In this document: one piece after another, positions 1 through 64,000 of the stretch | How positions within the stretch are numbered: position 1 is the first letter of the stretch | How the letters are laid out: each line of letters starts with the position of its first letter | Source of the DNA: Reichenbachiella agariperforans | GTDB lineage: Bacteria; Bacteroidota; Bacteroidia; Cytophagales; Cyclobacteriaceae | Length of the DNA stretch: 64,000 nucleotides | Assembly: GCF_900142205.1 (NCBI RefSeq) | Contig: NZ_FRAA01000004.1 | Location: 310,001 to 374,000 of the forward strand | Direction of reading: 5' to 3' | Notes under the pieces: model-generated | Databases searched by the model: none | What the model was told of the DNA's origin: nothing | What the model saw: the letters and a program-made list of their open reading frames with translations, nothing else | Made by a program: the position numbers and the translations under genes

Positions 1-1
1 G

Positions 2-892
2 TTCTGGACCTTGATCTTACATACCTTCACTCTTATAGGGGATAAAGAAGGCTATATTTTAATCATTGTGGGGATTTACATGATGTACGACAAAAAACTA
101 GCCTTACGACTAGCTGTAATTGTACTTTCTACAACAATAATCAATCAAATACTCAAAATGATTATTGCTAACCCCAGACCCTTTGTCCTAGAAGGTACCT
201 ACTTAAAACACTGGGAAGTATCGCACAGTTACGCCGAGGTTACTGCCATGGAATTTTCCACTCCATCTGGGCATGCAATGGCTTCTGTGCCATTTTTTGG
301 ATATTTACACCATACGTATCATAACCTACATTTCAGGATCATAGCACTAGCTTTCATTTTATTAATTGGCTTTTCCAGACCATATCTGGGCGTGCATTAC
401 CTAGAAGACATTATACTAGGCTGGGGCTTTGGAGGGCTCATCTTGGCAATCGTTTTGAAGTATGAAGAGGAGGTGTGCCAGCACTGGAATAAACTTAGCC
501 TATTTCAAATATCGCTAACCTCCATAGGAGTCAGTCTGCTTTTTTGGCTGACGACCTTACTTATTAAAGACGCAAACATTACAAACCTACCGACGGCATT
601 CACAGGGAGTTTGGGGTTCATTTTTGGAATCTTGATTGGTGCCAGGCTAGAAAAAACAACACTGGGTTTTGATCCCAAGAGTAAATCAATCGTCATAAAA
701 CTCATTCGGACGTTGTTGACAATGGCTCTCATCGTTGCTCCTATCGTTTTGCTAAAAAAACTACCCTTTATTGATTGGACAGATAATTCTTATACCAATC
801 ATCTCCTTCAGTACATTCGCTATACTATATCAGCGCTGTCAGGTATCTACATTGCACCATGGCTCTCTATCAAACTAAAACTACTATCCTAG
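2..892 (+). CDS. PAP2-family membrane phosphatase, 5' end outside window
   Basis: Integral membrane phosphatase of the PAP2 (type 2 phosphatidic acid phosphatase) superfamily, which dephosphorylates lipid phosphates such as undecaprenyl diphosphate or phosphatidate at the membrane. All three family motifs are visible, counting from the TTG at position 11: K49...R56-P57, P85-S-G-H88 and S122-R123...H129...D133. The C-terminal half adds several more hydrophobic segments. The frame stays open to the first base of the window, so the true start probably lies upstream and the TTG is an internal codon. Substrate cannot be told from sequence. Nothing ties it to the downstream genes, which run the other way. 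Confidence 0.85.
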   Translation, partial: FWTLILHTFTLIGDKEGYILIIVGIYMMYDKKLALRLAVIVLSTTIINQILKMIIANPRPFVLEGTYLKHWEVSHSYAEVTAMEFSTPSGHAMASVPFFGYLHHTYHNLHFRIIALAFILLIGFSRPYLGVHYLEDIILGWGFGGLILAIVLKYEEEVCQHWNKLSLFQISLTSIGVSLLFWLTTLLIKDANITNLPTAFTGSLGFIFGILIGARLEKTTLGFDPKSKSIVIKLIRTLLTMALIVAPIVLLKKLPFIDWTDNSYTNHLLQYIRYTISALSGIYIAPWLSIKLKLLS

Positions 893-1030
893 TAAACAAC
901 CTGCGTACGGAAGAGCAAAACCTAAGCTTATCTAACAAACCAGAAGCTGTTTATCATTCAAAATGATTAATAGCTCACTTATTAGTATGACTATCATTTG
1001 ATGAAACGCTGTATAGTCTACACTAAAAAA

Positions 1031-1064
1031 TTACCCCGAATCAGCCAAAGCCAACCCGGGGTAA
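1031..1064 (-). terminator. Intrinsic terminator of the beta-helix lipoprotein gene
   Basis: An 8-bp stem (TTACCCCG / CGGGGTAA, 1031-1038 with 1057-1064) is followed on the minus strand by a run of Ts. It sits 45 nt past the stop of the minus-strand gene ending at 1109. Confidence 0.6.
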
Positions 1065-1108
1065 ATACATAACCTAACGCTATAGGTTAAAATCTTACGT
1101 TTAGCCAT

Positions 1109-3130
1109 TTAGCTATCCACATTTACTCCTAAATTACCAGAGTAAGTGTTATTGGTATCAGAAAAAGCGCCTCCTGACTGCACGCGAACCCCCGCATCAC
1201 CGCTCTTGCTAAAGGTGCAATTATTCGCCGAGAACTGAGCTGAAGACCCGCCTACTTCTACGTTTGCCTTTCTGTTCGCTCCATCGAACCCTTCCTCTCC
1301 ACCATTAGACACAGTAGTGTAGACAAAAGAATTATCAGGCATATTGGACAAAAAACGCAAGCCTTTCCAATATCCGGTCACATCCTGCTCTCCTCGGAAT
1401 ACAATAGGGTTGACACTCGTTCCATTGGCCTTCATGGAGCCACCTGTTTGGATTCGAAATCCACCATTAGGCTGACCGATAAACTCCGCCCCCGCCAGTA
1501 TCGTAACATTAGAGTATATATCCTCAACATTAGGTGCTAATCGATAGGGCACGTTTAAAGCCTCCCACGTCCAAGTCTGTGTGCTCTCTTTGTTGCCCCA
1601 GTAAGAATCTATATAGTCGTGCGTATTACCAGAGTAATCCGATGCTGCGTCAAAATAATGATAGTGATTGTATCTCGTCATGACAGGAGCATCATTATCA
1701 GTTAGTACATTGTTAGCGAAATCATCGAGTGTACTCTCCAAATCTCGGGTATAGAGTCCATAGCCAGCGCTCTTGGTCGACAGAGCATTTGTCATCTTGA
1801 GACGCCCTGCATCATCTACCATGATATTGGCTTTGAGATTAGCCCCATCGAAACCTTTTTGTCCGCCGTTATATATCTCCACGTACGTCAGTTCATTGGC
1901 TATAGTATTAGAATGAAATGATAGGCCTATCCATTTACCTTTTACGTCCTGCTCACCACGGAATACAATCTTGGAATTAGCAGTTCCCACTGCATTCAGA
2001 GAACCTCCATCCATGATTTGCAAACCACTGTTTTCCTGACCAATAAATTCTGCACCTTCTTCAATCACAACATCGGATTGAATTCCTGCAATATTGGCTG
2101 GCAATCTATAAGGTACATTTAACGCTGCCCAAGTCACATCTTCTGATGTATCGTGGCTCGTAGTTTCCGAATCGATATAATCATCAATATTCCCACTGTA
2201 ATCCGACTGTCCATCGAAATAATGAAAATGAGTAAAAAGAACTGTTGCCGGCACTTCGTTTTGTGTGATGGTATTGCTAGTAAAGTCAACTAATGTAGAA
2301 GTCAAACTTCTCAAGGCAACACCTGCCCCCCCACCTTCTGACAAGGTACAATGTGCCATTTTCAATCGACCTGCATCTTTGAGCGTGACATTAGCTTTCA
2401 CATTCGCTCCGTCAAAGCCACTACTCCCTCCATAGCGAACTTCCACATATTCTAGTGTGTTAGCCGGATTATTGGACAGGATATTGATACCCATCCAGTA
2501 GCCTTTCACTTCATCTTTTCCTGTGAAAGTGATAGGTTCCGTACCACTACCTACGGCAATAATACTTCCTCCAGTAGTCACTTCGAGTCCTTGATCTTCG
2601 GCAAAAATAATTTTGACCTCTGGGTCAATTGTCAGTACAGCTTGTACACTGACCATGGACGAGGCGATATAATCTGGCAGATCTGGATCTTCAAATCGAT
2701 TGACCAGCGTGCGGTCTGTACTGATCGTACCGCCTATCTCCTCAGGCACATCTCCCGTCTCCACAGTCAGTGTCATCTCGTCATTCTCCGTATCTCCATT
2801 AGCATTTTCTCCCGTAAGCTGTAGCACATAAGTACCTGCCTCGGTAGGTGTAAAAGTAGAGTTAGGATCAGTAGGGTCATCTACTAGCGCAAAACCAACC
2901 GATGACGGGACTGTCGTAAATTCCCAAAAATAAAGTAAGTCTGCAGTTCCGCTCCCAGCTAGAGTGACTTCATCACCTAACTCTACTGTCTGATCAGGCC
3001 CAGCATCTACAGTGAGTGTACCTCCGTTTGGGTCTCCCCCATCATCCTCTCCACAAGAAATAAAACAGGTTATTAGTACAAGCAACAGCATGTTGCGCAT
3101 GAGTTTATGAAAATTCGAATAAGATGGCAT
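1109..3130 (-). CDS. Lipoprotein with PKD/REJ-like domain and three tandem beta-helix modules
   Basis: Predicted outer-surface lipoprotein of unknown function. The N-terminus is a short charged stretch, a hydrophobic core and a lipobox ending FISC (Cys26), followed by an acidic Gly-rich linker. Residues 38-125 look like a PKD/Ig-type domain (VDAGPDQTVELGDEVTL). The rest is one ~190-residue module repeated three times; each copy carries an EFIGQ- or IIFAED-like strand, a GS(I/L/M)-AxG turn, a (T/R)GxxxVxGxW step and the signature GFDGANxKANV (about residues 238, 427 and 615). That is typical of right-handed parallel beta-helix repeats. No catalytic residues of a known lyase family are apparent. 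ATG at 3130 or 3100 (M11) could be the start; the latter gives a more typical signal peptide. Transcribed alone and divergently from the kinase gene. Confidence 0.75.
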   Translation of the reverse strand: MPSYSNFHKLMRNMLLLVLITCFISCGEDDGGDPNGGTLTVDAGPDQTVELGDEVTLAGSGTADLLYFWEFTTVPSSVGFALVDDPTDPNSTFTPTEAGTYVLQLTGENANGDTENDEMTLTVETGDVPEEIGGTISTDRTLVNRFEDPDLPDYIASSMVSVQAVLTIDPEVKIIFAEDQGLEVTTGGSIIAVGSGTEPITFTGKDEVKGYWMGINILSNNPANTLEYVEVRYGGSSGFDGANVKANVTLKDAGRLKMAHCTLSEGGGAGVALRSLTSTLVDFTSNTITQNEVPATVLFTHFHYFDGQSDYSGNIDDYIDSETTSHDTSEDVTWAALNVPYRLPANIAGIQSDVVIEEGAEFIGQENSGLQIMDGGSLNAVGTANSKIVFRGEQDVKGKWIGLSFHSNTIANELTYVEIYNGGQKGFDGANLKANIMVDDAGRLKMTNALSTKSAGYGLYTRDLESTLDDFANNVLTDNDAPVMTRYNHYHYFDAASDYSGNTHDYIDSYWGNKESTQTWTWEALNVPYRLAPNVEDIYSNVTILAGAEFIGQPNGGFRIQTGGSMKANGTSVNPIVFRGEQDVTGYWKGLRFLSNMPDNSFVYTTVSNGGEEGFDGANRKANVEVGGSSAQFSANNCTFSKSGDAGVRVQSGGAFSDTNNTYSGNLGVNVDS

Positions 3131-3260
3131 AATATTATTTTTTATTTGATTAATCCAATTTGTTTCTTTTGGCTAATTTAGGGTTGAAACAAGGGGAAAA
3201 TCAATCAGGAATTACCCTGAAACCCACTCAGGAAATCCCTAAAATGGCTTCAAAAACACC

Positions 3261-5397
3261 ATGACAATCAAACTTTTAATCATTACCGTCCTGAGTACGA
3301 CACTGAGCATCAGTGATCAAAGAACGACTCAGGACAGCATTCGAGCGGTACTAGACAGTCAGTCTGCCCACGAGAGATTGGCTACTTTGGTAGATTTATG
3401 TAACCATGGTATATCAGACCGAGAAGGTGCGCAGCGCACGCTCAATTATTCTAGAGAAGGAAAACAATTGGCACGTAAACTCGGTCAAACGAAAGATCTA
3501 TATTGGATACAAATAGAAGAGGCTAGCGCAATCGGACTGATCCACAGCCGTCAGCAAAGCATCGATAGCCTCAATCAAATCATCCCGAAAATCCGAAAGG
3601 TTAGAGACAACCGGTTACTCATCCATGCCCTGATCATTACTGGAGTCCAAATGACCAAACTGGATCAAATGACATCTGCTCGTGAACCTTTACTAGAAGC
3701 AGTAGCACTCGCGGTATCAGTCCACGACTCCTCTAGTTTGGCTAAAGCCTACAACAACCTCGGCAATGTCTCTAACCACCTGGGACTTAATCAAGAAGCC
3801 ATAGATTTTTACCTAAACGCCTTGACCATTAAAGAGGCCATGGGCACAAAAAACCTATCCACCACCTATAACAACGTGGCACAGATATTTAAAAATATGG
3901 GCAATTATGAAGAAGCCATCCGATTCAATCAAAAAGCCATGCTACAACAGCAAGCATCGGGCAACACTTTTGGGCTAAGCATCAGCCATCTTAATCTAGG
4001 CAACATTTTTTCTAAGCAAAAGAAGTACGACAGTGCGCTATTTCATAACGAACGAGCCTTATCACTGAGCCAATCCATCGCCGACACTGTAGGTTTTGCT
4101 TTTGCCTACTATAATCTTGCGTCTGTCTACTTCTCCCTCGACGACTACCCACGCAGTCTTGACTACTACGAAAAAGCCTTACCGATTTTTTCAGCATCGG
4201 GCATGCGGACCAATGTCGCACAATCTCAAGTAAGCATTTCTATCAATTCTCGATTGATGGGAGACTTTGACAAAGCAAAAACGACATTAGATCAAGCCAA
4301 TACGATTGCTGCTGAGCTTAACTCATTTGTACTCAAAAAAAGTATTGCAGAAAGCTACTACGAGTTATACAAAGCCACAGGAGACTACCGCCAAGCACTC
4401 AACTATCACGAAGAGTTCAAAGCCAATGCCGATAGTATCCTCAATGCCACGCAAGTCCAAGAAATCAGCAGTCTGCAAAAAAATTACGAAATCGCCAATC
4501 GCGACAATCGCATCGCTGTTCTAGACAAAGAGAATGAAATCACGGCTCTAAATCTAGCAAGACAAAACACCTTTAGAAACGGGCTATTGGCTGCTCTGGC
4601 ATTATTTAGCCATCTTAGCACTCGTACTATGGAGTCGCTATCGCTTCAAAAAACAAGCGGAACAAAAGCTCGCAACTCAAAACGAAGAACTAGAAAAACT
4701 CAATGCTGCCAAAAATAAATTTTTCGCCATTATCGCACACGATTTGCGAAACCCTCTTTCGGCTTTCAAGATGCTCACAACCGGTCTCCGTGAAAATGCA
4801 GAACATTATTCTACTGCAGAGCTGCACGAACAATTAGACTATCTCGGCGAGTCAACACAGCAACTATCCGAGCTCCTACAAAACCTACTACAGTGGGCTC
4901 TCTCTCAAACTAAGTCTCTTGCGATAAATACGCAAACACTAGACCTGAGCGAGCTACTCAAACGAAATATCCAACTCATACAGTCCGCGGTACAAAACAA
5001 AAACATACAAGTAAACATGAGTACGGATACTCAACTCTATGCTCATGCGGATCTCGCTACCATTGACTTGGTGTTTAGAAATCTCTTAGCCAATGCCGTC
5101 AAGTTCACCCACCCTGACGGGGCTATCCACATATATGGCTCGTATGATGAACAGTTCGTCAAGGTCAGTATTCATGACACTGGTATTGGTATGAGTACGC
5201 ACGAACAAAAGATGCTCTTTGACATCACCAAAGATCCCTCCAAAATTGGTCACTCACCCAATAAAGGCAGTGGGTTGGGCCTCATCCTATGTCATGAGTT
5301 TATCAAAAAAAATCAAGGAATGATCCACGTCGATAGCGCACCTGACAAAGGAAGTGTCTTCACTATATCTTTGCCTAAATCAAATCAAGCAGCCTAA
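3261..5397 (+). pseudogene. TPR-containing sensor histidine kinase, split by a +1 frameshift
   Basis: Two-component sensor kinase of the common Bacteroidota type: TPR repeats (about residues 90-400), a coiled coil, one membrane helix, then HisKA and HATPase domains. The kinase half shows the H-box IIAHDLRNPLS (His codon 4738-4740), N-box FRNLLANAVKF, G1 DTGIGM and G2 GSGLGL. The reading frame breaks inside the membrane helix at TTT 4605-4607; removing one T restores ALLAILALVLWSRYRFKKQ and one continuous protein of about 711 residues. As sequenced, the first frame stops at 4718 and the kinase half would need its own start (ATG 4771, or a rarer start at 4744), past the phospho-accepting His. 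This is either a recent mutation or a sequencing error. The 3' end overlaps the response regulator by one base (TAATG), so the two are co-transcribed. Confidence 0.8.
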
Positions 5398-6044
5398 TGA
5401 ATAAAATCAATTTGGTATTTGTCGATGATCACAAAATCATGCTACAGGGACTCATCTCCCTATTACAGCATGAGGCGAAGTTGCACATTGCAGGTGCATT
5501 TCGATCTGCTAACGAATATATCAATAGCGGACTATTGGGTCAGACAGATGTTCTGCTGCTCGACATGAATCTACCGGGAGAATCAGGACTTGAGTTCACC
5601 AAAAGGCTTCAGACCTCCAGTCCACAACTCGGTATTATAATATTAACCGCCCTAAATGACTCGTCTCTCATCGAAGCGTGTGTCAAAGCAGGTTCTCGTG
5701 GTTTCCTGACCAAAGATGCTAGCAAAGAAGAAATCGTGGAAGCCATACAGCGTGTACATCAAGGAGAACATTATTTTGGACAGAGTATTTCTCACATCGC
5801 TTTTGAAGGGTTCGCTAATAGTGTACAGCAAGATCAAACACACAAACAACTCCTCAGCCCACGAGAGATCGAAGTACTCCAACTCCTAGCAGAGGGGAAG
5901 CTCCAAAAACAAATAGCAGCTGCCCTATCCCTGAGTATCAAAACCGTAGAATCTCACAAAGCCAATATCCAAAAGAAGCTAAAAGTCAACTCCACCGCAG
6001 ACCTTATCAAGTATGCCATCAGAGAAGGGTTTGTACTGCTATAA
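5397..6044 (+). CDS. NarL/FixJ-family response regulator
   Basis: DNA-binding response regulator partnered with the overlapping TPR kinase. The receiver domain (residues 1-120) has the acidic pair in VFVDDHK, phospho-acceptor Asp56 in LLLDMNLPG and the Lys of FLTKDAS. A LuxR-type helix-turn-helix follows at about 150-210 (LSPREIEVLQLLAEGK...TVESHKANIQKKL). Length (215 residues) is normal. The start ATG shares its A with the kinase stop. If the kinase frameshift is real, this regulator may be without its cognate input. Targets are unknown; it lies just before the alginate locus, but its own repeat-flanked position puts it outside that unit. Confidence 0.9.
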   Translation: MNKINLVFVDDHKIMLQGLISLLQHEAKLHIAGAFRSANEYINSGLLGQTDVLLLDMNLPGESGLEFTKRLQTSSPQLGIIILTALNDSSLIEACVKAGSRGFLTKDASKEEIVEAIQRVHQGEHYFGQSISHIAFEGFANSVQQDQTHKQLLSPREIEVLQLLAEGKLQKQIAAALSLSIKTVESHKANIQKKLKVNSTADLIKYAIREGFVLL

Positions 6045-6057
6045 ACGCTGCTCTTTT

Positions 6058-6243
6058 GGATCAGTCGGTATTTCTGGCGAGAGATCGAGGGTTACTTCGT
6101 GATTTAAGATTCATTGTTCGAAATTCATTATTGTTTTTCGTGAATAACCATCTCTTATAAGTCCTTGAGGTTAATTTGAATGATTGGAATAAAAAATATC
6201 GAACCTGTCTACCGAATTCCCCCCAACTTTACCGACTGCCCCC
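6058..6243 (+). repeat. ~185-bp intergenic repeat, copy 1
   Basis: Starting 13 nt after the response-regulator stop, this stretch matches 31177-31364 in the same orientation, at roughly 90% identity by eye with only short indels. The shared core runs through GATTCATTGTTCGAAATTCA and TCTTATAAGTCCTTGAGG to a C-rich end. Neither copy holds an ORF. Together the copies bracket the whole alginate locus. Confidence 0.85.
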
Positions 6244-6275
6244 TTCTTTTCCCTAATAACTCTCTTTTTATAAAA

Positions 6276-6306
6276 AAAAGGACTGTTCGTGATGAACAGT
6301 CCTTTT
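6276..6306 (-). terminator. Terminator of the susCD operon
   Basis: A 13-bp perfect stem (AAAAGGACTGTTC / GAACAGTCCTTTT) with a 5-nt loop, flanked by A-runs that become a U-tract on the minus strand. It sits 38 nt beyond the susD stop. The T-rich right arm could also work weakly on the plus strand. Confidence 0.85.
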
Positions 6307-6343
6307 AGTACAATTAAAGAATTCTTGTCTGTTTCTGAAGAAA

Positions 6344-7948
6344 CTAGTATCCAGGGTTTTGAGTCAAACCATCAAGCAATGTTACGTCTACATCAAATTT
6401 AGGCCACAAGTAATCTCTGGCAGGATCGAAATTTCTTGTTTCCAAAGCCGGTGCAGCTCCTAAGAATACATCTCCTTTCTTTCTTCTGATGATGTCATAC
6501 CATCTGACCCCTTCGAATGCCAATTCCAATCTACGCTCTTCGAGAACATCATCAATCGTAACAGTCCCAGTAATATCCGCAGGTACTGGGCTCGGTGGAT
6601 ACTTAGCATCACCTGCACCAGCAGCGTTTCTTGCACGTGCTCTTACTCTATTGATATAGCTAACTGCTGCTGCGTTGTTACCTAACTCTACTGAAGCCTC
6701 AGCTGCGATCAAAAGTACCTCTGCATATCTCATCATGATATGCTTGGCATTCGAATCTCTCAAACTTGGACCTGTCTCTATTCCGTTTATTGTGTTAGAC
6801 TCACCTACCGCTCTAAAGTACTTAGCAATCGCTGGTCTAGCTACATTCTGAGGAATCCCCCCCCAATTAGTGAAGTAATAATCAGGGTTACCTTCGAAAG
6901 TAATCGCTGTATCCAAACTTACGGCTTTACGATAATCCTTGCCATTCCAACTGGTGTAAACTTCTAACTCAGGAACAATCGCACTCCAACCAAAAGCGGC
7001 GGCATTAACTGCTGTGAATCTTTCGTCACCTCTAGGGCCAGTTACAGAAGCAATTTGATCCGTACCTGCATTCGACCCTCCTAAATCACCAGGAGTCTTT
7101 TCATAAGAATCATTGGCAATCATCACCACCTTGAACAATACTTCAGTAGAAGTATGGTTTGGATCAAAAATATCGTAATAGTCTGTTTCCAAAGCCACAC
7201 CATATTTGCCTTCATTGTTGATGACTTCTTCTGCATGATCCAAAGCATCTTGCCAATCAGAAGTCTCTGCGGCCGTAGACGTAGCACGAGTCATGTGGAC
7301 AGAAGCCAGCATACCATGAGCAGCCGCTTTGCCTGGGTACGATCCATCGACAGGAATATCTACTAACCATTCCGCAGCATACTCAAGGTCAGCGATGATC
7401 CCTTCATACGAATCTGCGATAGAGGTTTGTTGAATAGCCAACGGATCATCAATTGGCTGACCATCCATATAAATGATCTCCCCAAACAATCTCATGTACA
7501 CATAGTGCACATAGGCTCTCAAAAAGTAAGCCTGAGCTACTACAGCATTTACATCTGCCTCATCTCCCGACACTACATCTTGCGCATTGATCACTGTATT
7601 CGCAGCTGCCAAAATTTTGTAACCAATAGGCCAGAAAACATTAACCAACCCATTGTCTACTCCCATCTGCATTAGGTCACAAGTCTGTCTACGTGCTGAA
7701 GTACTCGGATCACCGATTCCACACATATCACCTCTGACAAGCAAGGCCAATGATAATTTTCTTCCATAAAACTCCTCTCTAGTCAATAAGGAGTATCCAC
7801 CGTTCACTGCAGCCTGCAATTCTTCAGGGGTAGTAAATAAGCCCTCAGGAGCCAATACACTCTTTGGACTCTCATCCAAAGTCTCGCATGACATGGAAAA
7901 CACCATGACCAAGGCGAACATTGCTGAGATTATATATGATTTTTTCAT
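6344..7948 (-). CDS. susD: SusD/RagB-family alginate-oligosaccharide-binding lipoprotein
   Basis: Surface lipoprotein that forms the lid of the SusCD importer and binds glycan outside the outer membrane. The protein (534 residues from this start) has a signal peptide MKKSYIISAMFALVMVF ending in the lipobox SMSC, the SusD helical core (AQAYFLRAYVHYVYMRLFGEI) and the usual C-terminal end (VLEERRLELAFEGVRWYDIIRRKKG). An ATG nine codons upstream (7975) also exists, but ATG 7948 gives the cleaner signal peptide. It follows susC at 49 nt on the same strand. Alginate specificity is inferred from the PL6/PL7/PL17 neighbours and the shared operator. Confidence 0.93.
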   Translation of the reverse strand: MKKSYIISAMFALVMVFSMSCETLDESPKSVLAPEGLFTTPEELQAAVNGGYSLLTREEFYGRKLSLALLVRGDMCGIGDPSTSARRQTCDLMQMGVDNGLVNVFWPIGYKILAAANTVINAQDVVSGDEADVNAVVAQAYFLRAYVHYVYMRLFGEIIYMDGQPIDDPLAIQQTSIADSYEGIIADLEYAAEWLVDIPVDGSYPGKAAAHGMLASVHMTRATSTAAETSDWQDALDHAEEVINNEGKYGVALETDYYDIFDPNHTSTEVLFKVVMIANDSYEKTPGDLGGSNAGTDQIASVTGPRGDERFTAVNAAAFGWSAIVPELEVYTSWNGKDYRKAVSLDTAITFEGNPDYYFTNWGGIPQNVARPAIAKYFRAVGESNTINGIETGPSLRDSNAKHIMMRYAEVLLIAAEASVELGNNAAAVSYINRVRARARNAAGAGDAKYPPSPVPADITGTVTIDDVLEERRLELAFEGVRWYDIIRRKKGDVFLGAAPALETRNFDPARDYLWPKFDVDVTLLDGLTQNPGY

Positions 7949-7997
7949 GATTTTCTTAGAATTAATATTTGACATTTGATTAATCTACTGGCTTATA

Positions 7998-10900
7998 TTA
8001 AAAGCCTAAGTTTAGTCCTACCGTATATGTTTTCACATTCGGATAACTAGCATAATCTAGTCCCAAGTTCCTGTTGGAATCGGCATTGTTCGTACCCTCC
8101 CCTTCATTAGCATAAGCCGCCTCAGGATCCAATCCAGAATAATTGGTAATTGTGAACAAGTTTTGTGCACTCACATACACTCTCAAAGAACGCACACGGA
8201 TTTTTTCCAATACTGACTGAGGAATCGTGTATCCCAAAGCCACGTTTTTCAAACGCACGTAACTTCCATCTTCTACCCATCTCGAAGAGATTTTCTGAGT
8301 TCTTCCTGGATCTGCAGAAGGAATGGTTCCTGAAGGGTTATCTAGTACATGGTAACGGTCAAGAGCTGCTGTAGACACGTTATTCGTACCACGGAAAGAC
8401 TCCAATTCCATTCTTGTCAAATTCAACATTTCATTACCGTGCACTCCTTGAATATAGACATTCAAATCAAAGTTCTTGTATGTGAAATCGTTGTTGAAAG
8501 ACCAAATAAAATCAGGGTGTGGATTACCTATGATCTTCTTATCTTCATCTGTCAATTCACCATCACCATTAAGATCAGCAAACTGCTCTCCACCGATCTT
8601 CTCGTCTGATCCTACTAACAAGACATCCCCTGGTTGGGTCACACCTTCATATACATACCCATAGTACACGCCCATAGACTGTCCTTCTTGCAACAACTGG
8701 AATCCAGATGTAATGTTAAAGTGTCCTGGAGCATTGTAGTATGAGATCGTTGCTGTATCTGGTAGTGATGTCACTTCATTTCTATTCATGGAAAACACCA
8801 AGTTAGAAGTCCAAGTCAAGTCTCCTACCAAGTTTCTAGTAGTCAACATGGCTTCAATCCCTTGGTTTCGTATCTCTCCATAGTTTTGGAGCTGTGTTGG
8901 AACAGTCTCATTCACCCCGAAGAAAGCTGGAATCGGTCGATCAAACAACAAATCAGAGGTCTGCTTATCGTAGTAATCAGCCGTCAACCTCACCCTATTA
9001 TCAAACAATCCTACGTCAATCCCAATATCCAATTGAGCTGTAGTTTCCCAAGTCAAATCTGGGTTCGCCAGAGTCCCTAAGATCAATGCTCCCTGCCCTG
9101 GTCTGTTGCTGTAGTAAGCATCGACAGTAGACAAAGATTCGTAAGCACCAATACCTTGATTACCTGTTAAACCATAACTCGCTCTGATTTTCATATCAGA
9201 AATGGTATTGATAGACTCTAGGAATGGCTCATCGCCAATATTCCAAGCTACCGCTCCAGATGGGAAATATGCCCATTTGTTATTCTTCGCAAAGTTCGAT
9301 GCACCATCGTAACGAATAGTGGCCGTAAACACATATCTATCTAATAGTGTATAGTTCGCTCTAGAGTAGTACGATTTCAAAATTCTGGTTGACTGTGCAG
9401 ATACAGGAGAGATGCTTGCCGCTCCACTCTCCAACAACCAGTAGGATGTAGCCTCAGACAAGAAATCACTCGCTCCTGTCTCTAACCCCTCGTCTACTCT
9501 CTTCTGGAAAGAATATCCATTCACCCAGTTGATTCTATGAATACCAAACTCTTTGTTGATTGTAAAATAATTCTCTGTCAACAAGTTTGTTGCCTTGTCA
9601 AATTCAAGCGTAGCTACTCCACTTCCACCACCTCTCACAAGGTCAGAAGAGCTAAACATTCCTTCTCTATATGATGTAACGCCCGCTCCTAAAGTAGTCT
9701 TGAAGCTCAACCAATCTAGTAGTTTGAAATCCACAAACCCATTAGACTGAAATCTATCTGTGACTCTTTCTCTGTCAATTTCATTAGCTATCGCTACTGG
9801 GTTATCAATGTTATCTCCCAATTTAGATTGCGTATAGTTGCCATCTGCATCACGAACTGGAGTATCTGGTTCCAGTCTTGCAGCTGCTCCAACTACACCT
9901 GTACTACTACTACCACCTGTAGTCTCCTGTGTCAATACACCTTGATCAATACTTCTTCTTCCGTACAAGTTCATTCCAATCGTAACTCTGTCAGAAGCCT
10001 TAATATTCAAATTACTCGTAACTGAGAAACGCTCATAATTAGAGTTATCGATTACACCCTCTTGCTCGAATTGCGTACCTGAAACATAATACTTGACAGC
10101 CTCACTACCGCCACTAACAGAAACTTGGTTGTTCCAAATATGCCCTGGTCTGAATATCTCATCTTGCCAATCCGTATCGACTGTCGCGTCATAACTATAA
10201 GCTGGTACTACTTCTAAAATATAATCTCTATAATCCTCACCAGACAATAGATCCAAGCGATTGCTTGTTTCCTGATATGAGTAGGAACTATTCACATCCA
10301 CTTTGGTTTTACCTGCTCCACCAGATTTGGTAGTCACGAGGATCACACCGTTGGCTGCTCTAGACCCATAGATTGCAGTAGCAGATGCATCTTTCAACAC
10401 TTCCATAGATGAAATATCCGCTGGGGGGGGCATTTCTCCACCTACAAACCCATCTACAACTACGAGTGGGTTACTACTTGCGTTGATCGAGCTACCTCCT
10501 CTAATTCTCATGTTCATCTCAGCACCTGGCTGACCGCCATTAGTTGACTGGATTTGAACACCAGCAGCACGACCTTGTAGACCCTGCACTGCACTCAAAG
10601 TAGGAAATGCATTCAGTTCTTCTGACTTGACTGATGATAGTGCGCCCGTATTGTCACTTTTCTTGACAGTACCATAGCCCACTACGACGACCTCTTCTAA
10701 TTGCTTGTAATCGGTATTCAATGATACATCTACCACTGATCTACTTCCTACAGCCACTTCTTGCTGTTCGAAACCTACAAACGAAACTACCAAGGTGGCA
10801 GACTCAGGCACTGACAATGAATACTTGCCATCCAAATCTGTAATCGTACCATTGGTCGTTCCCTTCACCAGTACCGTAGCACCTGGCACACTTTCGCCAT

Positions 10901-11015
10901 CTTCAGACGAAGTGACAACACCCGTCACAGTAGTCTGTGCAGATGCCCAAAACGATAACAAACACATGGCAATAACCGCCATGTACTTACTTTTTAATAG
11001 TAATAGTCTTTTCAT
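7998..11015 (-). CDS. susC: SusC/RagA TonB-linked outer-membrane importer
   Basis: TonB-dependent transporter that moves oligosaccharides across the outer membrane with SusD. Residues 1-26 are a signal peptide. Then come a carboxypeptidase-D regulatory-like domain (VTGVVTSSEDGESVPGATV, about 30-105), a TonB-box/plug region (EEVVVVGYGTVKKSDNTGA, LNAFPTLSAVQGLQGRAAG, NGVILVTTKSG) and a 22-strand barrel ending in an aromatic residue (YTVGLNLGF). The length of 1005 residues is normal for SusC. It is first in the operon with susD. A UxuR-like palindrome lies 50-63 nt upstream of the start, which suggests control by the GntR regulator at 28294. Confidence 0.95.
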   Translation of the reverse strand: MKRLLLLKSKYMAVIAMCLLSFWASAQTTVTGVVTSSEDGESVPGATVLVKGTTNGTITDLDGKYSLSVPESATLVVSFVGFEQQEVAVGSRSVVDVSLNTDYKQLEEVVVVGYGTVKKSDNTGALSSVKSEELNAFPTLSAVQGLQGRAAGVQIQSTNGGQPGAEMNMRIRGGSSINASSNPLVVVDGFVGGEMPPPADISSMEVLKDASATAIYGSRAANGVILVTTKSGGAGKTKVDVNSSYSYQETSNRLDLLSGEDYRDYILEVVPAYSYDATVDTDWQDEIFRPGHIWNNQVSVSGGSEAVKYYVSGTQFEQEGVIDNSNYERFSVTSNLNIKASDRVTIGMNLYGRRSIDQGVLTQETTGGSSSTGVVGAAARLEPDTPVRDADGNYTQSKLGDNIDNPVAIANEIDRERVTDRFQSNGFVDFKLLDWLSFKTTLGAGVTSYREGMFSSSDLVRGGGSGVATLEFDKATNLLTENYFTINKEFGIHRINWVNGYSFQKRVDEGLETGASDFLSEATSYWLLESGAASISPVSAQSTRILKSYYSRANYTLLDRYVFTATIRYDGASNFAKNNKWAYFPSGAVAWNIGDEPFLESINTISDMKIRASYGLTGNQGIGAYESLSTVDAYYSNRPGQGALILGTLANPDLTWETTAQLDIGIDVGLFDNRVRLTADYYDKQTSDLLFDRPIPAFFGVNETVPTQLQNYGEIRNQGIEAMLTTRNLVGDLTWTSNLVFSMNRNEVTSLPDTATISYYNAPGHFNITSGFQLLQEGQSMGVYYGYVYEGVTQPGDVLLVGSDEKIGGEQFADLNGDGELTDEDKKIIGNPHPDFIWSFNNDFTYKNFDLNVYIQGVHGNEMLNLTRMELESFRGTNNVSTAALDRYHVLDNPSGTIPSADPGRTQKISSRWVEDGSYVRLKNVALGYTIPQSVLEKIRVRSLRVYVSAQNLFTITNYSGLDPEAAYANEGEGTNNADSNRNLGLDYASYPNVKTYTVGLNLGF

Positions 11016-11064
11016 AATTCGTAAACTTAATTTTAGTAATCAATGCTAATTGGACAATCAATTA

Positions 11065-11078
11065 ATTGGTAGACCAAT
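11065..11078. promoter_or_regulatory. GntR (UxuR-like) operator upstream of susC
   Basis: ATTGGTAGACCAAT, a 6-2-6 palindrome matching the repeated motif ATTGGTNNACCAAT. It is centred about 56 nt upstream of the susC ATG on the minus strand. Confidence 0.75.
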
Positions 11079-11451
11079 CGATTGAGAAGCCAATATAGAG
11101 AATATCTTAACAACTCCATAACATTTATCAAAAAATCAATCCCATGGATTCAAATTATCAAATGTCATTTTCTCGCATCTAGCGGAGCTACTATTCACTT
11201 CGCCATAAACTCGGTCAATAAAATCATCTGCTAAAACCTTAGGCTACATTAGTAAAAGAAAGCTTTACTGTTATTTAAATGTATATACATACAAATAAAA
11301 CGTGCTGAATTTAGCCAATGACACTCCAGAAAAATGATTTAGCACTAGCAAGACATGAACTTCACCCTACTCTTCTTGCCTACTACATTCGTCATGCTAC
11401 ACTTGCACTACACTCAAAGCAATACACCATTCCTTGTCTCAAACATTATTT

Positions 11452-11465
11452 TTTGGTTAACCAAT
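11452..11465. promoter_or_regulatory. GntR (UxuR-like) operator upstream of first PL7 gene
   Basis: TTTGGTTAACCAAT, one mismatch from ATTGGTNNACCAAT, about 105 nt before the PL7 start. The intergenic region 11016-11562 therefore carries one site for each divergent gene; the remainder is AT-rich with no ORF. Confidence 0.7.
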
Positions 11466-11562
11466 TTACATATTTATTATAAAACCAATACTATAAATCC
11501 GATTTTACCACTAGGTTTGTTAGGTTCAATTAGGAACTGAAAGAATTAAAAAAAGACAGATT

Positions 11563-12963
11563 ATGAAACAGTACTTACTATTACTAGCCGCATTCGCGTT
11601 CTTGTTCTTGAATACCCTCACAGGGTGCGATGAAGAAGACAAACAAGAACAGTTCGATGACACCAAACAGATAGATAGTTTTTCTTTTGAGGAATTGGAT
11701 CCTGTGGTGACAGGTGTCATCACTAACACAGACATAGCATTGACCGTACCTTACGATACTGATGTAACAGCCTTGACTCCAACAGTTACTCATTCCGCTT
11801 TGGCGAGTTTGTCTCCTGCTTCAGAAACAACTCAGGACTTTAGACTCCCTGTAGATTATACCGTCACATCTGAAGACGGCTCTACGCAAGTCTATACTGC
11901 TACTGTCACTAAAGAAGAGCCTCCTTTAGATTCCTCAAATGCAATACTCAATTTCTCATTTGAGGGACTAGCCCCTGTAGTAACAGCCTACGTTGGCGAG
12001 GGAGAAATCAAAGCGTGGATACCAGACCTCTCTGCAGCAAGCAACCTAACCCCTACCATTGTCATTTCAGAGAACGCTACAATATCACCCGCTTCTGGTG
12101 TAGCACAAGATTTTTCGTCTCCTATCACATATACCGTGACGGCAGAAGACGGCTCTATACAAACCTATACCACGACCATCACCGAAGAAACCGAAGTAGA
12201 CTTAGCGTCAGGTCCAGCGTTTACATGGATCAACTGGTACCTGTCTGTCCCAATTGATAATGGCGGTAGTGCCACTTCTATCTACTATGAAGACATTGAA
12301 AATAATAACTTGTCTGAGGATGCCGCTCCATTCTTTTACCTAAATGATGATGACAGCTACACGATGTACACCAAATTCACAGGAGCTACTACATCTGGTT
12401 ATAAAGAAATCAACGGCTCGGGATACTGCAGAACCGAACTCCGTGAATATTGGAGAGGAAATCAATCCACATCAGACAACTGGATCATGGATAGAAAAAG
12501 TGTGCATGGTTTAGCCTCTACGCTGAGCGTAGACTTCTGCAACGGCGATGGACAAACCTATGTCGCTCAAATACATGGTAGAAGTAGAACGGGTGCACCA
12601 GGAGATCCTGCTACTGTCAAGGTTCTTTGGAAAGAAGGTGAATTGATCACAGAGCACTATGTAAAACCCACCAAAGAAGGAGATCTCTGGACGAGTAAAT
12701 ACATTAGAAAAACCTCAATTGGCCAAGTAGACAATGAAAAGTTCACCATTACACTACTCGTAAAAAGAGGCGTTCTCTACTATGCGTTGCACTGTGAAGC
12801 AAAAGGGATAGACGTGGAGTATACAGAACTGTATGACTATGCAACAAATGGCTACATTCACGACAACTATTTCAAAACTGGAAACTACTTTAAATGGAAT
12901 GACGACAAGGTCGAAGATTCACAAGTCATTCTATATTCGGCTAGAACTGCTCACACTGAATAA
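11563..12963 (+). CDS. PL7 alginate lyase lipoprotein with two Ig-like (DUF5018-type) domains
   Basis: Predicted cell-surface endo-acting alginate lyase (beta-elimination of mannuronate/guluronate polymer). Signal peptide with lipobox ending TGC (Cys22); two homologous ~85-residue Ig-like modules (about 36-117 and 126-208, each with TVTxEDGSxQxYT); then a PL7 jelly-roll from about 220. PL7 motifs are RTELR (290-294), QIH (336-338) and YFKTGNY (436-442), which hold the catalytic Arg, Gln, His and Tyr. The residue after GNYF is Lys where relatives usually have Gln. In PL7 enzymes a QIH signature is generally linked to activity on G-containing blocks, so guluronate preference is a reasonable guess. 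Same N-terminal architecture as the paralogue at 18578. A GntR operator precedes it. Confidence 0.9.
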   Translation: MKQYLLLLAAFAFLFLNTLTGCDEEDKQEQFDDTKQIDSFSFEELDPVVTGVITNTDIALTVPYDTDVTALTPTVTHSALASLSPASETTQDFRLPVDYTVTSEDGSTQVYTATVTKEEPPLDSSNAILNFSFEGLAPVVTAYVGEGEIKAWIPDLSAASNLTPTIVISENATISPASGVAQDFSSPITYTVTAEDGSIQTYTTTITEETEVDLASGPAFTWINWYLSVPIDNGGSATSIYYEDIENNNLSEDAAPFFYLNDDDSYTMYTKFTGATTSGYKEINGSGYCRTELREYWRGNQSTSDNWIMDRKSVHGLASTLSVDFCNGDGQTYVAQIHGRSRTGAPGDPATVKVLWKEGELITEHYVKPTKEGDLWTSKYIRKTSIGQVDNEKFTITLLVKRGVLYYALHCEAKGIDVEYTELYDYATNGYIHDNYFKTGNYFKWNDDKVEDSQVILYSARTAHTE

Positions 12964-12989
12964 ATAACCAATCTAGTGGCCTAGTCAGG

Positions 12990-13034
12990 CTAAAAGCCTT
13001 AAACCTCAACCCAATTTAGGTTTAAGGCTTTTAG
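12990..13034 (+). terminator. Long hairpin after first PL7 gene
   Basis: A perfect 17-bp stem (12990-13006 with 13018-13034) and an 11-nt loop, starting 27 nt after the PL7 stop. The stem contains AAAAGCCTTAAA/TTTAAGGCTTTT, so the right arm ends T-rich. It is a likely terminator in the plus direction, without a long separate U-tract. Confidence 0.7.
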
Positions 13035-13134
13035 ACTAATCAATACCTTCTTCGCGGCTCATACATTCTACAAAACAATGAAAAAGCAATAAGGGAATGC
13101 AGCCTCTTACCACACATGATACCCATATAAGTAA

Positions 13135-13172
13135 AAAGACCTTGCCAGTAGGCAAGCTACGACAAGGTCTTT
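13135..13172 (-). terminator. Terminator of the PL6 operon
   Basis: Stem AAAGACCTTG (13135-13144) pairs with CAAGGTCTTT (13163-13172), and the loop contains a further small hairpin. On the minus strand the stem runs into TTTTT. It lies 22 nt after the stop of the PL6 gene. Confidence 0.8.
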
Positions 13173-13194
13173 AGGGGTATTAAGATTCTATCTA

Positions 13195-15516
13195 CTAATA
13201 AACAAGCGTCAACTTTAAGTTTTCTTGCACTACAATCTTACCTGAGTTGGATATTTGATTGTTAGCGTGCGTATTGTTCTTCGCACCCCACAGTAGAGCG
13301 ACCAGTTTGACTGAGTTATTTTTAAAGGTATTGTCTTCTAAGTTTACATTGACAATCCCACGTGTGTTGAGTAAGATTCCGTTGCTCTCTTTTCCTCCGC
13401 ATTGTGTGAATGTACTGTTGATGACCGAGAGATTACCACCTATCGTGGACTCGTCATACCCTCCACGGTAGTAGTCTATTACGTTGGCTTTTACATTATC
13501 AAATACGCACCCCTCTACGGTCAAGAATTCCACGTTGTAGTCTCCCTTGTCATTTGTTTCTTGGGATAATTCAATCCCATTTTGACAATCTCTGAGTGTA
13601 GAATTAGCAAAACTAATCTCCTCTGCAAAAGTCTCCTTATATGCCTTTAGCACGTAATCGAACCCTTTGATCTCACATCCTTTGACTCTAAGATTGTAAT
13701 GACTAGACATGTTTTGTTCGAGGCTAGCAAATGCCTGCTGGGTACCTGTACCCGATAGTATAACTTGAGAGAGTATCAGCTCACCTTTAGGGTTCATCTG
13801 AAACGCTGGTGTACCAGCAGCTCCGGAGTATATGATCTCAGCGAGTTGATTCTCATCTTTCGACTGGATCGTAATCGCCTTATTGATTACCAGAGATTCG
13901 GTCAGCGTATAAGTACCAGGCATCAATACGATAACATCTCCCGCTTCTGCAGAGGCAAGTTTATCTACTAGATCTGTCCCCTCTGGATGCACATCGATCA
14001 TACTTGGTTCTTTGGTTTCCTTTTCATTCGAGAACCAACCTGCACCGTACTGACCCTTATCCAAAATCATAGGGTCCGCAGCAGGCGCTTTAATCATAGC
14101 ACCAATACTAGTATCGTTAGTTCTGGAATTACCAAAAATATCAGTTTTGAATTGATCAAACTCAAAGCCTTGATATGCCTCTACTGCTGATGCGGTAGTA
14201 GGCTTGTACAACAACTCACCCACCTTGTCTAGTGTCATTTCTGTAGATGTTAACCCTTGCCTTTCATCAAACCGAACACCTTGATTTTGAATAAAGTTAC
14301 TAGCAAAAGTCACTCCATCAGCCTTGTCGTGTTCTACAACTGGAGCAGTGTCTCCTTGTTCGTTGTAGATCAGATTATTGGCAACTACTGTACGGATCGG
14401 CCTTGCTGACCTGATTTCGGATAGTGGTAGTACTTCTTTTTGGCTGATGTTTGTCCCTACCCCAAACTGCCATGGAGATGGACAGTTTACGTAAGTATTG
14501 TACGCGACGATGACATCCGTCACTTGATTGTAGCGATTGAGTGGCGACTTTGGTATCCCATTCATCACAGCCAATGGGCTTCTAAAACTTTTTCCTTTCA
14601 AGTTGTAGAAATAGTTATTGGTCACAACATGCCCTGTATTGATCAGTCTAATTCCTCCAATATTTTCAGAGTTTTCATCTCCGATAAAATAATTGCCATC
14701 AATCGTGCAGTAGTTACCGTGACGCGTCACGAGCGATCCCTCACTCTTATAGAAAACATTGTTTCTAAACTCGTTGAAATTCGTCTTGCTAGAGATAATC
14801 TCCACTTCTCCGTTACACTCTTCGAATAGATTATTGGCTACTGTAGTATTGCTAGGAGACATGGAGCTAAAACTATCTCCTAGTTGGATCGTCTCCCCTT
14901 TAGGTCCTCCCTTTCTTGGACGAGGACCAAAATGATTGTTAACGATCTGATGAAAGTTCTTAATGTTTCTCCTGCCTTTAATCTCTACTCTGACAGTCGG
15001 CCCTTCGTTGGATTTTCCCGCGAGATAGCAGTGATCCATTTGGTTGTTTCTACCCCAAAATTCTACCCAGTGATCCTTTCTATCTCGGCTCATCTGGTTG
15101 AACCCCTCGATCACGGTATTGGTGATGCGACAGTGATTTGCCACTTGCTCTTTATCAAATTTAAAATCGATCACTGCATTTGATGGCGTATACCCATTTC
15201 GGAAGTAAAGACCACTCACTGTTAAATACTCCCCCCCGAATTTCAAATCCGACTCTCCTTCTATAAACACCTGGCCTGGCGTCTCTGCCTGCAGGGTTAT
15301 CGGAGCATCCTCGGTTCCTTTTCCTCCAAATTTGATTTGGACATCCTTCCAAACCCCATTTGCCATGGTGATCACATCGCCCGCCTTAGCACTATCCAGT
15401 GCGACCTGTAACGATGCAGCGTCCGTAACGACCCGTTGCTGATTACTCGTAACTTTCTCCTGACAGGCTGCTGCCAAAAATAGTAATGCTGCTAGCCAAA
15501 TAGTATTCCTTTTCAT
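13195..15516 (-). CDS. PL6 alginate lyase lipoprotein (two beta-helix domains)
   Basis: Polysaccharide lyase family 6 (chondroitinase-B-like) alginate lyase, 773 residues. Signal peptide MKRNTIWLAALLFLAAAC with lipobox Cys18. The N-terminal parallel beta-helix carries the family motifs ECNGEVEIISSKTN (Lys244, predicted base) and EGSLVTRHGNY (Arg265, predicted acid). A second beta-helix domain starts near residue 490 (VDKLASAEAGDVIVLMPGTYTL), the layout known from the dimeric exolyase AlyGC. An upstream in-frame ATG (15576) would place 20 polar residues before the signal peptide, so 15516 is preferred. It follows the other PL6 gene by 94 nt on the same strand and probably shares its promoter. 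The lipoprotein anchor suggests action at the outer membrane or in the periplasm on oligomers. Confidence 0.9.
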   Translation of the reverse strand: MKRNTIWLAALLFLAAACQEKVTSNQQRVVTDAASLQVALDSAKAGDVITMANGVWKDVQIKFGGKGTEDAPITLQAETPGQVFIEGESDLKFGGEYLTVSGLYFRNGYTPSNAVIDFKFDKEQVANHCRITNTVIEGFNQMSRDRKDHWVEFWGRNNQMDHCYLAGKSNEGPTVRVEIKGRRNIKNFHQIVNNHFGPRPRKGGPKGETIQLGDSFSSMSPSNTTVANNLFEECNGEVEIISSKTNFNEFRNNVFYKSEGSLVTRHGNYCTIDGNYFIGDENSENIGGIRLINTGHVVTNNYFYNLKGKSFRSPLAVMNGIPKSPLNRYNQVTDVIVAYNTYVNCPSPWQFGVGTNISQKEVLPLSEIRSARPIRTVVANNLIYNEQGDTAPVVEHDKADGVTFASNFIQNQGVRFDERQGLTSTEMTLDKVGELLYKPTTASAVEAYQGFEFDQFKTDIFGNSRTNDTSIGAMIKAPAADPMILDKGQYGAGWFSNEKETKEPSMIDVHPEGTDLVDKLASAEAGDVIVLMPGTYTLTESLVINKAITIQSKDENQLAEIIYSGAAGTPAFQMNPKGELILSQVILSGTGTQQAFASLEQNMSSHYNLRVKGCEIKGFDYVLKAYKETFAEEISFANSTLRDCQNGIELSQETNDKGDYNVEFLTVEGCVFDNVKANVIDYYRGGYDESTIGGNLSVINSTFTQCGGKESNGILLNTRGIVNVNLEDNTFKNNSVKLVALLWGAKNNTHANNQISNSGKIVVQENLKLTLVY

Positions 15517-15610
15517 TGCTCTTTTATTTGTAGTAAATTCTTTATCTCCCTGATTGATTAAAAACATGTATTGCACGGACTATTCTCTGATAAGACAACT
15601 CGATTAAAAG

Positions 15611-18106
15611 TTACTGCTTTATCACTGTGAAAGAAAGTGGTTTTGCATGAAGACCACTGATCTTTAACATGACCATCCCACTCCAAGAAACGCCACTGAC
15701 ATCAATGACATTCCCTTGCAACTCACCGTGCTCCAGAACACGTCCGGTCATATCTAACAGTGTATAGGCTTGGTAATGGACCATTAGTCCTTTAAGGTGA
15801 ATGGTGCTTTGAACGGGGTTCGGATAAAGTACTATATCCGATCTGTTTTGAGCCTTAGTACTGAGCGTGGCCTGACTACCATTGGCTTCTCCCCATACTT
15901 CTATCTCGCTGATACTGTTCCAATCCGATGATGAATTACCAAACCCTGTAAGCTTGATATATTTGGCTATCGTATCCTCGAAATCTATCGTTTCAAAATC
16001 CTCAGTAAAACCAGCGCTTTCTGTTTTAGCGACCAAGTTCACAAACGTCGTATTGTCTTCAGACAGGTCTACTTTGTATGTAGTCGTACGTTCATCACCA
16101 TTGAGAAATGCTATTTTGACATAACTCACCTCGTGGACTCCATCCAGTTCTAAAGTCAAATGCTGTTCACCCTCTGCCGACCATCGCGTGTCCATATCTC
16201 CATCTATGGCATTTTCTTTACCATTCCCATCTTGTTCAGCACTTGCCATGACAGCTACTATATTGAGTTTTTCTCCCCCTAAGTTTAATACAGCAGCAGC
16301 CTGCACCACGGTAATGTCTCGTGAGAACCCACTTCCAGACACCTGTATAGTCGCAGTACGCGGCATATAGTCCGTATTAGCAGTGACCGAAACGGAGACA
16401 CTACCGGACCCTGTACCGCTAGTAACATCTAAACTTACCCATGTCGCATCAGTAGATACCGTCCATTCTAGGTTAGTATTGATATCTAATGAAGATACAG
16501 TCGCATTTGTTCCCGTACTGATTTCATTAGTAGAGACAAGGAGGTAGTCCACTTCGGATTCTCCGTCATAATCTGGGTGAAAAGAATGCGGCCCGACATC
16601 TTCGCTTGTCAGCGGTGCATATCGTACAGATTCGAGACTATAATGATCTGCACCTACGGTACTCGTCTCTGGGCGACTATGTCCCTCAATATCCTCTGCC
16701 AACTCATCCAATATTGTAGAGGCTCTCAATGCTACAGGAGTCTGGTCCGTAGACCTCCATGTACCCGTCTCATCGTCGTAGGAGAGGAAAGGGTTCTCTA
16801 CCGAAACCTCCGTCGACTCAAATGTTCTTTCATCGCTAGTCAACATAGCAGTACCAGTAGGTTGCATAATATTGTTGACCCACACCATATTGTCTGGCTC
16901 ATTGTGATAGTAAATAAGATCATTGGTCGAGCCTGTAACTATATTATAAGCCATGGTCACATCACGTGGTGGCTTACTGTATTTCCCATTGTTATCAAAT
17001 CCTATTTCAATTCCATAATCATTGTTGACCAAGGTATTGTAGGCGATAAGCGCACGCTCAATGCGAAAATGTTTGCTCAGCGAACCATTGCCCGATTCGG
17101 CATCTCCTTCTGTCAAGGTAATGGGCGCATCCCATTTTTGACCTTTGAGTCCCTCAAAATAATTATTCACAATAACATGATCTTCTCCATAAACTCGAAT
17201 CCCTCCGGTGCAATAGATCCCCTCAGCTGTAACAGAGCATGCAGCGCCTCCTCCCAAAAAATAGTTACCTTCTACGCGATTCCTATTGCCATGTCTGAGA
17301 GACAAAGTTCCTTCACTTTTGAGAAAAGTATTGTGACGGACGATATTATCGCAGGACTTGAGTGACACGATCTCTGGATCACCATTACACTCTTCAAAGA
17401 GGTTGAACTCTACTGTCGTAAAGCCGCTAGATTCAGACATTTCACTCCATCCTACCCGGATCGATTCTTTTTCATTGGTTGCACGAGGAGTATTGTTGCG
17501 AAAATGATTGTGATCGATGACATCAAACTGCGATTGAACCGTTTCTCCTGACCCGTCTATAGTGATATAGTGGCCAACTTCTACTTTGTTCTCGAATAGA
17601 TTGTGATCGATACGGTTGTGATGACTAAACGAAGAAGTGGGTTGATCCCAAACCCCTCCTATGTATACCCATTTGGTAGAGGACTCTTCCGTCAGCCTAA
17701 AGATATTTCGAGTAATACGAATATTATTAGATCCTTCTAGTTTAATAGCGGTACCGCTGTTGGTAAAGGTGATTCCTTGAATCGTCAAGTAGGCGCAAGT
17801 TCGGAGCACAAACTTGGTATCTCCTGTGAATACAACGCCTCCGGTACTTTCGGCACGTACAGTAATATCTGCAATATCCGTTCCCTGTACATTGATGGTC
17901 ATACCATTGCCATCGTATGTACCATCTGCAATCTGAATTGTATCTCCGGGAGAAGCTGCGTTGATAATATCTTTGAGCTCATCGATATCACTGACGGTCG
18001 TTACGTTTTGACCAAAGGTGCTCGTACAATATATCACGAACCCTATTGTAGCACAGAGTTTCTTAACAGAGTTCAACTCTGTTTTCCATAGTTTGTTTTT
18101 GTTCAT
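15611..18106 (-). CDS. Secreted PL6 alginate lyase with BACON, CBM32-like and T9SS sorting domains
   Basis: Modular extracellular alginate lyase of 831 residues. A signal peptide ends near TFGQ (residue 33). The PL6 beta-helix follows (about 35-490) with ECNGDPEIVSLKS (Lys250) and EGTLSLRHGN (Arg271) as the catalytic pair. Next are a BACON-type domain (about 510-595), an F5/8-type C (CBM32-like) domain (about 600-730; DGDMDTRWSAEGEQ, YIKLTGFGNSSSDWNSISE) and a C-terminal T9SS type A sorting domain (YPNPVQSTIHLKG to the end). It is therefore exported by type IX secretion and released or anchored at the surface, unlike its lipoprotein neighbour. The CBM32-like domain is clearly homologous to that in the PL7 gene at 29352. 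A GntR operator lies about 56 nt upstream of the start. Confidence 0.92.
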   Translation of the reverse strand: MNKNKLWKTELNSVKKLCATIGFVIYCTSTFGQNVTTVSDIDELKDIINAASPGDTIQIADGTYDGNGMTINVQGTDIADITVRAESTGGVVFTGDTKFVLRTCAYLTIQGITFTNSGTAIKLEGSNNIRITRNIFRLTEESSTKWVYIGGVWDQPTSSFSHHNRIDHNLFENKVEVGHYITIDGSGETVQSQFDVIDHNHFRNNTPRATNEKESIRVGWSEMSESSGFTTVEFNLFEECNGDPEIVSLKSCDNIVRHNTFLKSEGTLSLRHGNRNRVEGNYFLGGGAACSVTAEGIYCTGGIRVYGEDHVIVNNYFEGLKGQKWDAPITLTEGDAESGNGSLSKHFRIERALIAYNTLVNNDYGIEIGFDNNGKYSKPPRDVTMAYNIVTGSTNDLIYYHNEPDNMVWVNNIMQPTGTAMLTSDERTFESTEVSVENPFLSYDDETGTWRSTDQTPVALRASTILDELAEDIEGHSRPETSTVGADHYSLESVRYAPLTSEDVGPHSFHPDYDGESEVDYLLVSTNEISTGTNATVSSLDINTNLEWTVSTDATWVSLDVTSGTGSGSVSVSVTANTDYMPRTATIQVSGSGFSRDITVVQAAAVLNLGGEKLNIVAVMASAEQDGNGKENAIDGDMDTRWSAEGEQHLTLELDGVHEVSYVKIAFLNGDERTTTYKVDLSEDNTTFVNLVAKTESAGFTEDFETIDFEDTIAKYIKLTGFGNSSSDWNSISEIEVWGEANGSQATLSTKAQNRSDIVLYPNPVQSTIHLKGLMVHYQAYTLLDMTGRVLEHGELQGNVIDVSGVSWSGMVMLKISGLHAKPLSFTVIKQ

Positions 18107-18155
18107 AGTCTAGTCTTTATAATCTCTTTCATGCCCAACTTCTGGAAACCCAAAA

Positions 18156-18169
18156 ATTGGTCAACCAAT
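18156..18169. promoter_or_regulatory. GntR (UxuR-like) operator upstream of PL6 operon
   Basis: ATTGGTCAACCAAT, exact match to ATTGGTNNACCAAT, centred about 56 nt from the PL6 ATG: the same distance as at susC. Confidence 0.75.
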
Positions 18170-18460
18170 ATAGGCATATTATCTGAGATGAGAAAACTGA
18201 GACAAAAAATAGCACTGAGTAGTCCCTATAAAGTCATATAGTAGGACAGCCCAGAGAATAGCACAAAAACAAGTGTCCACATAAAATAGCCAGTTTCCAA
18301 GCTAGCAAAGCTTGGCCTAGAAACAACTCAAACACTACAAAACCTCTTACAACAAGCTGAATTCCAATTCAAAACATTTTCCAACAACTCCCCCAATCAT
18401 TCTCAAGCGCAGTATCTATTACAAATAGACAGGTTTTCCATTTGGAATAGATGTCGTTAC

Positions 18461-18490
18461 AAAACACAATTGGTAAACCAATTGTGTTTT
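18461..18490. promoter_or_regulatory. Extended 30-nt palindromic operator upstream of second PL7 gene
   Basis: The core ATTGGTAAACCAAT (18469-18482) is extended on both sides into a perfect 14-2-14 inverted repeat, with arms starting AAAACACAATTGGT. It is centred about 102 nt before the PL7 start. A second, imperfect inverted repeat (GATCCA...TGGATC, about 18499-18516) follows. Confidence 0.75.
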
Positions 18491-18577
18491 ACTTAGTGAT
18501 CCAATTGATTATGGATCAATTATTACTTAGGTTTGTTTTACTCATTCGAGAAGAAGACTAAAGAAAAAAGAACGATT

Positions 18578-20026
18578 ATGAAGCAGTATTTACTACTATT
18601 GGGCTCATGGAGCCTCCTAGCGTTAATATGGAGTGGATGTAAGGAAGATGAGCAACCCGAAGCATTATTAAACGACGCAAAACAAATAGAAACCTTTGTA
18701 CTAGAAGAGCTAGATCCAGAGGTAGATGGGGTCATCACTGATAACATGATAGACCTAACCGTACCCTTCGATACAGATGTGACCGCTTTAACGCCTAGCA
18801 TCACCATATCAGACAAAGCTACGGTCTCTCCCGAGTCAGGAACTAGTCAAAACTTCAGTTCCTCGGTAGACTATACTGTAACAGCAGAGGATGGCACTAG
18901 CCATACATATTCAGTAACTGTCAGCAAAGAAGCTGCTCCACTCAGTGACAGCAAAGAGATTATATCATTCACATTCGAAGATCTAGATCCAACGGTACCA
19001 GGTGCCGTGGATAATAAGTATCAAGAAGTACACGCGTGGGTTCCTTATCAATCTAGTCAAAGTGCACTCACACCGACACTAGTAATCTCAGAAAAAGCAA
19101 GTATCTCTCCAGAATCAGGCGTGACACAGGATTTTAGCAACCCAATCACCTATACTGTCACTGCAGAGGATGGTTCAACTCAAGAATACATCGTCACAGT
19201 ACATCAAGACGAAGACGGTACGGGCACTCCACACTCGGTACTACACATGCGTGGACTATGGAAACTAACATTACCCCTGAGCAAAAGTGGAGAATACGTC
19301 ACAGACAACCAACCAGGCGATGCACTCGAGATTAAGCCTGACGAACTATTGACCTATTCAGAAAGTACTTATGGATTTTTCGAAACAGTACAGGACGATG
19401 CTGGTAAAGACATAGGTGTCAAATTTGCCACCAACTGTGGAGGAGCAAGAACATCAAGTGGCACCTATTACCCCAGAACAGAGCTACGCGAGTACAACAG
19501 AAGTGGTAACAATGACTGGAGCAATGAAGGCAGTACCATGCACCGCATGTATCTGCGCCAAGCTATCACCAAAGCCCCTACACAAAAACCGCAGGTCGTA
19601 GCAGGACAAATACACAATGGTGACGACCAGATATTGATACGGTATACTGGAAATAGCCCAGGGAAATACACGCGGAGCACCGATGACCCTTGCGTAGGCA
19701 CTATTACTCAGGAAGGTGACCCTGATGATTACACTGGCTACCTCGCCTGTTTTTACGAAAACAGTAAACAAGTCGTAGCGTTAGATCTAGATTATACCTT
19801 GGGGGAGATTTTTGAACTTGAAATAATAGCACAAAACAACCAAGTGATCGTCAACTACAACGGTGAGAACAAACTGATCTGGGACAAAACCTTGAAAAAC
19901 TGTTACTTCAAAGCAGGGTGCTACTCTCAATCCAGTGCTCAAAACCAATGCAACGGAAAGAGTTCTCCTGATGAAGATCCCGATCAACTCGCAGAAGTCG
20001 TAATCTACGACATGGAACTCCTGTAA
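18578..20026 (+). CDS. PL7 alginate lyase lipoprotein with two Ig-like (DUF5018-type) domains
   Basis: Second surface PL7 lyase, 482 residues from ATG 18578. The frame also opens 15 codons upstream (18533), but MKQYLLLLGSW matches the start of the paralogue at 11563 and begins the signal peptide; the lipobox ends SGC (Cys21). Two Ig-like modules (about 36-117 and 125-209) lead into the PL7 fold (about 225-482), with RTELR (300-304), QIH (344-346) and YFKAGCY (443-449). The catalytic domain differs considerably from the 11563 copy while the N-terminal modules stay similar, so the two may cut different alginate blocks. Controlled, by inference, from the 30-nt palindrome upstream. Confidence 0.9.
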   Translation: MKQYLLLLGSWSLLALIWSGCKEDEQPEALLNDAKQIETFVLEELDPEVDGVITDNMIDLTVPFDTDVTALTPSITISDKATVSPESGTSQNFSSSVDYTVTAEDGTSHTYSVTVSKEAAPLSDSKEIISFTFEDLDPTVPGAVDNKYQEVHAWVPYQSSQSALTPTLVISEKASISPESGVTQDFSNPITYTVTAEDGSTQEYIVTVHQDEDGTGTPHSVLHMRGLWKLTLPLSKSGEYVTDNQPGDALEIKPDELLTYSESTYGFFETVQDDAGKDIGVKFATNCGGARTSSGTYYPRTELREYNRSGNNDWSNEGSTMHRMYLRQAITKAPTQKPQVVAGQIHNGDDQILIRYTGNSPGKYTRSTDDPCVGTITQEGDPDDYTGYLACFYENSKQVVALDLDYTLGEIFELEIIAQNNQVIVNYNGENKLIWDKTLKNCYFKAGCYSQSSAQNQCNGKSSPDEDPDQLAEVVIYDMELL

Positions 20027-20238
20027 TAGAGACAATTAATTGAGTTAACCAAAATAGAATTTATTGATGTAATAAGACTTACGTCAAGGTTCCATGTGTC
20101 CAAAATCATTTTTGGTTATTCAATTTTTGATATACCAAAACAATGACAGGTTGATAAAAACACTATTTAAAGACATTAAAGAAGATATTTTGAACCAATA
20201 ATGATAATTATTTTGGATTAACCACAAGAACAGACTAT

Positions 20239-20252
20239 ATTGGTATACCAAT
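20239..20252. promoter_or_regulatory. GntR (UxuR-like) operator upstream of PKD lipoprotein
   Basis: ATTGGTATACCAAT, a perfect palindrome and identical to the core of the enterobacterial UxuR/ExuR operator as I recall it. It is centred about 70 nt from the start codon. Region 20027-20238 has further half-sites (ACCAA, TTGG) but no ORF. Confidence 0.78.
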
Positions 20253-20319
20253 TTTTGGAACACCATTCAAGATTGGAAAAGCAAGACTATTTTATAAACT
20301 ATTAAAATTAAGAATGATT

Positions 20320-21240
20320 ATGAAACAAACATTTCTAACTAAAAACAAGGTGGCAGCCTTTTTCACTAGAGGATTTCTAGCATCACTATTTGCTATGAGT
20401 GTACTAGTATTTGCAACATCATGTGGCGAAGAAAGTGGCAGTGATGAGCCAGCATTACCTCCAGCAGCAGCATTCAGTGCTGAAGTAGATGTATTTGAAG
20501 TTACCTTCATCAACGCTTCCACAGGAGCAGCTAGCTACGCATGGAATTTCGGTGATGATTCTGAAGGTTCTACTGATCAGAATGTAATCCATACCTACGC
20601 GTCTCCTGGATCTTATAACGTTACTTTAACCGTGACAGGTGAGGACGGTACAACTAGCGAAGCGACCAACACTGTAGAAATCGTGATCCCAGAGGCGTCA
20701 TTCAGAAATGGGACCTTTGATGAAGCAGGTTACGAATCAGATGTACTGAAAGACATCTACCAAACAAACAATGATGAGTGGGAACTACCTGCAGAACATG
20801 CTTGGGATGACGATGCATTCAGATGTGGTGGTATGACTAGTGATGGAGAGAAGCTAGAGGACGGTACCAAAACAAACGGTATCAAATTCAACGATCCATT
20901 GAGAGGTGCTTATCAGAAAATCACTGTAGTACCAGGCGCAACATACGAAGTAAGCTTCCGTGCCTCTACTGAGTCAGTAGATGTACCTGCAATTGACAAA
21001 GTAACGGCTTGGTTATTGAAAGGCGACATCCATTCAGAGACTGAGATCACAGCAGATAACACATACACTTCTGTAACAGTAGTGAGTTATGCTGATGCAG
21101 CTAAGGCTAACTTCCAGACTTACACTATGCAGTTCACTGCGGAGACCGAAGAGCTACTGTTCTTCATGAAGAGTGTAGACCCTAATGCTAATGGTGACGC
21201 AGAAACTTGGATTGATAATGTTACAATTACTATTCAGTAA
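20320..21240 (+). CDS. PKD-domain surface lipoprotein, probable alginate-binding protein
   Basis: Lipoprotein of about 306 residues. A long signal peptide ends in the lipobox ATSC; then a linker, a PKD domain (about 47-125; AAFSAEVDVFEVTFINAST, YAWNFGDDS) and a C-terminal beta-sandwich (about 130-306; NGTFDEAGYESD...ATYEVSFRAST...TWIDNVTITIQ) like CBM4/9-type carbohydrate-binding modules. No lyase motifs are present. It has the position and regulation of a surface glycan-binding protein (SusE/F-like role) of the alginate system, inferred from the operator upstream and lyases around it. ATG 20314 is an alternative start two codons earlier. Confidence 0.78.
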   Translation: MKQTFLTKNKVAAFFTRGFLASLFAMSVLVFATSCGEESGSDEPALPPAAAFSAEVDVFEVTFINASTGAASYAWNFGDDSEGSTDQNVIHTYASPGSYNVTLTVTGEDGTTSEATNTVEIVIPEASFRNGTFDEAGYESDVLKDIYQTNNDEWELPAEHAWDDDAFRCGGMTSDGEKLEDGTKTNGIKFNDPLRGAYQKITVVPGATYEVSFRASTESVDVPAIDKVTAWLLKGDIHSETEITADNTYTSVTVVSYADAAKANFQTYTMQFTAETEELLFFMKSVDPNANGDAETWIDNVTITIQ

Positions 21241-21263
21241 GAAATAAATTGTATCTCGTTTAC

Positions 21264-21292
21264 AAAAGGCTTGAGAGTTTCTCAAGCCTTTT
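21264..21292 (+). terminator. Terminator of the PKD lipoprotein gene
   Basis: Perfect 12-bp stem AAAAGGCTTGAG / CTCAAGCCTTTT with a 5-nt loop, followed by a T-run. It begins 24 nt after the stop codon. Confidence 0.9.
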
Positions 21293-21295
21293 TTT

Positions 21296-21701
21296 ATACC
21301 CAATATTTAATCAAAACTCAACCCCAACGTAAACAACCACAAACCAAACCCACTCATTACTAACAACCTAAATTCGGTTCTGAAAAAGGCTCAACAAAAG
21401 TACTAAAGCCATTTCTGACAATTCGAACGCTAACCTTTTTGAAAAACGGAACCATTGAAATGTCGTAAGGGAGAGTGAGACCTCCCACACATTACCTCTT
21501 GCTTTTGTCATTTCACAGTGCAGCGTAAAAATCTAAAGCGTTATGCAAATTGATACTGACTTGAAAAGACAGTTGACTTTTCCTTTGGAATGCATGCTTT
21601 AAAAGCGAATCTGTGGAATCGTTTAGATTTTCCCTATGTGATTTAACTCGTGAAAACGAGCGTTATAGTAGCTTACTATGATTCAGCTAGATACCACAAA
21701 A
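21296..21701. other. Non-coding stretch between convergent genes
   Basis: About 400 nt between two convergent terminators. I see no ORF with coding character, no tRNA and no recognisable small-RNA family. A few short inverted repeats occur (for example AGTAGCTTACT near 21667). Confidence 0.5.
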
Positions 21702-21727
21702 AAAGAGAGCAACCGCTTGCTCTCTTT
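21702..21727 (-). terminator. Terminator after kdgK
   Basis: Perfect 11-bp stem AAAGAGAGCAA / TTGCTCTCTTT with a 4-nt loop, running into a T-tract on the minus strand. It lies 86 nt after the kdgK stop. Confidence 0.85.
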
Positions 21728-21812
21728 AAAAAATATTGACTGAATAAATAGAAATCTTTGTTTTGACACTACCTGACCCGTAAAGACCACCTAGATCGCC
21801 GCGCCAGGTCTA

Positions 21813-22832
21813 TTATCTCTTTACACCCTGATTATCTCCATCTACAATAGCCATAATTTCTTGGCTCGTGGCGAGATTCAGGTCTCCCGGTATGGTATGT
21901 TTCATCGCAGAACAAGCGATGGCATAGTCGATGGTTTTGTATAGATCATGTTCGAATTGGATCAACCCATAGATGATCCCAGAGGTCAGTGCATCACCAC
22001 TGCCCACTCTATCCAAAATATCTGGAATATCAATCACTCTACCTTCGTAGACGTTGTGCTCGTCAAATATAGCCGCAGAGATCTTGTTGTGGCTCGCACT
22101 GATGGTTCTACGCCACGTCACCACCACATTTTTGAGATTGGTAAAACGACTCGTCAACACCTCACCGAGATGCGCAGTACTAGACCGCAAGTCATACGGA
22201 CATTCTTCGATTCCAAATAGTTCCTTGATATGTTCCTCATTGCCAAGCAAGATATCGCACTCCTCGATCAATTCAGGCAGTACTTCGTTGGGTTTTCTAC
22301 CCCAGTTCCACAGTTTCTTTCGGATATTGAGATCTACAGAGATCGTCATCCCTAGTGCTCGCGCTTCTTTGATCGCTTCCAAGAGCAAATTGTACGCCTG
22401 CTCACTAACAGCAGGTGTCACCCCAGACCAGTGCAACCAATCATACCCTTTGAGTATCTCTTTCCAATCAAAATCCCCAGGTTTGGCTTCCGCAAATGCA
22501 GACTGCTCACGATCGTAGATCACGTTGCTAGAGCGCAGCATGGTACCCGTCTCATGAAAGTAGAGTCCTAGGCGTCTACCCTGCATAAGTACATCCGATA
22601 CATCCACACCGGATTTTTGCATGTGTCCACGCGCCGCTCTTCCGAGATCATTGTCTGGCAAAACAGTGACGAACTTTGAAGGCATCCCCATCTTGGTCAA
22701 GTTGACTGCCACGTTGGCCTCTGTCCCACCATAGGACGCTTTGAAGGCATTGGCCTGTTCGAACCGTGCCTGATTCGGTACATCCAAACGCATCAACAAT
22801 TCTCCAAACGTGATTACTCTTTTCTTTGACAT
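21813..22832 (-). CDS. kdgK: 2-keto-3-deoxygluconate kinase (PfkB family)
   Basis: Cytoplasmic PfkB-family sugar kinase, 339 residues, predicted to phosphorylate 2-keto-3-deoxygluconate (KDG) to KDPG. N-terminal motif ITFGELLMRLDVP and the substrate-binding GGTEANVAVNLTKMG; C-terminal active-site motif DRVGSGDALTSG, a GSGD variant of the usual GAGD, with the catalytic Asp kept. The assignment to KDG rather than another sugar rests on its place as last gene of the PL17-KdgF-MFS-SDR-kinase series. A hairpin with a U-tract separates it from the SDR gene, so it may be transcribed partly on its own or at lower level. Confidence 0.88.
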   Translation of the reverse strand: MSKKRVITFGELLMRLDVPNQARFEQANAFKASYGGTEANVAVNLTKMGMPSKFVTVLPDNDLGRAARGHMQKSGVDVSDVLMQGRRLGLYFHETGTMLRSSNVIYDREQSAFAEAKPGDFDWKEILKGYDWLHWSGVTPAVSEQAYNLLLEAIKEARALGMTISVDLNIRKKLWNWGRKPNEVLPELIEECDILLGNEEHIKELFGIEECPYDLRSSTAHLGEVLTSRFTNLKNVVVTWRRTISASHNKISAAIFDEHNVYEGRVIDIPDILDRVGSGDALTSGIIYGLIQFEHDLYKTIDYAIACSAMKHTIPGDLNLATSQEIMAIVDGDNQGVKR

Positions 22833-22920
22833 CTGACTTTAGTTTTAATTCGAGTCCAAAATTAAGACTGAGAAAAACAAAATTCTCTTCCTTGAACACC
22901 CAATACTATTCAAAAAAAAC

Positions 22921-22947
22921 GTCCTACCTACCAGCGGCAGGTAGGAC
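22921..22947 (-). terminator. Hairpin with U-tract between SDR gene and kdgK
   Basis: Stem GTCCTACCT / AGGTAGGAC (9 bp, 9-nt loop) followed on the minus strand by GTTTTTTTTG. It lies 80 nt after the SDR stop and 89 nt before kdgK, so it could attenuate read-through. Confidence 0.7.
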
Positions 22948-23026
22948 ACGCTTCCTAAATATTTCGATTCTTTAAGAAAACGATCTTTGTTGAATCAAGC
23001 CGACTCGCCCGATTCGATTACATTCC

Positions 23027-23788
23027 TTAAATTCCTAAAGCTTGACCTCCACCGATTTGGATCGTCTCAGCCGTGATGAAAGAAGCATCGTCACTGCCTA
23101 AGAAAGCTACAACAGAAGCAACCTCTTCTGGCTCACCAATTCGTCCCAACAAAATGTTGTTTTTCCATGAAGCGAACACTTCAGGCTTAGTCGCTTTGAT
23201 TTGAGCATGGAATGGTGTGTCAATCGTACCAGGAGATACTGCGTTCACTCTAATTCCATATTCTGCCAAATCTTTTGCAAGTGCTCTCGTAATTGCGTGT
23301 ACTCCTGCTTTAGACGTACCATAGACACCTGCTCCAGGTCCACCTGCGTTCCATCCAGCGTTTGATGTATAGTTGATAATCGACGCATTTTTTCCTTTTT
23401 TGAGGAAAGGAATGGCCGCTCTTGATGCAAAAAACACCGAATCCAAATTCAAAGCCATAACAGATCTGTAAAACTCAGTAGTCATTTCCTCAAATCTAGA
23501 TCTTCCACCTAGACCACCTGCATTGTTAACCAATAGGTCAATTTTACCGTACTTTTCACCAATTTTGGTGATGTTTTCAGTGACAGCTTCATCACTAGTC
23601 ACATCAAACCCAACGTACTCCGCAGTGATTCCTTCTGCCTCAAGCTCTTTTACTCTTTCCGCTCCTTTTTCTTCTTCAATACCATTCAAAACAACAGTAT
23701 ATCCCTCTTTTCCTAATCTTTTTGCTACTGCAAAACCGATTCCACCTGTAGCTCCTGTCACTACGGCTACTTTACCTTCTGACTTCAT
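23027..23788 (-). CDS. SDR-family oxidoreductase, probable DEH reductase
   Basis: Classical short-chain dehydrogenase/reductase, 253 residues, NAD(P)H-dependent and cytoplasmic. Cofactor motif VVTGATGGIGFAVA; NNAG in LLVNNAGG; catalytic Ser (NYTSNAG) and Y-x-x-x-K (YGTSK). In alginate loci this family reduces 4-deoxy-L-erythro-5-hexoseulose uronate (DEH) to KDG, and that role fits its place between the transporter and kdgK. The sequence alone shows only the SDR fold, so the substrate is inferred. It begins 26 nt after the stop of the MFS gene, consistent with one transcript. Confidence 0.85.
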   Translation of the reverse strand: MKSEGKVAVVTGATGGIGFAVAKRLGKEGYTVVLNGIEEEKGAERVKELEAEGITAEYVGFDVTSDEAVTENITKIGEKYGKIDLLVNNAGGLGGRSRFEEMTTEFYRSVMALNLDSVFFASRAAIPFLKKGKNASIINYTSNAGWNAGGPGAGVYGTSKAGVHAITRALAKDLAEYGIRVNAVSPGTIDTPFHAQIKATKPEVFASWKNNILLGRIGEPEEVASVVAFLGSDDASFITAETIQIGGGQALGI

Positions 23789-23814
23789 AATTGTATTAAT
23801 TTTAATATCTAGTT

Positions 23815-25080
23815 CTATTTTATTTCTATTCTTTTGATCTCCTTACAAAGGACAAATATTGCGATCACACTCAAGGGCACGAATGCACCGATGATCACGA
23901 AAGCAGGCGTATAAGACGTCTCTGTAATAAACGGGATGAGAAAATTCATTCCAATCACACAAAACAGACCGACTGTTCCTCCAAAACCAGCCAATGCCCC
24001 CACAGATTTTCCACTGAGCAAATCACTCGGTATAGTCTGGACATTGCTAATCGAAAACTGGAAGCCGAAAAGGACCACTGCAACAATCCCTACAAATTTT
24101 TCTGGCGTATTGGCAATAAAAATAGTAGCCAACAACCCCAAGAACATCAACACAGCACCAATCGAAATCGTCGTTTTACGTGCTTTGTCTACTCCTTTGC
24201 CTTGTGCAATCAACTTGCCCGCAAACCACCCTCCAGACATACTACCTATGGCAGCTCCTACATAGGGTACCCAAGCAAACATTCCGATTTCTTTGACATC
24301 AAAACCATAGGTATCAGCCAAATAAATAGGCATCCATCCCGCAAACAACCACCACAGTGGCTCCAAGAAAAAACGAGATGCCGGTACAGACCACGCTTCT
24401 TTATGCGACAAGATTTCTCTCAATGACAATGCCTTCTCATCCTCGTCTCTAGTCTCTACTGGTTGATCAGACAAAATATGCTCCTGCTCCTCTGAAGTAA
24501 TCCAAGGGTGTTTTTTAGGTGATGCCTTGTTGATGATCAACCATGGAATAACCCACAAAAACACCAAACTACCTACAATCACAAAAGTGACTCTCCATCC
24601 AAATCCGAGGTAGAGCATCGCAATCAATGGCGGTGCTATCACAGACCCCATAGAGGCTCCAGCATTAAAGATCCCCTGTGCCATAGCCCTCTCCTTCGCA
24701 GGAAACCACTCTGCATTACTCTTAACCGCCCCAGGCCAGTTACCTGCCTCTGACACACCGAGCATCACTCGAAACACCCCAAACGACAACAACCCTGAAG
24801 CCAAAGCATGCATCGCCGTGGAAATCCCCCACGCCATGATACTGACCACATAACCCATTCGTGTACCGATTTTGTCAAACATCCGTCCCGAAACAGATTG
24901 ACCGATCGCATAGGCTACCATGAATACGTTTAGCATGATAGAATAATGATGCTTGGTAAACCCTAGTTCCTCAGATATCCCAGGCCACATCACACTAATG
25001 GCCGTTCTGTCTATATAATTGATCACAGTGGCCAAAAAAATCAATATGATGATCCACCACCTTAGTCCTTTCACTTTCAT
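23815..25080 (-). CDS. MFS transporter, hexuronate (ExuT/ACS-like) type
   Basis: Inner-membrane major facilitator with 12 predicted helices, 421 residues. MKVKGLRWWIIILIFLATVINYIDR and the FDKIGTRMGY loop (the G-x-x-x-D/R-x-G signature) are typical of the anion:cation symporter group that includes hexuronate and glucarate carriers. It is predicted to carry unsaturated monouronate or DEH from periplasm to cytoplasm, the step between the periplasmic PL17 exolyase and the cytoplasmic SDR. It lies 73 nt after the cupin gene and 26 nt before the SDR gene, all on the same strand. Confidence 0.88.
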   Translation of the reverse strand: MKVKGLRWWIIILIFLATVINYIDRTAISVMWPGISEELGFTKHHYSIMLNVFMVAYAIGQSVSGRMFDKIGTRMGYVVSIMAWGISTAMHALASGLLSFGVFRVMLGVSEAGNWPGAVKSNAEWFPAKERAMAQGIFNAGASMGSVIAPPLIAMLYLGFGWRVTFVIVGSLVFLWVIPWLIINKASPKKHPWITSEEQEHILSDQPVETRDEDEKALSLREILSHKEAWSVPASRFFLEPLWWLFAGWMPIYLADTYGFDVKEIGMFAWVPYVGAAIGSMSGGWFAGKLIAQGKGVDKARKTTISIGAVLMFLGLLATIFIANTPEKFVGIVAVVLFGFQFSISNVQTIPSDLLSGKSVGALAGFGGTVGLFCVIGMNFLIPFITETSYTPAFVIIGAFVPLSVIAIFVLCKEIKRIEIK

Positions 25081-25153
25081 AATCTCTGCTTTTCAAAGCT
25101 CCTTGGTATCATCCATATCTGTAAGAAACATGTCAGAACCGAAGAGCTACTTT

Positions 25154-25525
25154 CTATTTTTTTCCAAAATATGATACTTCCCCACCCTCAAGAAAATCCT
25201 CTCTCACTGGGCTGAAAACATCAATAAGAATACCTGCTTCGAGACAGATGGCTCCATGCAATAAATTAGGCTCGATGTAAACACCATCTCCTCCTTTGAC
25301 AATCTGCTTTTCACCATCTATGGTAAATTCAAACTTGCCCGAAGCACAGTAGGTTGATTGAGTATGAAAATGAGCATGTGGTGTACCTTCAGCCCCCTTT
25401 TCGAACTTCACTTGTACCATCATGATCTGATTGTCAAATCCCAAGAACTTGCGAGAGACTCCTCCACCTAGTTCTTCCCACTCCATCTTATCAGTTAAAA
25501 TAAATTTCTCACTAAATCGCTTCAT
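25154..25525 (-). CDS. kdgF: KdgF-like cupin (uronate linearisation)
   Basis: Single-domain cupin of 123 residues. KdgF proteins turn 4,5-unsaturated monouronates into the linear keto form DEH. Metal-ligand candidates are His50, His52 and Gln56 in HAHFHTQ and His90 in PNLLHGA, matching the KdgF pattern of two His, one Gln and one later His. There is no signal peptide, so it is cytoplasmic. It follows PL17 by 43 nt and precedes the MFS gene, an arrangement seen in other alginate and pectin loci. Other small cupins look similar, but the context is strong. Confidence 0.87.
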   Translation of the reverse strand: MKRFSEKFILTDKMEWEELGGGVSRKFLGFDNQIMMVQVKFEKGAEGTPHAHFHTQSTYCASGKFEFTIDGEKQIVKGGDGVYIEPNLLHGAICLEAGILIDVFSPVREDFLEGGEVSYFGKK

Positions 25526-25568
25526 AATATCCTTTTGTTTTCCTGTTAATGATCCTTAAACACTACGC

Positions 25569-27854
25569 TTACATGACCTGATAGTCATACGCTCCGGTCC
25601 AAGACACTTTTTTAGATTCTATTGTTATTTCATGTGACTGATCAGCAGCACTATCGTTGCGACAAAGCACCAGTTGCAGTGTACCACCCTCATGTCTGAT
25701 CTGTACTGCTGTATAATCATCAGATTGATAGATCACATCTATACCCGTTACTTTCGAAAATGCATCCTCAGACAGCTCGCTCACCGCAGAGTAGCTACCA
25801 TGTGACTCCAATACCGAAGCAAATACAGCATGATCGGCCTTTCTCCTCAGCATAAACATCGGATCTGCCCTCAAATTGAACTTGGGATCATTAGCGCCTA
25901 TACGGCCAAAAAGAAACTCATCCGAAGTGTCCGTCGAGGCAGTCCATGAATAGAACTGCTGGTTGTTCATCCAAGTCACCTTCGTCTGATTGGGCAACTT
26001 ATCAGCTTTGGCCACTTCCCAGAGGTGCTGATAGCCAAATTGATCCCCCATAGGTGCTAGTGTAGCACGTGTCTCATAGACCATGTTAGCCAATAGCAAC
26101 TGACCAAAATAATAGCAGGGCAGATCATAAGTATTGATCTCGTCCGAATCGATATCAAACACATCTACGAGTAATGGCTTAGCGAATGACGAATCTGCTA
26201 TCAACGCAATCGTACGTTGCATCCTCACGCCATCATAAGCCCCTGTATCCTTTGCGCTAGCGATTTGAATATTCTTCTTAGAAGCATCAAAGAAGAACCT
26301 ATCCGAGTGTCGTTTGTTCGCCACATCTATGTCAGCACCATAGTTAGTCGTTTGGTTCACGACTACCGTGTTATGCGCTACGGTTTGCTTGGCAAAAGTC
26401 TTGTTTTCTTTGAGGTATCCTCCTCCATTTTTTTGTTCGATGTTGACGAAACGAGAGACACCATAATCTTGTAGTACCTCTTCACCGTTTTCGAAAAGTG
26501 AGTAAGATAATTTGTCGTAGTGTCCATGTCCCATCCCTTGTGCAGTGTATTTAAATACTGCGTTGAGATCTCCTCCAGTATGATTCATGCGCAATATTGC
26601 TAGTCCACCTTCGGATCCATCAGCTCCATCCTTGAGTTCCATAGACTTAGGTACAAATGCCTGTGTTTTACCTTGGCTGATTGCCTCTGCCACACTAAAG
26701 CCCGTCACGTCTAGCAATACACGCCCTTGCTTCTCAGCGATCGAGAGCAGTTCAGGATTTTGATCTCCAAAATGATAGATAATATCCACTGCCGATACCA
26801 ACTCACGAGAATAGTAGGACATTCCCTTCTGCGCGTCATTGATCGGGTAAAACTCCCCATTGCTATCTGTTAGGTTTAGCAGCGCATACACTGCTTTGGA
26901 TAAGATTCCATCTCGATGCTCAAATATTTTCAGATCAGGTCTAGCATTTTGCAAACTCGCAGCAAACACCATAAACGGATAAATAGCATAGCGCTGGTAA
27001 TAAGGTCCCTCCGCATAAAAACCATCAGGAGAAAACAACAAATCCATCTGCGCCAAAAAACCAGCCCGCTCTTGCCCTTCTTCTTTGATCGAGCCACCAT
27101 CATTGTCTTTTGCGGCGGTATCCAGCCCATCCTCCTCTAGACCATAGAGCGCACGCTTGACCAATACAGTGTCATTCATCACCAACCCAATCATCCCTAC
27201 ACCTGCGTTGGCCCATGTACTGTGGTTATGTATTCTATTAAAGAATTGTGGTGTTTCTATAGATAGGAAATTAGCATAAGGTCTAAAAAGATTGGTCTCT
27301 AAAAACGCCTTTTCGTCTGCATTCAAACGATCATAGATGCAATCATACGCCTGACTAGCATATACGAGCCAGTTGGCATCATTGAGACACTGCCAGAATA
27401 GCTTGCCTCGTGAATAAGATTTTTCGCTAGGGTGTCTGTCCAGTGTGGGAAACATCTCAGCATACTCACGCAACATATCATGCACATAGACAGCATACTT
27501 CTCCTCTCCTGTAACCCTATAGAGCTTTCCAGCTCGTTGCATAGTTAGATAGTTGAGCTTGTGACGCTCATGAGTATACCCTCCTGCTAGATCTTTGGGG
27601 ATAGGCACTTCGATACCATTAGCGATCTGAGCATCTACCTCTTTGATCGCCTGATCCATAGACTGCTGAAACAGCTGGACACTACTATACTGTTCTTGCA
27701 CAGTGGACAAAGATGCCGCTGTAAACAAGATACTTTTGTGTTTCAAAGTTGTTGTTTTATGCTCCGAATCGCATGATACGATCGAGCATAAAAACAACAA
27801 ATTCAAACAACTAATTAAACTAGTACGATATATCACTAATGCTATCTTCACCAT
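25569..27854 (-). CDS. PL17 oligoalginate lyase lipoprotein (heparinase II/III fold)
   Basis: Exo-acting oligoalginate lyase, 761 residues, releasing unsaturated monouronates from oligomers. Signal peptide with lipobox ending IVSC (Cys28), so membrane-anchored and probably periplasmic-facing. The alpha/alpha-toroid N-terminal domain holds NRIHNHSTWANAGVGMIG (Asn210, His211 candidates) and DGFYAEGPYYQRYA (Tyr280 or neighbours, candidate catalytic base). The C-terminal heparinase II/III beta-sandwich includes the metal/active-site-like GHGHYDKLSYSLFENG. It is first gene of the catabolic operon (PL17-kdgF-MFS-SDR). The promoter region 27855-28233 shows no full consensus operator, only an everted ACCAAAT...AATTGGT pair. 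Confidence 0.92.
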   Translation of the reverse strand: MVKIALVIYRTSLISCLNLLFLCSIVSCDSEHKTTTLKHKSILFTAASLSTVQEQYSSVQLFQQSMDQAIKEVDAQIANGIEVPIPKDLAGGYTHERHKLNYLTMQRAGKLYRVTGEEKYAVYVHDMLREYAEMFPTLDRHPSEKSYSRGKLFWQCLNDANWLVYASQAYDCIYDRLNADEKAFLETNLFRPYANFLSIETPQFFNRIHNHSTWANAGVGMIGLVMNDTVLVKRALYGLEEDGLDTAAKDNDGGSIKEEGQERAGFLAQMDLLFSPDGFYAEGPYYQRYAIYPFMVFAASLQNARPDLKIFEHRDGILSKAVYALLNLTDSNGEFYPINDAQKGMSYYSRELVSAVDIIYHFGDQNPELLSIAEKQGRVLLDVTGFSVAEAISQGKTQAFVPKSMELKDGADGSEGGLAILRMNHTGGDLNAVFKYTAQGMGHGHYDKLSYSLFENGEEVLQDYGVSRFVNIEQKNGGGYLKENKTFAKQTVAHNTVVVNQTTNYGADIDVANKRHSDRFFFDASKKNIQIASAKDTGAYDGVRMQRTIALIADSSFAKPLLVDVFDIDSDEINTYDLPCYYFGQLLLANMVYETRATLAPMGDQFGYQHLWEVAKADKLPNQTKVTWMNNQQFYSWTASTDTSDEFLFGRIGANDPKFNLRADPMFMLRRKADHAVFASVLESHGSYSAVSELSEDAFSKVTGIDVIYQSDDYTAVQIRHEGGTLQLVLCRNDSAADQSHEITIESKKVSWTGAYDYQVM

Positions 27855-28233
27855 TCTTCTTTTAATAGTAAGTGTCTTAAAATTCTTAGGTTAGAGTTGC
27901 CATATTTGACAATTGGACACAGCTCACGCTAGGCATATCATCCAAATACTCCTAAAACTGTACAATAGTGGAACATCAAGTACATCAACTCACAGCACCA
28001 CGCTGTACATACAATTAATAAATTTGAGTACTGCTTCTACAATAGAAGCCTGATTAGGCTCTCTTTTCTTGCCAATTAGAGTCAAAAATGATTCTGAAAG
28101 AGAGCATTTGGGAGGGGAAAAAGACATAGCTAAAATTTTAGATATCTTGCCTATCTTTGTAAATAGTGGTTAATCGAACACAATGACAATACCGACGACC
28201 AAATTGATATTTTAATTGGTAAGATTTTCCCCT
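27855..28233. promoter_or_regulatory. Upstream region of the PL17 operon
   Basis: About 380 nt without an ORF. The only regulatory-looking element is a pair of everted operator halves at 28198-28220 (ACCAA ... TTGGT separated by an AT-rich core), which resembles the locus operator turned outward. No convincing promoter boxes. Confidence 0.35.
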
Positions 28234-28262
28234 GAATGGATTAGCCCTTGGTTAATCCATTC
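28234..28262. terminator. Hairpin downstream of the gntR gene
   Basis: Perfect 10-bp stem GAATGGATTA / TAATCCATTC with a 9-nt loop, 32 nt past the gntR stop. The T-rich flank is on the plus-strand side, so its role as a gntR terminator is uncertain. Confidence 0.45.
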
Positions 28263-28293
28263 TTCTTTTAATTCGTTTTTACGCCATATTCCT

Positions 28294-29037
28294 TTATCTC
28301 TTTTTTCCGTTACTACGATTAAAATCCTCCACTTGAAGCGTATTTGAGAAATCCAAAATGTCACTTAAATGGGCACGCATAGCCTGAGTAGCTCCTTCTA
28401 TATTTTTTTCCTTGATGTGAAACAAGATAAGCTCATGCTCTTCTAGGGCAGATACTGATCTCCCGTCACCACAGGCATCTAATTCGTTATAATTGGTAAG
28501 TATATCTGGCGTAATCACCAACATGAGCGATTTCAGCACCGAGTTCTTACTTGCTTCAGCTATTTTCAAGTGAAACATCAAATCTTCGTCCACTGCATAG
28601 ACAGACGCTGCTTTCTTATTTTTATAAGCTAGCAAAGCCGCCTCTATACCCGCCAAATCCTCCTCAGTTCTATTCTGAGCAGCTAGCGCAGCAGCATTGG
28701 TTTCTAATATAACTCTGGTCTCCACGAGAGATCTAAAGTCCTTAACTTCTAACCTGAGTACATCCGTAATCAAGCCTTCTAGAGCAGTCATTCCTAGACC
28801 TGCCACTACAGTCCCGCTTTGTGGTAGCGTTTTTAGGATACCATAGAACTCCAATTTCTTAATAGCATCTCTGACATGAGACCTCCCCACGCCCAATGCC
28901 TCACATAATTTTCTCTCTGGCGGGAGTTTATCTCCAGGCTTCAATTGTCCAGACGTAATCAACTCCTTGATCTGATTGATAATCTTGTCGACCGGCGTTT
29001 CTATGACGATCTGTTTAAAGTTATTCAGTAATTCCAT
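28294..29037 (-). CDS. GntR-family (FadR/UxuR subfamily) regulator of the alginate locus
   Basis: Transcription factor of 247 residues: an N-terminal winged helix-turn-helix (about 14-80; GQLKPGDKLPPERKLCEALGVGRSHVRDAIKKLE) and a C-terminal FCD ligand-binding domain (about 95-235; DEDLMFHLKIAEASKNSVL, EEHELILFHIKEKN, MRAHL supplying likely metal/ligand residues). UxuR and ExuR, which respond to hexuronates, belong to this subfamily and bind ATTGGTATACCAAT-like sites. The same palindrome stands upstream of five gene sets here and 31 nt before this start, which supports autoregulation. The inducer is probably an alginate breakdown product such as DEH or KDG (inferred). Repressor action is likely but not shown. 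Confidence 0.9.
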   Translation of the reverse strand: MELLNNFKQIVIETPVDKIINQIKELITSGQLKPGDKLPPERKLCEALGVGRSHVRDAIKKLEFYGILKTLPQSGTVVAGLGMTALEGLITDVLRLEVKDFRSLVETRVILETNAAALAAQNRTEEDLAGIEAALLAYKNKKAASVYAVDEDLMFHLKIAEASKNSVLKSLMLVITPDILTNYNELDACGDGRSVSALEEHELILFHIKEKNIEGATQAMRAHLSDILDFSNTLQVEDFNRSNGKKR

Positions 29038-29061
29038 TCGATGTTTTCTTGACTCTTATTA

Positions 29062-29075
29062 ATTGGTTGACCAAT
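29062..29075. promoter_or_regulatory. GntR operator upstream of its own gene
   Basis: ATTGGTTGACCAAT (extended to a 16-nt palindrome with A and T), centred 31 nt from the regulator start. That is close enough to overlap its promoter or 5' leader. Confidence 0.78.
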
Positions 29076-29270
29076 TTATGTATTTTTGATCAGGATGCAA
29101 ATTAATCCCTCCATATTTTTATGGATTTGAAAAAAATACATGCTTTTTTATCACAAAATTTTCTGCGTTAAAACACTAAACAAGACATAAATTTTATATA
29201 AAACACTTATTTAAAGACTGTTACAACCATTCCTATATTTTGAAATAATAAATATTCTAACGTAATTGCT

Positions 29271-29284
29271 TTTGGACAACCAAT
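29271..29284. promoter_or_regulatory. Degenerate GntR operator upstream of third PL7 gene
   Basis: TTTGGACAACCAAT matches 10 of the 12 defined positions of ATTGGTNNACCAAT. A second, weaker match (ATAGGTTGACCGAC) overlaps 29302-29315. A separate inverted repeat ATTGAT...ATCAAT lies between them. Confidence 0.5.
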
Positions 29285-29351
29285 AATTGATTATCCAATC
29301 AATAGGTTGACCGACATGATTACTATTAAATTTTCCACTTTTAAAGCATTT

Positions 29352-31085
29352 ATGATGAAAGACTATTTTTATGTAGGATGGAAACACGCAACTAAGGTTT
29401 CCTCAATGGCCGTAATAGCCTCAGCACTTCTGTTTTCTACACAGTCATGTGACGAGAATATGGCAGAGCCAGACATCCGTTTATCTAACGCATTATCAGC
29501 AGCAGGTGATCTGGTAAACATTACTAACCCAGGATTCGAAAGCAACTGGACGGGATGGGCCGATACAGATCCATCAGCGACTTCTGGAGATTCACACAAT
29601 GGTTCCAAATCTGCTAAAATCACCGGGAGTGGTGGTAAAGTAGAACAAACCCTGACTGTAAATACCAATACCGACTATACGCTATCAGCATATATACTCG
29701 AAGCAGGCACGATTGGTGCAAATGTAGGTGGCACGAATTATAGCGATGGCGGAGACTATAACGACTGGACACAAGTAACCGTTAGTTTCAATAGTGGTTC
29801 CAGTACGAGCATCACGATCTACGCAGCCTACAACGGAGGCACAGGGCGGTTCGATGATTTCGAGTTGATAGAAGGCGCTGGTAGCACTGACCCTGCAGAA
29901 CCAACGGAAGGTAAGTTGTCAGTTAGCAGTGTATCAGCCTCCGCAGACGACGGCAATGTCCCAACAAATACCCTTGACGGAGATTTAGACACTAGGTGGT
30001 CAGCGAATGGATCCGGCCAGTATATCACCTATGATCTCGGTTCTTCTCAAACCGTCAGTAGTGTCAAAGCAGCATGGTACAAAGGTGACCAACGTAGCTC
30101 TACCTTCAAGATTCGAGTAGGCAACAGCACTTCATCGCTCACAGAAGTATATTCTGGTTCATCCAGCGGTAGCTCCAATAACCTAGAGACCTACAACTTC
30201 GATGCAACGGAGGTTCGCTACATCCGGATCACAGGTCTCGGCAATAGCTCGAACACTTGGAACAGTATCACCGAAGTAGAAATCTACGGCGAAGCACAAG
30301 ACGGAGGTACTGATCCTGTAGATCCAGTAGATCCGACTGATCCTGGCTCAGCAGATGTACCATCTGATCTAATGGACAACTGCAACCAATGGAAAATCAC
30401 TTACCCTAATGGTGAAGAAGACAAAACGCTGTGCAACGAAAGCAACAATGAGTATTTTTATGTGAATGATGATCAAAATGCAATCGTGTTTAGAGTTCCG
30501 ATCAGAAGCAACAACGGATCTACCCCTAATTCGGATTATATCCGGTCTGAGTTGAGAGAAAGAACCGAATCTGGAAGCTCTGACATATACTGGACGACTT
30601 CAGGTACGCACGTAGTGTACTCGAAACAAGCGATCACACATTTACCTATCGTCAAAGATCACCTTGTTGCCACGCAAATCCACGGAAATAAATCTGATGG
30701 TATCGATGACGCAATGGTATTGAGACTAGAAGGTTCTCACTTATTCCTAAGCTTCAACGGAGGCAAACTGAGAGATGATATCACAGTCTCCACCAACTAC
30801 TCATTAGGTACAGTACATGAAGTCATCTTCGAGGTAATCGATGGTAAGCACTATTGCTACTATAGCGAAGATGGTAATCTAGCAAGTGCTTACGCCAATG
30901 GAAACGCATCCAACTATCTAGTGAAAGATGGCAACAACAATTACGTGATGGACAAGAGCTATGGAGAAGCCTATTTCAAAATCGGTAACTACACGCAAAG
31001 TAACGCAGATAAAGAAGGCAGCGAAACTGACAATCCAAACAACTATGGGGAGGTCTTAGTATACGACTTCTATGTGAGCCACTAA
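29352..31085 (+). CDS. PL7 alginate lyase lipoprotein with CBM4/9-like and CBM32-like domains
   Basis: Third PL7 lyase, 577 residues from ATG 29352; ATG 29316 would add 12 residues, and a TTG at 29307 lies within an operator-like sequence. Lipobox ends TQSC (Cys33). Modules: a CBM4/9-like sandwich (about 50-175; NPGFESNWTGWADTD, GRFDDFELIEG), an F5/8-type C/CBM32-like domain (about 190-315; DGDLDTRWSANGSGQ, YIRITGLGNSSNTWNSITE), a Pro/Asp-rich linker, then PL7 (about 340-577) with RSELR (398-402), QIH and YFKIGNY. The binding modules suggest attack on insoluble or cell-wall alginate. It is divergent from gntR, with operator-like sites in the shared region. Confidence 0.92.
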   Translation: MMKDYFYVGWKHATKVSSMAVIASALLFSTQSCDENMAEPDIRLSNALSAAGDLVNITNPGFESNWTGWADTDPSATSGDSHNGSKSAKITGSGGKVEQTLTVNTNTDYTLSAYILEAGTIGANVGGTNYSDGGDYNDWTQVTVSFNSGSSTSITIYAAYNGGTGRFDDFELIEGAGSTDPAEPTEGKLSVSSVSASADDGNVPTNTLDGDLDTRWSANGSGQYITYDLGSSQTVSSVKAAWYKGDQRSSTFKIRVGNSTSSLTEVYSGSSSGSSNNLETYNFDATEVRYIRITGLGNSSNTWNSITEVEIYGEAQDGGTDPVDPVDPTDPGSADVPSDLMDNCNQWKITYPNGEEDKTLCNESNNEYFYVNDDQNAIVFRVPIRSNNGSTPNSDYIRSELRERTESGSSDIYWTTSGTHVVYSKQAITHLPIVKDHLVATQIHGNKSDGIDDAMVLRLEGSHLFLSFNGGKLRDDITVSTNYSLGTVHEVIFEVIDGKHYCYYSEDGNLASAYANGNASNYLVKDGNNNYVMDKSYGEAYFKIGNYTQSNADKEGSETDNPNNYGEVLVYDFYVSH

Positions 31086-31106
31086 AACAAACGTGGAGGA
31101 ATAGAA

Positions 31107-31148
31107 AGAAAGAAAAAGCGGACTCAGATGAGTCCGCTTTTTCTTTCT
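31107..31148 (+). terminator. Terminator of the third PL7 gene
   Basis: A 19-bp perfect stem (31107-31125 with 31130-31148) and a 4-nt loop; the right arm is T-rich (GCTTTTTCTTTCT). It starts 21 nt after the stop. Confidence 0.85.
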
Positions 31149-31176
31149 CCATTGTTAGATTACCCCTACAATTGTC

Positions 31177-31364
31177 GGATCAATCCGTATTTCTGAGGAG
31201 AGATCGAGGATTACTTCGTGATTCAAGATTCATTGTTCGAAATTCATGATTATTTTTCGTGAATAACCATCCCTTATAAGTCCTTGAGGTTAATTTGAAT
31301 GATTGGAATAAAAATATCGAACCTGTCTATCAAGTTTATCCCCCCAACTTTACAGACTGATCCC
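31177..31364 (+). repeat. ~185-bp intergenic repeat, copy 2
   Basis: Same-orientation copy of 6058-6243, closing the alginate locus on its right side. It differs by scattered substitutions and small indels near the C-rich end. No ORF is present. The rest of 31365-31484 holds no recognisable feature. Confidence 0.85.
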
Positions 31365-31484
31365 AATTGTCTTCATAATGTTGATTTCTTAGCTTTATGA
31401 CATGTAGAGCGTTTAAAAAATGTACCATTACAATTTAGAGGAAATCATCCCCCTTTCACCCTACAATCCACTAATTTTCCAGCT

Positions 31485-32600
31485 ATGAACCGAAGAACAT
31501 ACTCCTCCTCACTCATCATTCTTCTTTTGGGAATACTGCTAATGACTTGTGAGCCTGCACCAGACCGCTACTGGGTCTATGTCTCGTCCAATGACGCCTC
31601 ATCCACTGCAGGAATCGATCGCTACCTCTGGACACCAGTAGACGGACAGTTAATCCATCAGGGACTAGACTCCACCACCCATACCACGTCATATCTAGCC
31701 ATCGACTCATCAAACCATCACCTCTATTCTATAGACGGCTCAGGCGTCCATTCCTTCTCCATAGCCCCAGAGACTGGCATTCTGTCACCCATCAACTCTC
31801 AAGTACACCAAGGCAAAGGTCCCTGCTACATCAGCATCAGCCAAAACCAACGCTATCTCATGATTGCCTACTATGGATCAGGAGAAGTCGCCACTTTCGG
31901 GATAGAACCAAATGGCAAAATCAGCTCAGAAATCAGCCGCATCAGACATCATGGTTCTAGCGTTCACGAACGACAGTCTTCACCACACGCACACATGATC
32001 ATCCCAGCACCCGCTGGTGATTTGGTCTATGTGACTGACTTAGGGACAGACCAAATCCTGAGTTACCCTATCTCAGAGGCTGGAAAACTCGACGAAGTAC
32101 CTGTATCGACTACCTCCGCTGTAGCAGGTTTTGGACCGAGACATTTGGTTTTTCATCCCAAGCTACCCTACCTATATGTACTAGCCGAGCTCACCGGACA
32201 TGTCATGGCATTTGAACATGACCCAAGACTAGGCATCACTCATCCGATAGACACGATCAGTATTCTCCCTGCTGAGTTTGAGGATTTCAACAAATCCGCA
32301 GACATCCATCTTTCTGCAGATGGACGGTACCTATACGCTTCCAACCGTGGAGACAACAGCATAGCCATCTCTGGCATCAACCCAGATGGTTCGCTGACCG
32401 ATCCTACTTTCAGTAGCTCTGGAGGTATATGGCCAAGAGCTTTTGAGATAGACCCTTCGGATCAGTTTGTGTTAGTCGCCAACAAACGCTCTGCCAGCAT
32501 CAGCGTGTTTGAGCGGGATACCCAAACGGGACTAATGAATAATCCCAAAACAGTCGAAACAGCAGTTGCTCCTCAGTGTATCAAGTTCTTGAAACGCTAG
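31485..32600 (+). CDS. Lactonase-family seven-bladed propeller lipoprotein (YbhE/Pgl-like)
   Basis: Beta-propeller of the lactonase/6-phosphogluconolactonase (YbhE) family, 371 residues, but with a signal peptide and lipobox (LLMTC), so exported rather than cytoplasmic. Family signatures: SSPHAHMIIPAPAGDLVYVTD, GFGPRHLVFHP, ADIHLSADGRYLYASNRGDNSI and FVLVANKRSASISVF. Cytoplasmic members hydrolyse 6-phosphogluconolactone; the substrate of lipoprotein forms is not clear, perhaps a sugar lactone. It lies outside the repeat-bracketed alginate unit and has no operator match, so a link to alginate is only possible. Confidence 0.82.
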   Translation: MNRRTYSSSLIILLLGILLMTCEPAPDRYWVYVSSNDASSTAGIDRYLWTPVDGQLIHQGLDSTTHTTSYLAIDSSNHHLYSIDGSGVHSFSIAPETGILSPINSQVHQGKGPCYISISQNQRYLMIAYYGSGEVATFGIEPNGKISSEISRIRHHGSSVHERQSSPHAHMIIPAPAGDLVYVTDLGTDQILSYPISEAGKLDEVPVSTTSAVAGFGPRHLVFHPKLPYLYVLAELTGHVMAFEHDPRLGITHPIDTISILPAEFEDFNKSADIHLSADGRYLYASNRGDNSIAISGINPDGSLTDPTFSSSGGIWPRAFEIDPSDQFVLVANKRSASISVFERDTQTGLMNNPKTVETAVAPQCIKFLKR

Positions 32601-32685
32601 AACCAGAAAACCACATACTCCCTTAGCACACCTAACCTTATAAGAGCAAATCAAAATTCTATAAATCTCTATTCGTATATTTCCG

Positions 32686-32693
32686 TACATTTG
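32686..32693 (+). promoter_or_regulatory. Possible Bacteroidota -7 box
   Basis: TACATTTG fits the Bacteroidota -7 consensus TAnnTTTG and ends 5 nt before the GTG start of the next gene. If used, the transcript would be leaderless or translation would begin at an internal ATG. No clear -33 box. Confidence 0.3.
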
Positions 32694-32698
32694 TATCA

Positions 32699-33109
32699 GT
32701 GAAAAGAATCATCGCCATATCGCTCTCCATGCTCTTGCTGCTCAGCAACATGGGACTAGCTATCTCCACGCACTACTGTGGAGGCAAGGCGGTGCAATCT
32801 CAGCTTGCGATAGGTCAGGCGCATTTGGACTGTGGCATGATGGAGACTCTACCTCCAGTCTGCACACAAACACAACTGAGCAAGACCATGAACTGCTGTG
32901 AAAACAGCTACCTGTCTTACGAGCTGCAAGATGACTTCAAGCTTGCACTATCTAGTTTCTCTATCAACCTAGATTTTGTCTATGTATTGGCATTCACTTT
33001 CATTGATTTTCATTTATCTGATGTAGGCCAATTCGTAGCATATTCGGATTACTCTCCCCCACTACTGCATCAGGACATTCCCGTCTTGTTTCAGTCTTTT
33101 CTTATTTGA
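32699..33109 (+). CDS. HYC_CC_PP-family small secreted protein
   Basis: Small exported protein of 136 residues with a signal peptide (to about residue 22) and the features that name the HYC_CC_PP group: THYCGGK (His-Tyr-Cys), MNCCENSY (Cys-Cys) and SPPLLHQDIPVLFQSFLI (Pro-Pro) at the end. In Bacteroidota such genes commonly stand before CusA/CzcA-type efflux genes. The conserved Cys and His suggest metal binding or handling, but the function is not established. No in-frame ATG upstream, so GTG 32699 is used; ATG 32729 is too deep in the signal peptide. Three tandem hairpins separate it from cusA. Confidence 0.78.
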   Translation: MKRIIAISLSMLLLLSNMGLAISTHYCGGKAVQSQLAIGQAHLDCGMMETLPPVCTQTQLSKTMNCCENSYLSYELQDDFKLALSSFSINLDFVYVLAFTFIDFHLSDVGQFVAYSDYSPPLLHQDIPVLFQSFLI

Positions 33110-33151
33110 TATTCCTCTGAGTTAATCCTATTAGGATTTTAATAATGCCCC

Positions 33152-33234
33152 GTGTTCTGTGTGTCACAGAACACCGTAGCAGTATTTTGGTTTGTGCGTC
33201 ACAAACCATGGTTAAGATTTGCGAATCACAAATC
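33152..33234 (+). repeat. Three consecutive short hairpins before cusA
   Basis: GTGTTCTGTG-TGT-CACAGAACAC (33152-33174, perfect 10-bp stem), TGGTTTGTG-CGT-CACAAACCA (33188-33208, perfect 9-bp stem) and GATTTG...CAAATC (33216-33234). All share a central TGTG/CACA-type core, and the last two are followed by similar ATGGTTA/AAGGTTA tails. They look like diverged units of one repeat in the cusA leader. Confidence 0.75.
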
Positions 33235-33283
33235 AAGGTTACCACAGCGTAATTCATCTATTTCATAGCATTAAGAAAAGAAC

Positions 33284-36200
33284 ATGCTTAACAAAATCAT
33301 CCGTTACTTTTTGGACAATCCATTGGTCACCAGCTTGCTGCTGGTCGCATTGGTGGGCTGGGGACTGGTTACAGCGCCCTTTGGTTGGGACACTGGTTTT
33401 CTGCCCAAAGATCCTGTACCTGTGGATGCTATTCCTGACATTGGCGAGAACCAACAGATCGTATTCACGGAGTGGAAAGGTCGATCACCTCAGGATATCG
33501 AGGATCAAATCACCTACCCGCTCACTACTTCCTTGCTAGGAATCCCGGGCGTGAAATCCATCCGAAGCTCCTCCATCTTTGGTGTATCCAGCATCTACAT
33601 TATCTTCAACGAAAACATAGAGTTCTACTGGTCTCGGTCGAGGATATTGGAGAAGCTCAATTCTTTGCAGGCTGGTCTTTTGCCAGAAGGTGTGCAACCC
33701 TCACTCGGGCCTGATGCCACAGCACTGGGTCAGGTATATTGGTACACGCTGGAGGGACGCGATCCAGAGGGCAATCCCACGGGTGGTTGGGATCTGCACG
33801 AACTGCGAACGGTGCAGGACTTCTATGTCAAGTATGGATTAAATGCCGTGGATGGTGTGTCTGAAGTCGCTTCTATTGGAGGGTTTGTCCAAGAATACCA
33901 AGTGGATGTCAATCCCAATGCACTCCGAGCCTACAACATCACGCTCTCACAAGTCATGTCTGCGGTACGCCAATCCAACCGAGATGTCGGTGCTAAAACC
34001 ATAGAAATCAACCAAGCCGAATACCTTGTCCGTGGCTTGGGGTATGTCAAGTCCGTCGAAGACATAGCGCTGGCAGTCGTGACAGTCAACGACAATGTCC
34101 CTATCCGTGTGCAGGATGTTGGTGTGGTGAGTTTAGGCCCAGCGACTCGTCGAGGCTTACTGGACAAAGACGGCGCAGAAGTCGTCGGTGGCGTGGTAGT
34201 CGCCCGCTATGGCTCCAATCCTCTCGCCGTGATCAACCAGGTCAAGGACAAAATCCAAGACATATCTCCCGGCCTACCCAAAAAGACCCTCGCCAATGGT
34301 GTAGAGAGTCAGTTGACCATCGTGCCGTTCTACGACAGGACACAGTTGATACAGGAGACTTTGGGTACGTTGGAGGAAGCTTTGTCGCTGGAAATCCTAA
34401 TTACGATACTGGTGGTGATCGTGATGGTGTTAAACCTTCGGGCCTCACTGTTGATCTCTAGTTTACTGCCGATTGCAGTGCTGATGGTCTTCATCGCTAT
34501 GCGCTACTTTGGTGTGGATGCCAACATTGTGGCTTTGTCCGGGATTGCAATTGCGATTGGAACCATGGTCGATCTAGGCATCGTCCTATCCGAAAACGTG
34601 ATCAATCACATCCAAGAAGCCCCCAAAACACAAGCCCTCAAAGAAACAATCTACAAGGCCTCTGCCGAGGTGAGTTCTGCCATCGTCACTGCTGTCGCGA
34701 CGACCATCGTCAGTTTTATTCCCGTCTTCACGATGGAAGCTGCGGAGGGTAAGTTGTTTCGTCCTTTGGCTTTTACCAAGACCTTTGCACTGCTGGCTGC
34801 TCTGTTTGTGTCGCTGATCATTTTGCCCACGCTTTCGCGATGGTTTTTTGGGATGAAAATCAACAAAAAGGCAGTAGCCAAAGTGCTGAATGGAATCATG
34901 CTGGTTGGCGGACTAGTTGTAGCGCTATGGGTTTCGTTATGGGCTGGTATGACGCTGGTAGCATTTGCCGTGGCGTGGTTTGTCAATGAGTACAGCAGTT
35001 ATCGCGCTTGGGCTATTCGAAATGCCTCGGTATTGATCGCGTCGTTCTCGGTCACTTGGCTGCTGGCTAAATATTGGATGCCTCTTGGGGCAAGTGAAAG
35101 CACTGCTTTCAACTTCCTTTTTGTGACCCTGCTGTTGGTGATCATATTAGGCGGTTTTGCTTTGTTAGAAAAATACTACCCTGTCATCCTCGACTGGTGT
35201 CTGGCACACAAAAAGACTTTTCTCGCGCTACCGATGCTTTTGATTTCCCTTGGACTTATGACTTGGATCGGTTTCTCAAGCATCTTTGGGTGGGTCGACC
35301 GTGGCTTAGATGCTGTGGGGGTCAATGTCCGTACCACCAAAGTTTGGTCTGTGATGAATCACACTTTTCCCGGAATCGGGAAAGAATTCATGCCTTCGCT
35401 GGACGAAGGGAGCTTTCTGCTGATGCCGACTTCCATGCCTCATGCAGGAATGACCCAAAACAAAAGAGTGGTGCAGCAACTAGACATGCTGCTTGCCAAC
35501 ATCCCAGAAGTAGAACTGGCAGTAGGGAAAATGGGGAGAGCAGAAACGGCACTCGATCCCGCCCCAATCTCCATGTACGAAACTGTGATCAATTACCGAT
35601 CAGAATACCGAGTCAGCGAATCGGGTCACCGAGAAAGATATCTCGTCGATGATCAGGGTGATTACCTGCTCACCGCGATTCAACAGCAGAGCAAAAATAT
35701 CAGACGATGGGTACTTGCAAAAGACAAGTCTTGGTTGGCCATGGATCAAGACACCATTCACCTGGATGACAGGATGCAGGCAGTCGAATCGGTGGATTTT
35801 CCTCTCAATTTTGATGTGATCACTTCGCACCTGATTCCTGATGCAGATGGAGACTATTTCCGCAATTGGCGAGCGCACATCCAATCACCCGATGATGTCT
35901 GGCAAGAAATCATCGCTGTAGCAAAAATCCCTGGCGTGACCTCCGCACCCAAGTTGCAACCGATCGAGACGCGTTTGGTGATGTTGCAAACTGGTATGCG
36001 TGCACCGATGGGGATCAAGGTTTTCGGTCCTGACTTGAAAACCATCGAGGCGTTCGGTCTGCAATTGGAAGCCATCCTCAAAGAAGTGCCTTCTGTGAAG
36101 TCCGAAGCGGTCTTTGCGGATCGGATCGTGGGCAAACCCTACATTCATCTCAACATCGACCGACAAGCCATTGCCAGGTACGGCCTCAGCATCGAGGATG

Positions 36201-37201
36201 TACAACAGACGATAGAAACTGCCATCGGGGGGATGCAAATCAGCTCCACGGTGGAGGGCCGTGAGCGATTCCCAATCCGGGTACGCTATCCTCGCGAACT
36301 CAGAGATGATCCGAGTGCCTTGGCAGAAATTTACGTCCCCACACCGACGGGCGTGCAAGTCCCCATGGGCGAACTCGTGGATATTGAGTACGTCCAAGGT
36401 CCGCAAATGATCAAAAGCGAAAACACCTTTCTGCTAGGATATGTCTTGTTGGATAAAAAGAAGAGTTATGCCGAGGTAGATGTAGTGGAAGAAGCACAGC
36501 ATTTCATCCAAAACAAAATAGATCAAAAGGAGCTGATCGTACCTGCAGGTGTGAGCTACAAGTTCTCAGGCAGCTACGAAAATCAGATTCGCGCAGAAAA
36601 GCGGCTCGCCATCATCGTTCCTTTAGTCTTAGCAATCATTTTCTTGATTCTCTATTTCCAATTCAAATCCATCTCGACTTCTCTGATGATTTTCACTGGG
36701 ATTGCGATGGCTTTTAGTGGGGCGTTTTTGATGCTGTGGTTGTATGGGCAAGCCTGGTTTTTGGACTTTTCTCTTATGGGAAACAACATGCGTGATCTGT
36801 TTCAGATTCATACCATCAACCTGAGTGTGGCAGTTTGGGTCGGGTTCATCGCCTTATTCGGAATCGCCACGGATGATGGCGTGCTGATCGGAACCTATCT
36901 CGACTACAGCATGGCACAGCACAAACCATCCAGTATTTCAGCGATCAGAGTGGCGGTAAGAGAAGCAGGTCGCCGACGCATCAAACCTGCCATCATGACC
37001 TCTGCCACGACGATTATTGCCTTGTTACCGGTATTGACATCCACAGGGCGGGGTTCAGATATCATGATCCCGATGGCAATCCCTGCATTTGGTGGGATGC
37101 TGGTTGCAGCGATCACTTATTTTATCACGCCAGTATTGTACAGCTGGAGAGAGGAAAGAAAACTAAAGCAGATTCAATTCAATGAAAATGAAAAATCATA
37201 A
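33284..37201 (+). CDS. cusA: CusA/CzcA-family RND heavy-metal efflux pump, long form
   Basis: Inner-membrane RND pump of the HME family, expelling Cu(I)/Ag(I) or divalent metals with CusB and CusC. 1305 residues against about 1040 for enterobacterial CusA. Recognisable parts: VDAIPDIGENQQIVFTEW near the N-terminus, GIAIAIGTMVDLGIVLSENV (TM4 region), the Met-containing funnel loop LMPTSMPHAGMTQNK, and GFIALFGIATDDGVLIGTYLD in the C-terminal half. Extra sequence lies at about 524-631 (three or four added hydrophobic helices), about 768-880 (a charged periplasmic stretch) and a shorter loop near 1165. Adjacent copper proteins (ATPase, HMA regulator, DUF3347) favour copper as substrate. Its 3' end meets cusC. 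Confidence 0.92.
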   Translation: MLNKIIRYFLDNPLVTSLLLVALVGWGLVTAPFGWDTGFLPKDPVPVDAIPDIGENQQIVFTEWKGRSPQDIEDQITYPLTTSLLGIPGVKSIRSSSIFGVSSIYIIFNENIEFYWSRSRILEKLNSLQAGLLPEGVQPSLGPDATALGQVYWYTLEGRDPEGNPTGGWDLHELRTVQDFYVKYGLNAVDGVSEVASIGGFVQEYQVDVNPNALRAYNITLSQVMSAVRQSNRDVGAKTIEINQAEYLVRGLGYVKSVEDIALAVVTVNDNVPIRVQDVGVVSLGPATRRGLLDKDGAEVVGGVVVARYGSNPLAVINQVKDKIQDISPGLPKKTLANGVESQLTIVPFYDRTQLIQETLGTLEEALSLEILITILVVIVMVLNLRASLLISSLLPIAVLMVFIAMRYFGVDANIVALSGIAIAIGTMVDLGIVLSENVINHIQEAPKTQALKETIYKASAEVSSAIVTAVATTIVSFIPVFTMEAAEGKLFRPLAFTKTFALLAALFVSLIILPTLSRWFFGMKINKKAVAKVLNGIMLVGGLVVALWVSLWAGMTLVAFAVAWFVNEYSSYRAWAIRNASVLIASFSVTWLLAKYWMPLGASESTAFNFLFVTLLLVIILGGFALLEKYYPVILDWCLAHKKTFLALPMLLISLGLMTWIGFSSIFGWVDRGLDAVGVNVRTTKVWSVMNHTFPGIGKEFMPSLDEGSFLLMPTSMPHAGMTQNKRVVQQLDMLLANIPEVELAVGKMGRAETALDPAPISMYETVINYRSEYRVSESGHRERYLVDDQGDYLLTAIQQQSKNIRRWVLAKDKSWLAMDQDTIHLDDRMQAVESVDFPLNFDVITSHLIPDADGDYFRNWRAHIQSPDDVWQEIIAVAKIPGVTSAPKLQPIETRLVMLQTGMRAPMGIKVFGPDLKTIEAFGLQLEAILKEVPSVKSEAVFADRIVGKPYIHLNIDRQAIARYGLSIEDVQQTIETAIGGMQISSTVEGRERFPIRVRYPRELRDDPSALAEIYVPTPTGVQVPMGELVDIEYVQGPQMIKSENTFLLGYVLLDKKKSYAEVDVVEEAQHFIQNKIDQKELIVPAGVSYKFSGSYENQIRAEKRLAIIVPLVLAIIFLILYFQFKSISTSLMIFTGIAMAFSGAFLMLWLYGQAWFLDFSLMGNNMRDLFQIHTINLSVAVWVGFIALFGIATDDGVLIGTYLDYSMAQHKPSSISAIRVAVREAGRRRIKPAIMTSATTIIALLPVLTSTGRGSDIMIPMAIPAFGGMLVAAITYFITPVLYSWREERKLKQIQFNENEKS

Positions 37202-37202
37202 A

Positions 37203-38459
37203 ATGCTTAATAGGATGAAAACAATGTTCAATAGAATCATCTTACTCATGGTAAGCCTATGCTGGATCAATAGCAATCTGACAGCTCAATCCCTGGATGA
37301 TTATCTACAATCTGCTGCGGAGAATAATCCGGGTTTGAAAGCCAGCTATGCAGAGTTCGAGGCAGCCATGCAGCGGGTTTCGCAAGCCCATGCTTTGCCA
37401 GATCCTACGCTATCCTTTGGTTATTTCATCAGTCCGATCGAGACACGGTTGGGACCACAGCGCGCCAAGATTTCCTTGACGCAGATGTTCCCATGGTTTG
37501 GGACACTGCGCGCCAGAGAAGATGCCGCTGCGAAGATGGCGGAAGCGCGATACCAAACCCTTTTGGATGCTAAAAATGAGTTGTATTTCAAAGTCAAGCA
37601 AGCCTACTATCCCATCTATGAAGTCAAGCAGCAGATCCATTGGCAACAAAAGAATCTGGAAATTCTTGCTTCGTACAAGGCACTGTCTACGACTTCTTTT
37701 GCGAGCGGAAGGGGCAGTATGGTCGATGTAATCAGGACGGACATCATGATGGACGACACCCAGACAACGATTCAGCTGCTAGAGAACAAGATTGCCCCCT
37801 TGGAGATAGTTCTCAACCGCCTGCTCAACCGAGCAGATACTGCTGCGATCATCGTTTCGGATTCATTGGGGTTGATGCCATCAGGTGCTCGGATATTTCG
37901 AGACAGTCTCTTGGTACAGAATCCTAAATTGCAAGCACTTACACTACAACAAGAAGCTGCCAAGGCCAACGAACGCATGGCAAAAAAAAGTGGTGCACCG
38001 CAGTTCGGGGTGGGACTGGATTATGCCTTTGTGGGCAAGAGAGAAGACATGGACATCCCCGACAATGGTCGGAATACAATCATGCCGATGGTAACGATGA
38101 CGCTCCCCATCTTTCGGAGCAAGTACAAAGCAGCTGTCCAAGAAGCGCAATTCACACAAACAGCTTTGGCGCACAGGAGAATGGAAATGACCAATAGTCT
38201 CGTATCGAGCTACGAAATGGCCGATTATGCTGTCAACCAAGCAGCACAGCTTTACCAACTCTATGACCAACAAATTGTCAAAACAAGACAGGCAATAGAC
38301 TTGCTCTACACAGCCTACAGCAATTCAGGAAAAGAGTTCGAAGAAGTCCTGCGCATGCAACAGCAGTTGCTCAAATACGAAATGGAAAAAGCCACCGCGA
38401 TCAAAAATTATTACCTCGCTCAGGCACAATTGGATTACCTCACCGCCAAATCAGAATAA
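37203..38459 (+). CDS. cusC: CusC/TolC-family outer-membrane efflux protein
   Basis: Outer-membrane channel of the tripartite metal pump, about 418 residues. Signal peptide MFNRIILLMVSLCWINSNLTAQ, then two outer-membrane-efflux repeats rich in long helices (SAAENNPGLKASYAEFEAAMQRVSQAHALPDP; RMEMTNSLVSSYEMADYAVN). Starts at 37182 (inside cusA), 37203, 37215 or 37224 are all possible; 37203 directly follows the cusA stop. Only one base separates its stop from the cusB ATG, so the pump genes form a tight operon. Confidence 0.88.
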   Translation: MLNRMKTMFNRIILLMVSLCWINSNLTAQSLDDYLQSAAENNPGLKASYAEFEAAMQRVSQAHALPDPTLSFGYFISPIETRLGPQRAKISLTQMFPWFGTLRAREDAAAKMAEARYQTLLDAKNELYFKVKQAYYPIYEVKQQIHWQQKNLEILASYKALSTTSFASGRGSMVDVIRTDIMMDDTQTTIQLLENKIAPLEIVLNRLLNRADTAAIIVSDSLGLMPSGARIFRDSLLVQNPKLQALTLQQEAAKANERMAKKSGAPQFGVGLDYAFVGKREDMDIPDNGRNTIMPMVTMTLPIFRSKYKAAVQEAQFTQTALAHRRMEMTNSLVSSYEMADYAVNQAAQLYQLYDQQIVKTRQAIDLLYTAYSNSGKEFEEVLRMQQQLLKYEMEKATAIKNYYLAQAQLDYLTAKSE

Positions 38460-38460
38460 G

Positions 38461-40218
38461 ATGAAAAAGATAGATAAACAAACGATAATCATAGCCTTGG
38501 CTACTTTGCTAGTAGGCTTTGTGGTAGGAGGGTTGATATTTGGAGGTGGCTCATCTGCACCCAAAGATGAGACGGCACATAGCGAATGGACCTGCTCCAT
38601 GCATCCACAGATTCGCCAGGCAGAACCGGGTCAGTGCCCCATCTGTGGCATGGACTTGATCCCTTTAGATGCGGATCAAGATTTGAATACCGATCCCTTG
38701 TCTATCCAAATGTCACCTACAGCGATGCAACTAGCGAGCGTGCAAACGGCCAAAGTGGTCTTGCAGCAACCTATGAAACAACTGCGCTTGACAGGAAAAG
38801 TGCAGCCAAACGAACAGTATGTCTCGTCCCAAGTCTCTCACATCACAGGTCGGATCGAAAAGCTGAAAGTCAACTTCACTGGAGAATACATCAAACGCGA
38901 ACAAGTCATCGCCTACATTTATTCCCCAGAGCTATTGACCGCACAAAAAGAACTGTTTGAAGCGCAGAAAATCAAAGCTACCCAACCTGCGTTGTTTCAA
39001 GCGGCCAGAGAGAAACTCAAAAACTGGAAGCTGACCGACCGACAAATTGATGGTATTCTCGCTTCAGGAAAACCCGCAGACAATTTCCCCATCCTAGCGG
39101 ATCAAAATGGTGTCGTGATAGCCAAAAAAATCAACGTCGGAGACCATGTCTCTCAGGGTCAAGCACTCTACGAGATTGCGGATTTGTCCCAACTTTGGGT
39201 GCTCTTTGATGTCTATGAGCGAGATATGGCATGGGTCAAAACAGGTGACCAACTTTCGTTCACCATCCCATCTCTTCCCGGAGAAACATTTACTGGTGCG
39301 GTGAGTTTCATCGACCCTGTCATCGACTCCAAATCTCGGGTAGCCAAAGCGCGCGTGATTGTCAATAATAACACAGGCAGACTCAAACCAGAGATGTTTG
39401 CGACAGGGATTTTAGAAAGCCCCATCGGACAAGGAGAAGTGTCTGTCGTCGTACCCAAGTCTGCGGTGATGTGGACGGGTCAGCGATCTGTTGTCTATGT
39501 CAAAATAGGGCAAGGCAACTTCATGATGCGTGAAGTTGTCTTGGGACCTTCGCTGGGAGATAGCTATGTCGTGTCCTCAGGATTGTCAGAGGGAGAGGAA
39601 ATCGTGGTGTATGGCACATTCAGTGTGGATGCCGCGGCGCAACTGGCTGGTAAACCCAGCATGATGAACAAAGCAGGAGGTACGACCATGACTGGTCATC
39701 AGCATGAAAACATGAACATGTCTCAGGAAGAAACAGCTGACAGTCGACAAGAAATCACGGTAGGTGCGGATGCCAAAGCTGCCTTGCGTCCTTTGTTAGC
39801 CGATTATATGCAGATCAAAAATGCCTTGACGCGAGACAATTACTCTCAAGCGCAAAAAGCTGCAGAACAAATGAAAAAAGACTTGTCAGAAGTTGACATG
39901 ACAGCCTTCGAAGAAAGCTCTCACCAGCTTTGGATGCAGATTCAACCAAAACTATCAGCATCCATAAACGCATTGTCCAAATCAATGGACATTCAATCTT
40001 TCCGCCAAGCCTTCATTGGTTTTTCAGAAAATATGATCAAAGTCTCCATGACTTTCAATCCTACAGACACTAAATTATACATTCAAAAATGTCCGATGGC
40101 TAACCGAAATCAAGGAGCAAGATGGATGAGCATAGAAGAAGAGATCAATAACCCTTACTTTGGTAGTGAAATGCCCAAATGTGGCGAGGTAACACACCGA
40201 TTTGGACATTCTCATTGA
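38461..40218 (+). CDS. cusB: CusB-type membrane-fusion protein with heavy-metal-binding and DUF3347 domains
   Basis: Periplasmic adaptor of the metal pump, 585 residues. An N-terminal membrane anchor (8-30) is followed by a heavy-metal-binding domain (about 42-70; WTCSMHPQI, CPICGMDLIPLD), the adaptor hairpin, lipoyl-like and beta-barrel domains (about 90-400), a His/Met-rich linker (HQHENMNM) and a C-terminal DUF3347 domain (about 430-585) ending in QKCPMANRNQG and a PKCGEVTHRFGHSH tail. The His/Met/Cys clusters at both ends are plausible Cu(I) sites. The DUF3347 tail is homologous to the separate lipoprotein encoded next. Confidence 0.9.
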   Translation: MKKIDKQTIIIALATLLVGFVVGGLIFGGGSSAPKDETAHSEWTCSMHPQIRQAEPGQCPICGMDLIPLDADQDLNTDPLSIQMSPTAMQLASVQTAKVVLQQPMKQLRLTGKVQPNEQYVSSQVSHITGRIEKLKVNFTGEYIKREQVIAYIYSPELLTAQKELFEAQKIKATQPALFQAAREKLKNWKLTDRQIDGILASGKPADNFPILADQNGVVIAKKINVGDHVSQGQALYEIADLSQLWVLFDVYERDMAWVKTGDQLSFTIPSLPGETFTGAVSFIDPVIDSKSRVAKARVIVNNNTGRLKPEMFATGILESPIGQGEVSVVVPKSAVMWTGQRSVVYVKIGQGNFMMREVVLGPSLGDSYVVSSGLSEGEEIVVYGTFSVDAAAQLAGKPSMMNKAGGTTMTGHQHENMNMSQEETADSRQEITVGADAKAALRPLLADYMQIKNALTRDNYSQAQKAAEQMKKDLSEVDMTAFEESSHQLWMQIQPKLSASINALSKSMDIQSFRQAFIGFSENMIKVSMTFNPTDTKLYIQKCPMANRNQGARWMSIEEEINNPYFGSEMPKCGEVTHRFGHSH

Positions 40219-40270
40219 CAATTGAATCAACGAAGACAATCAATAATTTACAAACTACAAAAGCTAAAAC

Positions 40271-40852
40271 ATGAAATATAATCAAGCAATCGGCTCCATT
40301 CTACTTGCAGCAAGTATAGGGCTAAGCATATCCGCCTGTGGTGACAAAAAATCAGAAAGTAAATCCAGCCACAATGATCATGACATGACTGAAATGGAAG
40401 GCATGAAAGATATGAGTGAAGAAAACGTCGAAACGACAGTTGCTACCCCCATGATCACCAAAGAATCTGCACAACAAGTACTAAGTGCATACCTATCCAT
40501 CAAAGATGCGCTGGTCGAAACAGACGGCGCTACGGCCAGTACAGCAGCGACGACTATGATCCCTCTATTGGACGGTAGCGACGAACTTAGCCTCAGGATC
40601 AAAGTAAATGCAGAATATATCGCAGCGACCAACGATGCGGAAGTACAGCGCAGCGCATTCAACAAACTCTCTGAGGACATCTACACCCTAGTAAAGTCTA
40701 CAGAAGCCAACGATGCTCCTCTCTATCGCCAGTACTGTCCCATGGCAATGGACAACCAAGGAGCCTACTGGCTCAGTAGTAAAAAAGAAGTGCTGAACCC
40801 CTATTTCGGTGACAAGATGCTCCGATGCGGATCAGTCAAAGAAGAGATTTAA
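40271..40852 (+). CDS. DUF3347 lipoprotein, probable periplasmic copper-binding protein
   Basis: Lipoprotein of 193 residues; the lipobox ends ISAC. A His/Met/Asp-rich stretch (HNDHDMTEMEGMKDMSEEN) is a plausible metal-binding region. The DUF3347 domain (about 65-193) ends in RQYCPMAMDNQGAYWLSSKK, NPYFGDKML and RCG, matching the C-terminus of the upstream CusB. It follows cusB by 52 nt. A role as periplasmic metal chaperone for the pump fits the context but is inferred. Confidence 0.82.
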   Translation: MKYNQAIGSILLAASIGLSISACGDKKSESKSSHNDHDMTEMEGMKDMSEENVETTVATPMITKESAQQVLSAYLSIKDALVETDGATASTAATTMIPLLDGSDELSLRIKVNAEYIAATNDAEVQRSAFNKLSEDIYTLVKSTEANDAPLYRQYCPMAMDNQGAYWLSSKKEVLNPYFGDKMLRCGSVKEEI

Positions 40853-40891
40853 CCTGATATATCAGGTTATTTGAATAGTTCTATTCAAATA
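40851..40891. terminator. Two adjacent hairpins after the DUF3347 gene
   Basis: AACCTGATA/TATCAGGTT (40851-40868, an 18-nt perfect palindrome that includes the stop codon) and TATTTGAATAG-TT-CTATTCAAATA (40868-40891). No long U-tract follows, so they may stabilise the mRNA end rather than terminate it. Confidence 0.5.
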
Positions 40892-40924
40892 AGGAGATAT
40901 GCTATAGCGTAAATCTTTAAAAGA

Positions 40925-40980
40925 ATTTGTTGCAACAAATGAAACATAAATATACAAGTACAGTATATGTTGTAACAAAT
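40925..40980. promoter_or_regulatory. Twin TGTTGYAACA boxes upstream of the YceI gene
   Basis: ATTTGTTGCAACAAAT (40925-40940, a perfect 16-nt palindrome) and TGTTGTAACA (40968-40977) with centres 40 bp apart, about four helical turns. The arrangement suggests binding of one dimeric regulator on a single face of the DNA. The regulator is not identified. Confidence 0.5.
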
Positions 40981-40996
40981 ATAAACTTAAAGAATC

Positions 40997-41524
40997 ATGA
41001 AAACACAAAACTGGAACATTGACCCAACGCATAGCGAAGTACAGTTCAAAGTAAAACATCTCGTAATCTCAACCGTCACTGGCGCATTTAAGAATTTTGA
41101 AGGTTCGCTCAATACCGAAACGGAAGATTTTGACGGAGCAAAAGCAGCGTTTAGCCTAGATGTGAAAAGTATCGATACCAACGTAGCAGATAGAGATGCT
41201 CACTTGAAAAGTGGAGACTTCTTCGATGCAGAAGCTCATCCACGGCTGACTTTCGAGGGAGTGCTTTCAAAAGTCTCTGATGAAAAATATCAACTGGTAG
41301 GCCCTATGACGATTAAAGAAACCACCCAAGAAGTAACGTTAGATGTAGCATTTGGAGGAGTGATGGTCGACGGGTATGGTCAGACCAAAGCAGGGTTTGA
41401 GATTAATGGAAAAATCAATAGAAAAGATTTTGGTTTAACATGGAGTGCAGTGACTGAAGCTGGTGGTGTTGTAGTCGGTGATGATGTAAAGCTGCTGTTA
41501 AATGTTCAGTTGGTAAAAAATTAA
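40997..41524 (+). CDS. YceI-family lipid-binding-fold protein
   Basis: YceI-like lipocalin-type beta-barrel, 175 residues: WNIDPTHSEVQFKVKHLVISTVTGAF at the start, DGAKAAFSLDVKSIDTN, RDAHLKSGDFFDAEAHP, ending VVVGDDVKLLLNVQLVKN. The family binds isoprenoid or amphipathic ligands. This copy has no signal peptide, so it appears cytoplasmic, as many Bacteroidota members are. It has its own regulatory boxes and terminator within the metal block, so it is probably a separate stress-linked unit. Confidence 0.92.
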   Translation: MKTQNWNIDPTHSEVQFKVKHLVISTVTGAFKNFEGSLNTETEDFDGAKAAFSLDVKSIDTNVADRDAHLKSGDFFDAEAHPRLTFEGVLSKVSDEKYQLVGPMTIKETTQEVTLDVAFGGVMVDGYGQTKAGFEINGKINRKDFGLTWSAVTEAGGVVVGDDVKLLLNVQLVKN

Positions 41525-41542
41525 GTACACAGCATAGGCCTC

Positions 41543-41585
41543 AATAAAGCCTGCTCTTGAGATCTTACAAAGAGCAGGCTTTATT
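41543..41585 (+). terminator. Terminator of the YceI gene
   Basis: Perfect 16-bp stem (41543-41558 with 41570-41585), containing AAAGCCTGCTCTT, followed by ATTTTTG. It starts 19 nt after the stop. Confidence 0.85.
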
Positions 41586-41667
41586 ATTTTTGAGTATCTC
41601 GTCCTAAAGAGGAAGCAAAAACTAAAAGTATTTCAAAACGAAAGAGATGATTTACAACTGAAACCCT

Positions 41668-42234
41668 ATGCCCCAAACCCTTCACATCAAAAACATGGTC
41701 TGTCCCCGATGCATTGCTTCGGTCAAAGACATCATGTCCAAACTAGACATCCCATCTATACAGGTGACACTGGGCGAAGTGCAATTAGCCATTGACCTAA
41801 GTCAAAAACAGCATCAGCAGTTGAGTGAAGCTTTGGAGACCGCTGGTTTTGAGTTGATACAAGACCCTAAGACGAAACTAATCGCACAAATCAAAGCCAT
41901 CATTATTGAAAGCATCCACTTATCCAATAAGGCATTGCATGTCAATTTTTCTACACTACTCTCGGAAAAACTCCACCATGACTATGCTTCATTGAGTCGG
42001 TTGTTTTCTGGATCAGAAGGCATCACCATCGAAAAATATGTATTGACTCAGAAGATAGAACGGGTCAAAGAACTCCTCTTCTACAATGAACAGACCCTTT
42101 CTCAAATCGCCCATGACATGCACTATAGCAGTGTGGCGCATTTGTCGAGTCAGTTCAAAAAAGAAACAGGCATGACACCCAGTGCATTCAAAAAGAGCAA
42201 CAAGCCTGGACATACCTCACGAGAGACCATCTAG
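41668..42234 (+). CDS. HMA-like domain fused to AraC-type HTH (metal-responsive regulator)
   Basis: A 188-residue protein joining a ferredoxin-like metal-binding domain (about 1-70; HIKNMVCPRCIASVKDIM with Cys12 and Cys15) to an AraC/XylS helix-turn-helix (about 95-182; IEKYVLTQKIERVKELLFYNEQTLSQIAHD, SSQFKKETGMTPSAFKK). The Cys pair is like that of Atx1/CopZ-type copper chaperones (M-x-C-x-x-C, here M-V-C-P-R-C). It is predicted to sense Cu(I) directly and control the ATPase gene 68 nt downstream and perhaps the cus operon. This is inferred from domain order and position. Confidence 0.85.
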   Translation: MPQTLHIKNMVCPRCIASVKDIMSKLDIPSIQVTLGEVQLAIDLSQKQHQQLSEALETAGFELIQDPKTKLIAQIKAIIIESIHLSNKALHVNFSTLLSEKLHHDYASLSRLFSGSEGITIEKYVLTQKIERVKELLFYNEQTLSQIAHDMHYSSVAHLSSQFKKETGMTPSAFKKSNKPGHTSRETI

Positions 42235-42302
42235 TCTAATCCTGTAAGCATTAATCAAAATGATGTAAAGCACGTGCCCGCAAAAACCACGACCTTTGCC
42301 TC

Positions 42303-44789
42303 ATGACAAAGCAATACTTTATCTCTGGAATGACCTGCTCGGGCTGCCAAGCCCATGTAGAAAAAACACTAGCCCAAGTCGAAGGTGTATCCTCTGCGAC
42401 AGTCGACCTGACCAACAAAACAGCCCAACTAGTAACAGAAGCACCCTTCGAGGCATTAGAATCAGCCCTAAAGGGCTCTAACTACTCCATCCACAAAGAA
42501 GCTCCTTCCGAATCTCTCACCCCCCTACCTCCCATCAAAAAGAAGAAAACCGAAAAGGGTACATACTACTGTCCCATGCACTGCGAGGGAGACAAGACCT
42601 ACAACCAATCAGGTGACTGCCCAGTATGCGGAATGGACTTGGTCAAAGAAGCCGACAACCATTCCTCCTCCACAAAGTACACCTGCCCTATGCATCCTGA
42701 GGTGGTCAAAGACGAACCAGGCTCATGCCCTAAATGCGGCATGGATCTCGTACCCAAAGAAGTAGACGAGTCAGAAGAGAATAAAACCTACCAAAAACTC
42801 TTGAAAAAGCTTTGGATATCCTGCGTCTTTACGGTCCCCATTTTTCTGATCGCTATGTCTGATATGATCCCTAACAATCCGGTTCTTGACCTGATGCCAA
42901 TGAAAAACTGGAGTTGGGTACAGTTCGCGCTCTCGTTACCTGTCGTATTTTATACCTGTTGGATGTTTTTTGTACGCGCCTATCGATCTATCCTGACTTG
43001 GAACCTCAACATGTTTACCCTCATCGGCATAGGCGCTGGTGTGGCATGGCTGTTTAGTGTGATGGGATTGCTGTTTCCAGAGGTGTTTCCAGCGCAATTC
43101 AAAACAGCCTCTGGTGCAGTACACATGTACTTCGAAGCTGCTACGGTGATCCTTACGCTCGTGATGCTCGGACAAGTACTAGAAGCCCGCGCCCACAGCA
43201 AAACCAACTCGGCAGTCAAAGAGCTTCTAAAACTCGCCCCCAATACTGCTACCATCATAGAGGATGGAAAAGAACGTTCCATTGCCATAGATGAAATCAA
43301 AGTGGGCGATCTACTCCGCGTGAAGCCAGGAGAAAAAATCCCCGTAGACGGCATGATCACAGATGGAAAATCCACCATAGACGAGTCCATGATATCAGGA
43401 GAACCTATCCCTGTAGACAAAACGGTAGAGGATCAGGTCAGCTCCGGCACCATCAATGGACAATCCTCCTTCGTCATGAAAGCAGAAAAAGTCGGTGCAG
43501 ACACCCTGCTATCTCAAATCATCCACATGGTCAATAGTGCAAGCCGTAGCAAAGCTCCCATCCAAAAATTAGCAGACAAAATCTCTGGCTACTTCGTCCC
43601 TACAGTTATCGGGATCGCGGTACTGACCTTTGTGATCTGGATCATATTCGGTCCAGAGCCTCGGTTGGTATATGCTTTTGTCAATGCCATCGCCGTATTA
43701 ATTATCGCCTGTCCATGTGCGCTGGGGCTCGCTACCCCCATGTCCGTCATGGTCGGCGTGGGCAAAGGCGCAGAACTCGGCGTACTCATCAAAGATGCCG
43801 AATCGCTAGAACGCATGAACCAAATCGACACACTCATCATAGACAAAACCGGTACTGTGACAGAAGGAAAACCCTCTGTAGAATCTATCTTCGCTGGATC
43901 TGCAGACTACTCCGATCAGGACATAACACAAATCGTCGCATCGGTCAACCAGCAAAGCGAACATCCCCTCGCTCAAGCCACCTTACACTATGCCGAAGCA
44001 CAAAACATCAGTACACGGGAGATCCAAAATTTTGAATCCATCACTGGCATGGGCGTCAAAGCAACACTAGACGAAAAGACAGTGTGGGTAGGCAATGATA
44101 AACTGATGGAAGAACAAAAAATTGACTGCCCCGAACAACTCATGAGCCAAGCGCAAGAACAACAAGCCAAAGGCAAAACCGTCCCCTTCGTTGCGGTAGA
44201 TGGCTTGCTCATCGGCTATGTCGTCATTAGCGATGCGATCAAGTCCAACAGCCACAAAGCCATCCAAGAACTGCAAAAATTAGGCATAGAAGTCATCATG
44301 ATGACCGGGGACAACTCATACACTGCCCAAGCAGTGGCAGAGGAGTTAGGGCTAGATGACTACCAAGCCGACTGCCTACCTCAGGACAAACAAGATAAGG
44401 TCAAATCACTACAAGAAGAAGGCAAAACCGTGGCTATGGCAGGAGACGGGATCAACGATGCACCAGCCTTAGCTTTAGCAGACATCGGGATAGCGATGGG
44501 AACAGGTACAGATGTCGCAATAGAAAGCGCTGCGATTACGCTAGTCAAAGGTGATCTCCATGGTATCGTCAAAGCCAAACATCTCAGTCAAGCTGTAATG
44601 TCCAATATCAAACAAAACCTCTTCTTCGCTCTGGGATACAATACACTCGGCGTTCCCATTGCGGCAGGATTACTCTACCCATTTTTTGGGCTATTGCTCT
44701 CGCCCATGCTAGCCGCTGCAGCCATGAGTTTCAGTTCCGTATCAGTCATAGGCAATGCCCTACGCTTACGATCACGTTCGATTGACTAA
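42303..44789 (+). CDS. copA: Cu(I)-translocating P1B-type ATPase (CopA-like)
   Basis: Copper-exporting P-type ATPase in the inner membrane, 828 residues. N-terminal HMA domain with MTCSGC (residues 10-15), then two heavy-metal-binding zinc-ribbon-like domains (about 88-115, YYCPMHC/CPVCGMDL; about 126-153, YTCPMHP/CPKCGMDL), eight membrane helices, CPC motif Cys470-Pro-Cys472, phosphorylated Asp514 in DKTGT, SEHPLA in the nucleotide domain and GDGIND (714-719). Domain order is that of Bacteroidota copper ATPases. It lies downstream of the HMA-AraC regulator on the same strand. Confidence 0.95.
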   Translation: MTKQYFISGMTCSGCQAHVEKTLAQVEGVSSATVDLTNKTAQLVTEAPFEALESALKGSNYSIHKEAPSESLTPLPPIKKKKTEKGTYYCPMHCEGDKTYNQSGDCPVCGMDLVKEADNHSSSTKYTCPMHPEVVKDEPGSCPKCGMDLVPKEVDESEENKTYQKLLKKLWISCVFTVPIFLIAMSDMIPNNPVLDLMPMKNWSWVQFALSLPVVFYTCWMFFVRAYRSILTWNLNMFTLIGIGAGVAWLFSVMGLLFPEVFPAQFKTASGAVHMYFEAATVILTLVMLGQVLEARAHSKTNSAVKELLKLAPNTATIIEDGKERSIAIDEIKVGDLLRVKPGEKIPVDGMITDGKSTIDESMISGEPIPVDKTVEDQVSSGTINGQSSFVMKAEKVGADTLLSQIIHMVNSASRSKAPIQKLADKISGYFVPTVIGIAVLTFVIWIIFGPEPRLVYAFVNAIAVLIIACPCALGLATPMSVMVGVGKGAELGVLIKDAESLERMNQIDTLIIDKTGTVTEGKPSVESIFAGSADYSDQDITQIVASVNQQSEHPLAQATLHYAEAQNISTREIQNFESITGMGVKATLDEKTVWVGNDKLMEEQKIDCPEQLMSQAQEQQAKGKTVPFVAVDGLLIGYVVISDAIKSNSHKAIQELQKLGIEVIMMTGDNSYTAQAVAEELGLDDYQADCLPQDKQDKVKSLQEEGKTVAMAGDGINDAPALALADIGIAMGTGTDVAIESAAITLVKGDLHGIVKAKHLSQAVMSNIKQNLFFALGYNTLGVPIAAGLLYPFFGLLLSPMLAAAAMSFSSVSVIGNALRLRSRSID

Positions 44790-44801
44790 AGACACAAAAA
44801 A

Positions 44802-44825
44802 AGCGTAACTCCTCCGAGTTACGCT
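44802..44825 (-). terminator. Terminator between copA and the receiver-domain gene
   Basis: Stem AGCGTAACTC / GAGTTACGCT (10 bp, 4-nt loop) with a U-tract on the minus-strand side, 27 nt beyond the minus-strand gene's stop. It may serve copA as well. Confidence 0.8.
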
Positions 44826-44851
44826 AGCCTGGTAAGTGTAGGCTTTCACTG

Positions 44852-45238
44852 TTAGCATCTTTGCATCACCTGTAACTGTCCTAATAGCAGCTGCTTTTGA
44901 AAATGATTTTCAATCGAAGGACTTTGGGCTTGTTGAGAAAACTCATTGACCTTGCTAATAGAACCCAACACATATATTTGAACCTTCTCTTTTACACTTT
45001 GTGATAATTTCTCAAACTCTCCAATAAACCGAGTTCCATCTAGATCTGGCATATCCAAATCCAACAAAAATGTCATCTTCGACGCACCAAAAGCCTGTGA
45101 TGCGATGAAGTGCAATGCATGATCTATTGTTGACATAATGTGTATCGACGCACTTCGACACGATTTCATTGCCAGTAACTTTGATATCTCGAAAGTCACT
45201 GGATCGTGTCCTAAACTAATAACACTGCTGCTTTTCAT
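44852..45238 (-). CDS. Stand-alone receiver-like domain protein
   Basis: Small protein of 128 residues from ATG 45238, with a CheY-like pattern: beta-1 (SSVISLGHD), a central FLLDLDMPDLDG with the candidate phospho-acceptor Asp, and IYVLGSISK where the conserved Thr/Ser would be. The usual acidic pair near the N-terminus and the late Lys are not obvious, so it may be degenerate. No output domain. It lies next to a PAS-only protein on the same strand. A longer reading from 45289 runs through a perfect palindrome and is less likely. Confidence 0.6.
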   Translation of the reverse strand: MKSSSVISLGHDPVTFEISKLLAMKSCRSASIHIMSTIDHALHFIASQAFGASKMTFLLDLDMPDLDGTRFIGEFEKLSQSVKEKVQIYVLGSISKVNEFSQQAQSPSIENHFQKQLLLGQLQVMQRC

Positions 45239-45269
45239 AATGTTTTTCTCTCGTTTAAAAAAAGCATGA

Positions 45270-45285
45270 ATGGGGACGTCCCCAT
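45270..45285. repeat. 16-nt GC-rich perfect palindrome
   Basis: ATGGGGACGTCCCCAT lies in the short gap between the PAS gene and the receiver gene, 16 nt after the PAS stop. It could be a hairpin or an operator for the receiver gene. Confidence 0.55.
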
Positions 45286-45301
45286 CCATACACCACTAAT
45301 T

Positions 45302-45790
45302 TTAGTTTTCGATTCCTTCCCTAACAAGTTGCGTGATCCCCAAAATCCCCAATCGCTCTCCTTTACTATTAAGAACAACCTTACCTTTTTGAATAATACG
45401 TCTTCTCTCTCCCGATTGTATCACGATATCATGCTCTACTTCGAAACTACCCGCTAAGCTGAGTTGAGATTTGATAGCATCCACTACTGATTCCAACTGA
45501 CGAGGCTCAACATGATATGCAAATAACTCCATCGTTGGCTCTACTTTATACGGTTCATATCCATACAGAATATACAAACTCTCAGACCAAGCAAGTGTGT
45601 GCCTTTCTAGATCACCGTTTTTGGTCAGAGAAATTTCCCAGGCACCTGCTCCTTCCATTTTTTCCACCTCATAAAACCATTGAGCTTCTCTATTGACTAA
45701 TGCCAACTGAAACTCTTGCCAGTTGCTTAACGCTCGTTTCGAGCGAGACTCTTTGGCACTAAAGGACTGGTAGGGCTGGTTATTCATCAT
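45302..45790 (-). CDS. Stand-alone PAS/PAC-domain protein
   Basis: Soluble protein of 162 residues with one PAS-fold-3 domain (about 45-158): GAWEISLTKNGDLERHTLAWSESLYILYGYEP, a PAC segment VIQSGERRRIIQKGKVVLNSKGERLGILGI. No kinase, cyclase or DNA-binding part. Presumably a sensory or adaptor module acting through a partner protein. Same strand as, and 63 nt before, the receiver-like protein, so they may form one pathway. Confidence 0.75.
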   Translation of the reverse strand: MMNNQPYQSFSAKESRSKRALSNWQEFQLALVNREAQWFYEVEKMEGAGAWEISLTKNGDLERHTLAWSESLYILYGYEPYKVEPTMELFAYHVEPRQLESVVDAIKSQLSLAGSFEVEHDIVIQSGERRRIIQKGKVVLNSKGERLGILGITQLVREGIEN

Positions 45791-45837
45791 TTTTGAATTA
45801 AGGTTGAAAAAAGAGTCTAAGGTTGGCTACACGAATA

Positions 45838-46140
45838 TTACATCATCGTGTTAAATGTGTTCTGCATGTGATGGTTATCCATGTCTATCTGATTCTGAGA
45901 ATCAGTATCGGGAATTTCATTCACTTCTACTGCGTGTCTATTGATGTTCTCTGAACCATGCGTACTGTCGCTTTCGGATGGAAAAGAAAAACCTTTAGAA
46001 ATAGATGAAATTGTTTCGGAGAAAATGAGTTTAAAAGATTTCATATCGACTGTGTTTTTGTTTTTAATTATGATCAAACTTAGCACGGATATGAAAGCGA
46101 AAGGGAACAAGACGGTGAACGACATCTTTTTCTCGTTCAA
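45838..46140 (-). CDS. Small hypothetical protein with one N-terminal membrane helix
   Basis: 100 residues: a hydrophobic segment (about 7-25, FTVLFPFAFISVLSLIIIK) then a polar, Ser/Asp/His-rich tail ending in HHMQNTFNTMM. No family recognised. It precedes the PAS gene by 47 nt on the same strand. It could be a signal-anchored small protein or a chance ORF. Confidence 0.4.
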   Translation of the reverse strand: MNEKKMSFTVLFPFAFISVLSLIIIKNKNTVDMKSFKLIFSETISSISKGFSFPSESDSTHGSENINRHAVEVNEIPDTDSQNQIDMDNHHMQNTFNTMM

Positions 46141-46606
46141 TGAAATATTCAGCCCTTGGTCGTTTGTCTAACGGTCTGGTTTTAGATATAGAGGCCATCC
46201 TATTTATACATAAACATGGGTTTAGTGACCGCATAAGCTAAGATGGGACTACTAATCAGAATGACTCTGGACGTATCAATATGTTATTTAGGAAACAACA
46301 ATGTGCTCTTCTCAGACAAGATTATAATCTTTGATGTAGAATGGGCTTTGTGATTTTTCAACTTCAACACAAGGAGGTGAATACTTACAATACGCGCGTT
46401 TTTGAGAAGTATTCAAAATAAGCTTTGATACCTGTCAAGGTTTGACTAAACCACTAGTAGGCTGAAGTACCATACTTGCATGTCGGCAAAGGCTGTGATT
46501 TAGTAAAAATGAAATATCCTACATTGCCACCCTACCTACCACAGGCAAGTAGACTAGTTTTAGACAAAACACACTTAAGGATCTATGAATGGAAATTTAG
46601 CATCGT
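46141..46606. other. Intergenic region without recognisable genes
   Basis: About 465 nt with no convincing ORF. It contains an inverted repeat GAATACTT...AAGTATTC (46379-46414) preceded by AAGGAGGTG, and a CCTACCTACC...GGCAAGTAG element (about 46531-46555) similar to the hairpin at 22921. Confidence 0.4.
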
Positions 46607-48358
46607 CTACCTCACTAGCAAGCGAAGGGTATTCGTCTGCCCCATTGCATTAAGCACCTGTACTAGATAGTAGCCTGAGTCCAAACCTACCAGGTCCACA
46701 TCTGTAGTACTAGCCGCATACCTAACCCTATCTCCTGTCAAATCATATAACACAATTTCTTTGACAATATGTCCATCCCAATTGACACGCACTTGATCCA
46801 TCGCAGGATTAGGATAGCACACCGGCTCTTCTCTATTATGTTCTCCTTTCACACTAATGATATCAGAGTATTCGTACTTCCCATCATAGTCTACTTGACG
46901 CAGACGATAATATACCGACAGGCCTGCCGACCCACTATCCATGTACTCATAGGTAATCGTAGACGAAGAGTTTCCATGCCCTGCAATAACTGCTATCACA
47001 TCCCAATTGTCTCCATCTATGGTTCTTTCTAATTCGAAATAATCATTATTGGTTTCACTAGCTGTAGCCCACTGGATCAAATTTCCGTTTCCTTCAGTGC
47101 TCGCCTTCATAAACAAATAAGTCACGGGCAATGATGTTTCTATTGCATATTGAAAAGACACTCGGTTTTCACCAGATCCTTCATAGTACTCTAACACCAT
47201 ATCATAAGCACCATTTAGTTCTACATTGACCGCATCTACAGTTCTATAGCCATGATTGCTATAATCATCTATGATATAAGTTGCTCCCCCATCCAAACTC
47301 AAACGGACACCATCATCTCCTCCAATGGTCAAGGTATACTCACCATGCTCAAAAGTCTTTCTCATCTTAAATCGAACCGAAAAGCTTGTCGCATCTACAT
47401 CACATCCCGTAGTATTGATAGCCCCATCAGCTCCTCCAAAGCTTTCATCAAAAATATCGGTCTCAAAGATTTCTCCTCTATAGTCTGTCATAAAATCATC
47501 CTGCCCATCGTAGACATAACCAATCCAACTCTCGTCCCCGTAAGTCACCTCATCTCCAGCAGGCTCTTGTCCTTTGATTGTCAAAGTATTAGAATATACC
47601 GTTACCCCTCCCGACTCGGCACTTCTACGATAGTACAAAGTGCCACTAACTCCAGCTGGGGCATCATAATTTTCAGTATTGCTCAAAGGGATATCTGACC
47701 ATGTCACCTCATCTACAGAAGTCTGCCACAAATAGACAGGCGCCAATTCTGAGATAAATTGGGCGGTAATATTACTGGTAAATGGGTCTGGGTCCACTGC
47801 GCCAAACTGACAAATATCTTGATCTGATCCAATCTCGCCTCCAGATTGATCCCCTAAATAATCAATTTGAATAGAAAATCGATTTCCTCCCGACGCTTCG
47901 AAATAATCGAATACCAGATTATAATTTCCATCTAACAGTATTTCGGTATAGCTCTCTCTATATGCATGCGTACTAAAATCACTAAGAACAAAGCTCGATC
48001 CACCATCTAAACTCAACCGAACACCATCATCTCCTCCAATAGTAATTCGATAAATCCCTCTGGTATAAGTTTCATTCATTTTGAGCCGAATAGAAATCGT
48101 TTCTGCTAAAATATCAGTACAAGAGTTGGTGTCAAATGTACAATTGTTGCCCCCACAAATATCAGTATCGAAATTAGATGTAGTAATCGAATACCTCCCT
48201 CTAAAATCAGTCGTGTAATTTTGCGTCCCATCATATACATAAGCGATCCAGTTCCCTGAACCATAATCGGTTTGGTTGCCTGTCCCAGTACACTGAGAGT
48301 ACCCTTGGTAGTGGCCTAGAACCATAAATAAACTAAAGATGAGATGCTTGCTTTTCAT
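46607..48358 (-). CDS. Secreted protein with two PA14-like modules and a T9SS sorting domain
   Basis: Exported protein of 583 residues; signal peptide MKSKHLIFSLFMVLGHYQGYSQ from ATG 48358 (a longer reading from 48460 would bury it). Two homologous ~150-residue modules (about 25-165 and 265-405) both contain NWIAYVYDG/SWIGYVYDG, an R-G-(R/E) step, TIGGDDGVRLSLDGG and YxxSGxNRxSxQ, as in PA14-type carbohydrate-binding or adhesion domains. Between them is an Ig-like spacer. A fibronectin-like segment leads to the C-terminal T9SS type A domain (CYPNPAMDQVRVNW...YLVQVLN). A surface adhesin or binding protein is likely; the ligand is unknown. Confidence 0.75.
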   Translation of the reverse strand: MKSKHLIFSLFMVLGHYQGYSQCTGTGNQTDYGSGNWIAYVYDGTQNYTTDFRGRYSITTSNFDTDICGGNNCTFDTNSCTDILAETISIRLKMNETYTRGIYRITIGGDDGVRLSLDGGSSFVLSDFSTHAYRESYTEILLDGNYNLVFDYFEASGGNRFSIQIDYLGDQSGGEIGSDQDICQFGAVDPDPFTSNITAQFISELAPVYLWQTSVDEVTWSDIPLSNTENYDAPAGVSGTLYYRRSAESGGVTVYSNTLTIKGQEPAGDEVTYGDESWIGYVYDGQDDFMTDYRGEIFETDIFDESFGGADGAINTTGCDVDATSFSVRFKMRKTFEHGEYTLTIGGDDGVRLSLDGGATYIIDDYSNHGYRTVDAVNVELNGAYDMVLEYYEGSGENRVSFQYAIETSLPVTYLFMKASTEGNGNLIQWATASETNNDYFELERTIDGDNWDVIAVIAGHGNSSSTITYEYMDSGSAGLSVYYRLRQVDYDGKYEYSDIISVKGEHNREEPVCYPNPAMDQVRVNWDGHIVKEIVLYDLTGDRVRYAASTTDVDLVGLDSGYYLVQVLNAMGQTNTLRLLVR

Positions 48359-48541
48359 AGTCTTATAATTTAGAACTCGATCCAAAAATAGACCAGCGTG
48401 ATTTACGCTTGAGTTTAGAGAGTTCAACGGCCGCATTTTCTCGTTGAATAGTAGATTCATGTCGTCCAGCGTATTTGCTACGACTTCATAATCACAACAA
48501 ATTCATAACATAGGCTTTTCCTCCAGTACACACTAGAAAGG

Positions 48542-48549
48542 TACGTTTG
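48542..48549 (+). promoter_or_regulatory. Candidate -7 promoter box for the TPR regulator
   Basis: TACGTTTG matches TAnnTTTG and would place transcription start near 48556, about 50 nt before ATG 48605. This supports that start over an earlier in-frame ATG at 48557. Confidence 0.4.
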
Positions 48550-48604
48550 TGGATTATTGGCGTGCATTTATCTCCTAGGAAATGACGCTTTGGATTCCTT
48601 GATT

Positions 48605-50278
48605 ATGTCAATTCGTTCTACATTATTTTCCTTTGTTTTGCTCTTGCTTTTGGGTGCATGTCGTCAGCACTCTCATGATCTCCCCACTAACACAGCCGTA
48701 GATCACCTGCTGCTTCAGGTCGAGACACACCCCGCTCTCAACCGAGACAGTTCACTGTTCATGACACGGAGGGCATTGATTCTCTCCGAGGAGCTTAACT
48801 ACCCCTATGGCATAGCGCGGAGTAGTCATTTGCTGGGTAGCATTCTGTACAAAATCGGCAGCCTAGATCTCGCCATCAATCACCTTCACATTGCCATTCA
48901 CCAGTATGAACTGCTAGACGATCCACAGCACCTCGCAGAGGCGACCAGTATGATCGGGCAGGTCTACCTCCGCTCTGAGAATTATAAACAAGCACTTATT
49001 CATCTCCGAGAGTCGATGGCGCTCTTTACACAGATGAATAACCATACCGGCGAGGCGCGCATACAAGGACAACTTGGACATCTATTCGAAAAAACGGAAC
49101 AGTACGATTCGGCACTTTACTATCAGCAAATGGCGCTCGACTATTTTGAGCAGCGCATGGACTCTGCTGAATTGGCTGCTATCTACGACAACATCGGCAG
49201 CATCTATGAGGATCTAGAGGTCTACGACGAAGCGTATCAGCACTTTGTGAAAGCCTATGATTTTAACCAAGCCCTCGGCAATATCGATGAGGCCATCGTC
49301 AACCTAAACAATATCGGAGACACCTATCGAAAACGACAACAATACGACAGTGCCATTCACTACACGCGTATCGCGTGGCAGCAAGCCACCCTCCAGCAAA
49401 ATCAGTATCAAGTCCAATCTGCTGCACGAGATCTATCGATCATTTACCTAGAGACAGGACATGTAGACAGTGCCTACTATTTTCTCGATCAGAGCTATCA
49501 ACTCAACGAAACCATATTCGGTCATGAGATCGCCAAAAAAATCGCCAATGCGCAGACTATTTTTGACTTGGAAAAGAAGCAACAAACCATACAACTGCTC
49601 GAAAAAGAAAAGTCGCTGACCCGAAAAGTCACTTTAGGAGGAGCCATCGGTTTGGCTATCCTACTTCTGCTGGTCGCCTACATCTCCTATCAGCGTGTGA
49701 CGCGATCTGCCAAAGAGAGAAAACTACTGCAGATCGAAAACGAACTCAGCAAATCAGAACTCATCAACGCCCAGCTCAATGAAGAAAAACTCAGGACAGA
49801 GCTGGAAAACAAACGTCTCCAAGAGACCCAATTACAAATGGATCTGGAGATGAAAAACAGCGCACTGAGTCGATCTGCCCTCCACCTGATACAGAAAAAT
49901 GAATTCCTAGAAACACTGCGAACCAACCTCAAAAAAATCAAGAAAAGCCAAAAGGAAGACGTCCACCAAAAGATCAGTAAACTAACCAAATCCATAGACC
50001 TCAACTTCAACATGGACGAAGACTGGGAAGAGTTCGAAAACATATTCCAACAGATACACACCGAGTTCTTCGATCAGCTCAGAGCCAAACACCCTACACT
50101 CACCAACTCCGAAGTGCGACTTTGTGCCATGATTCACATCAACCTCCACTCTCACGAGATCGCATCCATCCTCAGTATATCTAGCGACAGCCTACGAATC
50201 GCACGCTATAGACTCAGAAAAAAACTCGGATTGGAAAAAGGTGAAAATTTATACAACTATATCGTCAGCATAGGTTAA
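48605..50278 (+). CDS. Membrane-anchored TPR protein with LuxR-like C-terminal HTH
   Basis: Regulator of about 557 residues. A signal peptide with lipobox-like LLLGAC, then six or more TPRs (about 30-330), a membrane helix (about 350-372, GGAIGLAILLLLVAYIS), a long coiled coil (about 385-450) and a C-terminal helix-turn-helix (about 490-557; LTNSEVRLCAMIHINLHSHEIASILSISSDSLRIARYRLRKKLG). This layout, with periplasmic TPRs and cytoplasmic HTH, is common in Bacteroidota. The gene stands directly before the TonB-receptor/phytase genes and may control them (inferred). Promoter box at 48542. Confidence 0.82.
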   Translation: MSIRSTLFSFVLLLLLGACRQHSHDLPTNTAVDHLLLQVETHPALNRDSSLFMTRRALILSEELNYPYGIARSSHLLGSILYKIGSLDLAINHLHIAIHQYELLDDPQHLAEATSMIGQVYLRSENYKQALIHLRESMALFTQMNNHTGEARIQGQLGHLFEKTEQYDSALYYQQMALDYFEQRMDSAELAAIYDNIGSIYEDLEVYDEAYQHFVKAYDFNQALGNIDEAIVNLNNIGDTYRKRQQYDSAIHYTRIAWQQATLQQNQYQVQSAARDLSIIYLETGHVDSAYYFLDQSYQLNETIFGHEIAKKIANAQTIFDLEKKQQTIQLLEKEKSLTRKVTLGGAIGLAILLLLVAYISYQRVTRSAKERKLLQIENELSKSELINAQLNEEKLRTELENKRLQETQLQMDLEMKNSALSRSALHLIQKNEFLETLRTNLKKIKKSQKEDVHQKISKLTKSIDLNFNMDEDWEEFENIFQQIHTEFFDQLRAKHPTLTNSEVRLCAMIHINLHSHEIASILSISSDSLRIARYRLRKKLGLEKGENLYNYIVSIG

Positions 50279-50410
50279 CGCATCGGTAACATGTAACCCA
50301 CTGAAAAACTGACACTTAAAAAACCATGTTTACGTTTTGATGCCTTGATTTTTAGACTCGTTGCTATTTTGTTGATCCCGCTATTAACACCCAATTCATA
50401 CTAGGAATGA

Positions 50411-50430
50411 TTATTTGCCGAGTCAAATAA
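50411..50430. promoter_or_regulatory. Inverted repeat before the TonB-receptor gene
   Basis: TTATTTG-CCGAGT-CAAATAA, 7-bp arms with a 6-nt spacer, 26 nt before the receptor ATG. A candidate operator. Confidence 0.4.
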
Positions 50431-50455
50431 TTCGATAATAGTCAACTATGAAATT

Positions 50456-53194
50456 ATGAAAAGAATACTTACAGTCATCCTATTTAGTCTCATCGGACTA
50501 TGCGCATACGCCCAAGAAACGGTCGTACGTGGCGTCATCACCGATGGAGTCAACGGCCAGCCTCTGCCTGGCGCGACCGTACTGATAGAAAACAGCACAC
50601 AAGGCACGATTACAGATGTCAATGGCGAGTTTACACTCAGACTTAAATCAGGCATCAATTCGCTCGTGATCAAATATCTGGGCTACAAAGATTTCGTCAC
50701 GGAAGTCGATCCTGCACAGACGAGCCAAGTGGAAATACAACTGAGTGAGCTGAATCCAGAACTACTAGAAGTGACGGTCTACGGATTGCTACAAGGTCAG
50801 CAGAAAGCGCTCAATCAGCAAAAAAATGCAGGCAATATCAAAAACATCATTGCCGCAGATCAGATCAGTAGATTCCCTGATCCTAACGTCGCAGAGGCGA
50901 TACAGCGTATGCCAGGGGTCACGCTACAGCGCGACCAAGGTGAGGGGCGTTATGTGGTCGTCAGAGGTTTAGCGCCTCAGTTTACCAACATCAGCGTCAA
51001 CGGCGAGCAGATCCCGTCTCCTGAAGCAGGCGTACGTTTCGTCGCATTGGACGCAATACCCGCGGATCAGCTATCATCGATAGAGGTCTCCAAAACACTC
51101 ACGCCAGACATGGACGGAGATGCCATCGGTGGATCGGTCAACCTGGTCACACGAAAAGCAAAAAGCAGCAATACCGAAGTACAAGGAACCCTAGTAGGGG
51201 GCTACAACCAACTGATGGGCGAGCCCAACGGCCAAGGGTCACTCCTAATCGGAAAAAGGTTTGGTGCCAACGAAAAACTCGGTGTATTGGTCAATGGTAG
51301 CCACTTCTACACAGACAGAGGCTCTGACAACTGGGAACGTGACGGGGACGAAATGGAACTAAGAGACTATGCCCTGCGCAGAACACGTAGTGCGGTCAGC
51401 GGTACAGTGGACTACCGATTCAACGAAAACAGTGAGGTCTATCTCCGAGGAATCTACAACACCTTCTCAGACAGAGAGCATAGACGCAGATATGGTTTCA
51501 TTCCTAATGTAGACGACTCTCCATTCGAAGACCATGAAATCGAACGCTCTACCAAAGACCGGTTCGAACGTCAGGACATTACGAGTTTCAACCTAGGCGG
51601 CAAGCACGTCCTTCCAGGTTTTTCGGTAGACTATGAGGTTTCTTATGCTACAGCTGTCCAGGACACCCCATTCGACTATGAGGTCACTTTCATCGGAGAA
51701 CCAGATGCATTGGCTACAGATTTTTCTAATGCTGATTTCCCTCAGTTCACGACCAATCCAGCGTTCGACTATCTCGACAACAGCAACTATGAATTCGACG
51801 AACTAGAAGCTGGAAACACCTATGCCAAAGATGAAAACATCACAGGCAAAATCAACATTGGCATTCCCTACCAACTCGGTGAGCACAGCGGGATTTTGAA
51901 GTTCGGTGGAAAATACCGAAACAAAAACAAGAACCTAGAAGTCGTCAACAACAAGTTCGGCTGGGCTGGAGGAGACGTTTCTTTCGAAGGACAGTCTGGT
52001 GACTTCACCTTAGAAAAATTCGACGGAGGACTCGTCGATGACAATTTCCTCGGAGACAGATACACCCTAGCTGCTGCCGCGGACATGGACAAAGTCGTGC
52101 GATTCTTCAATGCCAACCAGTCAGGGTTCGAACTGGAGGTCGAAGACAAGCTCGTCGATGAGAGCGTCGAAAGCTACGAAGCGACAGAGAACGTCATGGC
52201 AGCCTACTTGATGACAGACCTCACGATTCATAAACTGCAGATAGTCGGTGGGGTACGTTTCGAACAGACCAACGTCGATTACCAATACCACACCGTACTC
52301 TTCGACGATGAAGGTGACCTAGAGGAGATCATAGACGAAGAGGGCAAAACAGACTACACTTTCGTACTGCCACAGATCAACTTCAGATACGCGATCAGTA
52401 GCCTGACCAACCTCAGACTCGCAGCGACGACTTCTTATGCCAGACCAAACTTCGAATCCATCGTACCTGCACAGGAGATCAGCATCGGAGACAGAGAAGG
52501 TACCATCGGAAACCCCGATCTAAAACCTGTCTCAGCGATCAATCTTGACTTCATGGTAGATCACTATTTCGGAACGGTAGGCGTCATCTCAGCAGGCGTC
52601 TTCTACAAAAAACTAGACAACTTCATCTACAAGCGTCGATTCGAAACAGATACTTACGAAGGAATTGATTTCGGAACGGACGTAGACCTGACACAGGATG
52701 TGAATGGACAAAATGCCAACATCGCGGGGATAGAGCTTTCTTATCAGCAGAACATGACCTTCTTGCCTGGCGCACTATCAGGACTAGGCATCTATGCCAA
52801 CTATACCTTCACCGCATCATCCGCTACACTACAGGACAGATCTGGGATAGACGAAAGTGAAGAAATCAACCTACCTGGTCAGGCGACTCACGTCGGTAAC
52901 CTGAGCTTGTCATACAACCTCAAAGGGTTCAATGTCAGACTCTCTGGCAACTATGCCGGTGCATACATCGAAGAGTTAGGTGCTGATGCAGACGAGGATC
53001 GCTCCATCAAAGGCCGTCTCCAAGTAGATGCCACAGCCAGCTACCAAATCAACCAGCACTTCAACGTATTCGCGGAGTGTCTCAACATCACCAACGCACC
53101 TTTCGAGGCATACGTCGGAGGTGACGAAAGCCAACTCGTACAGCGCGAATTCTACTCTTGGTGGTCTAGAGTAGGTGTGAAATTCAATTTGTAA
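50456..53194 (+). CDS. TonB-dependent receptor of a phytase-linked operon
   Basis: Outer-membrane TonB-dependent receptor, 912 residues. Signal peptide (1-20, ending AYAQ); carboxypeptidase-D-regulatory-like domain (about 22-105; VVRGVITDGVNGQPLPGATVL); a plug with ISRFPDPNVAEAIQRMPGV, RDQGEGRYVVVRG and NGEQIPSPE typical of the TonB/Xanth-Caul receptor group rather than SusC; then a barrel ending WSRVGVKFNL. No SusD follows; instead an acidic lipoprotein and a phytase do, so the likely cargo is inositol phosphate, phosphate or a related ligand (inferred). Confidence 0.9.
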   Translation: MKRILTVILFSLIGLCAYAQETVVRGVITDGVNGQPLPGATVLIENSTQGTITDVNGEFTLRLKSGINSLVIKYLGYKDFVTEVDPAQTSQVEIQLSELNPELLEVTVYGLLQGQQKALNQQKNAGNIKNIIAADQISRFPDPNVAEAIQRMPGVTLQRDQGEGRYVVVRGLAPQFTNISVNGEQIPSPEAGVRFVALDAIPADQLSSIEVSKTLTPDMDGDAIGGSVNLVTRKAKSSNTEVQGTLVGGYNQLMGEPNGQGSLLIGKRFGANEKLGVLVNGSHFYTDRGSDNWERDGDEMELRDYALRRTRSAVSGTVDYRFNENSEVYLRGIYNTFSDREHRRRYGFIPNVDDSPFEDHEIERSTKDRFERQDITSFNLGGKHVLPGFSVDYEVSYATAVQDTPFDYEVTFIGEPDALATDFSNADFPQFTTNPAFDYLDNSNYEFDELEAGNTYAKDENITGKINIGIPYQLGEHSGILKFGGKYRNKNKNLEVVNNKFGWAGGDVSFEGQSGDFTLEKFDGGLVDDNFLGDRYTLAAAADMDKVVRFFNANQSGFELEVEDKLVDESVESYEATENVMAAYLMTDLTIHKLQIVGGVRFEQTNVDYQYHTVLFDDEGDLEEIIDEEGKTDYTFVLPQINFRYAISSLTNLRLAATTSYARPNFESIVPAQEISIGDREGTIGNPDLKPVSAINLDFMVDHYFGTVGVISAGVFYKKLDNFIYKRRFETDTYEGIDFGTDVDLTQDVNGQNANIAGIELSYQQNMTFLPGALSGLGIYANYTFTASSATLQDRSGIDESEEINLPGQATHVGNLSLSYNLKGFNVRLSGNYAGAYIEELGADADEDRSIKGRLQVDATASYQINQHFNVFAECLNITNAPFEAYVGGDESQLVQREFYSWWSRVGVKFNL

Positions 53195-53215
53195 ATCGAC
53201 TAAAGAAATTAAATC

Positions 53216-54196
53216 ATGAAGATCAATTATATATTACTCCTAGCAGTGGCAGCACTATGGAGCGCATGTTCGCTCGATGAGCCAGAGGTCCAAATTCAAG
53301 ACAATGACTTCCCCTTTCGTCTACAGATAGACGAAGAAGGAGCAGATTTGGCGGATGCCGAAGACTACAAAGTAGAAATCTCCTTTGCAGACTATCTCGG
53401 TGAGCTACCGAGTGCTGCGATTACCCTGACCTACGAACTGTCAGGCGAAGGGGACTTTAGCGGCGCTGTGATCGACGAAATCATATACGAGTACGAAGAG
53501 GACGACTGTGTATTCGAACGGGAGATGGCGTTCACGGATCAGACCATTACCATCCCCGTAGATGCAGACCTAGGCACCGTACCAGAAGCATTCGAAATCG
53601 TCGTACTGATGAACGAAGCAGAGATCGACGCGTCCGACAGTGAATTCGAACTCATCATCACAGGTATCGAAACCACAGACAATGTCCTGTTCAGTGATGC
53701 CAATACCTTCGCGTACGAAATCCTAGACAATGATATGGCTGGAGAGTGGATACTAGAACTCACGACCGAAAGTGAATTCCTTGACTTCCAAAATCTATTT
53801 GGGACGATCTCTACGGATCTAGCAGCGCTTACCTTTGCTGAGATCACTGGCGAGGTAAAATTCGAGTATGCGTTCGAAGAGATGAAAATAGAAATCGAAC
53901 GGGTCGAAGAAGAAGAAGTCACCGAATGCGAAGATGGTGAAATCGAAACGGAGATGGAAAACCTCATCATCGAAATCGAAGCAGACTATGATGCCGAAGA
54001 CGGTGAGATCACCTACGAAGGATCCTACTTCACTGAGGACGCAGAAGAGCTCGATTTCATCATCGAAGCGACGTATTCGTCTGACGCTGATGATGAGGTA
54101 GTGATGACTTTCACATCCATCATAGACGAAGATCACTTCGAGTCAGGGGACGAGCTTTTCACTGGCAACACTTCATTCACACTCATCAAAGACTAA
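53216..54196 (+). CDS. Highly acidic lipoprotein between TonB receptor and phytase
   Basis: 326 residues; signal peptide with lipobox ending WSAC (Cys18). The mature part is extraordinarily rich in Asp and Glu (for example a long run of acidic beta-strands around 215-275) with only two further Cys residues, in EDDCVFER and VTECEDG. Beta-sandwich-like composition; no family recognised. It starts 21 nt after the receptor stop and ends 6 nt before the phytase ATG, so it belongs to the same transcript. Its charge suggests calcium binding or a role with the Ca-dependent phytase, but that is only a guess. Confidence 0.7.
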   Translation: MKINYILLLAVAALWSACSLDEPEVQIQDNDFPFRLQIDEEGADLADAEDYKVEISFADYLGELPSAAITLTYELSGEGDFSGAVIDEIIYEYEEDDCVFEREMAFTDQTITIPVDADLGTVPEAFEIVVLMNEAEIDASDSEFELIITGIETTDNVLFSDANTFAYEILDNDMAGEWILELTTESEFLDFQNLFGTISTDLAALTFAEITGEVKFEYAFEEMKIEIERVEEEEVTECEDGEIETEMENLIIEIEADYDAEDGEITYEGSYFTEDAEELDFIIEATYSSDADDEVVMTFTSIIDEDHFESGDELFTGNTSFTLIKD

Positions 54197-54202
54197 TTCA
54201 TC

Positions 54203-55267
54203 ATGCAAAAATATATTTCAATCCTACTAGTAGGACTAGCTGCAGCCTGTAGCCAGCCCCAGTCTAACACCCCTCCTACGGCTATCCAGCCCAAATACAT
54301 CACCGATCCTGTCAATTTTGACAGTGACGACCCGGCCATATGGATGCACCCGACCGACCTGAGCCAGTCTCTCATACTCGGTACCGACAAACGCGAAAAT
54401 GGTGAAGGAGGCGTATTTGTTTTTGATCTGAAGGGAAAAGAAGACAGCACACGACGGATCACAGGAATCGACCGTCCCAACAACGTCGACATAGCCTATG
54501 GGTTTCGCATAGACAGCACGACGACTGTCGACGTAGCGGTATTCTCCGAGCGTGGCAAAAACAGCATCCGCGTATACAGCCTACCAGACATGCAACCCAT
54601 CGATGGGGGCGGCATCCCCGTATTCGAGGATAGCCCGAGCAGAGATGTCATGGGCGTGGCACTGTACCAACGTGCCGCTGATGATTCGCTATTTGCCATA
54701 GTCAGCAGAAAGGGAGAGAACTCCCCTACCGATGGCTACCTCTACCAGTACGCACTCACCTATCAGGACAGTCTCGTACAGGGTAGGCTGGTACGCAAGT
54801 TTGGTCAGTTCAGCGGAGGAGACGGAGAGATAGAAGCCATCGCAGTAGATCACCAGTTAGGCTATGTCTACTACTCAGATGAGCTATTTGGGATCAGAAA
54901 ATACCATGTAGACCCAGCCATGGGCGATGAACAACTGGCAGTATTCGGCACGGATGGTTTCACCGAAGACCGTGAAGGCATCTCCATCTACCAGAGCGCT
55001 GACTCCACAGGTTACATCTTGGTTTCGGATCAGCAAGCCAATGCCTTTCGTGTATTTCCTAGAGAAGGCACCATTGACAACCCACACGATCACCCTCTGA
55101 TCAAAAGCATCCCTGTATCTACCCACGAAAGCGATGGATCAGAGGTCTCGCACCTAGCCTACAACGAAGACTTCCCGAGAGGGTTTTTCGTCGCTATGTC
55201 TGACAACAAGACCTTTCAAATCTACGATTGGCGCGACATAGAAGCGGCGCTTTTGGATAGTAAATAA
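54203..55267 (+). CDS. phy: Beta-propeller phytase lipoprotein
   Basis: 3-phytase of the beta-propeller (BPP) family, 354 residues, removing phosphates from myo-inositol hexakisphosphate with calcium as cofactor. Lipobox in LAAACSQ (Cys14). Family motifs: FDSDDPAIWMHP, LILGTDKRENGEGG, RPNNVDIAYGF, DGEIEAIAVDHQLGYVYYSDE, DREGISIY, LVSDQQANAFRVF and YDWRDIEAAL. The anchor suggests action at the outer surface, with products imported by the TonB receptor encoded in the same operon. Confidence 0.92.
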   Translation: MQKYISILLVGLAAACSQPQSNTPPTAIQPKYITDPVNFDSDDPAIWMHPTDLSQSLILGTDKRENGEGGVFVFDLKGKEDSTRRITGIDRPNNVDIAYGFRIDSTTTVDVAVFSERGKNSIRVYSLPDMQPIDGGGIPVFEDSPSRDVMGVALYQRAADDSLFAIVSRKGENSPTDGYLYQYALTYQDSLVQGRLVRKFGQFSGGDGEIEAIAVDHQLGYVYYSDELFGIRKYHVDPAMGDEQLAVFGTDGFTEDREGISIYQSADSTGYILVSDQQANAFRVFPREGTIDNPHDHPLIKSIPVSTHESDGSEVSHLAYNEDFPRGFFVAMSDNKTFQIYDWRDIEAALLDSK

Positions 55268-55307
55268 GAATACTTTTTCATTCTGAATCAGGTCTACGGA
55301 CCGCACT

Positions 55308-55331
55308 AAGCCTTCTCTCACGAGAAGGCTT
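55308..55331 (+). terminator. Terminator of the phytase operon
   Basis: Perfect stem AAGCCTTCTC / GAGAAGGCTT with a 4-nt loop and a T-run, 40 nt after the phytase stop. Confidence 0.92.
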
Positions 55332-55393
55332 TTTTATGTCAAAAAAACAGAATACACAGCGGCTGTTAGCGAATCTACCACAAGCTGGGAAAA

Positions 55394-55578
55394 GCAGAAA
55401 AATACGTTTTTGAACCTTCCGCGGACTTGCAGAAAGCAGAAAAATACGTTTTTGGACTCTCCGCAGACTTGCGGAAGCAGAAAAATCAATTTTTGGACCT
55501 TCCGCGAACTTGCGGAACACAGAAAAATGCATTTTTTGACCTTCCGAAGACCTTCGGAGAGTAGAAAAATGCACTTGG
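55394..55578. repeat. Tandem 41-42-nt intergenic repeats (four units plus a partial)
   Basis: Units start at about 55394, 55436, 55477 and 55519, with a partial fifth at 55561. Each has GCAGAAAAATNNNTTTTTGNAC followed by an imperfect TCCGCNNACTTGCGGA hairpin, so each unit holds two small palindromes. There are no unique spacers, so it is not CRISPR. The period is close to a multiple of three, which keeps overlapping frames open on both strands; I do not regard these as genes. Confidence 0.8.
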
Positions 55579-55677
55579 GAGGTTGGGCGCATCGGAGAAC
55601 CGATGAGGCTTCCAAAGGCTCTTCCGCCTTCTTTACCTCTGAACTGCCCTGCTGTCATATCCATTGTTAGCAATCTT

Positions 55678-56451
55678 TTACTTGTACCACAACAGATGCA
55701 CACTGTTAAAATAATACTCTATTGTCATGTAAGTAGTACAAACCAATAAGACGAGAAAGAACACTAACTCTTTTGATCTGAATACGATGGTTTTTTTAGC
55801 GATGGCTAAAACTATTATTCTCGACAACATCAAAAAGAAAAATGTACTCCATAAGATAATAAGAGTCATTTTTGAATCTCCTTTTTCGTTAAAAGCTAAA
55901 TCCAAGTACTTAAACCCTTCAGGCATTCCTTTGATTCTTGCATCTAGCTTCCAAGGTCCAGCCGTAGAGTTAGAATACAATATGTGATAAGTAAATCCAT
56001 CATTTTGCTCAAGTGTTTCATCGTTTAGAGGAAATATTTCGATAGAAGTGCGTAAGGAGTCTTCTATGGTTGAACCAAATTTTATTTCTGATCTACTGAT
56101 ATTGGTTTTTTGAATTGCTAGTATTTTAACCTCACCATCGTTGTATACTACAATTGGAGCTGACTTTATAAAGTCTGTAGGATCAATATATTTTGCCCCG
56201 TTATTCCAAATAGTTAGATCAACGTAATGAACATTTGTTACAGGCTCTTCTTCCCAAAGTATCTTTAATTTATCTTCGAATTCATTAGATTCTGCAAGTA
56301 ATTGTGGGGTCGAAAAATAATATGAAGGTTCTTGCTTATCAGTATTGAAGAATCCAATTGCAAGTGGAATTGAAAGCCCAAGACCTAAGGTGACAAGAGG
56401 ATGTTTTAAGAAAGTGTAAATCTTATTGAATAGCTTGGAGTCCAGAATCAT
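55678..56451 (-). CDS. Hypothetical membrane protein, second gene of a two-gene unit
   Basis: About 257 residues from ATG 56451 (ATGs 56466 and 56505 are alternatives). One hydrophobic helix near the N-terminus (HPLVTLGLGLSIPLAIGFF), a ~150-residue extramembrane beta-rich domain (VDLTIWNNGAKYIDPTDF...LDARIKGMPEGFKYLDLAF) and two C-terminal helices (LIILWSTFFFLMLSRIIVLAIA; LVFFLVLLVCTTYMTI). No family recognised. It overlaps the preceding gene by about 29 nt, so the two are translationally coupled. AT-rich compared with the phytase operon. A membrane effector is conceivable given the partner and location, without direct evidence. Confidence 0.65.
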   Translation of the reverse strand: MILDSKLFNKIYTFLKHPLVTLGLGLSIPLAIGFFNTDKQEPSYYFSTPQLLAESNEFEDKLKILWEEEPVTNVHYVDLTIWNNGAKYIDPTDFIKSAPIVVYNDGEVKILAIQKTNISRSEIKFGSTIEDSLRTSIEIFPLNDETLEQNDGFTYHILYSNSTAGPWKLDARIKGMPEGFKYLDLAFNEKGDSKMTLIILWSTFFFLMLSRIIVLAIAKKTIVFRSKELVFFLVLLVCTTYMTIEYYFNSVHLLWYK

Positions 56452-57262
56452 TGTTTTTTCTTGCATTTTCAATAATATATCTTTTAACATGACCTGTTCT
56501 GTCATTAATAACTTTTGCTCTCAGAAGGATTTTCCCTCCATCACCCTTAGAGGCATCACTCAGAGAAGTAGTTAACACTTCTTTGTCCTGTGATATAATA
56601 TCTGACCCAAGGTTGAAAGGAATAGTCTTTTGATTTACGTCATCATAAAAACGCCCGTAACCGCTTAAAATATTATACTTCGTTACATTTCCTGAAATGT
56701 TATCTTGAATTTGAGGCTCATCTTGCAAGTAAACATGGTTTAGTGTCTCTCGATTAAACTCAATAACTACCCCTTTTTTAGGTCTTTTAACTTCAATTTT
56801 TATGTTGTTATCATGAAGTATTGGTCTGTGAATTTGTTGTAAGGATTTCTCAAGAACGTCAGCTATTTCTTGTGGAAAGGTATCGTTCTTTGCCAATATT
56901 TTTTTCGGGATTCTTTGAGTTGGGGTAGCATTTTTTCCGGATGCAATTTTCCATGTGTAATTAAGCATATCCCAAAAAACGGAAGTTAATACACTGGCGC
57001 CTATCACTTTAACAGCAGGATCTTCAAAAGCAATTGTTACAATTTCTACAAAACTACCTTTCTGGGGAGGGTGAAGAAAAAAATTCACATCAGGAATTGA
57101 GCCTCCTTTACTACGAATTTCACCTTCTGTTACCAAAGCATGAGTAGTAATTGCTAAAGCTTTGGCTAGTCCGTGTATTGAGGTTGCGGCATCATAAAGG
57201 TCAAGTTTATGGTTTTCTGCGTTTCCTCCTGTGTAACGAATTATGAATCTTACTTCTGACAT
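56423..57262 (-). CDS. Hypothetical soluble protein, first gene of a two-gene unit (DUF7946-like?)
   Basis: 279 residues without signal peptide. The N-terminus (VRFIIRYTGGNAENHKLDLYDAATSIHGLAKA) and PPQKGSFVEIVTIAFEDPAV resemble a family I remember as DUF7946, but I am not sure of the name. Mixed alpha/beta; a short hydrophobic stretch near 88-105 (VIGASVLTSVFWDML). It overlaps the membrane-protein gene downstream. AT-rich and flanked by repeats, so probably acquired. Function unknown; a sensor-plus-membrane-effector pair is one possibility. Confidence 0.65.
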   Translation of the reverse strand: MSEVRFIIRYTGGNAENHKLDLYDAATSIHGLAKALAITTHALVTEGEIRSKGGSIPDVNFFLHPPQKGSFVEIVTIAFEDPAVKVIGASVLTSVFWDMLNYTWKIASGKNATPTQRIPKKILAKNDTFPQEIADVLEKSLQQIHRPILHDNNIKIEVKRPKKGVVIEFNRETLNHVYLQDEPQIQDNISGNVTKYNILSGYGRFYDDVNQKTIPFNLGSDIISQDKEVLTTSLSDASKGDGGKILLRAKVINDRTGHVKRYIIENARKNNDSGLQAIQ

Positions 57263-57296
57263 TTATATGGTTTAGGTTTGATTGCCAACAACCGAA

Positions 57297-57534
57297 TATA
57301 CGCAATGCACTTTATTTACCTTATATATAAAGCGCACTGTACACTCATTTGATAAGCGTTAAAAAAATGTTTCTCTTCTTCTCGAATGATGCTGCGGGAA
57401 GCCGACTGCTGATCGGCTTGGATGGTTAAACTAATCTTTCCTTTTGACACTTTCCACACCCACTGGCAATCCCTTGGAATATTACAAAACGGTATTGGGT
57501 AGGTGCTAGATTGTAACAGTACGACGGTCGGGAG
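57297..57534 (+). repeat. ~235-bp direct repeat, left copy, beside a toxin-antitoxin pair
   Basis: Matches 58087-58316 in the same orientation, beginning TATACGCAATGCACTT and ending GGTCGGGAG, at roughly 85-90% identity by eye with a few indels. It includes ATAAGCGTTA and AACGGTATTGGGTAGGTGCT. No ORF; the left end touches the promoter region of the unknown gene at 56423. Confidence 0.88.
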
Positions 57535-57568
57535 CAGCCGATACGCACAAAAGCATGTTAGCGTCTGT

Positions 57569-57854
57569 TTAGTTTAGTAACTTAGCTCCATGCACGATTC
57601 TTAGAATCACTATTTGCTCTAATGAATAGATACGATACACAATTCGATACTTGTGTAAAATGAGTTCCCTCAATTCCTCATTCTGGAATTCAGGAACGAC
57701 ACGTCCAGATTGCGGAAATTCCTTGATTTGTTCGATCCGCCTAAAAACCCATTCCCCAAATTCTTGAGCATACCGCGGAGAGTCTTGCGCTATGTAATCC
57801 GGTTATTGAATCAAGGTCGTTCCAGGCAGATGCAGCTAGAGTTATTTCGACCAT
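57569..57854 (-). pseudogene. RelE/ParE-family toxin, broken by a +1 frameshift
   Basis: Starting at ATG 57854 the frame reads MVEITLAASAWNDLDSIT and then leaves the family pattern and stops. Removing one C at 57799-57800 (plus strand) restores DYIAQDSPRYAQEFGEWVFR...HKYRIVYRIYSLEQIVILRIVHGAKLLN and a 94-residue ParE/RelE-like toxin ending at 57569. It overlaps the antitoxin 3' end by 13 nt, the normal arrangement. As sequenced it is inactive, unless the extra base is a sequencing error. Confidence 0.8.
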
Positions 57855-58024
57855 TTAGAGTTGAAACGTTCCTTTGCAGCGTCTAGGGGGATAACCTTTC
57901 CTTCTTCTACATCTTTTAGTCCTTGTTCCACTTTTTCAACAAAGAGCAATCTGTCAATGAGTTCCTCAGTTGGGAATTCGTTGGGCAACTGTTCAAGGGC
58001 TTCAATCACTTTGTTCTTATTCAT
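57842..58024 (-). CDS. Small antitoxin of a ParE/RelE-type module
   Basis: 60-residue acidic protein (MNKNKVIEALEQLPNEF...VEQGLKDVEEGKVIPLDAAKERFNSKWSK) of the type that precedes ParE/RelE toxins in Bacteroidota. The ending GKVIPLDAAKERFNSKW is typical. It overlaps the toxin gene. It probably lacks a full DNA-binding domain of its own. With the toxin frameshifted it may be a relic or may serve against related toxins. Confidence 0.75.
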   Translation of the reverse strand: MNKNKVIEALEQLPNEFPTEELIDRLLFVEKVEQGLKDVEEGKVIPLDAAKERFNSKWSK

Positions 58025-58086
58025 AGGATAAAGTTACAGAATTGACCGCTCAATAGGAAAAGGTCCGAATAGACCCTAATGGTGAG

Positions 58087-58316
58087 TATACGCAATGCAC
58101 TTATCTTATATACAAAGCGCACCGTACACTCGTTTAATAAGCGTTAATAAAAATCGTTTCTCTTCTTCTCGAATGATGAGAAGCCGACTCCTGATCGGCT
58201 TGGATGATTAAACTAATCTTTCCTTTTGACACTTCCCACACCCACTGACAATCCCTTGAAATATTACAAAACGGTATTGGGTAGGTGCTAGATTGTAGCA
58301 GCACTGCGGTCGGGAG
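58087..58316 (+). repeat. ~235-bp direct repeat, right copy
   Basis: Right-hand partner of 57297-57534, starting 62 nt upstream of the antitoxin start. The 550 nt between the copies hold the whole toxin-antitoxin pair. The stretch 58317-58528 after it holds no gene. Confidence 0.88.
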
Positions 58317-58528
58317 ATGAAATCTACCCCTTCTTCGGACAGTTTTTCAATATTAAAAACTATCAATTATTCCTTACTAAACCTTCGCTATTAATTATGG
58401 TATACGCGCAGAGTTTCCTATGTATTTTGCTATAAATTAATTTTTTCTCTCTAGATTTAGAATCCCGTCCCCCTTTATCTCTCCCGTACCCGGATTTGTA
58501 AGATTAAGAACGAATAACTATTGCAAGC

Positions 58529-59491
58529 ATGAGAAAGATGATTATGACCTATTTGCTGCTGATATGCGGCATTCAGATGAGCATTGGGCAGGACTTAAAA
58601 ATCGGATTATTATTTGACCAATTCGCTAGTGCGCGATGGGAAATCGACGCAGGATATTTAGAAAAACACTTCAACAGACTTGGTGCAGAATGTACCATCA
58701 CAGTAGCACACTCCAGTTTTGACAAACAAGTGAGCCAAGCGAAAGAGCTCATAGAGCAAGGCGTAGATGCCCTCGTGGTGATCGCTGTAGATGGCGCACA
58801 CAGTCAGCCCATTTTGGATATAGCGAGCAAAAACAACGTACTCGTAGTAGCCTATGACAGGCCCATACTCGATGACCGTGTCGATCTATATGTATCCTAC
58901 AACAATCTGGAAGTAGGTAAAAAACAAGCACAGTCAATGGTGGAAAATGTACCTGAAGGCAACATCATTCTGATCAATGGCCCTGTTGCAGATGTCAATG
59001 CCATTCAGTTTAGAAAAGGTCAACTGGAAGTCCTAAAGCCTTATGTAGACGCAGGAAAAATCAAGGTCGTAGAAGATATCGTGCTAGATAGCTGGAACGA
59101 AATGGAAGCACTGTTAAAACTACATGAGTTGTCTCCAGACTTTAGCCAAATAGACGGAGTGATCTCAGCAGTCGACTGGTTCAACAATGCCATCGCAGAG
59201 TACCTGGGTAGCAGCGAGCCACTCAAAAAGATTTACACGACTGGGCAAGATCCAGTTAAAAGTGTCGTGAACAAAATAGAAAATGACATTCAAAATATGT
59301 CTATTTATAAACCTATCGAATCACTGGCTCATAAAACAGCTGAACTTACCCTAGCAAAAATCAACGGAAAGAAAAACCTCAAACTACACACCATTCAGAT
59401 TGGGGAAAACTCTTTTGAAGGCTACCTGTTCGATCCGATTGTTTTGAACAAAGACAACATCAACGAGTACAAAGCGCTACTCAAAGAATAG
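58529..59491 (+). CDS. Orphan periplasmic sugar-binding protein (XylF/RbsB-like)
   Basis: Substrate-binding protein of the periplasmic-binding-protein type I fold (peripla_BP_4), 320 residues, closest in pattern to D-xylose-binding XylF. Signal peptide ending IGQ (residue 20); KIGLLFDQFASARWEIDAGYL, LVVIAVDGAHSQPILDIA, VAYDRPILDDRVDLYVSYNN, ILINGPVADVNA, YTTGQDP. No permease or ATPase gene lies beside it, so it may act as a ligand-sensing protein for a receptor elsewhere rather than in transport. Followed by a strong terminator, so transcribed alone. Confidence 0.85.
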   Translation: MRKMIMTYLLLICGIQMSIGQDLKIGLLFDQFASARWEIDAGYLEKHFNRLGAECTITVAHSSFDKQVSQAKELIEQGVDALVVIAVDGAHSQPILDIASKNNVLVVAYDRPILDDRVDLYVSYNNLEVGKKQAQSMVENVPEGNIILINGPVADVNAIQFRKGQLEVLKPYVDAGKIKVVEDIVLDSWNEMEALLKLHELSPDFSQIDGVISAVDWFNNAIAEYLGSSEPLKKIYTTGQDPVKSVVNKIENDIQNMSIYKPIESLAHKTAELTLAKINGKKNLKLHTIQIGENSFEGYLFDPIVLNKDNINEYKALLKE

Positions 59492-59511
59492 ATTACATCT
59501 ATCGTTTGATT

Positions 59512-59552
59512 AAAAAGTCGCCATGACTCTCTTAGAGTCATGGCGACTTTTT
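59512..59552 (+). terminator. Terminator of the sugar-binding protein gene
   Basis: Perfect 19-bp stem (59512-59530 with 59534-59552) with a 3-nt loop, beginning with five As and ending in TTTTT. It lies 21 nt after the stop. Confidence 0.93.
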
Positions 59553-59644
59553 AATTTCTACGCATCTTTTTTCTATAGAAAACATGATACAGTTGCCCAT
59601 TTTGCGAATTCAATGTAAATTATGAAAGACCAAATAACCAAATC

Positions 59645-60022
59645 ATGTCCATTTCTCAAATTACCCACAGAGGCAAAAAGATAGTCTTGATAGACTACTC
59701 CAAGTGCAAAAACAAACAAGACATGCTCCAACTCGGTAGCGAGGTACCCGATTATCTCATCGATCTACCCGAGGAACACTTACTCATACTGTTTGACTAT
59801 ACCAATGCACATGGCAGCTCAGAATTTATGAAACAAGCCAACGAAAGCAGAGAACGTGTCCTTCATCACAAGACGACCAAGAGTGCTGCCCTCGGCATCA
59901 CAGGTATCAAAAAAATCCTCCTCAAAGGCTACAATGCCCTCAGTAGCAATGATGGTATGCAACCCTTTGACACCAAAGAAGCTGCACTCGAATATCTGCT
60001 AAAGAAAGAGGATGGAGATTAA
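59645..60022 (+). CDS. Small STAS-like protein
   Basis: 125 residues, no signal peptide. Alternating strands and helices (KKIVLIDYSKCKN, EEHLLILFDYTNAHG, TKSAALGITGIKKILLKGYNALS, FDTKEAALEYLLKK) look like the SpoIIAA/STAS-like fold seen in many uncharacterised Bacteroidota proteins. No partner gene is nearby, and function is unknown. ATG 59645 follows an A-rich leader (ACCAAATC), normal for this phylum. Confidence 0.6.
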   Translation: MSISQITHRGKKIVLIDYSKCKNKQDMLQLGSEVPDYLIDLPEEHLLILFDYTNAHGSSEFMKQANESRERVLHHKTTKSAALGITGIKKILLKGYNALSSNDGMQPFDTKEAALEYLLKKEDGD

Positions 60023-60065
60023 TTAGCCTCGTAAAATCTACTTCTCTTGACTTTCATATCAAGGT

Positions 60066-60455
60066 CTACCGTACCACAGTGACTTCCAGCTCGACGGTCA
60101 ACGTGTCAAACAAAGACTGAACCTCGAGCAGCGTACTCGCCTGCTTGATACCATGTACTGCAACCCAATCCTGAAAGACGTCAAAGCAACCCAACAATTC
60201 TTCGGCAGAGGTAGTGTAAATATTCAACCGGACAATGCCACTGGGTTCATAACCCGCCTCACGGATCACTTTTTCCAAGTTAGCAATTGCCAATAGCAAT
60301 TGACTCCTCATGTCTTCGACACTTGATCCCCCATGCTCATCGACTGCTGCCTGTCCCGCTACATAGAGTACGGCTTGTGGTTGTTTGATTTCTACGGCCT
60401 GCACATAGCTTCGTGCATCTTGCCATTGCCAAGGGTTAATGACTCTCTTTTCCAT
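60066..60455 (-). CDS. RidA/YjgF-family protein
   Basis: RidA-superfamily protein, about 129 residues from ATG 60455 (a longer reading from 60503 adds an unlikely leader). RidA proteins hydrolyse reactive enamine/imine intermediates from PLP enzymes. It shows AVLYVAGQAAVDEHGGSSVEDMRSQL, IVRLNIYTTSAEELL, QASTLLEVQSLFDTLTVELEVTVV; the Arg of the canonical RidA active site is not obvious (VQSLFDTLTVEL region), so it may belong to a subgroup without deaminase activity. It follows the Crp/Fnr-type regulator by 91 nt and may be under its control. Confidence 0.82.
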   Translation of the reverse strand: MEKRVINPWQWQDARSYVQAVEIKQPQAVLYVAGQAAVDEHGGSSVEDMRSQLLLAIANLEKVIREAGYEPSGIVRLNIYTTSAEELLGCFDVFQDWVAVHGIKQASTLLEVQSLFDTLTVELEVTVVR

Positions 60456-60546
60456 TTGTATTTCGTTTATTGGTGAATTACAAAACTGGAGCGCAAGGCT
60501 CAACTCTACCTGTGACCTACGTCACAATTACAAAAAAGACTAGAGT

Positions 60547-61110
60547 CTAGGAGGACAACCGGCTCAGCGTTTCGCGTGAGACACCTAGATACGAAGCGAG
60601 CTGTGTTTTGGAGACGCGCTGCAGCAAACTCGGATACTGAGCCAGTAACTGGTCGTACCGTTCCTTGGCGCTGAGAGTCATCAGAGACAAGATTCGCTGT
60701 TGAGAAGCGATGAATCCTCTATTGGATTTTTCAAGAAGAAACCGCTCCATCTTAGGCACTTCCTTGCGGAGTTTCTGATAGTTGTCCAGTGACAAGCACA
60801 AAACCACTGTATCTTCTAGGCACTTCAAGGACATGCTTGCTGTCCCTCTGTCAAAGTAAGCCATAAAGTCACTCTCCCACCAATCCTCCATCGCAAAAGA
60901 CACGATGTACTCACGAGCCGTGTCATCCGTGTGTATTAGCTTGAGCAGTCCTTGACCTACATAATAGGCACAATCTACGCGCTCACCTTTTCGGAAAACG
61001 TACTGACGCTTTTTGAAAGTTTTGACCGTAAAATGTGCGAGCACCACCGAAAACTCCTCAGGGGTCAACTCCACTACACGGTCGATTTGTTTCTTTAGCT
61101 GCTGCTCCAT
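60547..61110 (-). CDS. Crp/Fnr-family transcriptional regulator
   Basis: About 187 residues: N-terminal cyclic-nucleotide-binding beta-roll (about 10-125; FRKGERVDCAYYVGQGLLKLI, SFAMEDWWESDFMAYFDRG), dimerisation helix (EVPKMERFLLEKSNRGF) and a short C-terminal helix-turn-helix (VSKTQLASYLGVSRETLSRL). The usual cAMP phosphate-binding Arg-Ser pair is not clear, as is common in Bacteroidota members. Met at 61119 or 61110 may be the start. Upstream of ridA on the same strand; likely regulates it. Confidence 0.88.
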   Translation of the reverse strand: MEQQLKKQIDRVVELTPEEFSVVLAHFTVKTFKKRQYVFRKGERVDCAYYVGQGLLKLIHTDDTAREYIVSFAMEDWWESDFMAYFDRGTASMSLKCLEDTVVLCLSLDNYQKLRKEVPKMERFLLEKSNRGFIASQQRILSLMTLSAKERYDQLLAQYPSLLQRVSKTQLASYLGVSRETLSRLSS

Positions 61111-61349
61111 CCAGCACATAAAAGTAAACCAAACTGCGAGGATGACAGGTGTCCCATCCCACTAGTCTTCAAGAAATCTGTCATTGCTAGACTTGCTCCA
61201 ATCCTGTGACAAACAGATGAAGACCTGCAAAGAAGAACGACTCGATTCTCATCGCTTATGGTGTGATTGGTTTTATTGATGAACTTATTCTGCATACATC
61301 CTCCTTCGTATCTAATATTGCAACACGATAATAACAAAGCAATACAGAC

Positions 61350-61607
61350 ATGAGACTACCGATTATAAAACACACATTGGAATTCGTCAAAGAAAACGAC
61401 GAGGATTGGGTACACGAGACCATCGAACTGCTGGAGCATTTGGCGGATGCCAAGGGAATCAAAGACGAAGAACTCGAAGTGATCGGCGAACTCCTCTCCA
61501 ACCTATACGGCAGCCTAGAGGTTCACAAAGAAATCAAAAAAGGCACTGCAGAAAAAGACGCGCTCAATGGCTTCATGAGTCGTGTGATGGGCTCTATCGG
61601 GAAGTAA
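61350..61607 (+). CDS. Small conserved protein, DUF6952-like
   Basis: 85 residues, no signal peptide, mostly helical: MRLPIIKHTLEFVKENDEDWV, ETIELLEHLADAKG, VIGELLSNLYGSLEVHKEIKKG, DALNGFMSRVMGSIGK. It matches my recollection of the DUF6952 family of Bacteroidota, often found near peroxiredoxin and thioredoxin genes (not present here). Function unknown. It is divergent from the Crp/Fnr-type gene and followed by an inverted repeat. Confidence 0.8.
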   Translation: MRLPIIKHTLEFVKENDEDWVHETIELLEHLADAKGIKDEELEVIGELLSNLYGSLEVHKEIKKGTAEKDALNGFMSRVMGSIGK

Positions 61608-61636
61608 ATTCTGGTATAAAGTAGTTGGTATTTAGT

Positions 61637-61674
61637 AACCTGACAGATTTCAACTCTGAAAAACCTGTTAGGTT
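61637..61674. terminator. Inverted repeat after the DUF6952-like gene
   Basis: AACCTGACAG pairs with CTGTTAGGTT (one G-U pair, 18-nt loop), 30 nt after the stop. ACCTG(A/T)CAGGT-type elements are frequent intergenic hairpins in this phylum as I recall. Weak U-tract. Confidence 0.4.
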
Positions 61675-61764
61675 TACTTTCTTTACGCCCACCTCTGCAC
61701 TTACTCCATATAGGGTTGGCTGGTATTCATGGTTGAAATTTAATCCTAAAAACCTAATAAAGAG

Positions 61765-62445
61765 CTACCGAATCCCAAGCCCTTTCACGCTATCCCGTAT
61801 CAGCTCCCTCTTGATGACGGCTTCTATTTCTGAGAATTTTTCTTTCCCTACGCTATGTTGAAAAGCCCCACGCTTGAGGAAATGAATGTAATCACAACTA
61901 TCACTCAAAGTGGAGAATATGTGTGAGGAAACAATGACGGCCTTACCCGCAGTCCGAAGCTCAGCCAATATATCTATCACCATCAGACAACTTTGGTAGT
62001 CCAGACCATTGAAAGGCTCATCGAGAACATAGAATGCATTGCCTTGTAGTATGACACCCAGCAAAGCCAATTTCTTTTGCATCCCTGTGGAGTAGGTATC
62101 TGCATAACTATTCAAAGGCAAATCAAATATATTGGATTCATCAAAGTCGTCCCGATCAATCCCTCTTGCTAGTAGCACCAACTTCAAATATTCACTCCCC
62201 GTTATTTTGGTAATCATCGGAGGGTTAGCGGGTAAAAAACCGATGGATTGCTGTACATCAGGCACATAGTCAACAGACCCACTGTACCCCTTTTTGAATC
62301 CTACCAAACTTTCAAAGAGTGTAGTTTTACCCGCGCCATTCTCTCCAACTATGCCATGAACCTCCCCAGGTTTCACTTCAAAACTCAAGTGATCCAATAC
62401 CTGTTTGCTCCCATAGCTGACTGACAAATTTTCTACTCTGACCAT
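61765..62445 (-). CDS. ABC transporter ATP-binding protein
   Basis: ATPase subunit of about 226 residues. Walker A GENGAGKTT (34-42), Q-loop region IGFLPANPP, signature YSTGMQKKLALLG, Walker B FYVLDEPFNGLD and the H-loop in VIVSSHIF. ATG 62445 overlaps the 3' end of the membrane-protein gene by 13 nt, so the pair is coupled; an in-frame start at 62529 lies inside that gene and is unlikely. Short ATPases with a six-helix partner are typical exporters or gliding-type ABC-2 systems; the substrate is unknown. Confidence 0.88.
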   Translation of the reverse strand: MVRVENLSVSYGSKQVLDHLSFEVKPGEVHGIVGENGAGKTTLFESLVGFKKGYSGSVDYVPDVQQSIGFLPANPPMITKITGSEYLKLVLLARGIDRDDFDESNIFDLPLNSYADTYSTGMQKKLALLGVILQGNAFYVLDEPFNGLDYQSCLMVIDILAELRTAGKAVIVSSHIFSTLSDSCDYIHFLKRGAFQHSVGKEKFSEIEAVIKRELIRDSVKGLGIR

Positions 62446-63359
62446 AGCGTACTTGTTACATTTTTGAGCGCCTTGACGTATATCAGCGGTATCAACACCA
62501 ATAGTAACGGAGGCATAAAGAGACAACATACAAACAAAATTGATTTGAGGACATCCAGCCCACGATGCAGATAGGCGTACTTGATCAACATCGCAAGTAT
62601 GATATACAACAAACCGAGTACGACCACCGCTACTACTCCCAAATACATCTCAGAAAAACCGATGAATAGAACCATACAAATCGGAACGATCAGTACCATG
62701 GTGTTGATCAACAAACAGCAAAGCTTCTGCCTCAAATACTGCTGAGCCGATCCTGCAAAATTCCAAACGTAATACCTAGGCTCGGTGTACGAATAAAACC
62801 CAAGGATCAGCAGTAAAACAACCGACAGAGAAAACAGGCCAACATTAAAATTGTCCACATAAACAGAAACCAAGGAAAGAGTGAAGGACAAAACCAGCAC
62901 AAGGTACGAACGCCTAAATCCAATCATGAACTCAAAGGGTCTTTGAGCAAAAGGAGTTGGTACGACCCTTGAACTAAACACTGGCGAGAAGCTCTTCACA
63001 GAAAGCAACCACGTCATCACTAGCAAGCCTCCTATCTCTAAGTAGCCTCCATAAAAGCCCAAAAACAGCACAAAGGGAACGGTCAAAATAAGTCCGATGA
63101 AAACCCTTATCCAAAACACCTGTCTGTGCGCCACCTGCATCAAGAATGGCTCATTGGGTTTGATGGCACTTACGACAAAAACGCCCAGCCCTACATAGAT
63201 CATCTGCCCATGCTCCACTTGCTCCAAGAGCAGCAAGGACACAAAAGCAAACACCCCTATCAGTAATACATAAATGACCATCGGATGAATCCCCGCCTCA
63301 CGGACATAGCGATTCGCTCTTTTGGTTTGTAGAAGGAGGTAGAAATTAAAGAAACTCAA
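62433..63359 (-). CDS. Membrane subunit of the ABC transporter
   Basis: 308 residues with about eight hydrophobic helices (VIYVLLIGVFAFVSLLLL, VFIGLILTVPFVLFLGFYGG, YLVLVLSFTLSLVSVYV, VGLFSLSVVLLLILGFYSY, LLINTMVLIVPICMVLFIG, YLGVVAVVVLGLLYIILAMLI). No named permease signature is seen; the role is inferred from its overlap with the ATPase gene. AT-rich promoter region 63360-63498 lies before it. Confidence 0.75.
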   Translation of the reverse strand: MSFFNFYLLLQTKRANRYVREAGIHPMVIYVLLIGVFAFVSLLLLEQVEHGQMIYVGLGVFVVSAIKPNEPFLMQVAHRQVFWIRVFIGLILTVPFVLFLGFYGGYLEIGGLLVMTWLLSVKSFSPVFSSRVVPTPFAQRPFEFMIGFRRSYLVLVLSFTLSLVSVYVDNFNVGLFSLSVVLLLILGFYSYTEPRYYVWNFAGSAQQYLRQKLCCLLINTMVLIVPICMVLFIGFSEMYLGVVAVVVLGLLYIILAMLIKYAYLHRGLDVLKSILFVCCLFMPPLLLVLIPLIYVKALKNVTSTLWSE

Positions 63360-63498
63360 TACATCAAATAAATTATTCTCTGCAAATATATTGTAATGGA
63401 GCTCCTTAAACGTTAACCTGCACTAATACAGCCCAGCCTAGGTTATGGAAATTGCCCCTATTCCGACTTATCTCCACGAGACAAACCAGTCCCAATCG

Positions 63499-64000
63499 TC
63501 ATTCTTGGCACTGAGGACACTCTGCTTCTTTGGTGGCCAAAACAAGACCGTCATCCAGTTTATGCAGTACTGCATCAGGTAATTCTTCCAGTCCAAGACT
63601 GTCTACCTGTTGGACGAAAGTACTGCTATAACTACTGGCATATTTCACATCACGGTACTCTCGTAGCGCATTCATATCCTTTTCCTCTTTGTCCAAATAA
63701 TACCGATCTATGACATAGAACTCATGATACCACTCTACCGTTCGATATTCCTTTTCAGATTTATGTTTGAACCGTAGTTTTCTATACTCAGAGGCCCTAT
63801 TCATGTTATCATACCCATTGTCCATGAGTTGCACTGCCCTCGGTCCATATAGCTCTGAAAATATATGCCTTTCGAATATTGACCTGTAGCCAAACATCTT
63901 TTTCACTTTCAGTCTCTCGCTATAGTTGATATCTACATCCAAAGAGGCCATGTTCAAAGTGGGTTTAGAAACGATCTCACCGATAGAGTCCTCCTCATCT
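63499..64000 (-). CDS. Hypothetical protein, 5' end outside window
   Basis: At least 166 residues; the frame remains open to the right edge, so the start lies beyond 64000. Charged and Tyr-rich (MFGYRSIFERHIFSELYGPRAVQ, KEYRTVEWYHEFYVIDRYYLDKE), ending in LATKEAECPQCQE with a CPxC pair. No family recognised. Same strand as the ABC pair, 139 nt before it, and possibly related. Confidence 0.6.
   Translation of the reverse strand, partial: DEEDSIGEIVSKPTLNMASLDVDINYSERLKVKKMFGYRSIFERHIFSELYGPRAVQLMDNGYDNMNRASEYRKLRFKHKSEKEYRTVEWYHEFYVIDRYYLDKEEKDMNALREYRDVKYASSYSSTFVQQVDSLGLEELPDAVLHKLDDGLVLATKEAECPQCQE

Follow-up and report, generated by a model that had tools for sequence, protein, structure and literature searches.

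The alginate locus described here is very likely a regulon run by one GntR-type repressor of the FadR subfamily, comparable to AusR, as judged from the sequence of the window (the whole stretch of 64,000 nucleotides that was analysed) and of its relatives. The candidate repressor is encoded within the locus, and the palindrome ATTGGTNNACCAAT, its predicted operator, lies before the alginate genes and before the regulator gene itself.

Predicted operators in the alginate locus

The locus comprises susC (7998–11015, minus strand; TIGR04056, 868 bits) followed by susD (6344–7975; Pfam SusD), a PL6 operon (13195–18106, minus strand) of two PL6-type genes matching Pfam Chondroitinase B (13195–15516, start inferred, and 15611–18106), and three plus-strand alginate lyase genes, namely PL7-1 (11563–12963; Alginate_lyase2), PL7-2 (18578–20026; profile match, ATG read in the sequence) and PL7-3 (29354–31085; start inferred, ORF listed from 29307), which are all three of the PL7 matches above the cut-off in the genome. 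A PKD-domain protein gene (20314–21240, plus strand; profile match) follows PL7-2, and the PL17, cupin, MFS transporter, SDR and KDG-type kinase genes (21813–27854, minus strand) lie downstream of the regulator gene (28294–29037, minus strand). Rfam models gave nothing at gathering score over 5000–33000.

Exact matches to ATTGGTNNACCAAT occur at 11065, 18156, 18469, 20239 and 29062 in the window, versus none in 100 dinucleotide shuffles of it. The initial annotation had placed the palindrome at six intergenic sites, and this was borne out, the sixth being the one-mismatch site TTTGGTTAACCAAT at 11452; every named or degenerate copy falls between annotated-looking genes. We also built a matrix from sites 5′ of relatives' regulator genes (each the closest match to the initially annotated motif, two mismatches being the most allowed; 76 of 80 loci chosen, 75 usable, 71 distinct), which resembles that motif by construction because the sites were chosen by their match to it. 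With this matrix the six named sites top the window ranking (21–31 bits), followed by 29271, 29286 and 11049, and nine sites reach at least 8 bits versus 0.67 expected (30 shuffles).

The highest-scoring predicted operator, ATTGGTTGACCAAT (29062–29075, 30.6 bits), lies in the regulator's own promoter and is kept in two same-genus genomes, where sites persist. Before susC there are three copies: the strongest is the exact ATTGGTAGACCAAT (11065–11078, 22.3 bits), a degenerate copy ATTGGACAATCAAT (11049–11062, 9.7 bits) lies 16 bp from it, and a third degenerate copy, ATTGAGAAGCCAAT, stands at 11081–11094. This third copy, missed in the initial annotation, was found by reading the letters and is absent from the scan at up to two mismatches and from the matrix top 25. 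The susC block CTATATTGGC-N-TCTCAAT is kept in the two same-genus genomes. The PL7-1 site (11452–11465, 23.4 bits) is present in both of these genomes, the exact PL7-2 site ATTGGTAAACCAAT (18469–18482, 21.3 bits) sits within a longer inverted repeat, and the PL6 operon is preceded by the exact ATTGGTCAACCAAT (18156–18169, 28.0 bits). An equal spacing at susC and the PL6 operon had been pointed out before, and in each case we measured 56.5 bp between the centre of the site and the A of the ATG.

The predicted PKD operator ATTGGTATACCAAT (20239–20252, exact, 21.6 bits) reads TACTTTGG and TAATTTGG at the same position in two sister species. A weak tandem pair (20111 and 20126, spanning 20111–20139; 8.0 and 2.0 bits) lies 128 bp upstream of it, and both same-genus genomes have similar 15–16-bp pairs 127–130 bp upstream. 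The degenerate copy noted earlier before PL7-3 proved to be two tandem copies, 29271 and 29286 (29271–29299), 15 bp apart with two mismatches each (12.3 and 9.8 bits); the two same-genus genomes have stronger copies in this position. Mismatch and matrix scans in three species revealed no operator before PL17, and the run of genes from PL17 to the KDG kinase thus lacks one of its own, a feature newly seen here.

Restriction to the locus and linkage to the regulator

In the whole genome (5,034,103 bp, 98.83% complete), all five exact sites lie in the alginate locus, versus one match for the reversed control pattern, so the genome-wide scan proposed in the initial annotation found exact sites confined to the locus rather than spread over the genome. 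One mismatch adds eight places, 11452 and seven outside the locus (3.5–13.6 bits), and two mismatches give 275 places, some of which may be weak operators, versus 177 for the control pattern. The seven outside places were set aside as targets because ORFs of 100 codons or more contain six of them. The highest-scoring of the seven, C15:235395, is within an ORF and scores slightly above the degenerate 29271 copy (12.3 bits); the seventh, C14:255406 (4.0 bits), is in no ORF of 100 codons and may still be a target.

Among relatives, we looked for sites in the 250 bp upstream of each regulator gene. A site with no more than one mismatch stands there in 37 of 47 copies (the present one included), versus 0.09 expected from shuffles, and in 73 of 80 in a second set of named copies (the best 80 of 524 relatives); the two sets overlap and several genomes contribute more than one copy. 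At up to two mismatches, no upstream site was found for 8 of the 47 and 4 of the 80. Summed exact sites were 101 (control 25) in 34 other genomes with an ortholog, three of which have none, and 25 (control 20) in 34 ortholog-free genomes, a non-random choice of those first in the homologue listings, 22 of which have at least one. Within the 80 named loci (1.33 Mb), 168 sites reach at least 14 bits versus 0–9 for 20 column-permuted matrices, and neighbouring sites lie 15 bp apart in 69 counts and 16 bp apart in 42 (two strong sites next to each other count twice) versus ~0.05 per displacement and side.

In two sister species, Chondroitinase_B (PL6-type) genes or operons at three places beyond the locus have an exact site before them, and in both same-genus genomes the CTATATTGGTTGACCAAT block of the PL6 operator also stands before PL6-type operons elsewhere than in the locus. 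One sister species (G068) has no site in the stretch before its in-locus PL6b-matching gene. Across relatives, a site lies within 300 bp upstream of 7/78 SusC, 5/35 PL6a-like and 0/33 PL17 genes; with so few of these genes having their own site, most targets there would be reached via operons.

Predicted operators often overlap likely −7 boxes

The regulator operator overlaps the likely −7 box of a putative minus-strand promoter, TTTG-N19-TAAATTGG (29071–29101; −33 at 29101–29098, −7 at 29078–29071). The PL6 operator overlaps TATATTGG at 18172–18165, the PKD operator overlaps TATATTGG at 20236–20243, with TTTG upstream at 20212–20215, and the 11081 copy overlaps TATATTGG at 11097–11090 on the coding strand, the likely susC −7 box. 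Despite the equal spacing of site and ATG, susC and PL6 have their likely −7 boxes in different positions. No such overlap exists at the three PL7 genes in the window: a TAnnTTTG-type box overlapping the 29271 or 29286 copies was looked for and not found at PL7-3, and at PL7-1 and PL7-2 the likely −7 box TAGGTTTG follows the operator at a distance of ~53 bp, also newly seen (11512–11519 and 18528–18535, both plus strand; 53.5 and 52.5 bp from the operator centre).

By taking the relatives' regulator promoters (72 of 80 loci, with a site within 150 bp, enough flank and no N), we found that the operator overlaps a −7-like box in 38 of 72. The same holds for 12 of 27 other sites, made up of four from sister species and 23 of 28 non-regulator sites, five having been left out (three inside ORFs, two without gene call). 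Of these 72 first-in-array sites before named regulators, 26 are of the TTTGG type, with TA exactly 4 bases upstream in 18, and 46 of the ATTGG type, with TA 3 bases upstream in 20; a TTTG starts 26–28 bases upstream in 31/72. In roughly half of the promoters analysed, then, the left half-site falls on the Bacteroidota −7 box, the position to be expected of a repressor that acts by blocking.

The regulator and a proposed mechanism

The regulator has a GntR winged helix (Pfam, 66 bits) and a C-terminal FCD domain (78.7 bits), both over the gathering score, which is the architecture of the FadR subfamily. It had been called the only FadR/UxuR-type regulator in the window; with a single FCD match, this holds for the whole genome as available. 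The predicted sites (TTGGT-NN-ACCAA) conform to the FadR-subfamily survey consensus, a TKGT/ACMA palindrome with a 2–3-nt spacer, as given in the available part of the survey (PMC4494728). D152, H156, H201 and H223 are invariant in 21 regulator homologues, and their spacing equals that of the metal sites of DgoR and Ps5454 within one residue, as far as the accessible text describes these (PMC7674646). Among the best 80 of 524 relatives, the nearest named homologue is from Reichenbachiella faecimaris; three same-class homologues of one family share 49–50% identity with the regulator, and a search of viral contigs for a homologue found none.

We infer that without alginate, dimers of the 28294–29037 protein bind the ATTGGTNNACCAAT operators, singly or in arrays, and repress rather than activate the promoters of susCD, the PL6 operon, the three PL7 genes, the PKD protein and the regulator's own gene. 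Because the left half-site covers the likely −7 box at the promoters of the regulator, PL6 and PKD genes (and, by means of a degenerate copy, at that of susC), bound protein would block RNA polymerase there; at PL7-1 and PL7-2 the operator is placed further upstream. The PL17-cupin-MFS-SDR-KDG-kinase genes probably come under the same control by read-through of transcripts that start at the regulator's promoter and cross 440 bp. Release of the repressor is probably brought about by a sugar-acid product of alginate breakdown, metal-held in the FCD pocket.

Alternative explanations

That the palindrome is a chance or structural repeat is barely credible: 22 of the 34 ortholog-free genomes do hold one or two exact sites, with a sum near the control, but the restriction to the locus, the conservation, the linkage to the regulator, the regular spacing and the occurrence ahead of PL6-type genes at other places speak against it. 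The initial annotation had gone further than a GntR-controlled, autoregulated alginate regulon, a part that is well supported by the comparison, and had proposed a hexuronate UxuR/ExuR operator kept across phyla, a part that the comparison did not support. A true UxuR/ExuR relative with a uronate-specific operator is improbable. UxuR is the best match of eight E. coli K-12 proteins, by a small margin (UxuR 65, PdhR 62, GlcC 61, LldR 57 and ExuR 50 bits), the E. coli uxu region contains ATTGGTCAACCATT and has, in all, one one-mismatch and two two-mismatch sites, and UxuR sites have a 2-nt spacer. Yet NCBIfam ranks NanR (101 bits), LldR (99), GlcC (84) and PdhR (82) above UxuR (72) and ExuR (62), all far below their cut-offs (71.8 bits versus 442 needed for UxuR, 61.5 versus 396 for ExuR), and in a small, long-branched tree of 21 rows UxuR pairs with ExuR (98/96), separately from the 13 Bacteroidota rows (98/100). 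E. coli pdhR bears the same half-sites with a 3-nt spacer (ATTGGTAAGACCAAT), and the exu region has no site at up to two mismatches. The available text of the spacer survey gives 3 nt for ExuR, PdhR and LldR and 2 nt for UxuR, PrpR, MdcY and GntR (PMC4494728), so a spacer of 2 nt fits UxuR and also regulators of other compounds. Given the pdhR half-sites, the family scores and this survey, the half-site is a feature of the FadR subfamily and not specific to uronates.

A second group of alternatives retains the FadR-subfamily regulator and differs in how it acts. It is unlikely, though worth considering, that the protein works in two modes, repressing promoters whose −7 box is covered by the operator and acting by activation or upstream co-binding at PL7-1 and PL7-2, where the operator sits well upstream of TAGGTTTG. 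An alignment of five PL7-1/PL7-2 upstream regions from three species shows this box in all five, with a near-constant distance to the operator, and no −33 candidate of PL7-1 in the window matches more than 1 of 4 letters. However, a CCAAT is conserved near the −33 position of these regions and could let a second dimer block the promoter, and AusR acts as a repressor in the reports as far as these are accessible. Of similarly low probability is that operator and promoter are fused in this Bacteroidota clade, the TTTGGT arm providing the TTTG of the −7 box, and that the displaced sites (PL7-1, PL7-2 and the pair ~128 bp upstream of the PKD operator) serve a second mode, activation or looping, giving secreted proteins a different dose response. 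If true, a gene could join the regulon by one palindrome on its −7 box, since the arm supplies the TTTG. The reading we prefer is repression by one AusR-type protein.

Comparison with known systems

We know of few polysaccharide utilisation loci with a mapped local regulator and operators. With one FadR-type protein and five perfect operators in one locus, this regulon is therefore cleanly testable. The promoter-level rule, an operator often on the −7 box and in 15–16-bp arrays, may predict alginate genes elsewhere in a genome, as exemplified by the PL6-type genes outside the locus in sister species, and by comparison the AusR-like scheme would extend to Cytophagales and Saprospiraceae relatives.

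The E. coli regulators offer partial likenesses. UxuR and ExuR are also GntR-FCD proteins, and UxuR sites share the 2-nt spacer and have ATTGGT-like arms; unlike the present regulator (28% and 24% identity, separate clade), they target hexuronate genes and not SusCD, and ExuR has a 3-nt spacer (available part of PMC4494728). PdhR (28% identity) likewise has ATTGGT half-sites before its own gene, but is a pyruvate regulator with a 3-nt spacer (same source and part). DgoR shows the D-x3-H ... H metal pocket for a sugar acid with equal spacing (accessible text of PMC7674646), but has a 3-nt spacer (PMC4494728, as above), galactonate genes as targets and 23% identity.

In the open-licence literature searched, we found no paper on this operator in Cytophagales. 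The available text on polysaccharide degradation in Reichenbachiella reports alginate lyase genes and PULs and mentions no regulator of them (PMC10752948), no such operator appears in the accessible parts of PMC12323373 and PMC3878776, and the latter describes the Bacteroides UxuR as a LacI-family protein.

The closest parallel is AusR of Zobellia galactanivorans, reportedly from Dudek et al. in 2020. In the available portions of three papers, AusR is a GntR-family repressor coded in the alginate PUL (PMC7874173, PMC8286568, PMC8073546), and one of them reports that it binds operators present singly, doubly or in threes, with alginate intermediates proposed to release it (PMC7874173). SusCD-type alginate genes under a GntR repressor were already known from Zobellia. 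In both systems the regulator gene belongs to the alginate PUL and alginate genes carry one, two or three copies of the operator, here by sequence only, and the −7-like box overlap and the pocket residues point toward the same repression with release by alginate intermediates. The systems differ in that the Zobellia lyase gene alyA7 is described, in the text available, as escaping control, whereas in the present locus no PL7 gene, nor the PL6 operon, is without a site, be it only a degenerate one. The present locus also comes from another branch of Bacteroidota; the likeness is drawn from published descriptions of AusR, and no Zobellia record is among the best 80 of 524 relatives. AusR-type control, already described in another marine bacterium, is here mapped in a different Bacteroidota branch, where a single regulator probably reads the switch.

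Predicted operator sites are concentrated in the alginate locus

We found that the palindrome ATTGGTNNACCAAT occurs in five exact copies in the window, before susC (11065), the PL6 operon (18156), PL7-2 (18469), the PKD gene (20239) and the regulator gene itself (29062), and that the copy before PL7-1 (11452) differs from it by one mismatch; all six sites of the initial annotation were thus found. These five are also the only exact copies in the 5,034,103-bp genome (reversed control pattern: 1), so that at zero mismatches the proposal survives its stated refuting case, sites just as frequent elsewhere in the genome. With one mismatch, seven places lie beyond the alginate locus, six of them within ORFs, and they score 3.5–13.6 bits versus 21–31 bits for the six named sites; at two mismatches, the whole genome has 275 places versus 177 for the control. 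The scoring matrix was built from 71 distinct sites of relatives, which makes its likeness to the initially described motif a matter of construction, and its independent information is the location of high scores. Within the window the six named sites rank top, followed by 29271 and 29286 (both before PL7-3) and 11049, giving nine sites of at least 8 bits versus 0.67 expected. The relatives' regulator loci (1.33 Mb) hold 168 sites of at least 14 bits, compared with 0–9 for 20 permuted matrices.

Pfam and NCBIfam calls in the window comprise SusC, SusD, three PL7 lyases, two PL6-type genes (PL6a and PL6b), the PKD protein, a PL17-type oligoalginate lyase (our label for an NCBIfam hit to the oligoalginate-lyase model), a KDG-type kinase, an SDR, an MFS transporter and a cupin. 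The three PL7 matches above cut-off in this genome are all in the window, with a weak fourth below cut-off elsewhere; the PL6-type model has two full matches in the window and a short one outside the alginate locus, barely above cut-off (G000:C17:136538-136687, 24.6 bits). The regulator (28294-29037, minus strand) combines GntR and FCD domains and is the sole FCD match of the genome, which extends genome-wide the earlier statement that the window has a single FadR/UxuR-type regulator.

The site usually accompanies the regulator in relatives

Regulator homologues with E values of 1e-40 or better were present in 23 of 148 sampled family genomes and 13 of 345 class genomes (own genome counted in both). 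Of 47 regulator copies (own included), 37 carry a site that deviates at one position or none within 250 bp upstream (0.09 in shuffles of the same stretches), and eight have nothing there at up to two mismatches. Eighty named loci, the best among 524, come from Reichenbachiella, Roseivirga, Marinoscillum, Fulvivirga, Algoriphagus, Saprospiraceae and other groups; their closest upstream match is exact in 38, has one mismatch in 35, two in three and more than two in four. Exact sites summed over all 34 other ortholog-bearing genomes number 101 versus 25 for the control, as against 25 versus 20 in 34 ortholog-free genomes; an exact site is absent from three of the ortholog-bearing genomes and present in 22 of the ortholog-free ones. 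The two most distant regulator copies (L061 and L063, 40–41% identity) are missing a conserved recognition-helix arginine; no site was found within 250 bp upstream of either, and an exact site lies 0.2–0.3 kb past the 3′ end of each. Some relatives carry two to four regulator copies (L031, L040-L045, L052, L058-L063), among which the regulon may be split.

The genes from PL17 to the KDG kinase are downstream of the regulator and share its strand; upstream of PL17, no site was found in the window or in the two same-genus genomes. When relatives' loci were searched with 14 query families, SusC followed by SusD came next after the regulator in 51 of 79, and PL17 or PL6 did so in a few; an own site within 300 bp was found for only 7/78 SusC, 5/35 PL6a-like and 0/33 PL17 genes. 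The regulator is therefore commonly the leading gene of a co-directional cluster, and the simplest account for PL17 in the window would be read-through that starts at the regulator promoter. A non-coding stretch within the gap between regulator and PL17 (28140-28270) is strongly conserved across the three same-genus genomes, and Rfam gave no family for it.

Predicted promoter geometry

The −33 element of Bacteroidota promoters is TTTG. Their −7 box is given as TAnnTTTG (PMC9723704). Among 72 first-in-array sites upstream of named regulators, 18 of the 26 of TTTGG type carry TA at −4, which yields TAnnTTTG, and 20 of the 46 of ATTGG type carry it at −3, which yields TAnnTTGG; a TTTG starts 26–28 bases upstream of the site in 31 of the 72. 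An A-to-T change occurs 26 times in the left arm, and its mirror image five times in the right. In the window, the predicted promoters are TTTG-N19-TAAATTGG for the regulator and TTTG-N20-TATATTGG for PKD, while PL6 and susC have the predicted box TATATTGG and no full TTTG. PL7-1 and PL7-2 differ, with site centres about 53 bp upstream of a conserved predicted box, TAGGTTTG, and no overlapping TAnnTTTG-type box was found at the PL7-3 sites of the window. Twelve of 27 other sites overlap a predicted box, and seven of the remaining 15 are later array copies. Array spacing peaks at 15 bp (69 counts) and 16 bp (42 counts), each pair of two strong sites being counted twice; the expectation is about 0.05 for each displacement and side. 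All of these boxes are predictions from sequence.

Sites in two sister species

Both same-genus genomes (G068 and G124) retain sites before susC, PL7-1, PKD, the regulator and PL7-3, and G068 also that before PL7-2; the DNA around these sites has diverged. A weak pair of operator-like sites, spaced 15–16 bp, lies 127–130 bp upstream of the PKD operator in all three species (20111-20139 in the window, 15 bp apart and 128 bp upstream), and is a possible looping partner. Outside the locus, G068 has one exact site, before a PL6-type gene; in G124, the first of three precedes an operon with a TIM-barrel and a PL6-type gene, and the second precedes another PL6-type gene, lying as well in an opposing ORF with which this gene overlaps. 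The third is flanked by a propeller-chemoreceptor gene and a gene for an ABC transporter (about 3773 in locus L168; G124:C1:71772), perhaps reflecting alginate-linked chemotaxis, and may be due to chance since the control pattern also has one copy in G124. Contrary to the rule, no site was found in the stretch preceding the PL6b-matching gene within the G068 locus.

Comparison with known regulators

The proposal that the operator is a hexuronate UxuR/ExuR code kept across phyla was not borne out, as the half-site is common to FadR-subfamily members with other ligands, and the regulator is not usefully closer to UxuR/ExuR than to several other proteins. A published survey of such regulators has no Bacteroidetes member in its FadR-subfamily set (PMC4494728). 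Residues D152, H156, H201 and H223 of the regulator are invariant among 21 homologues; DgoR is described as binding metal and galactonate via D146, H150 and H195, and Ps5454 as using N144, H148, H192 and H214 (PMC7674646), a pocket-residue spacing equal to that of the regulator within one residue. A reasonable effector would be an alginate-derived sugar acid, with KDG, DEH and an unsaturated oligomer as alternative candidates. An alginate locus with a GntR repressor is already known: AusR of Zobellia is described as repressing alginate genes from operators in one, two or three copies, with intermediates releasing it (papers citing Dudek 2020; PMC7874173). Judged from its sequence and from these published descriptions, the locus studied here would work in the same way.
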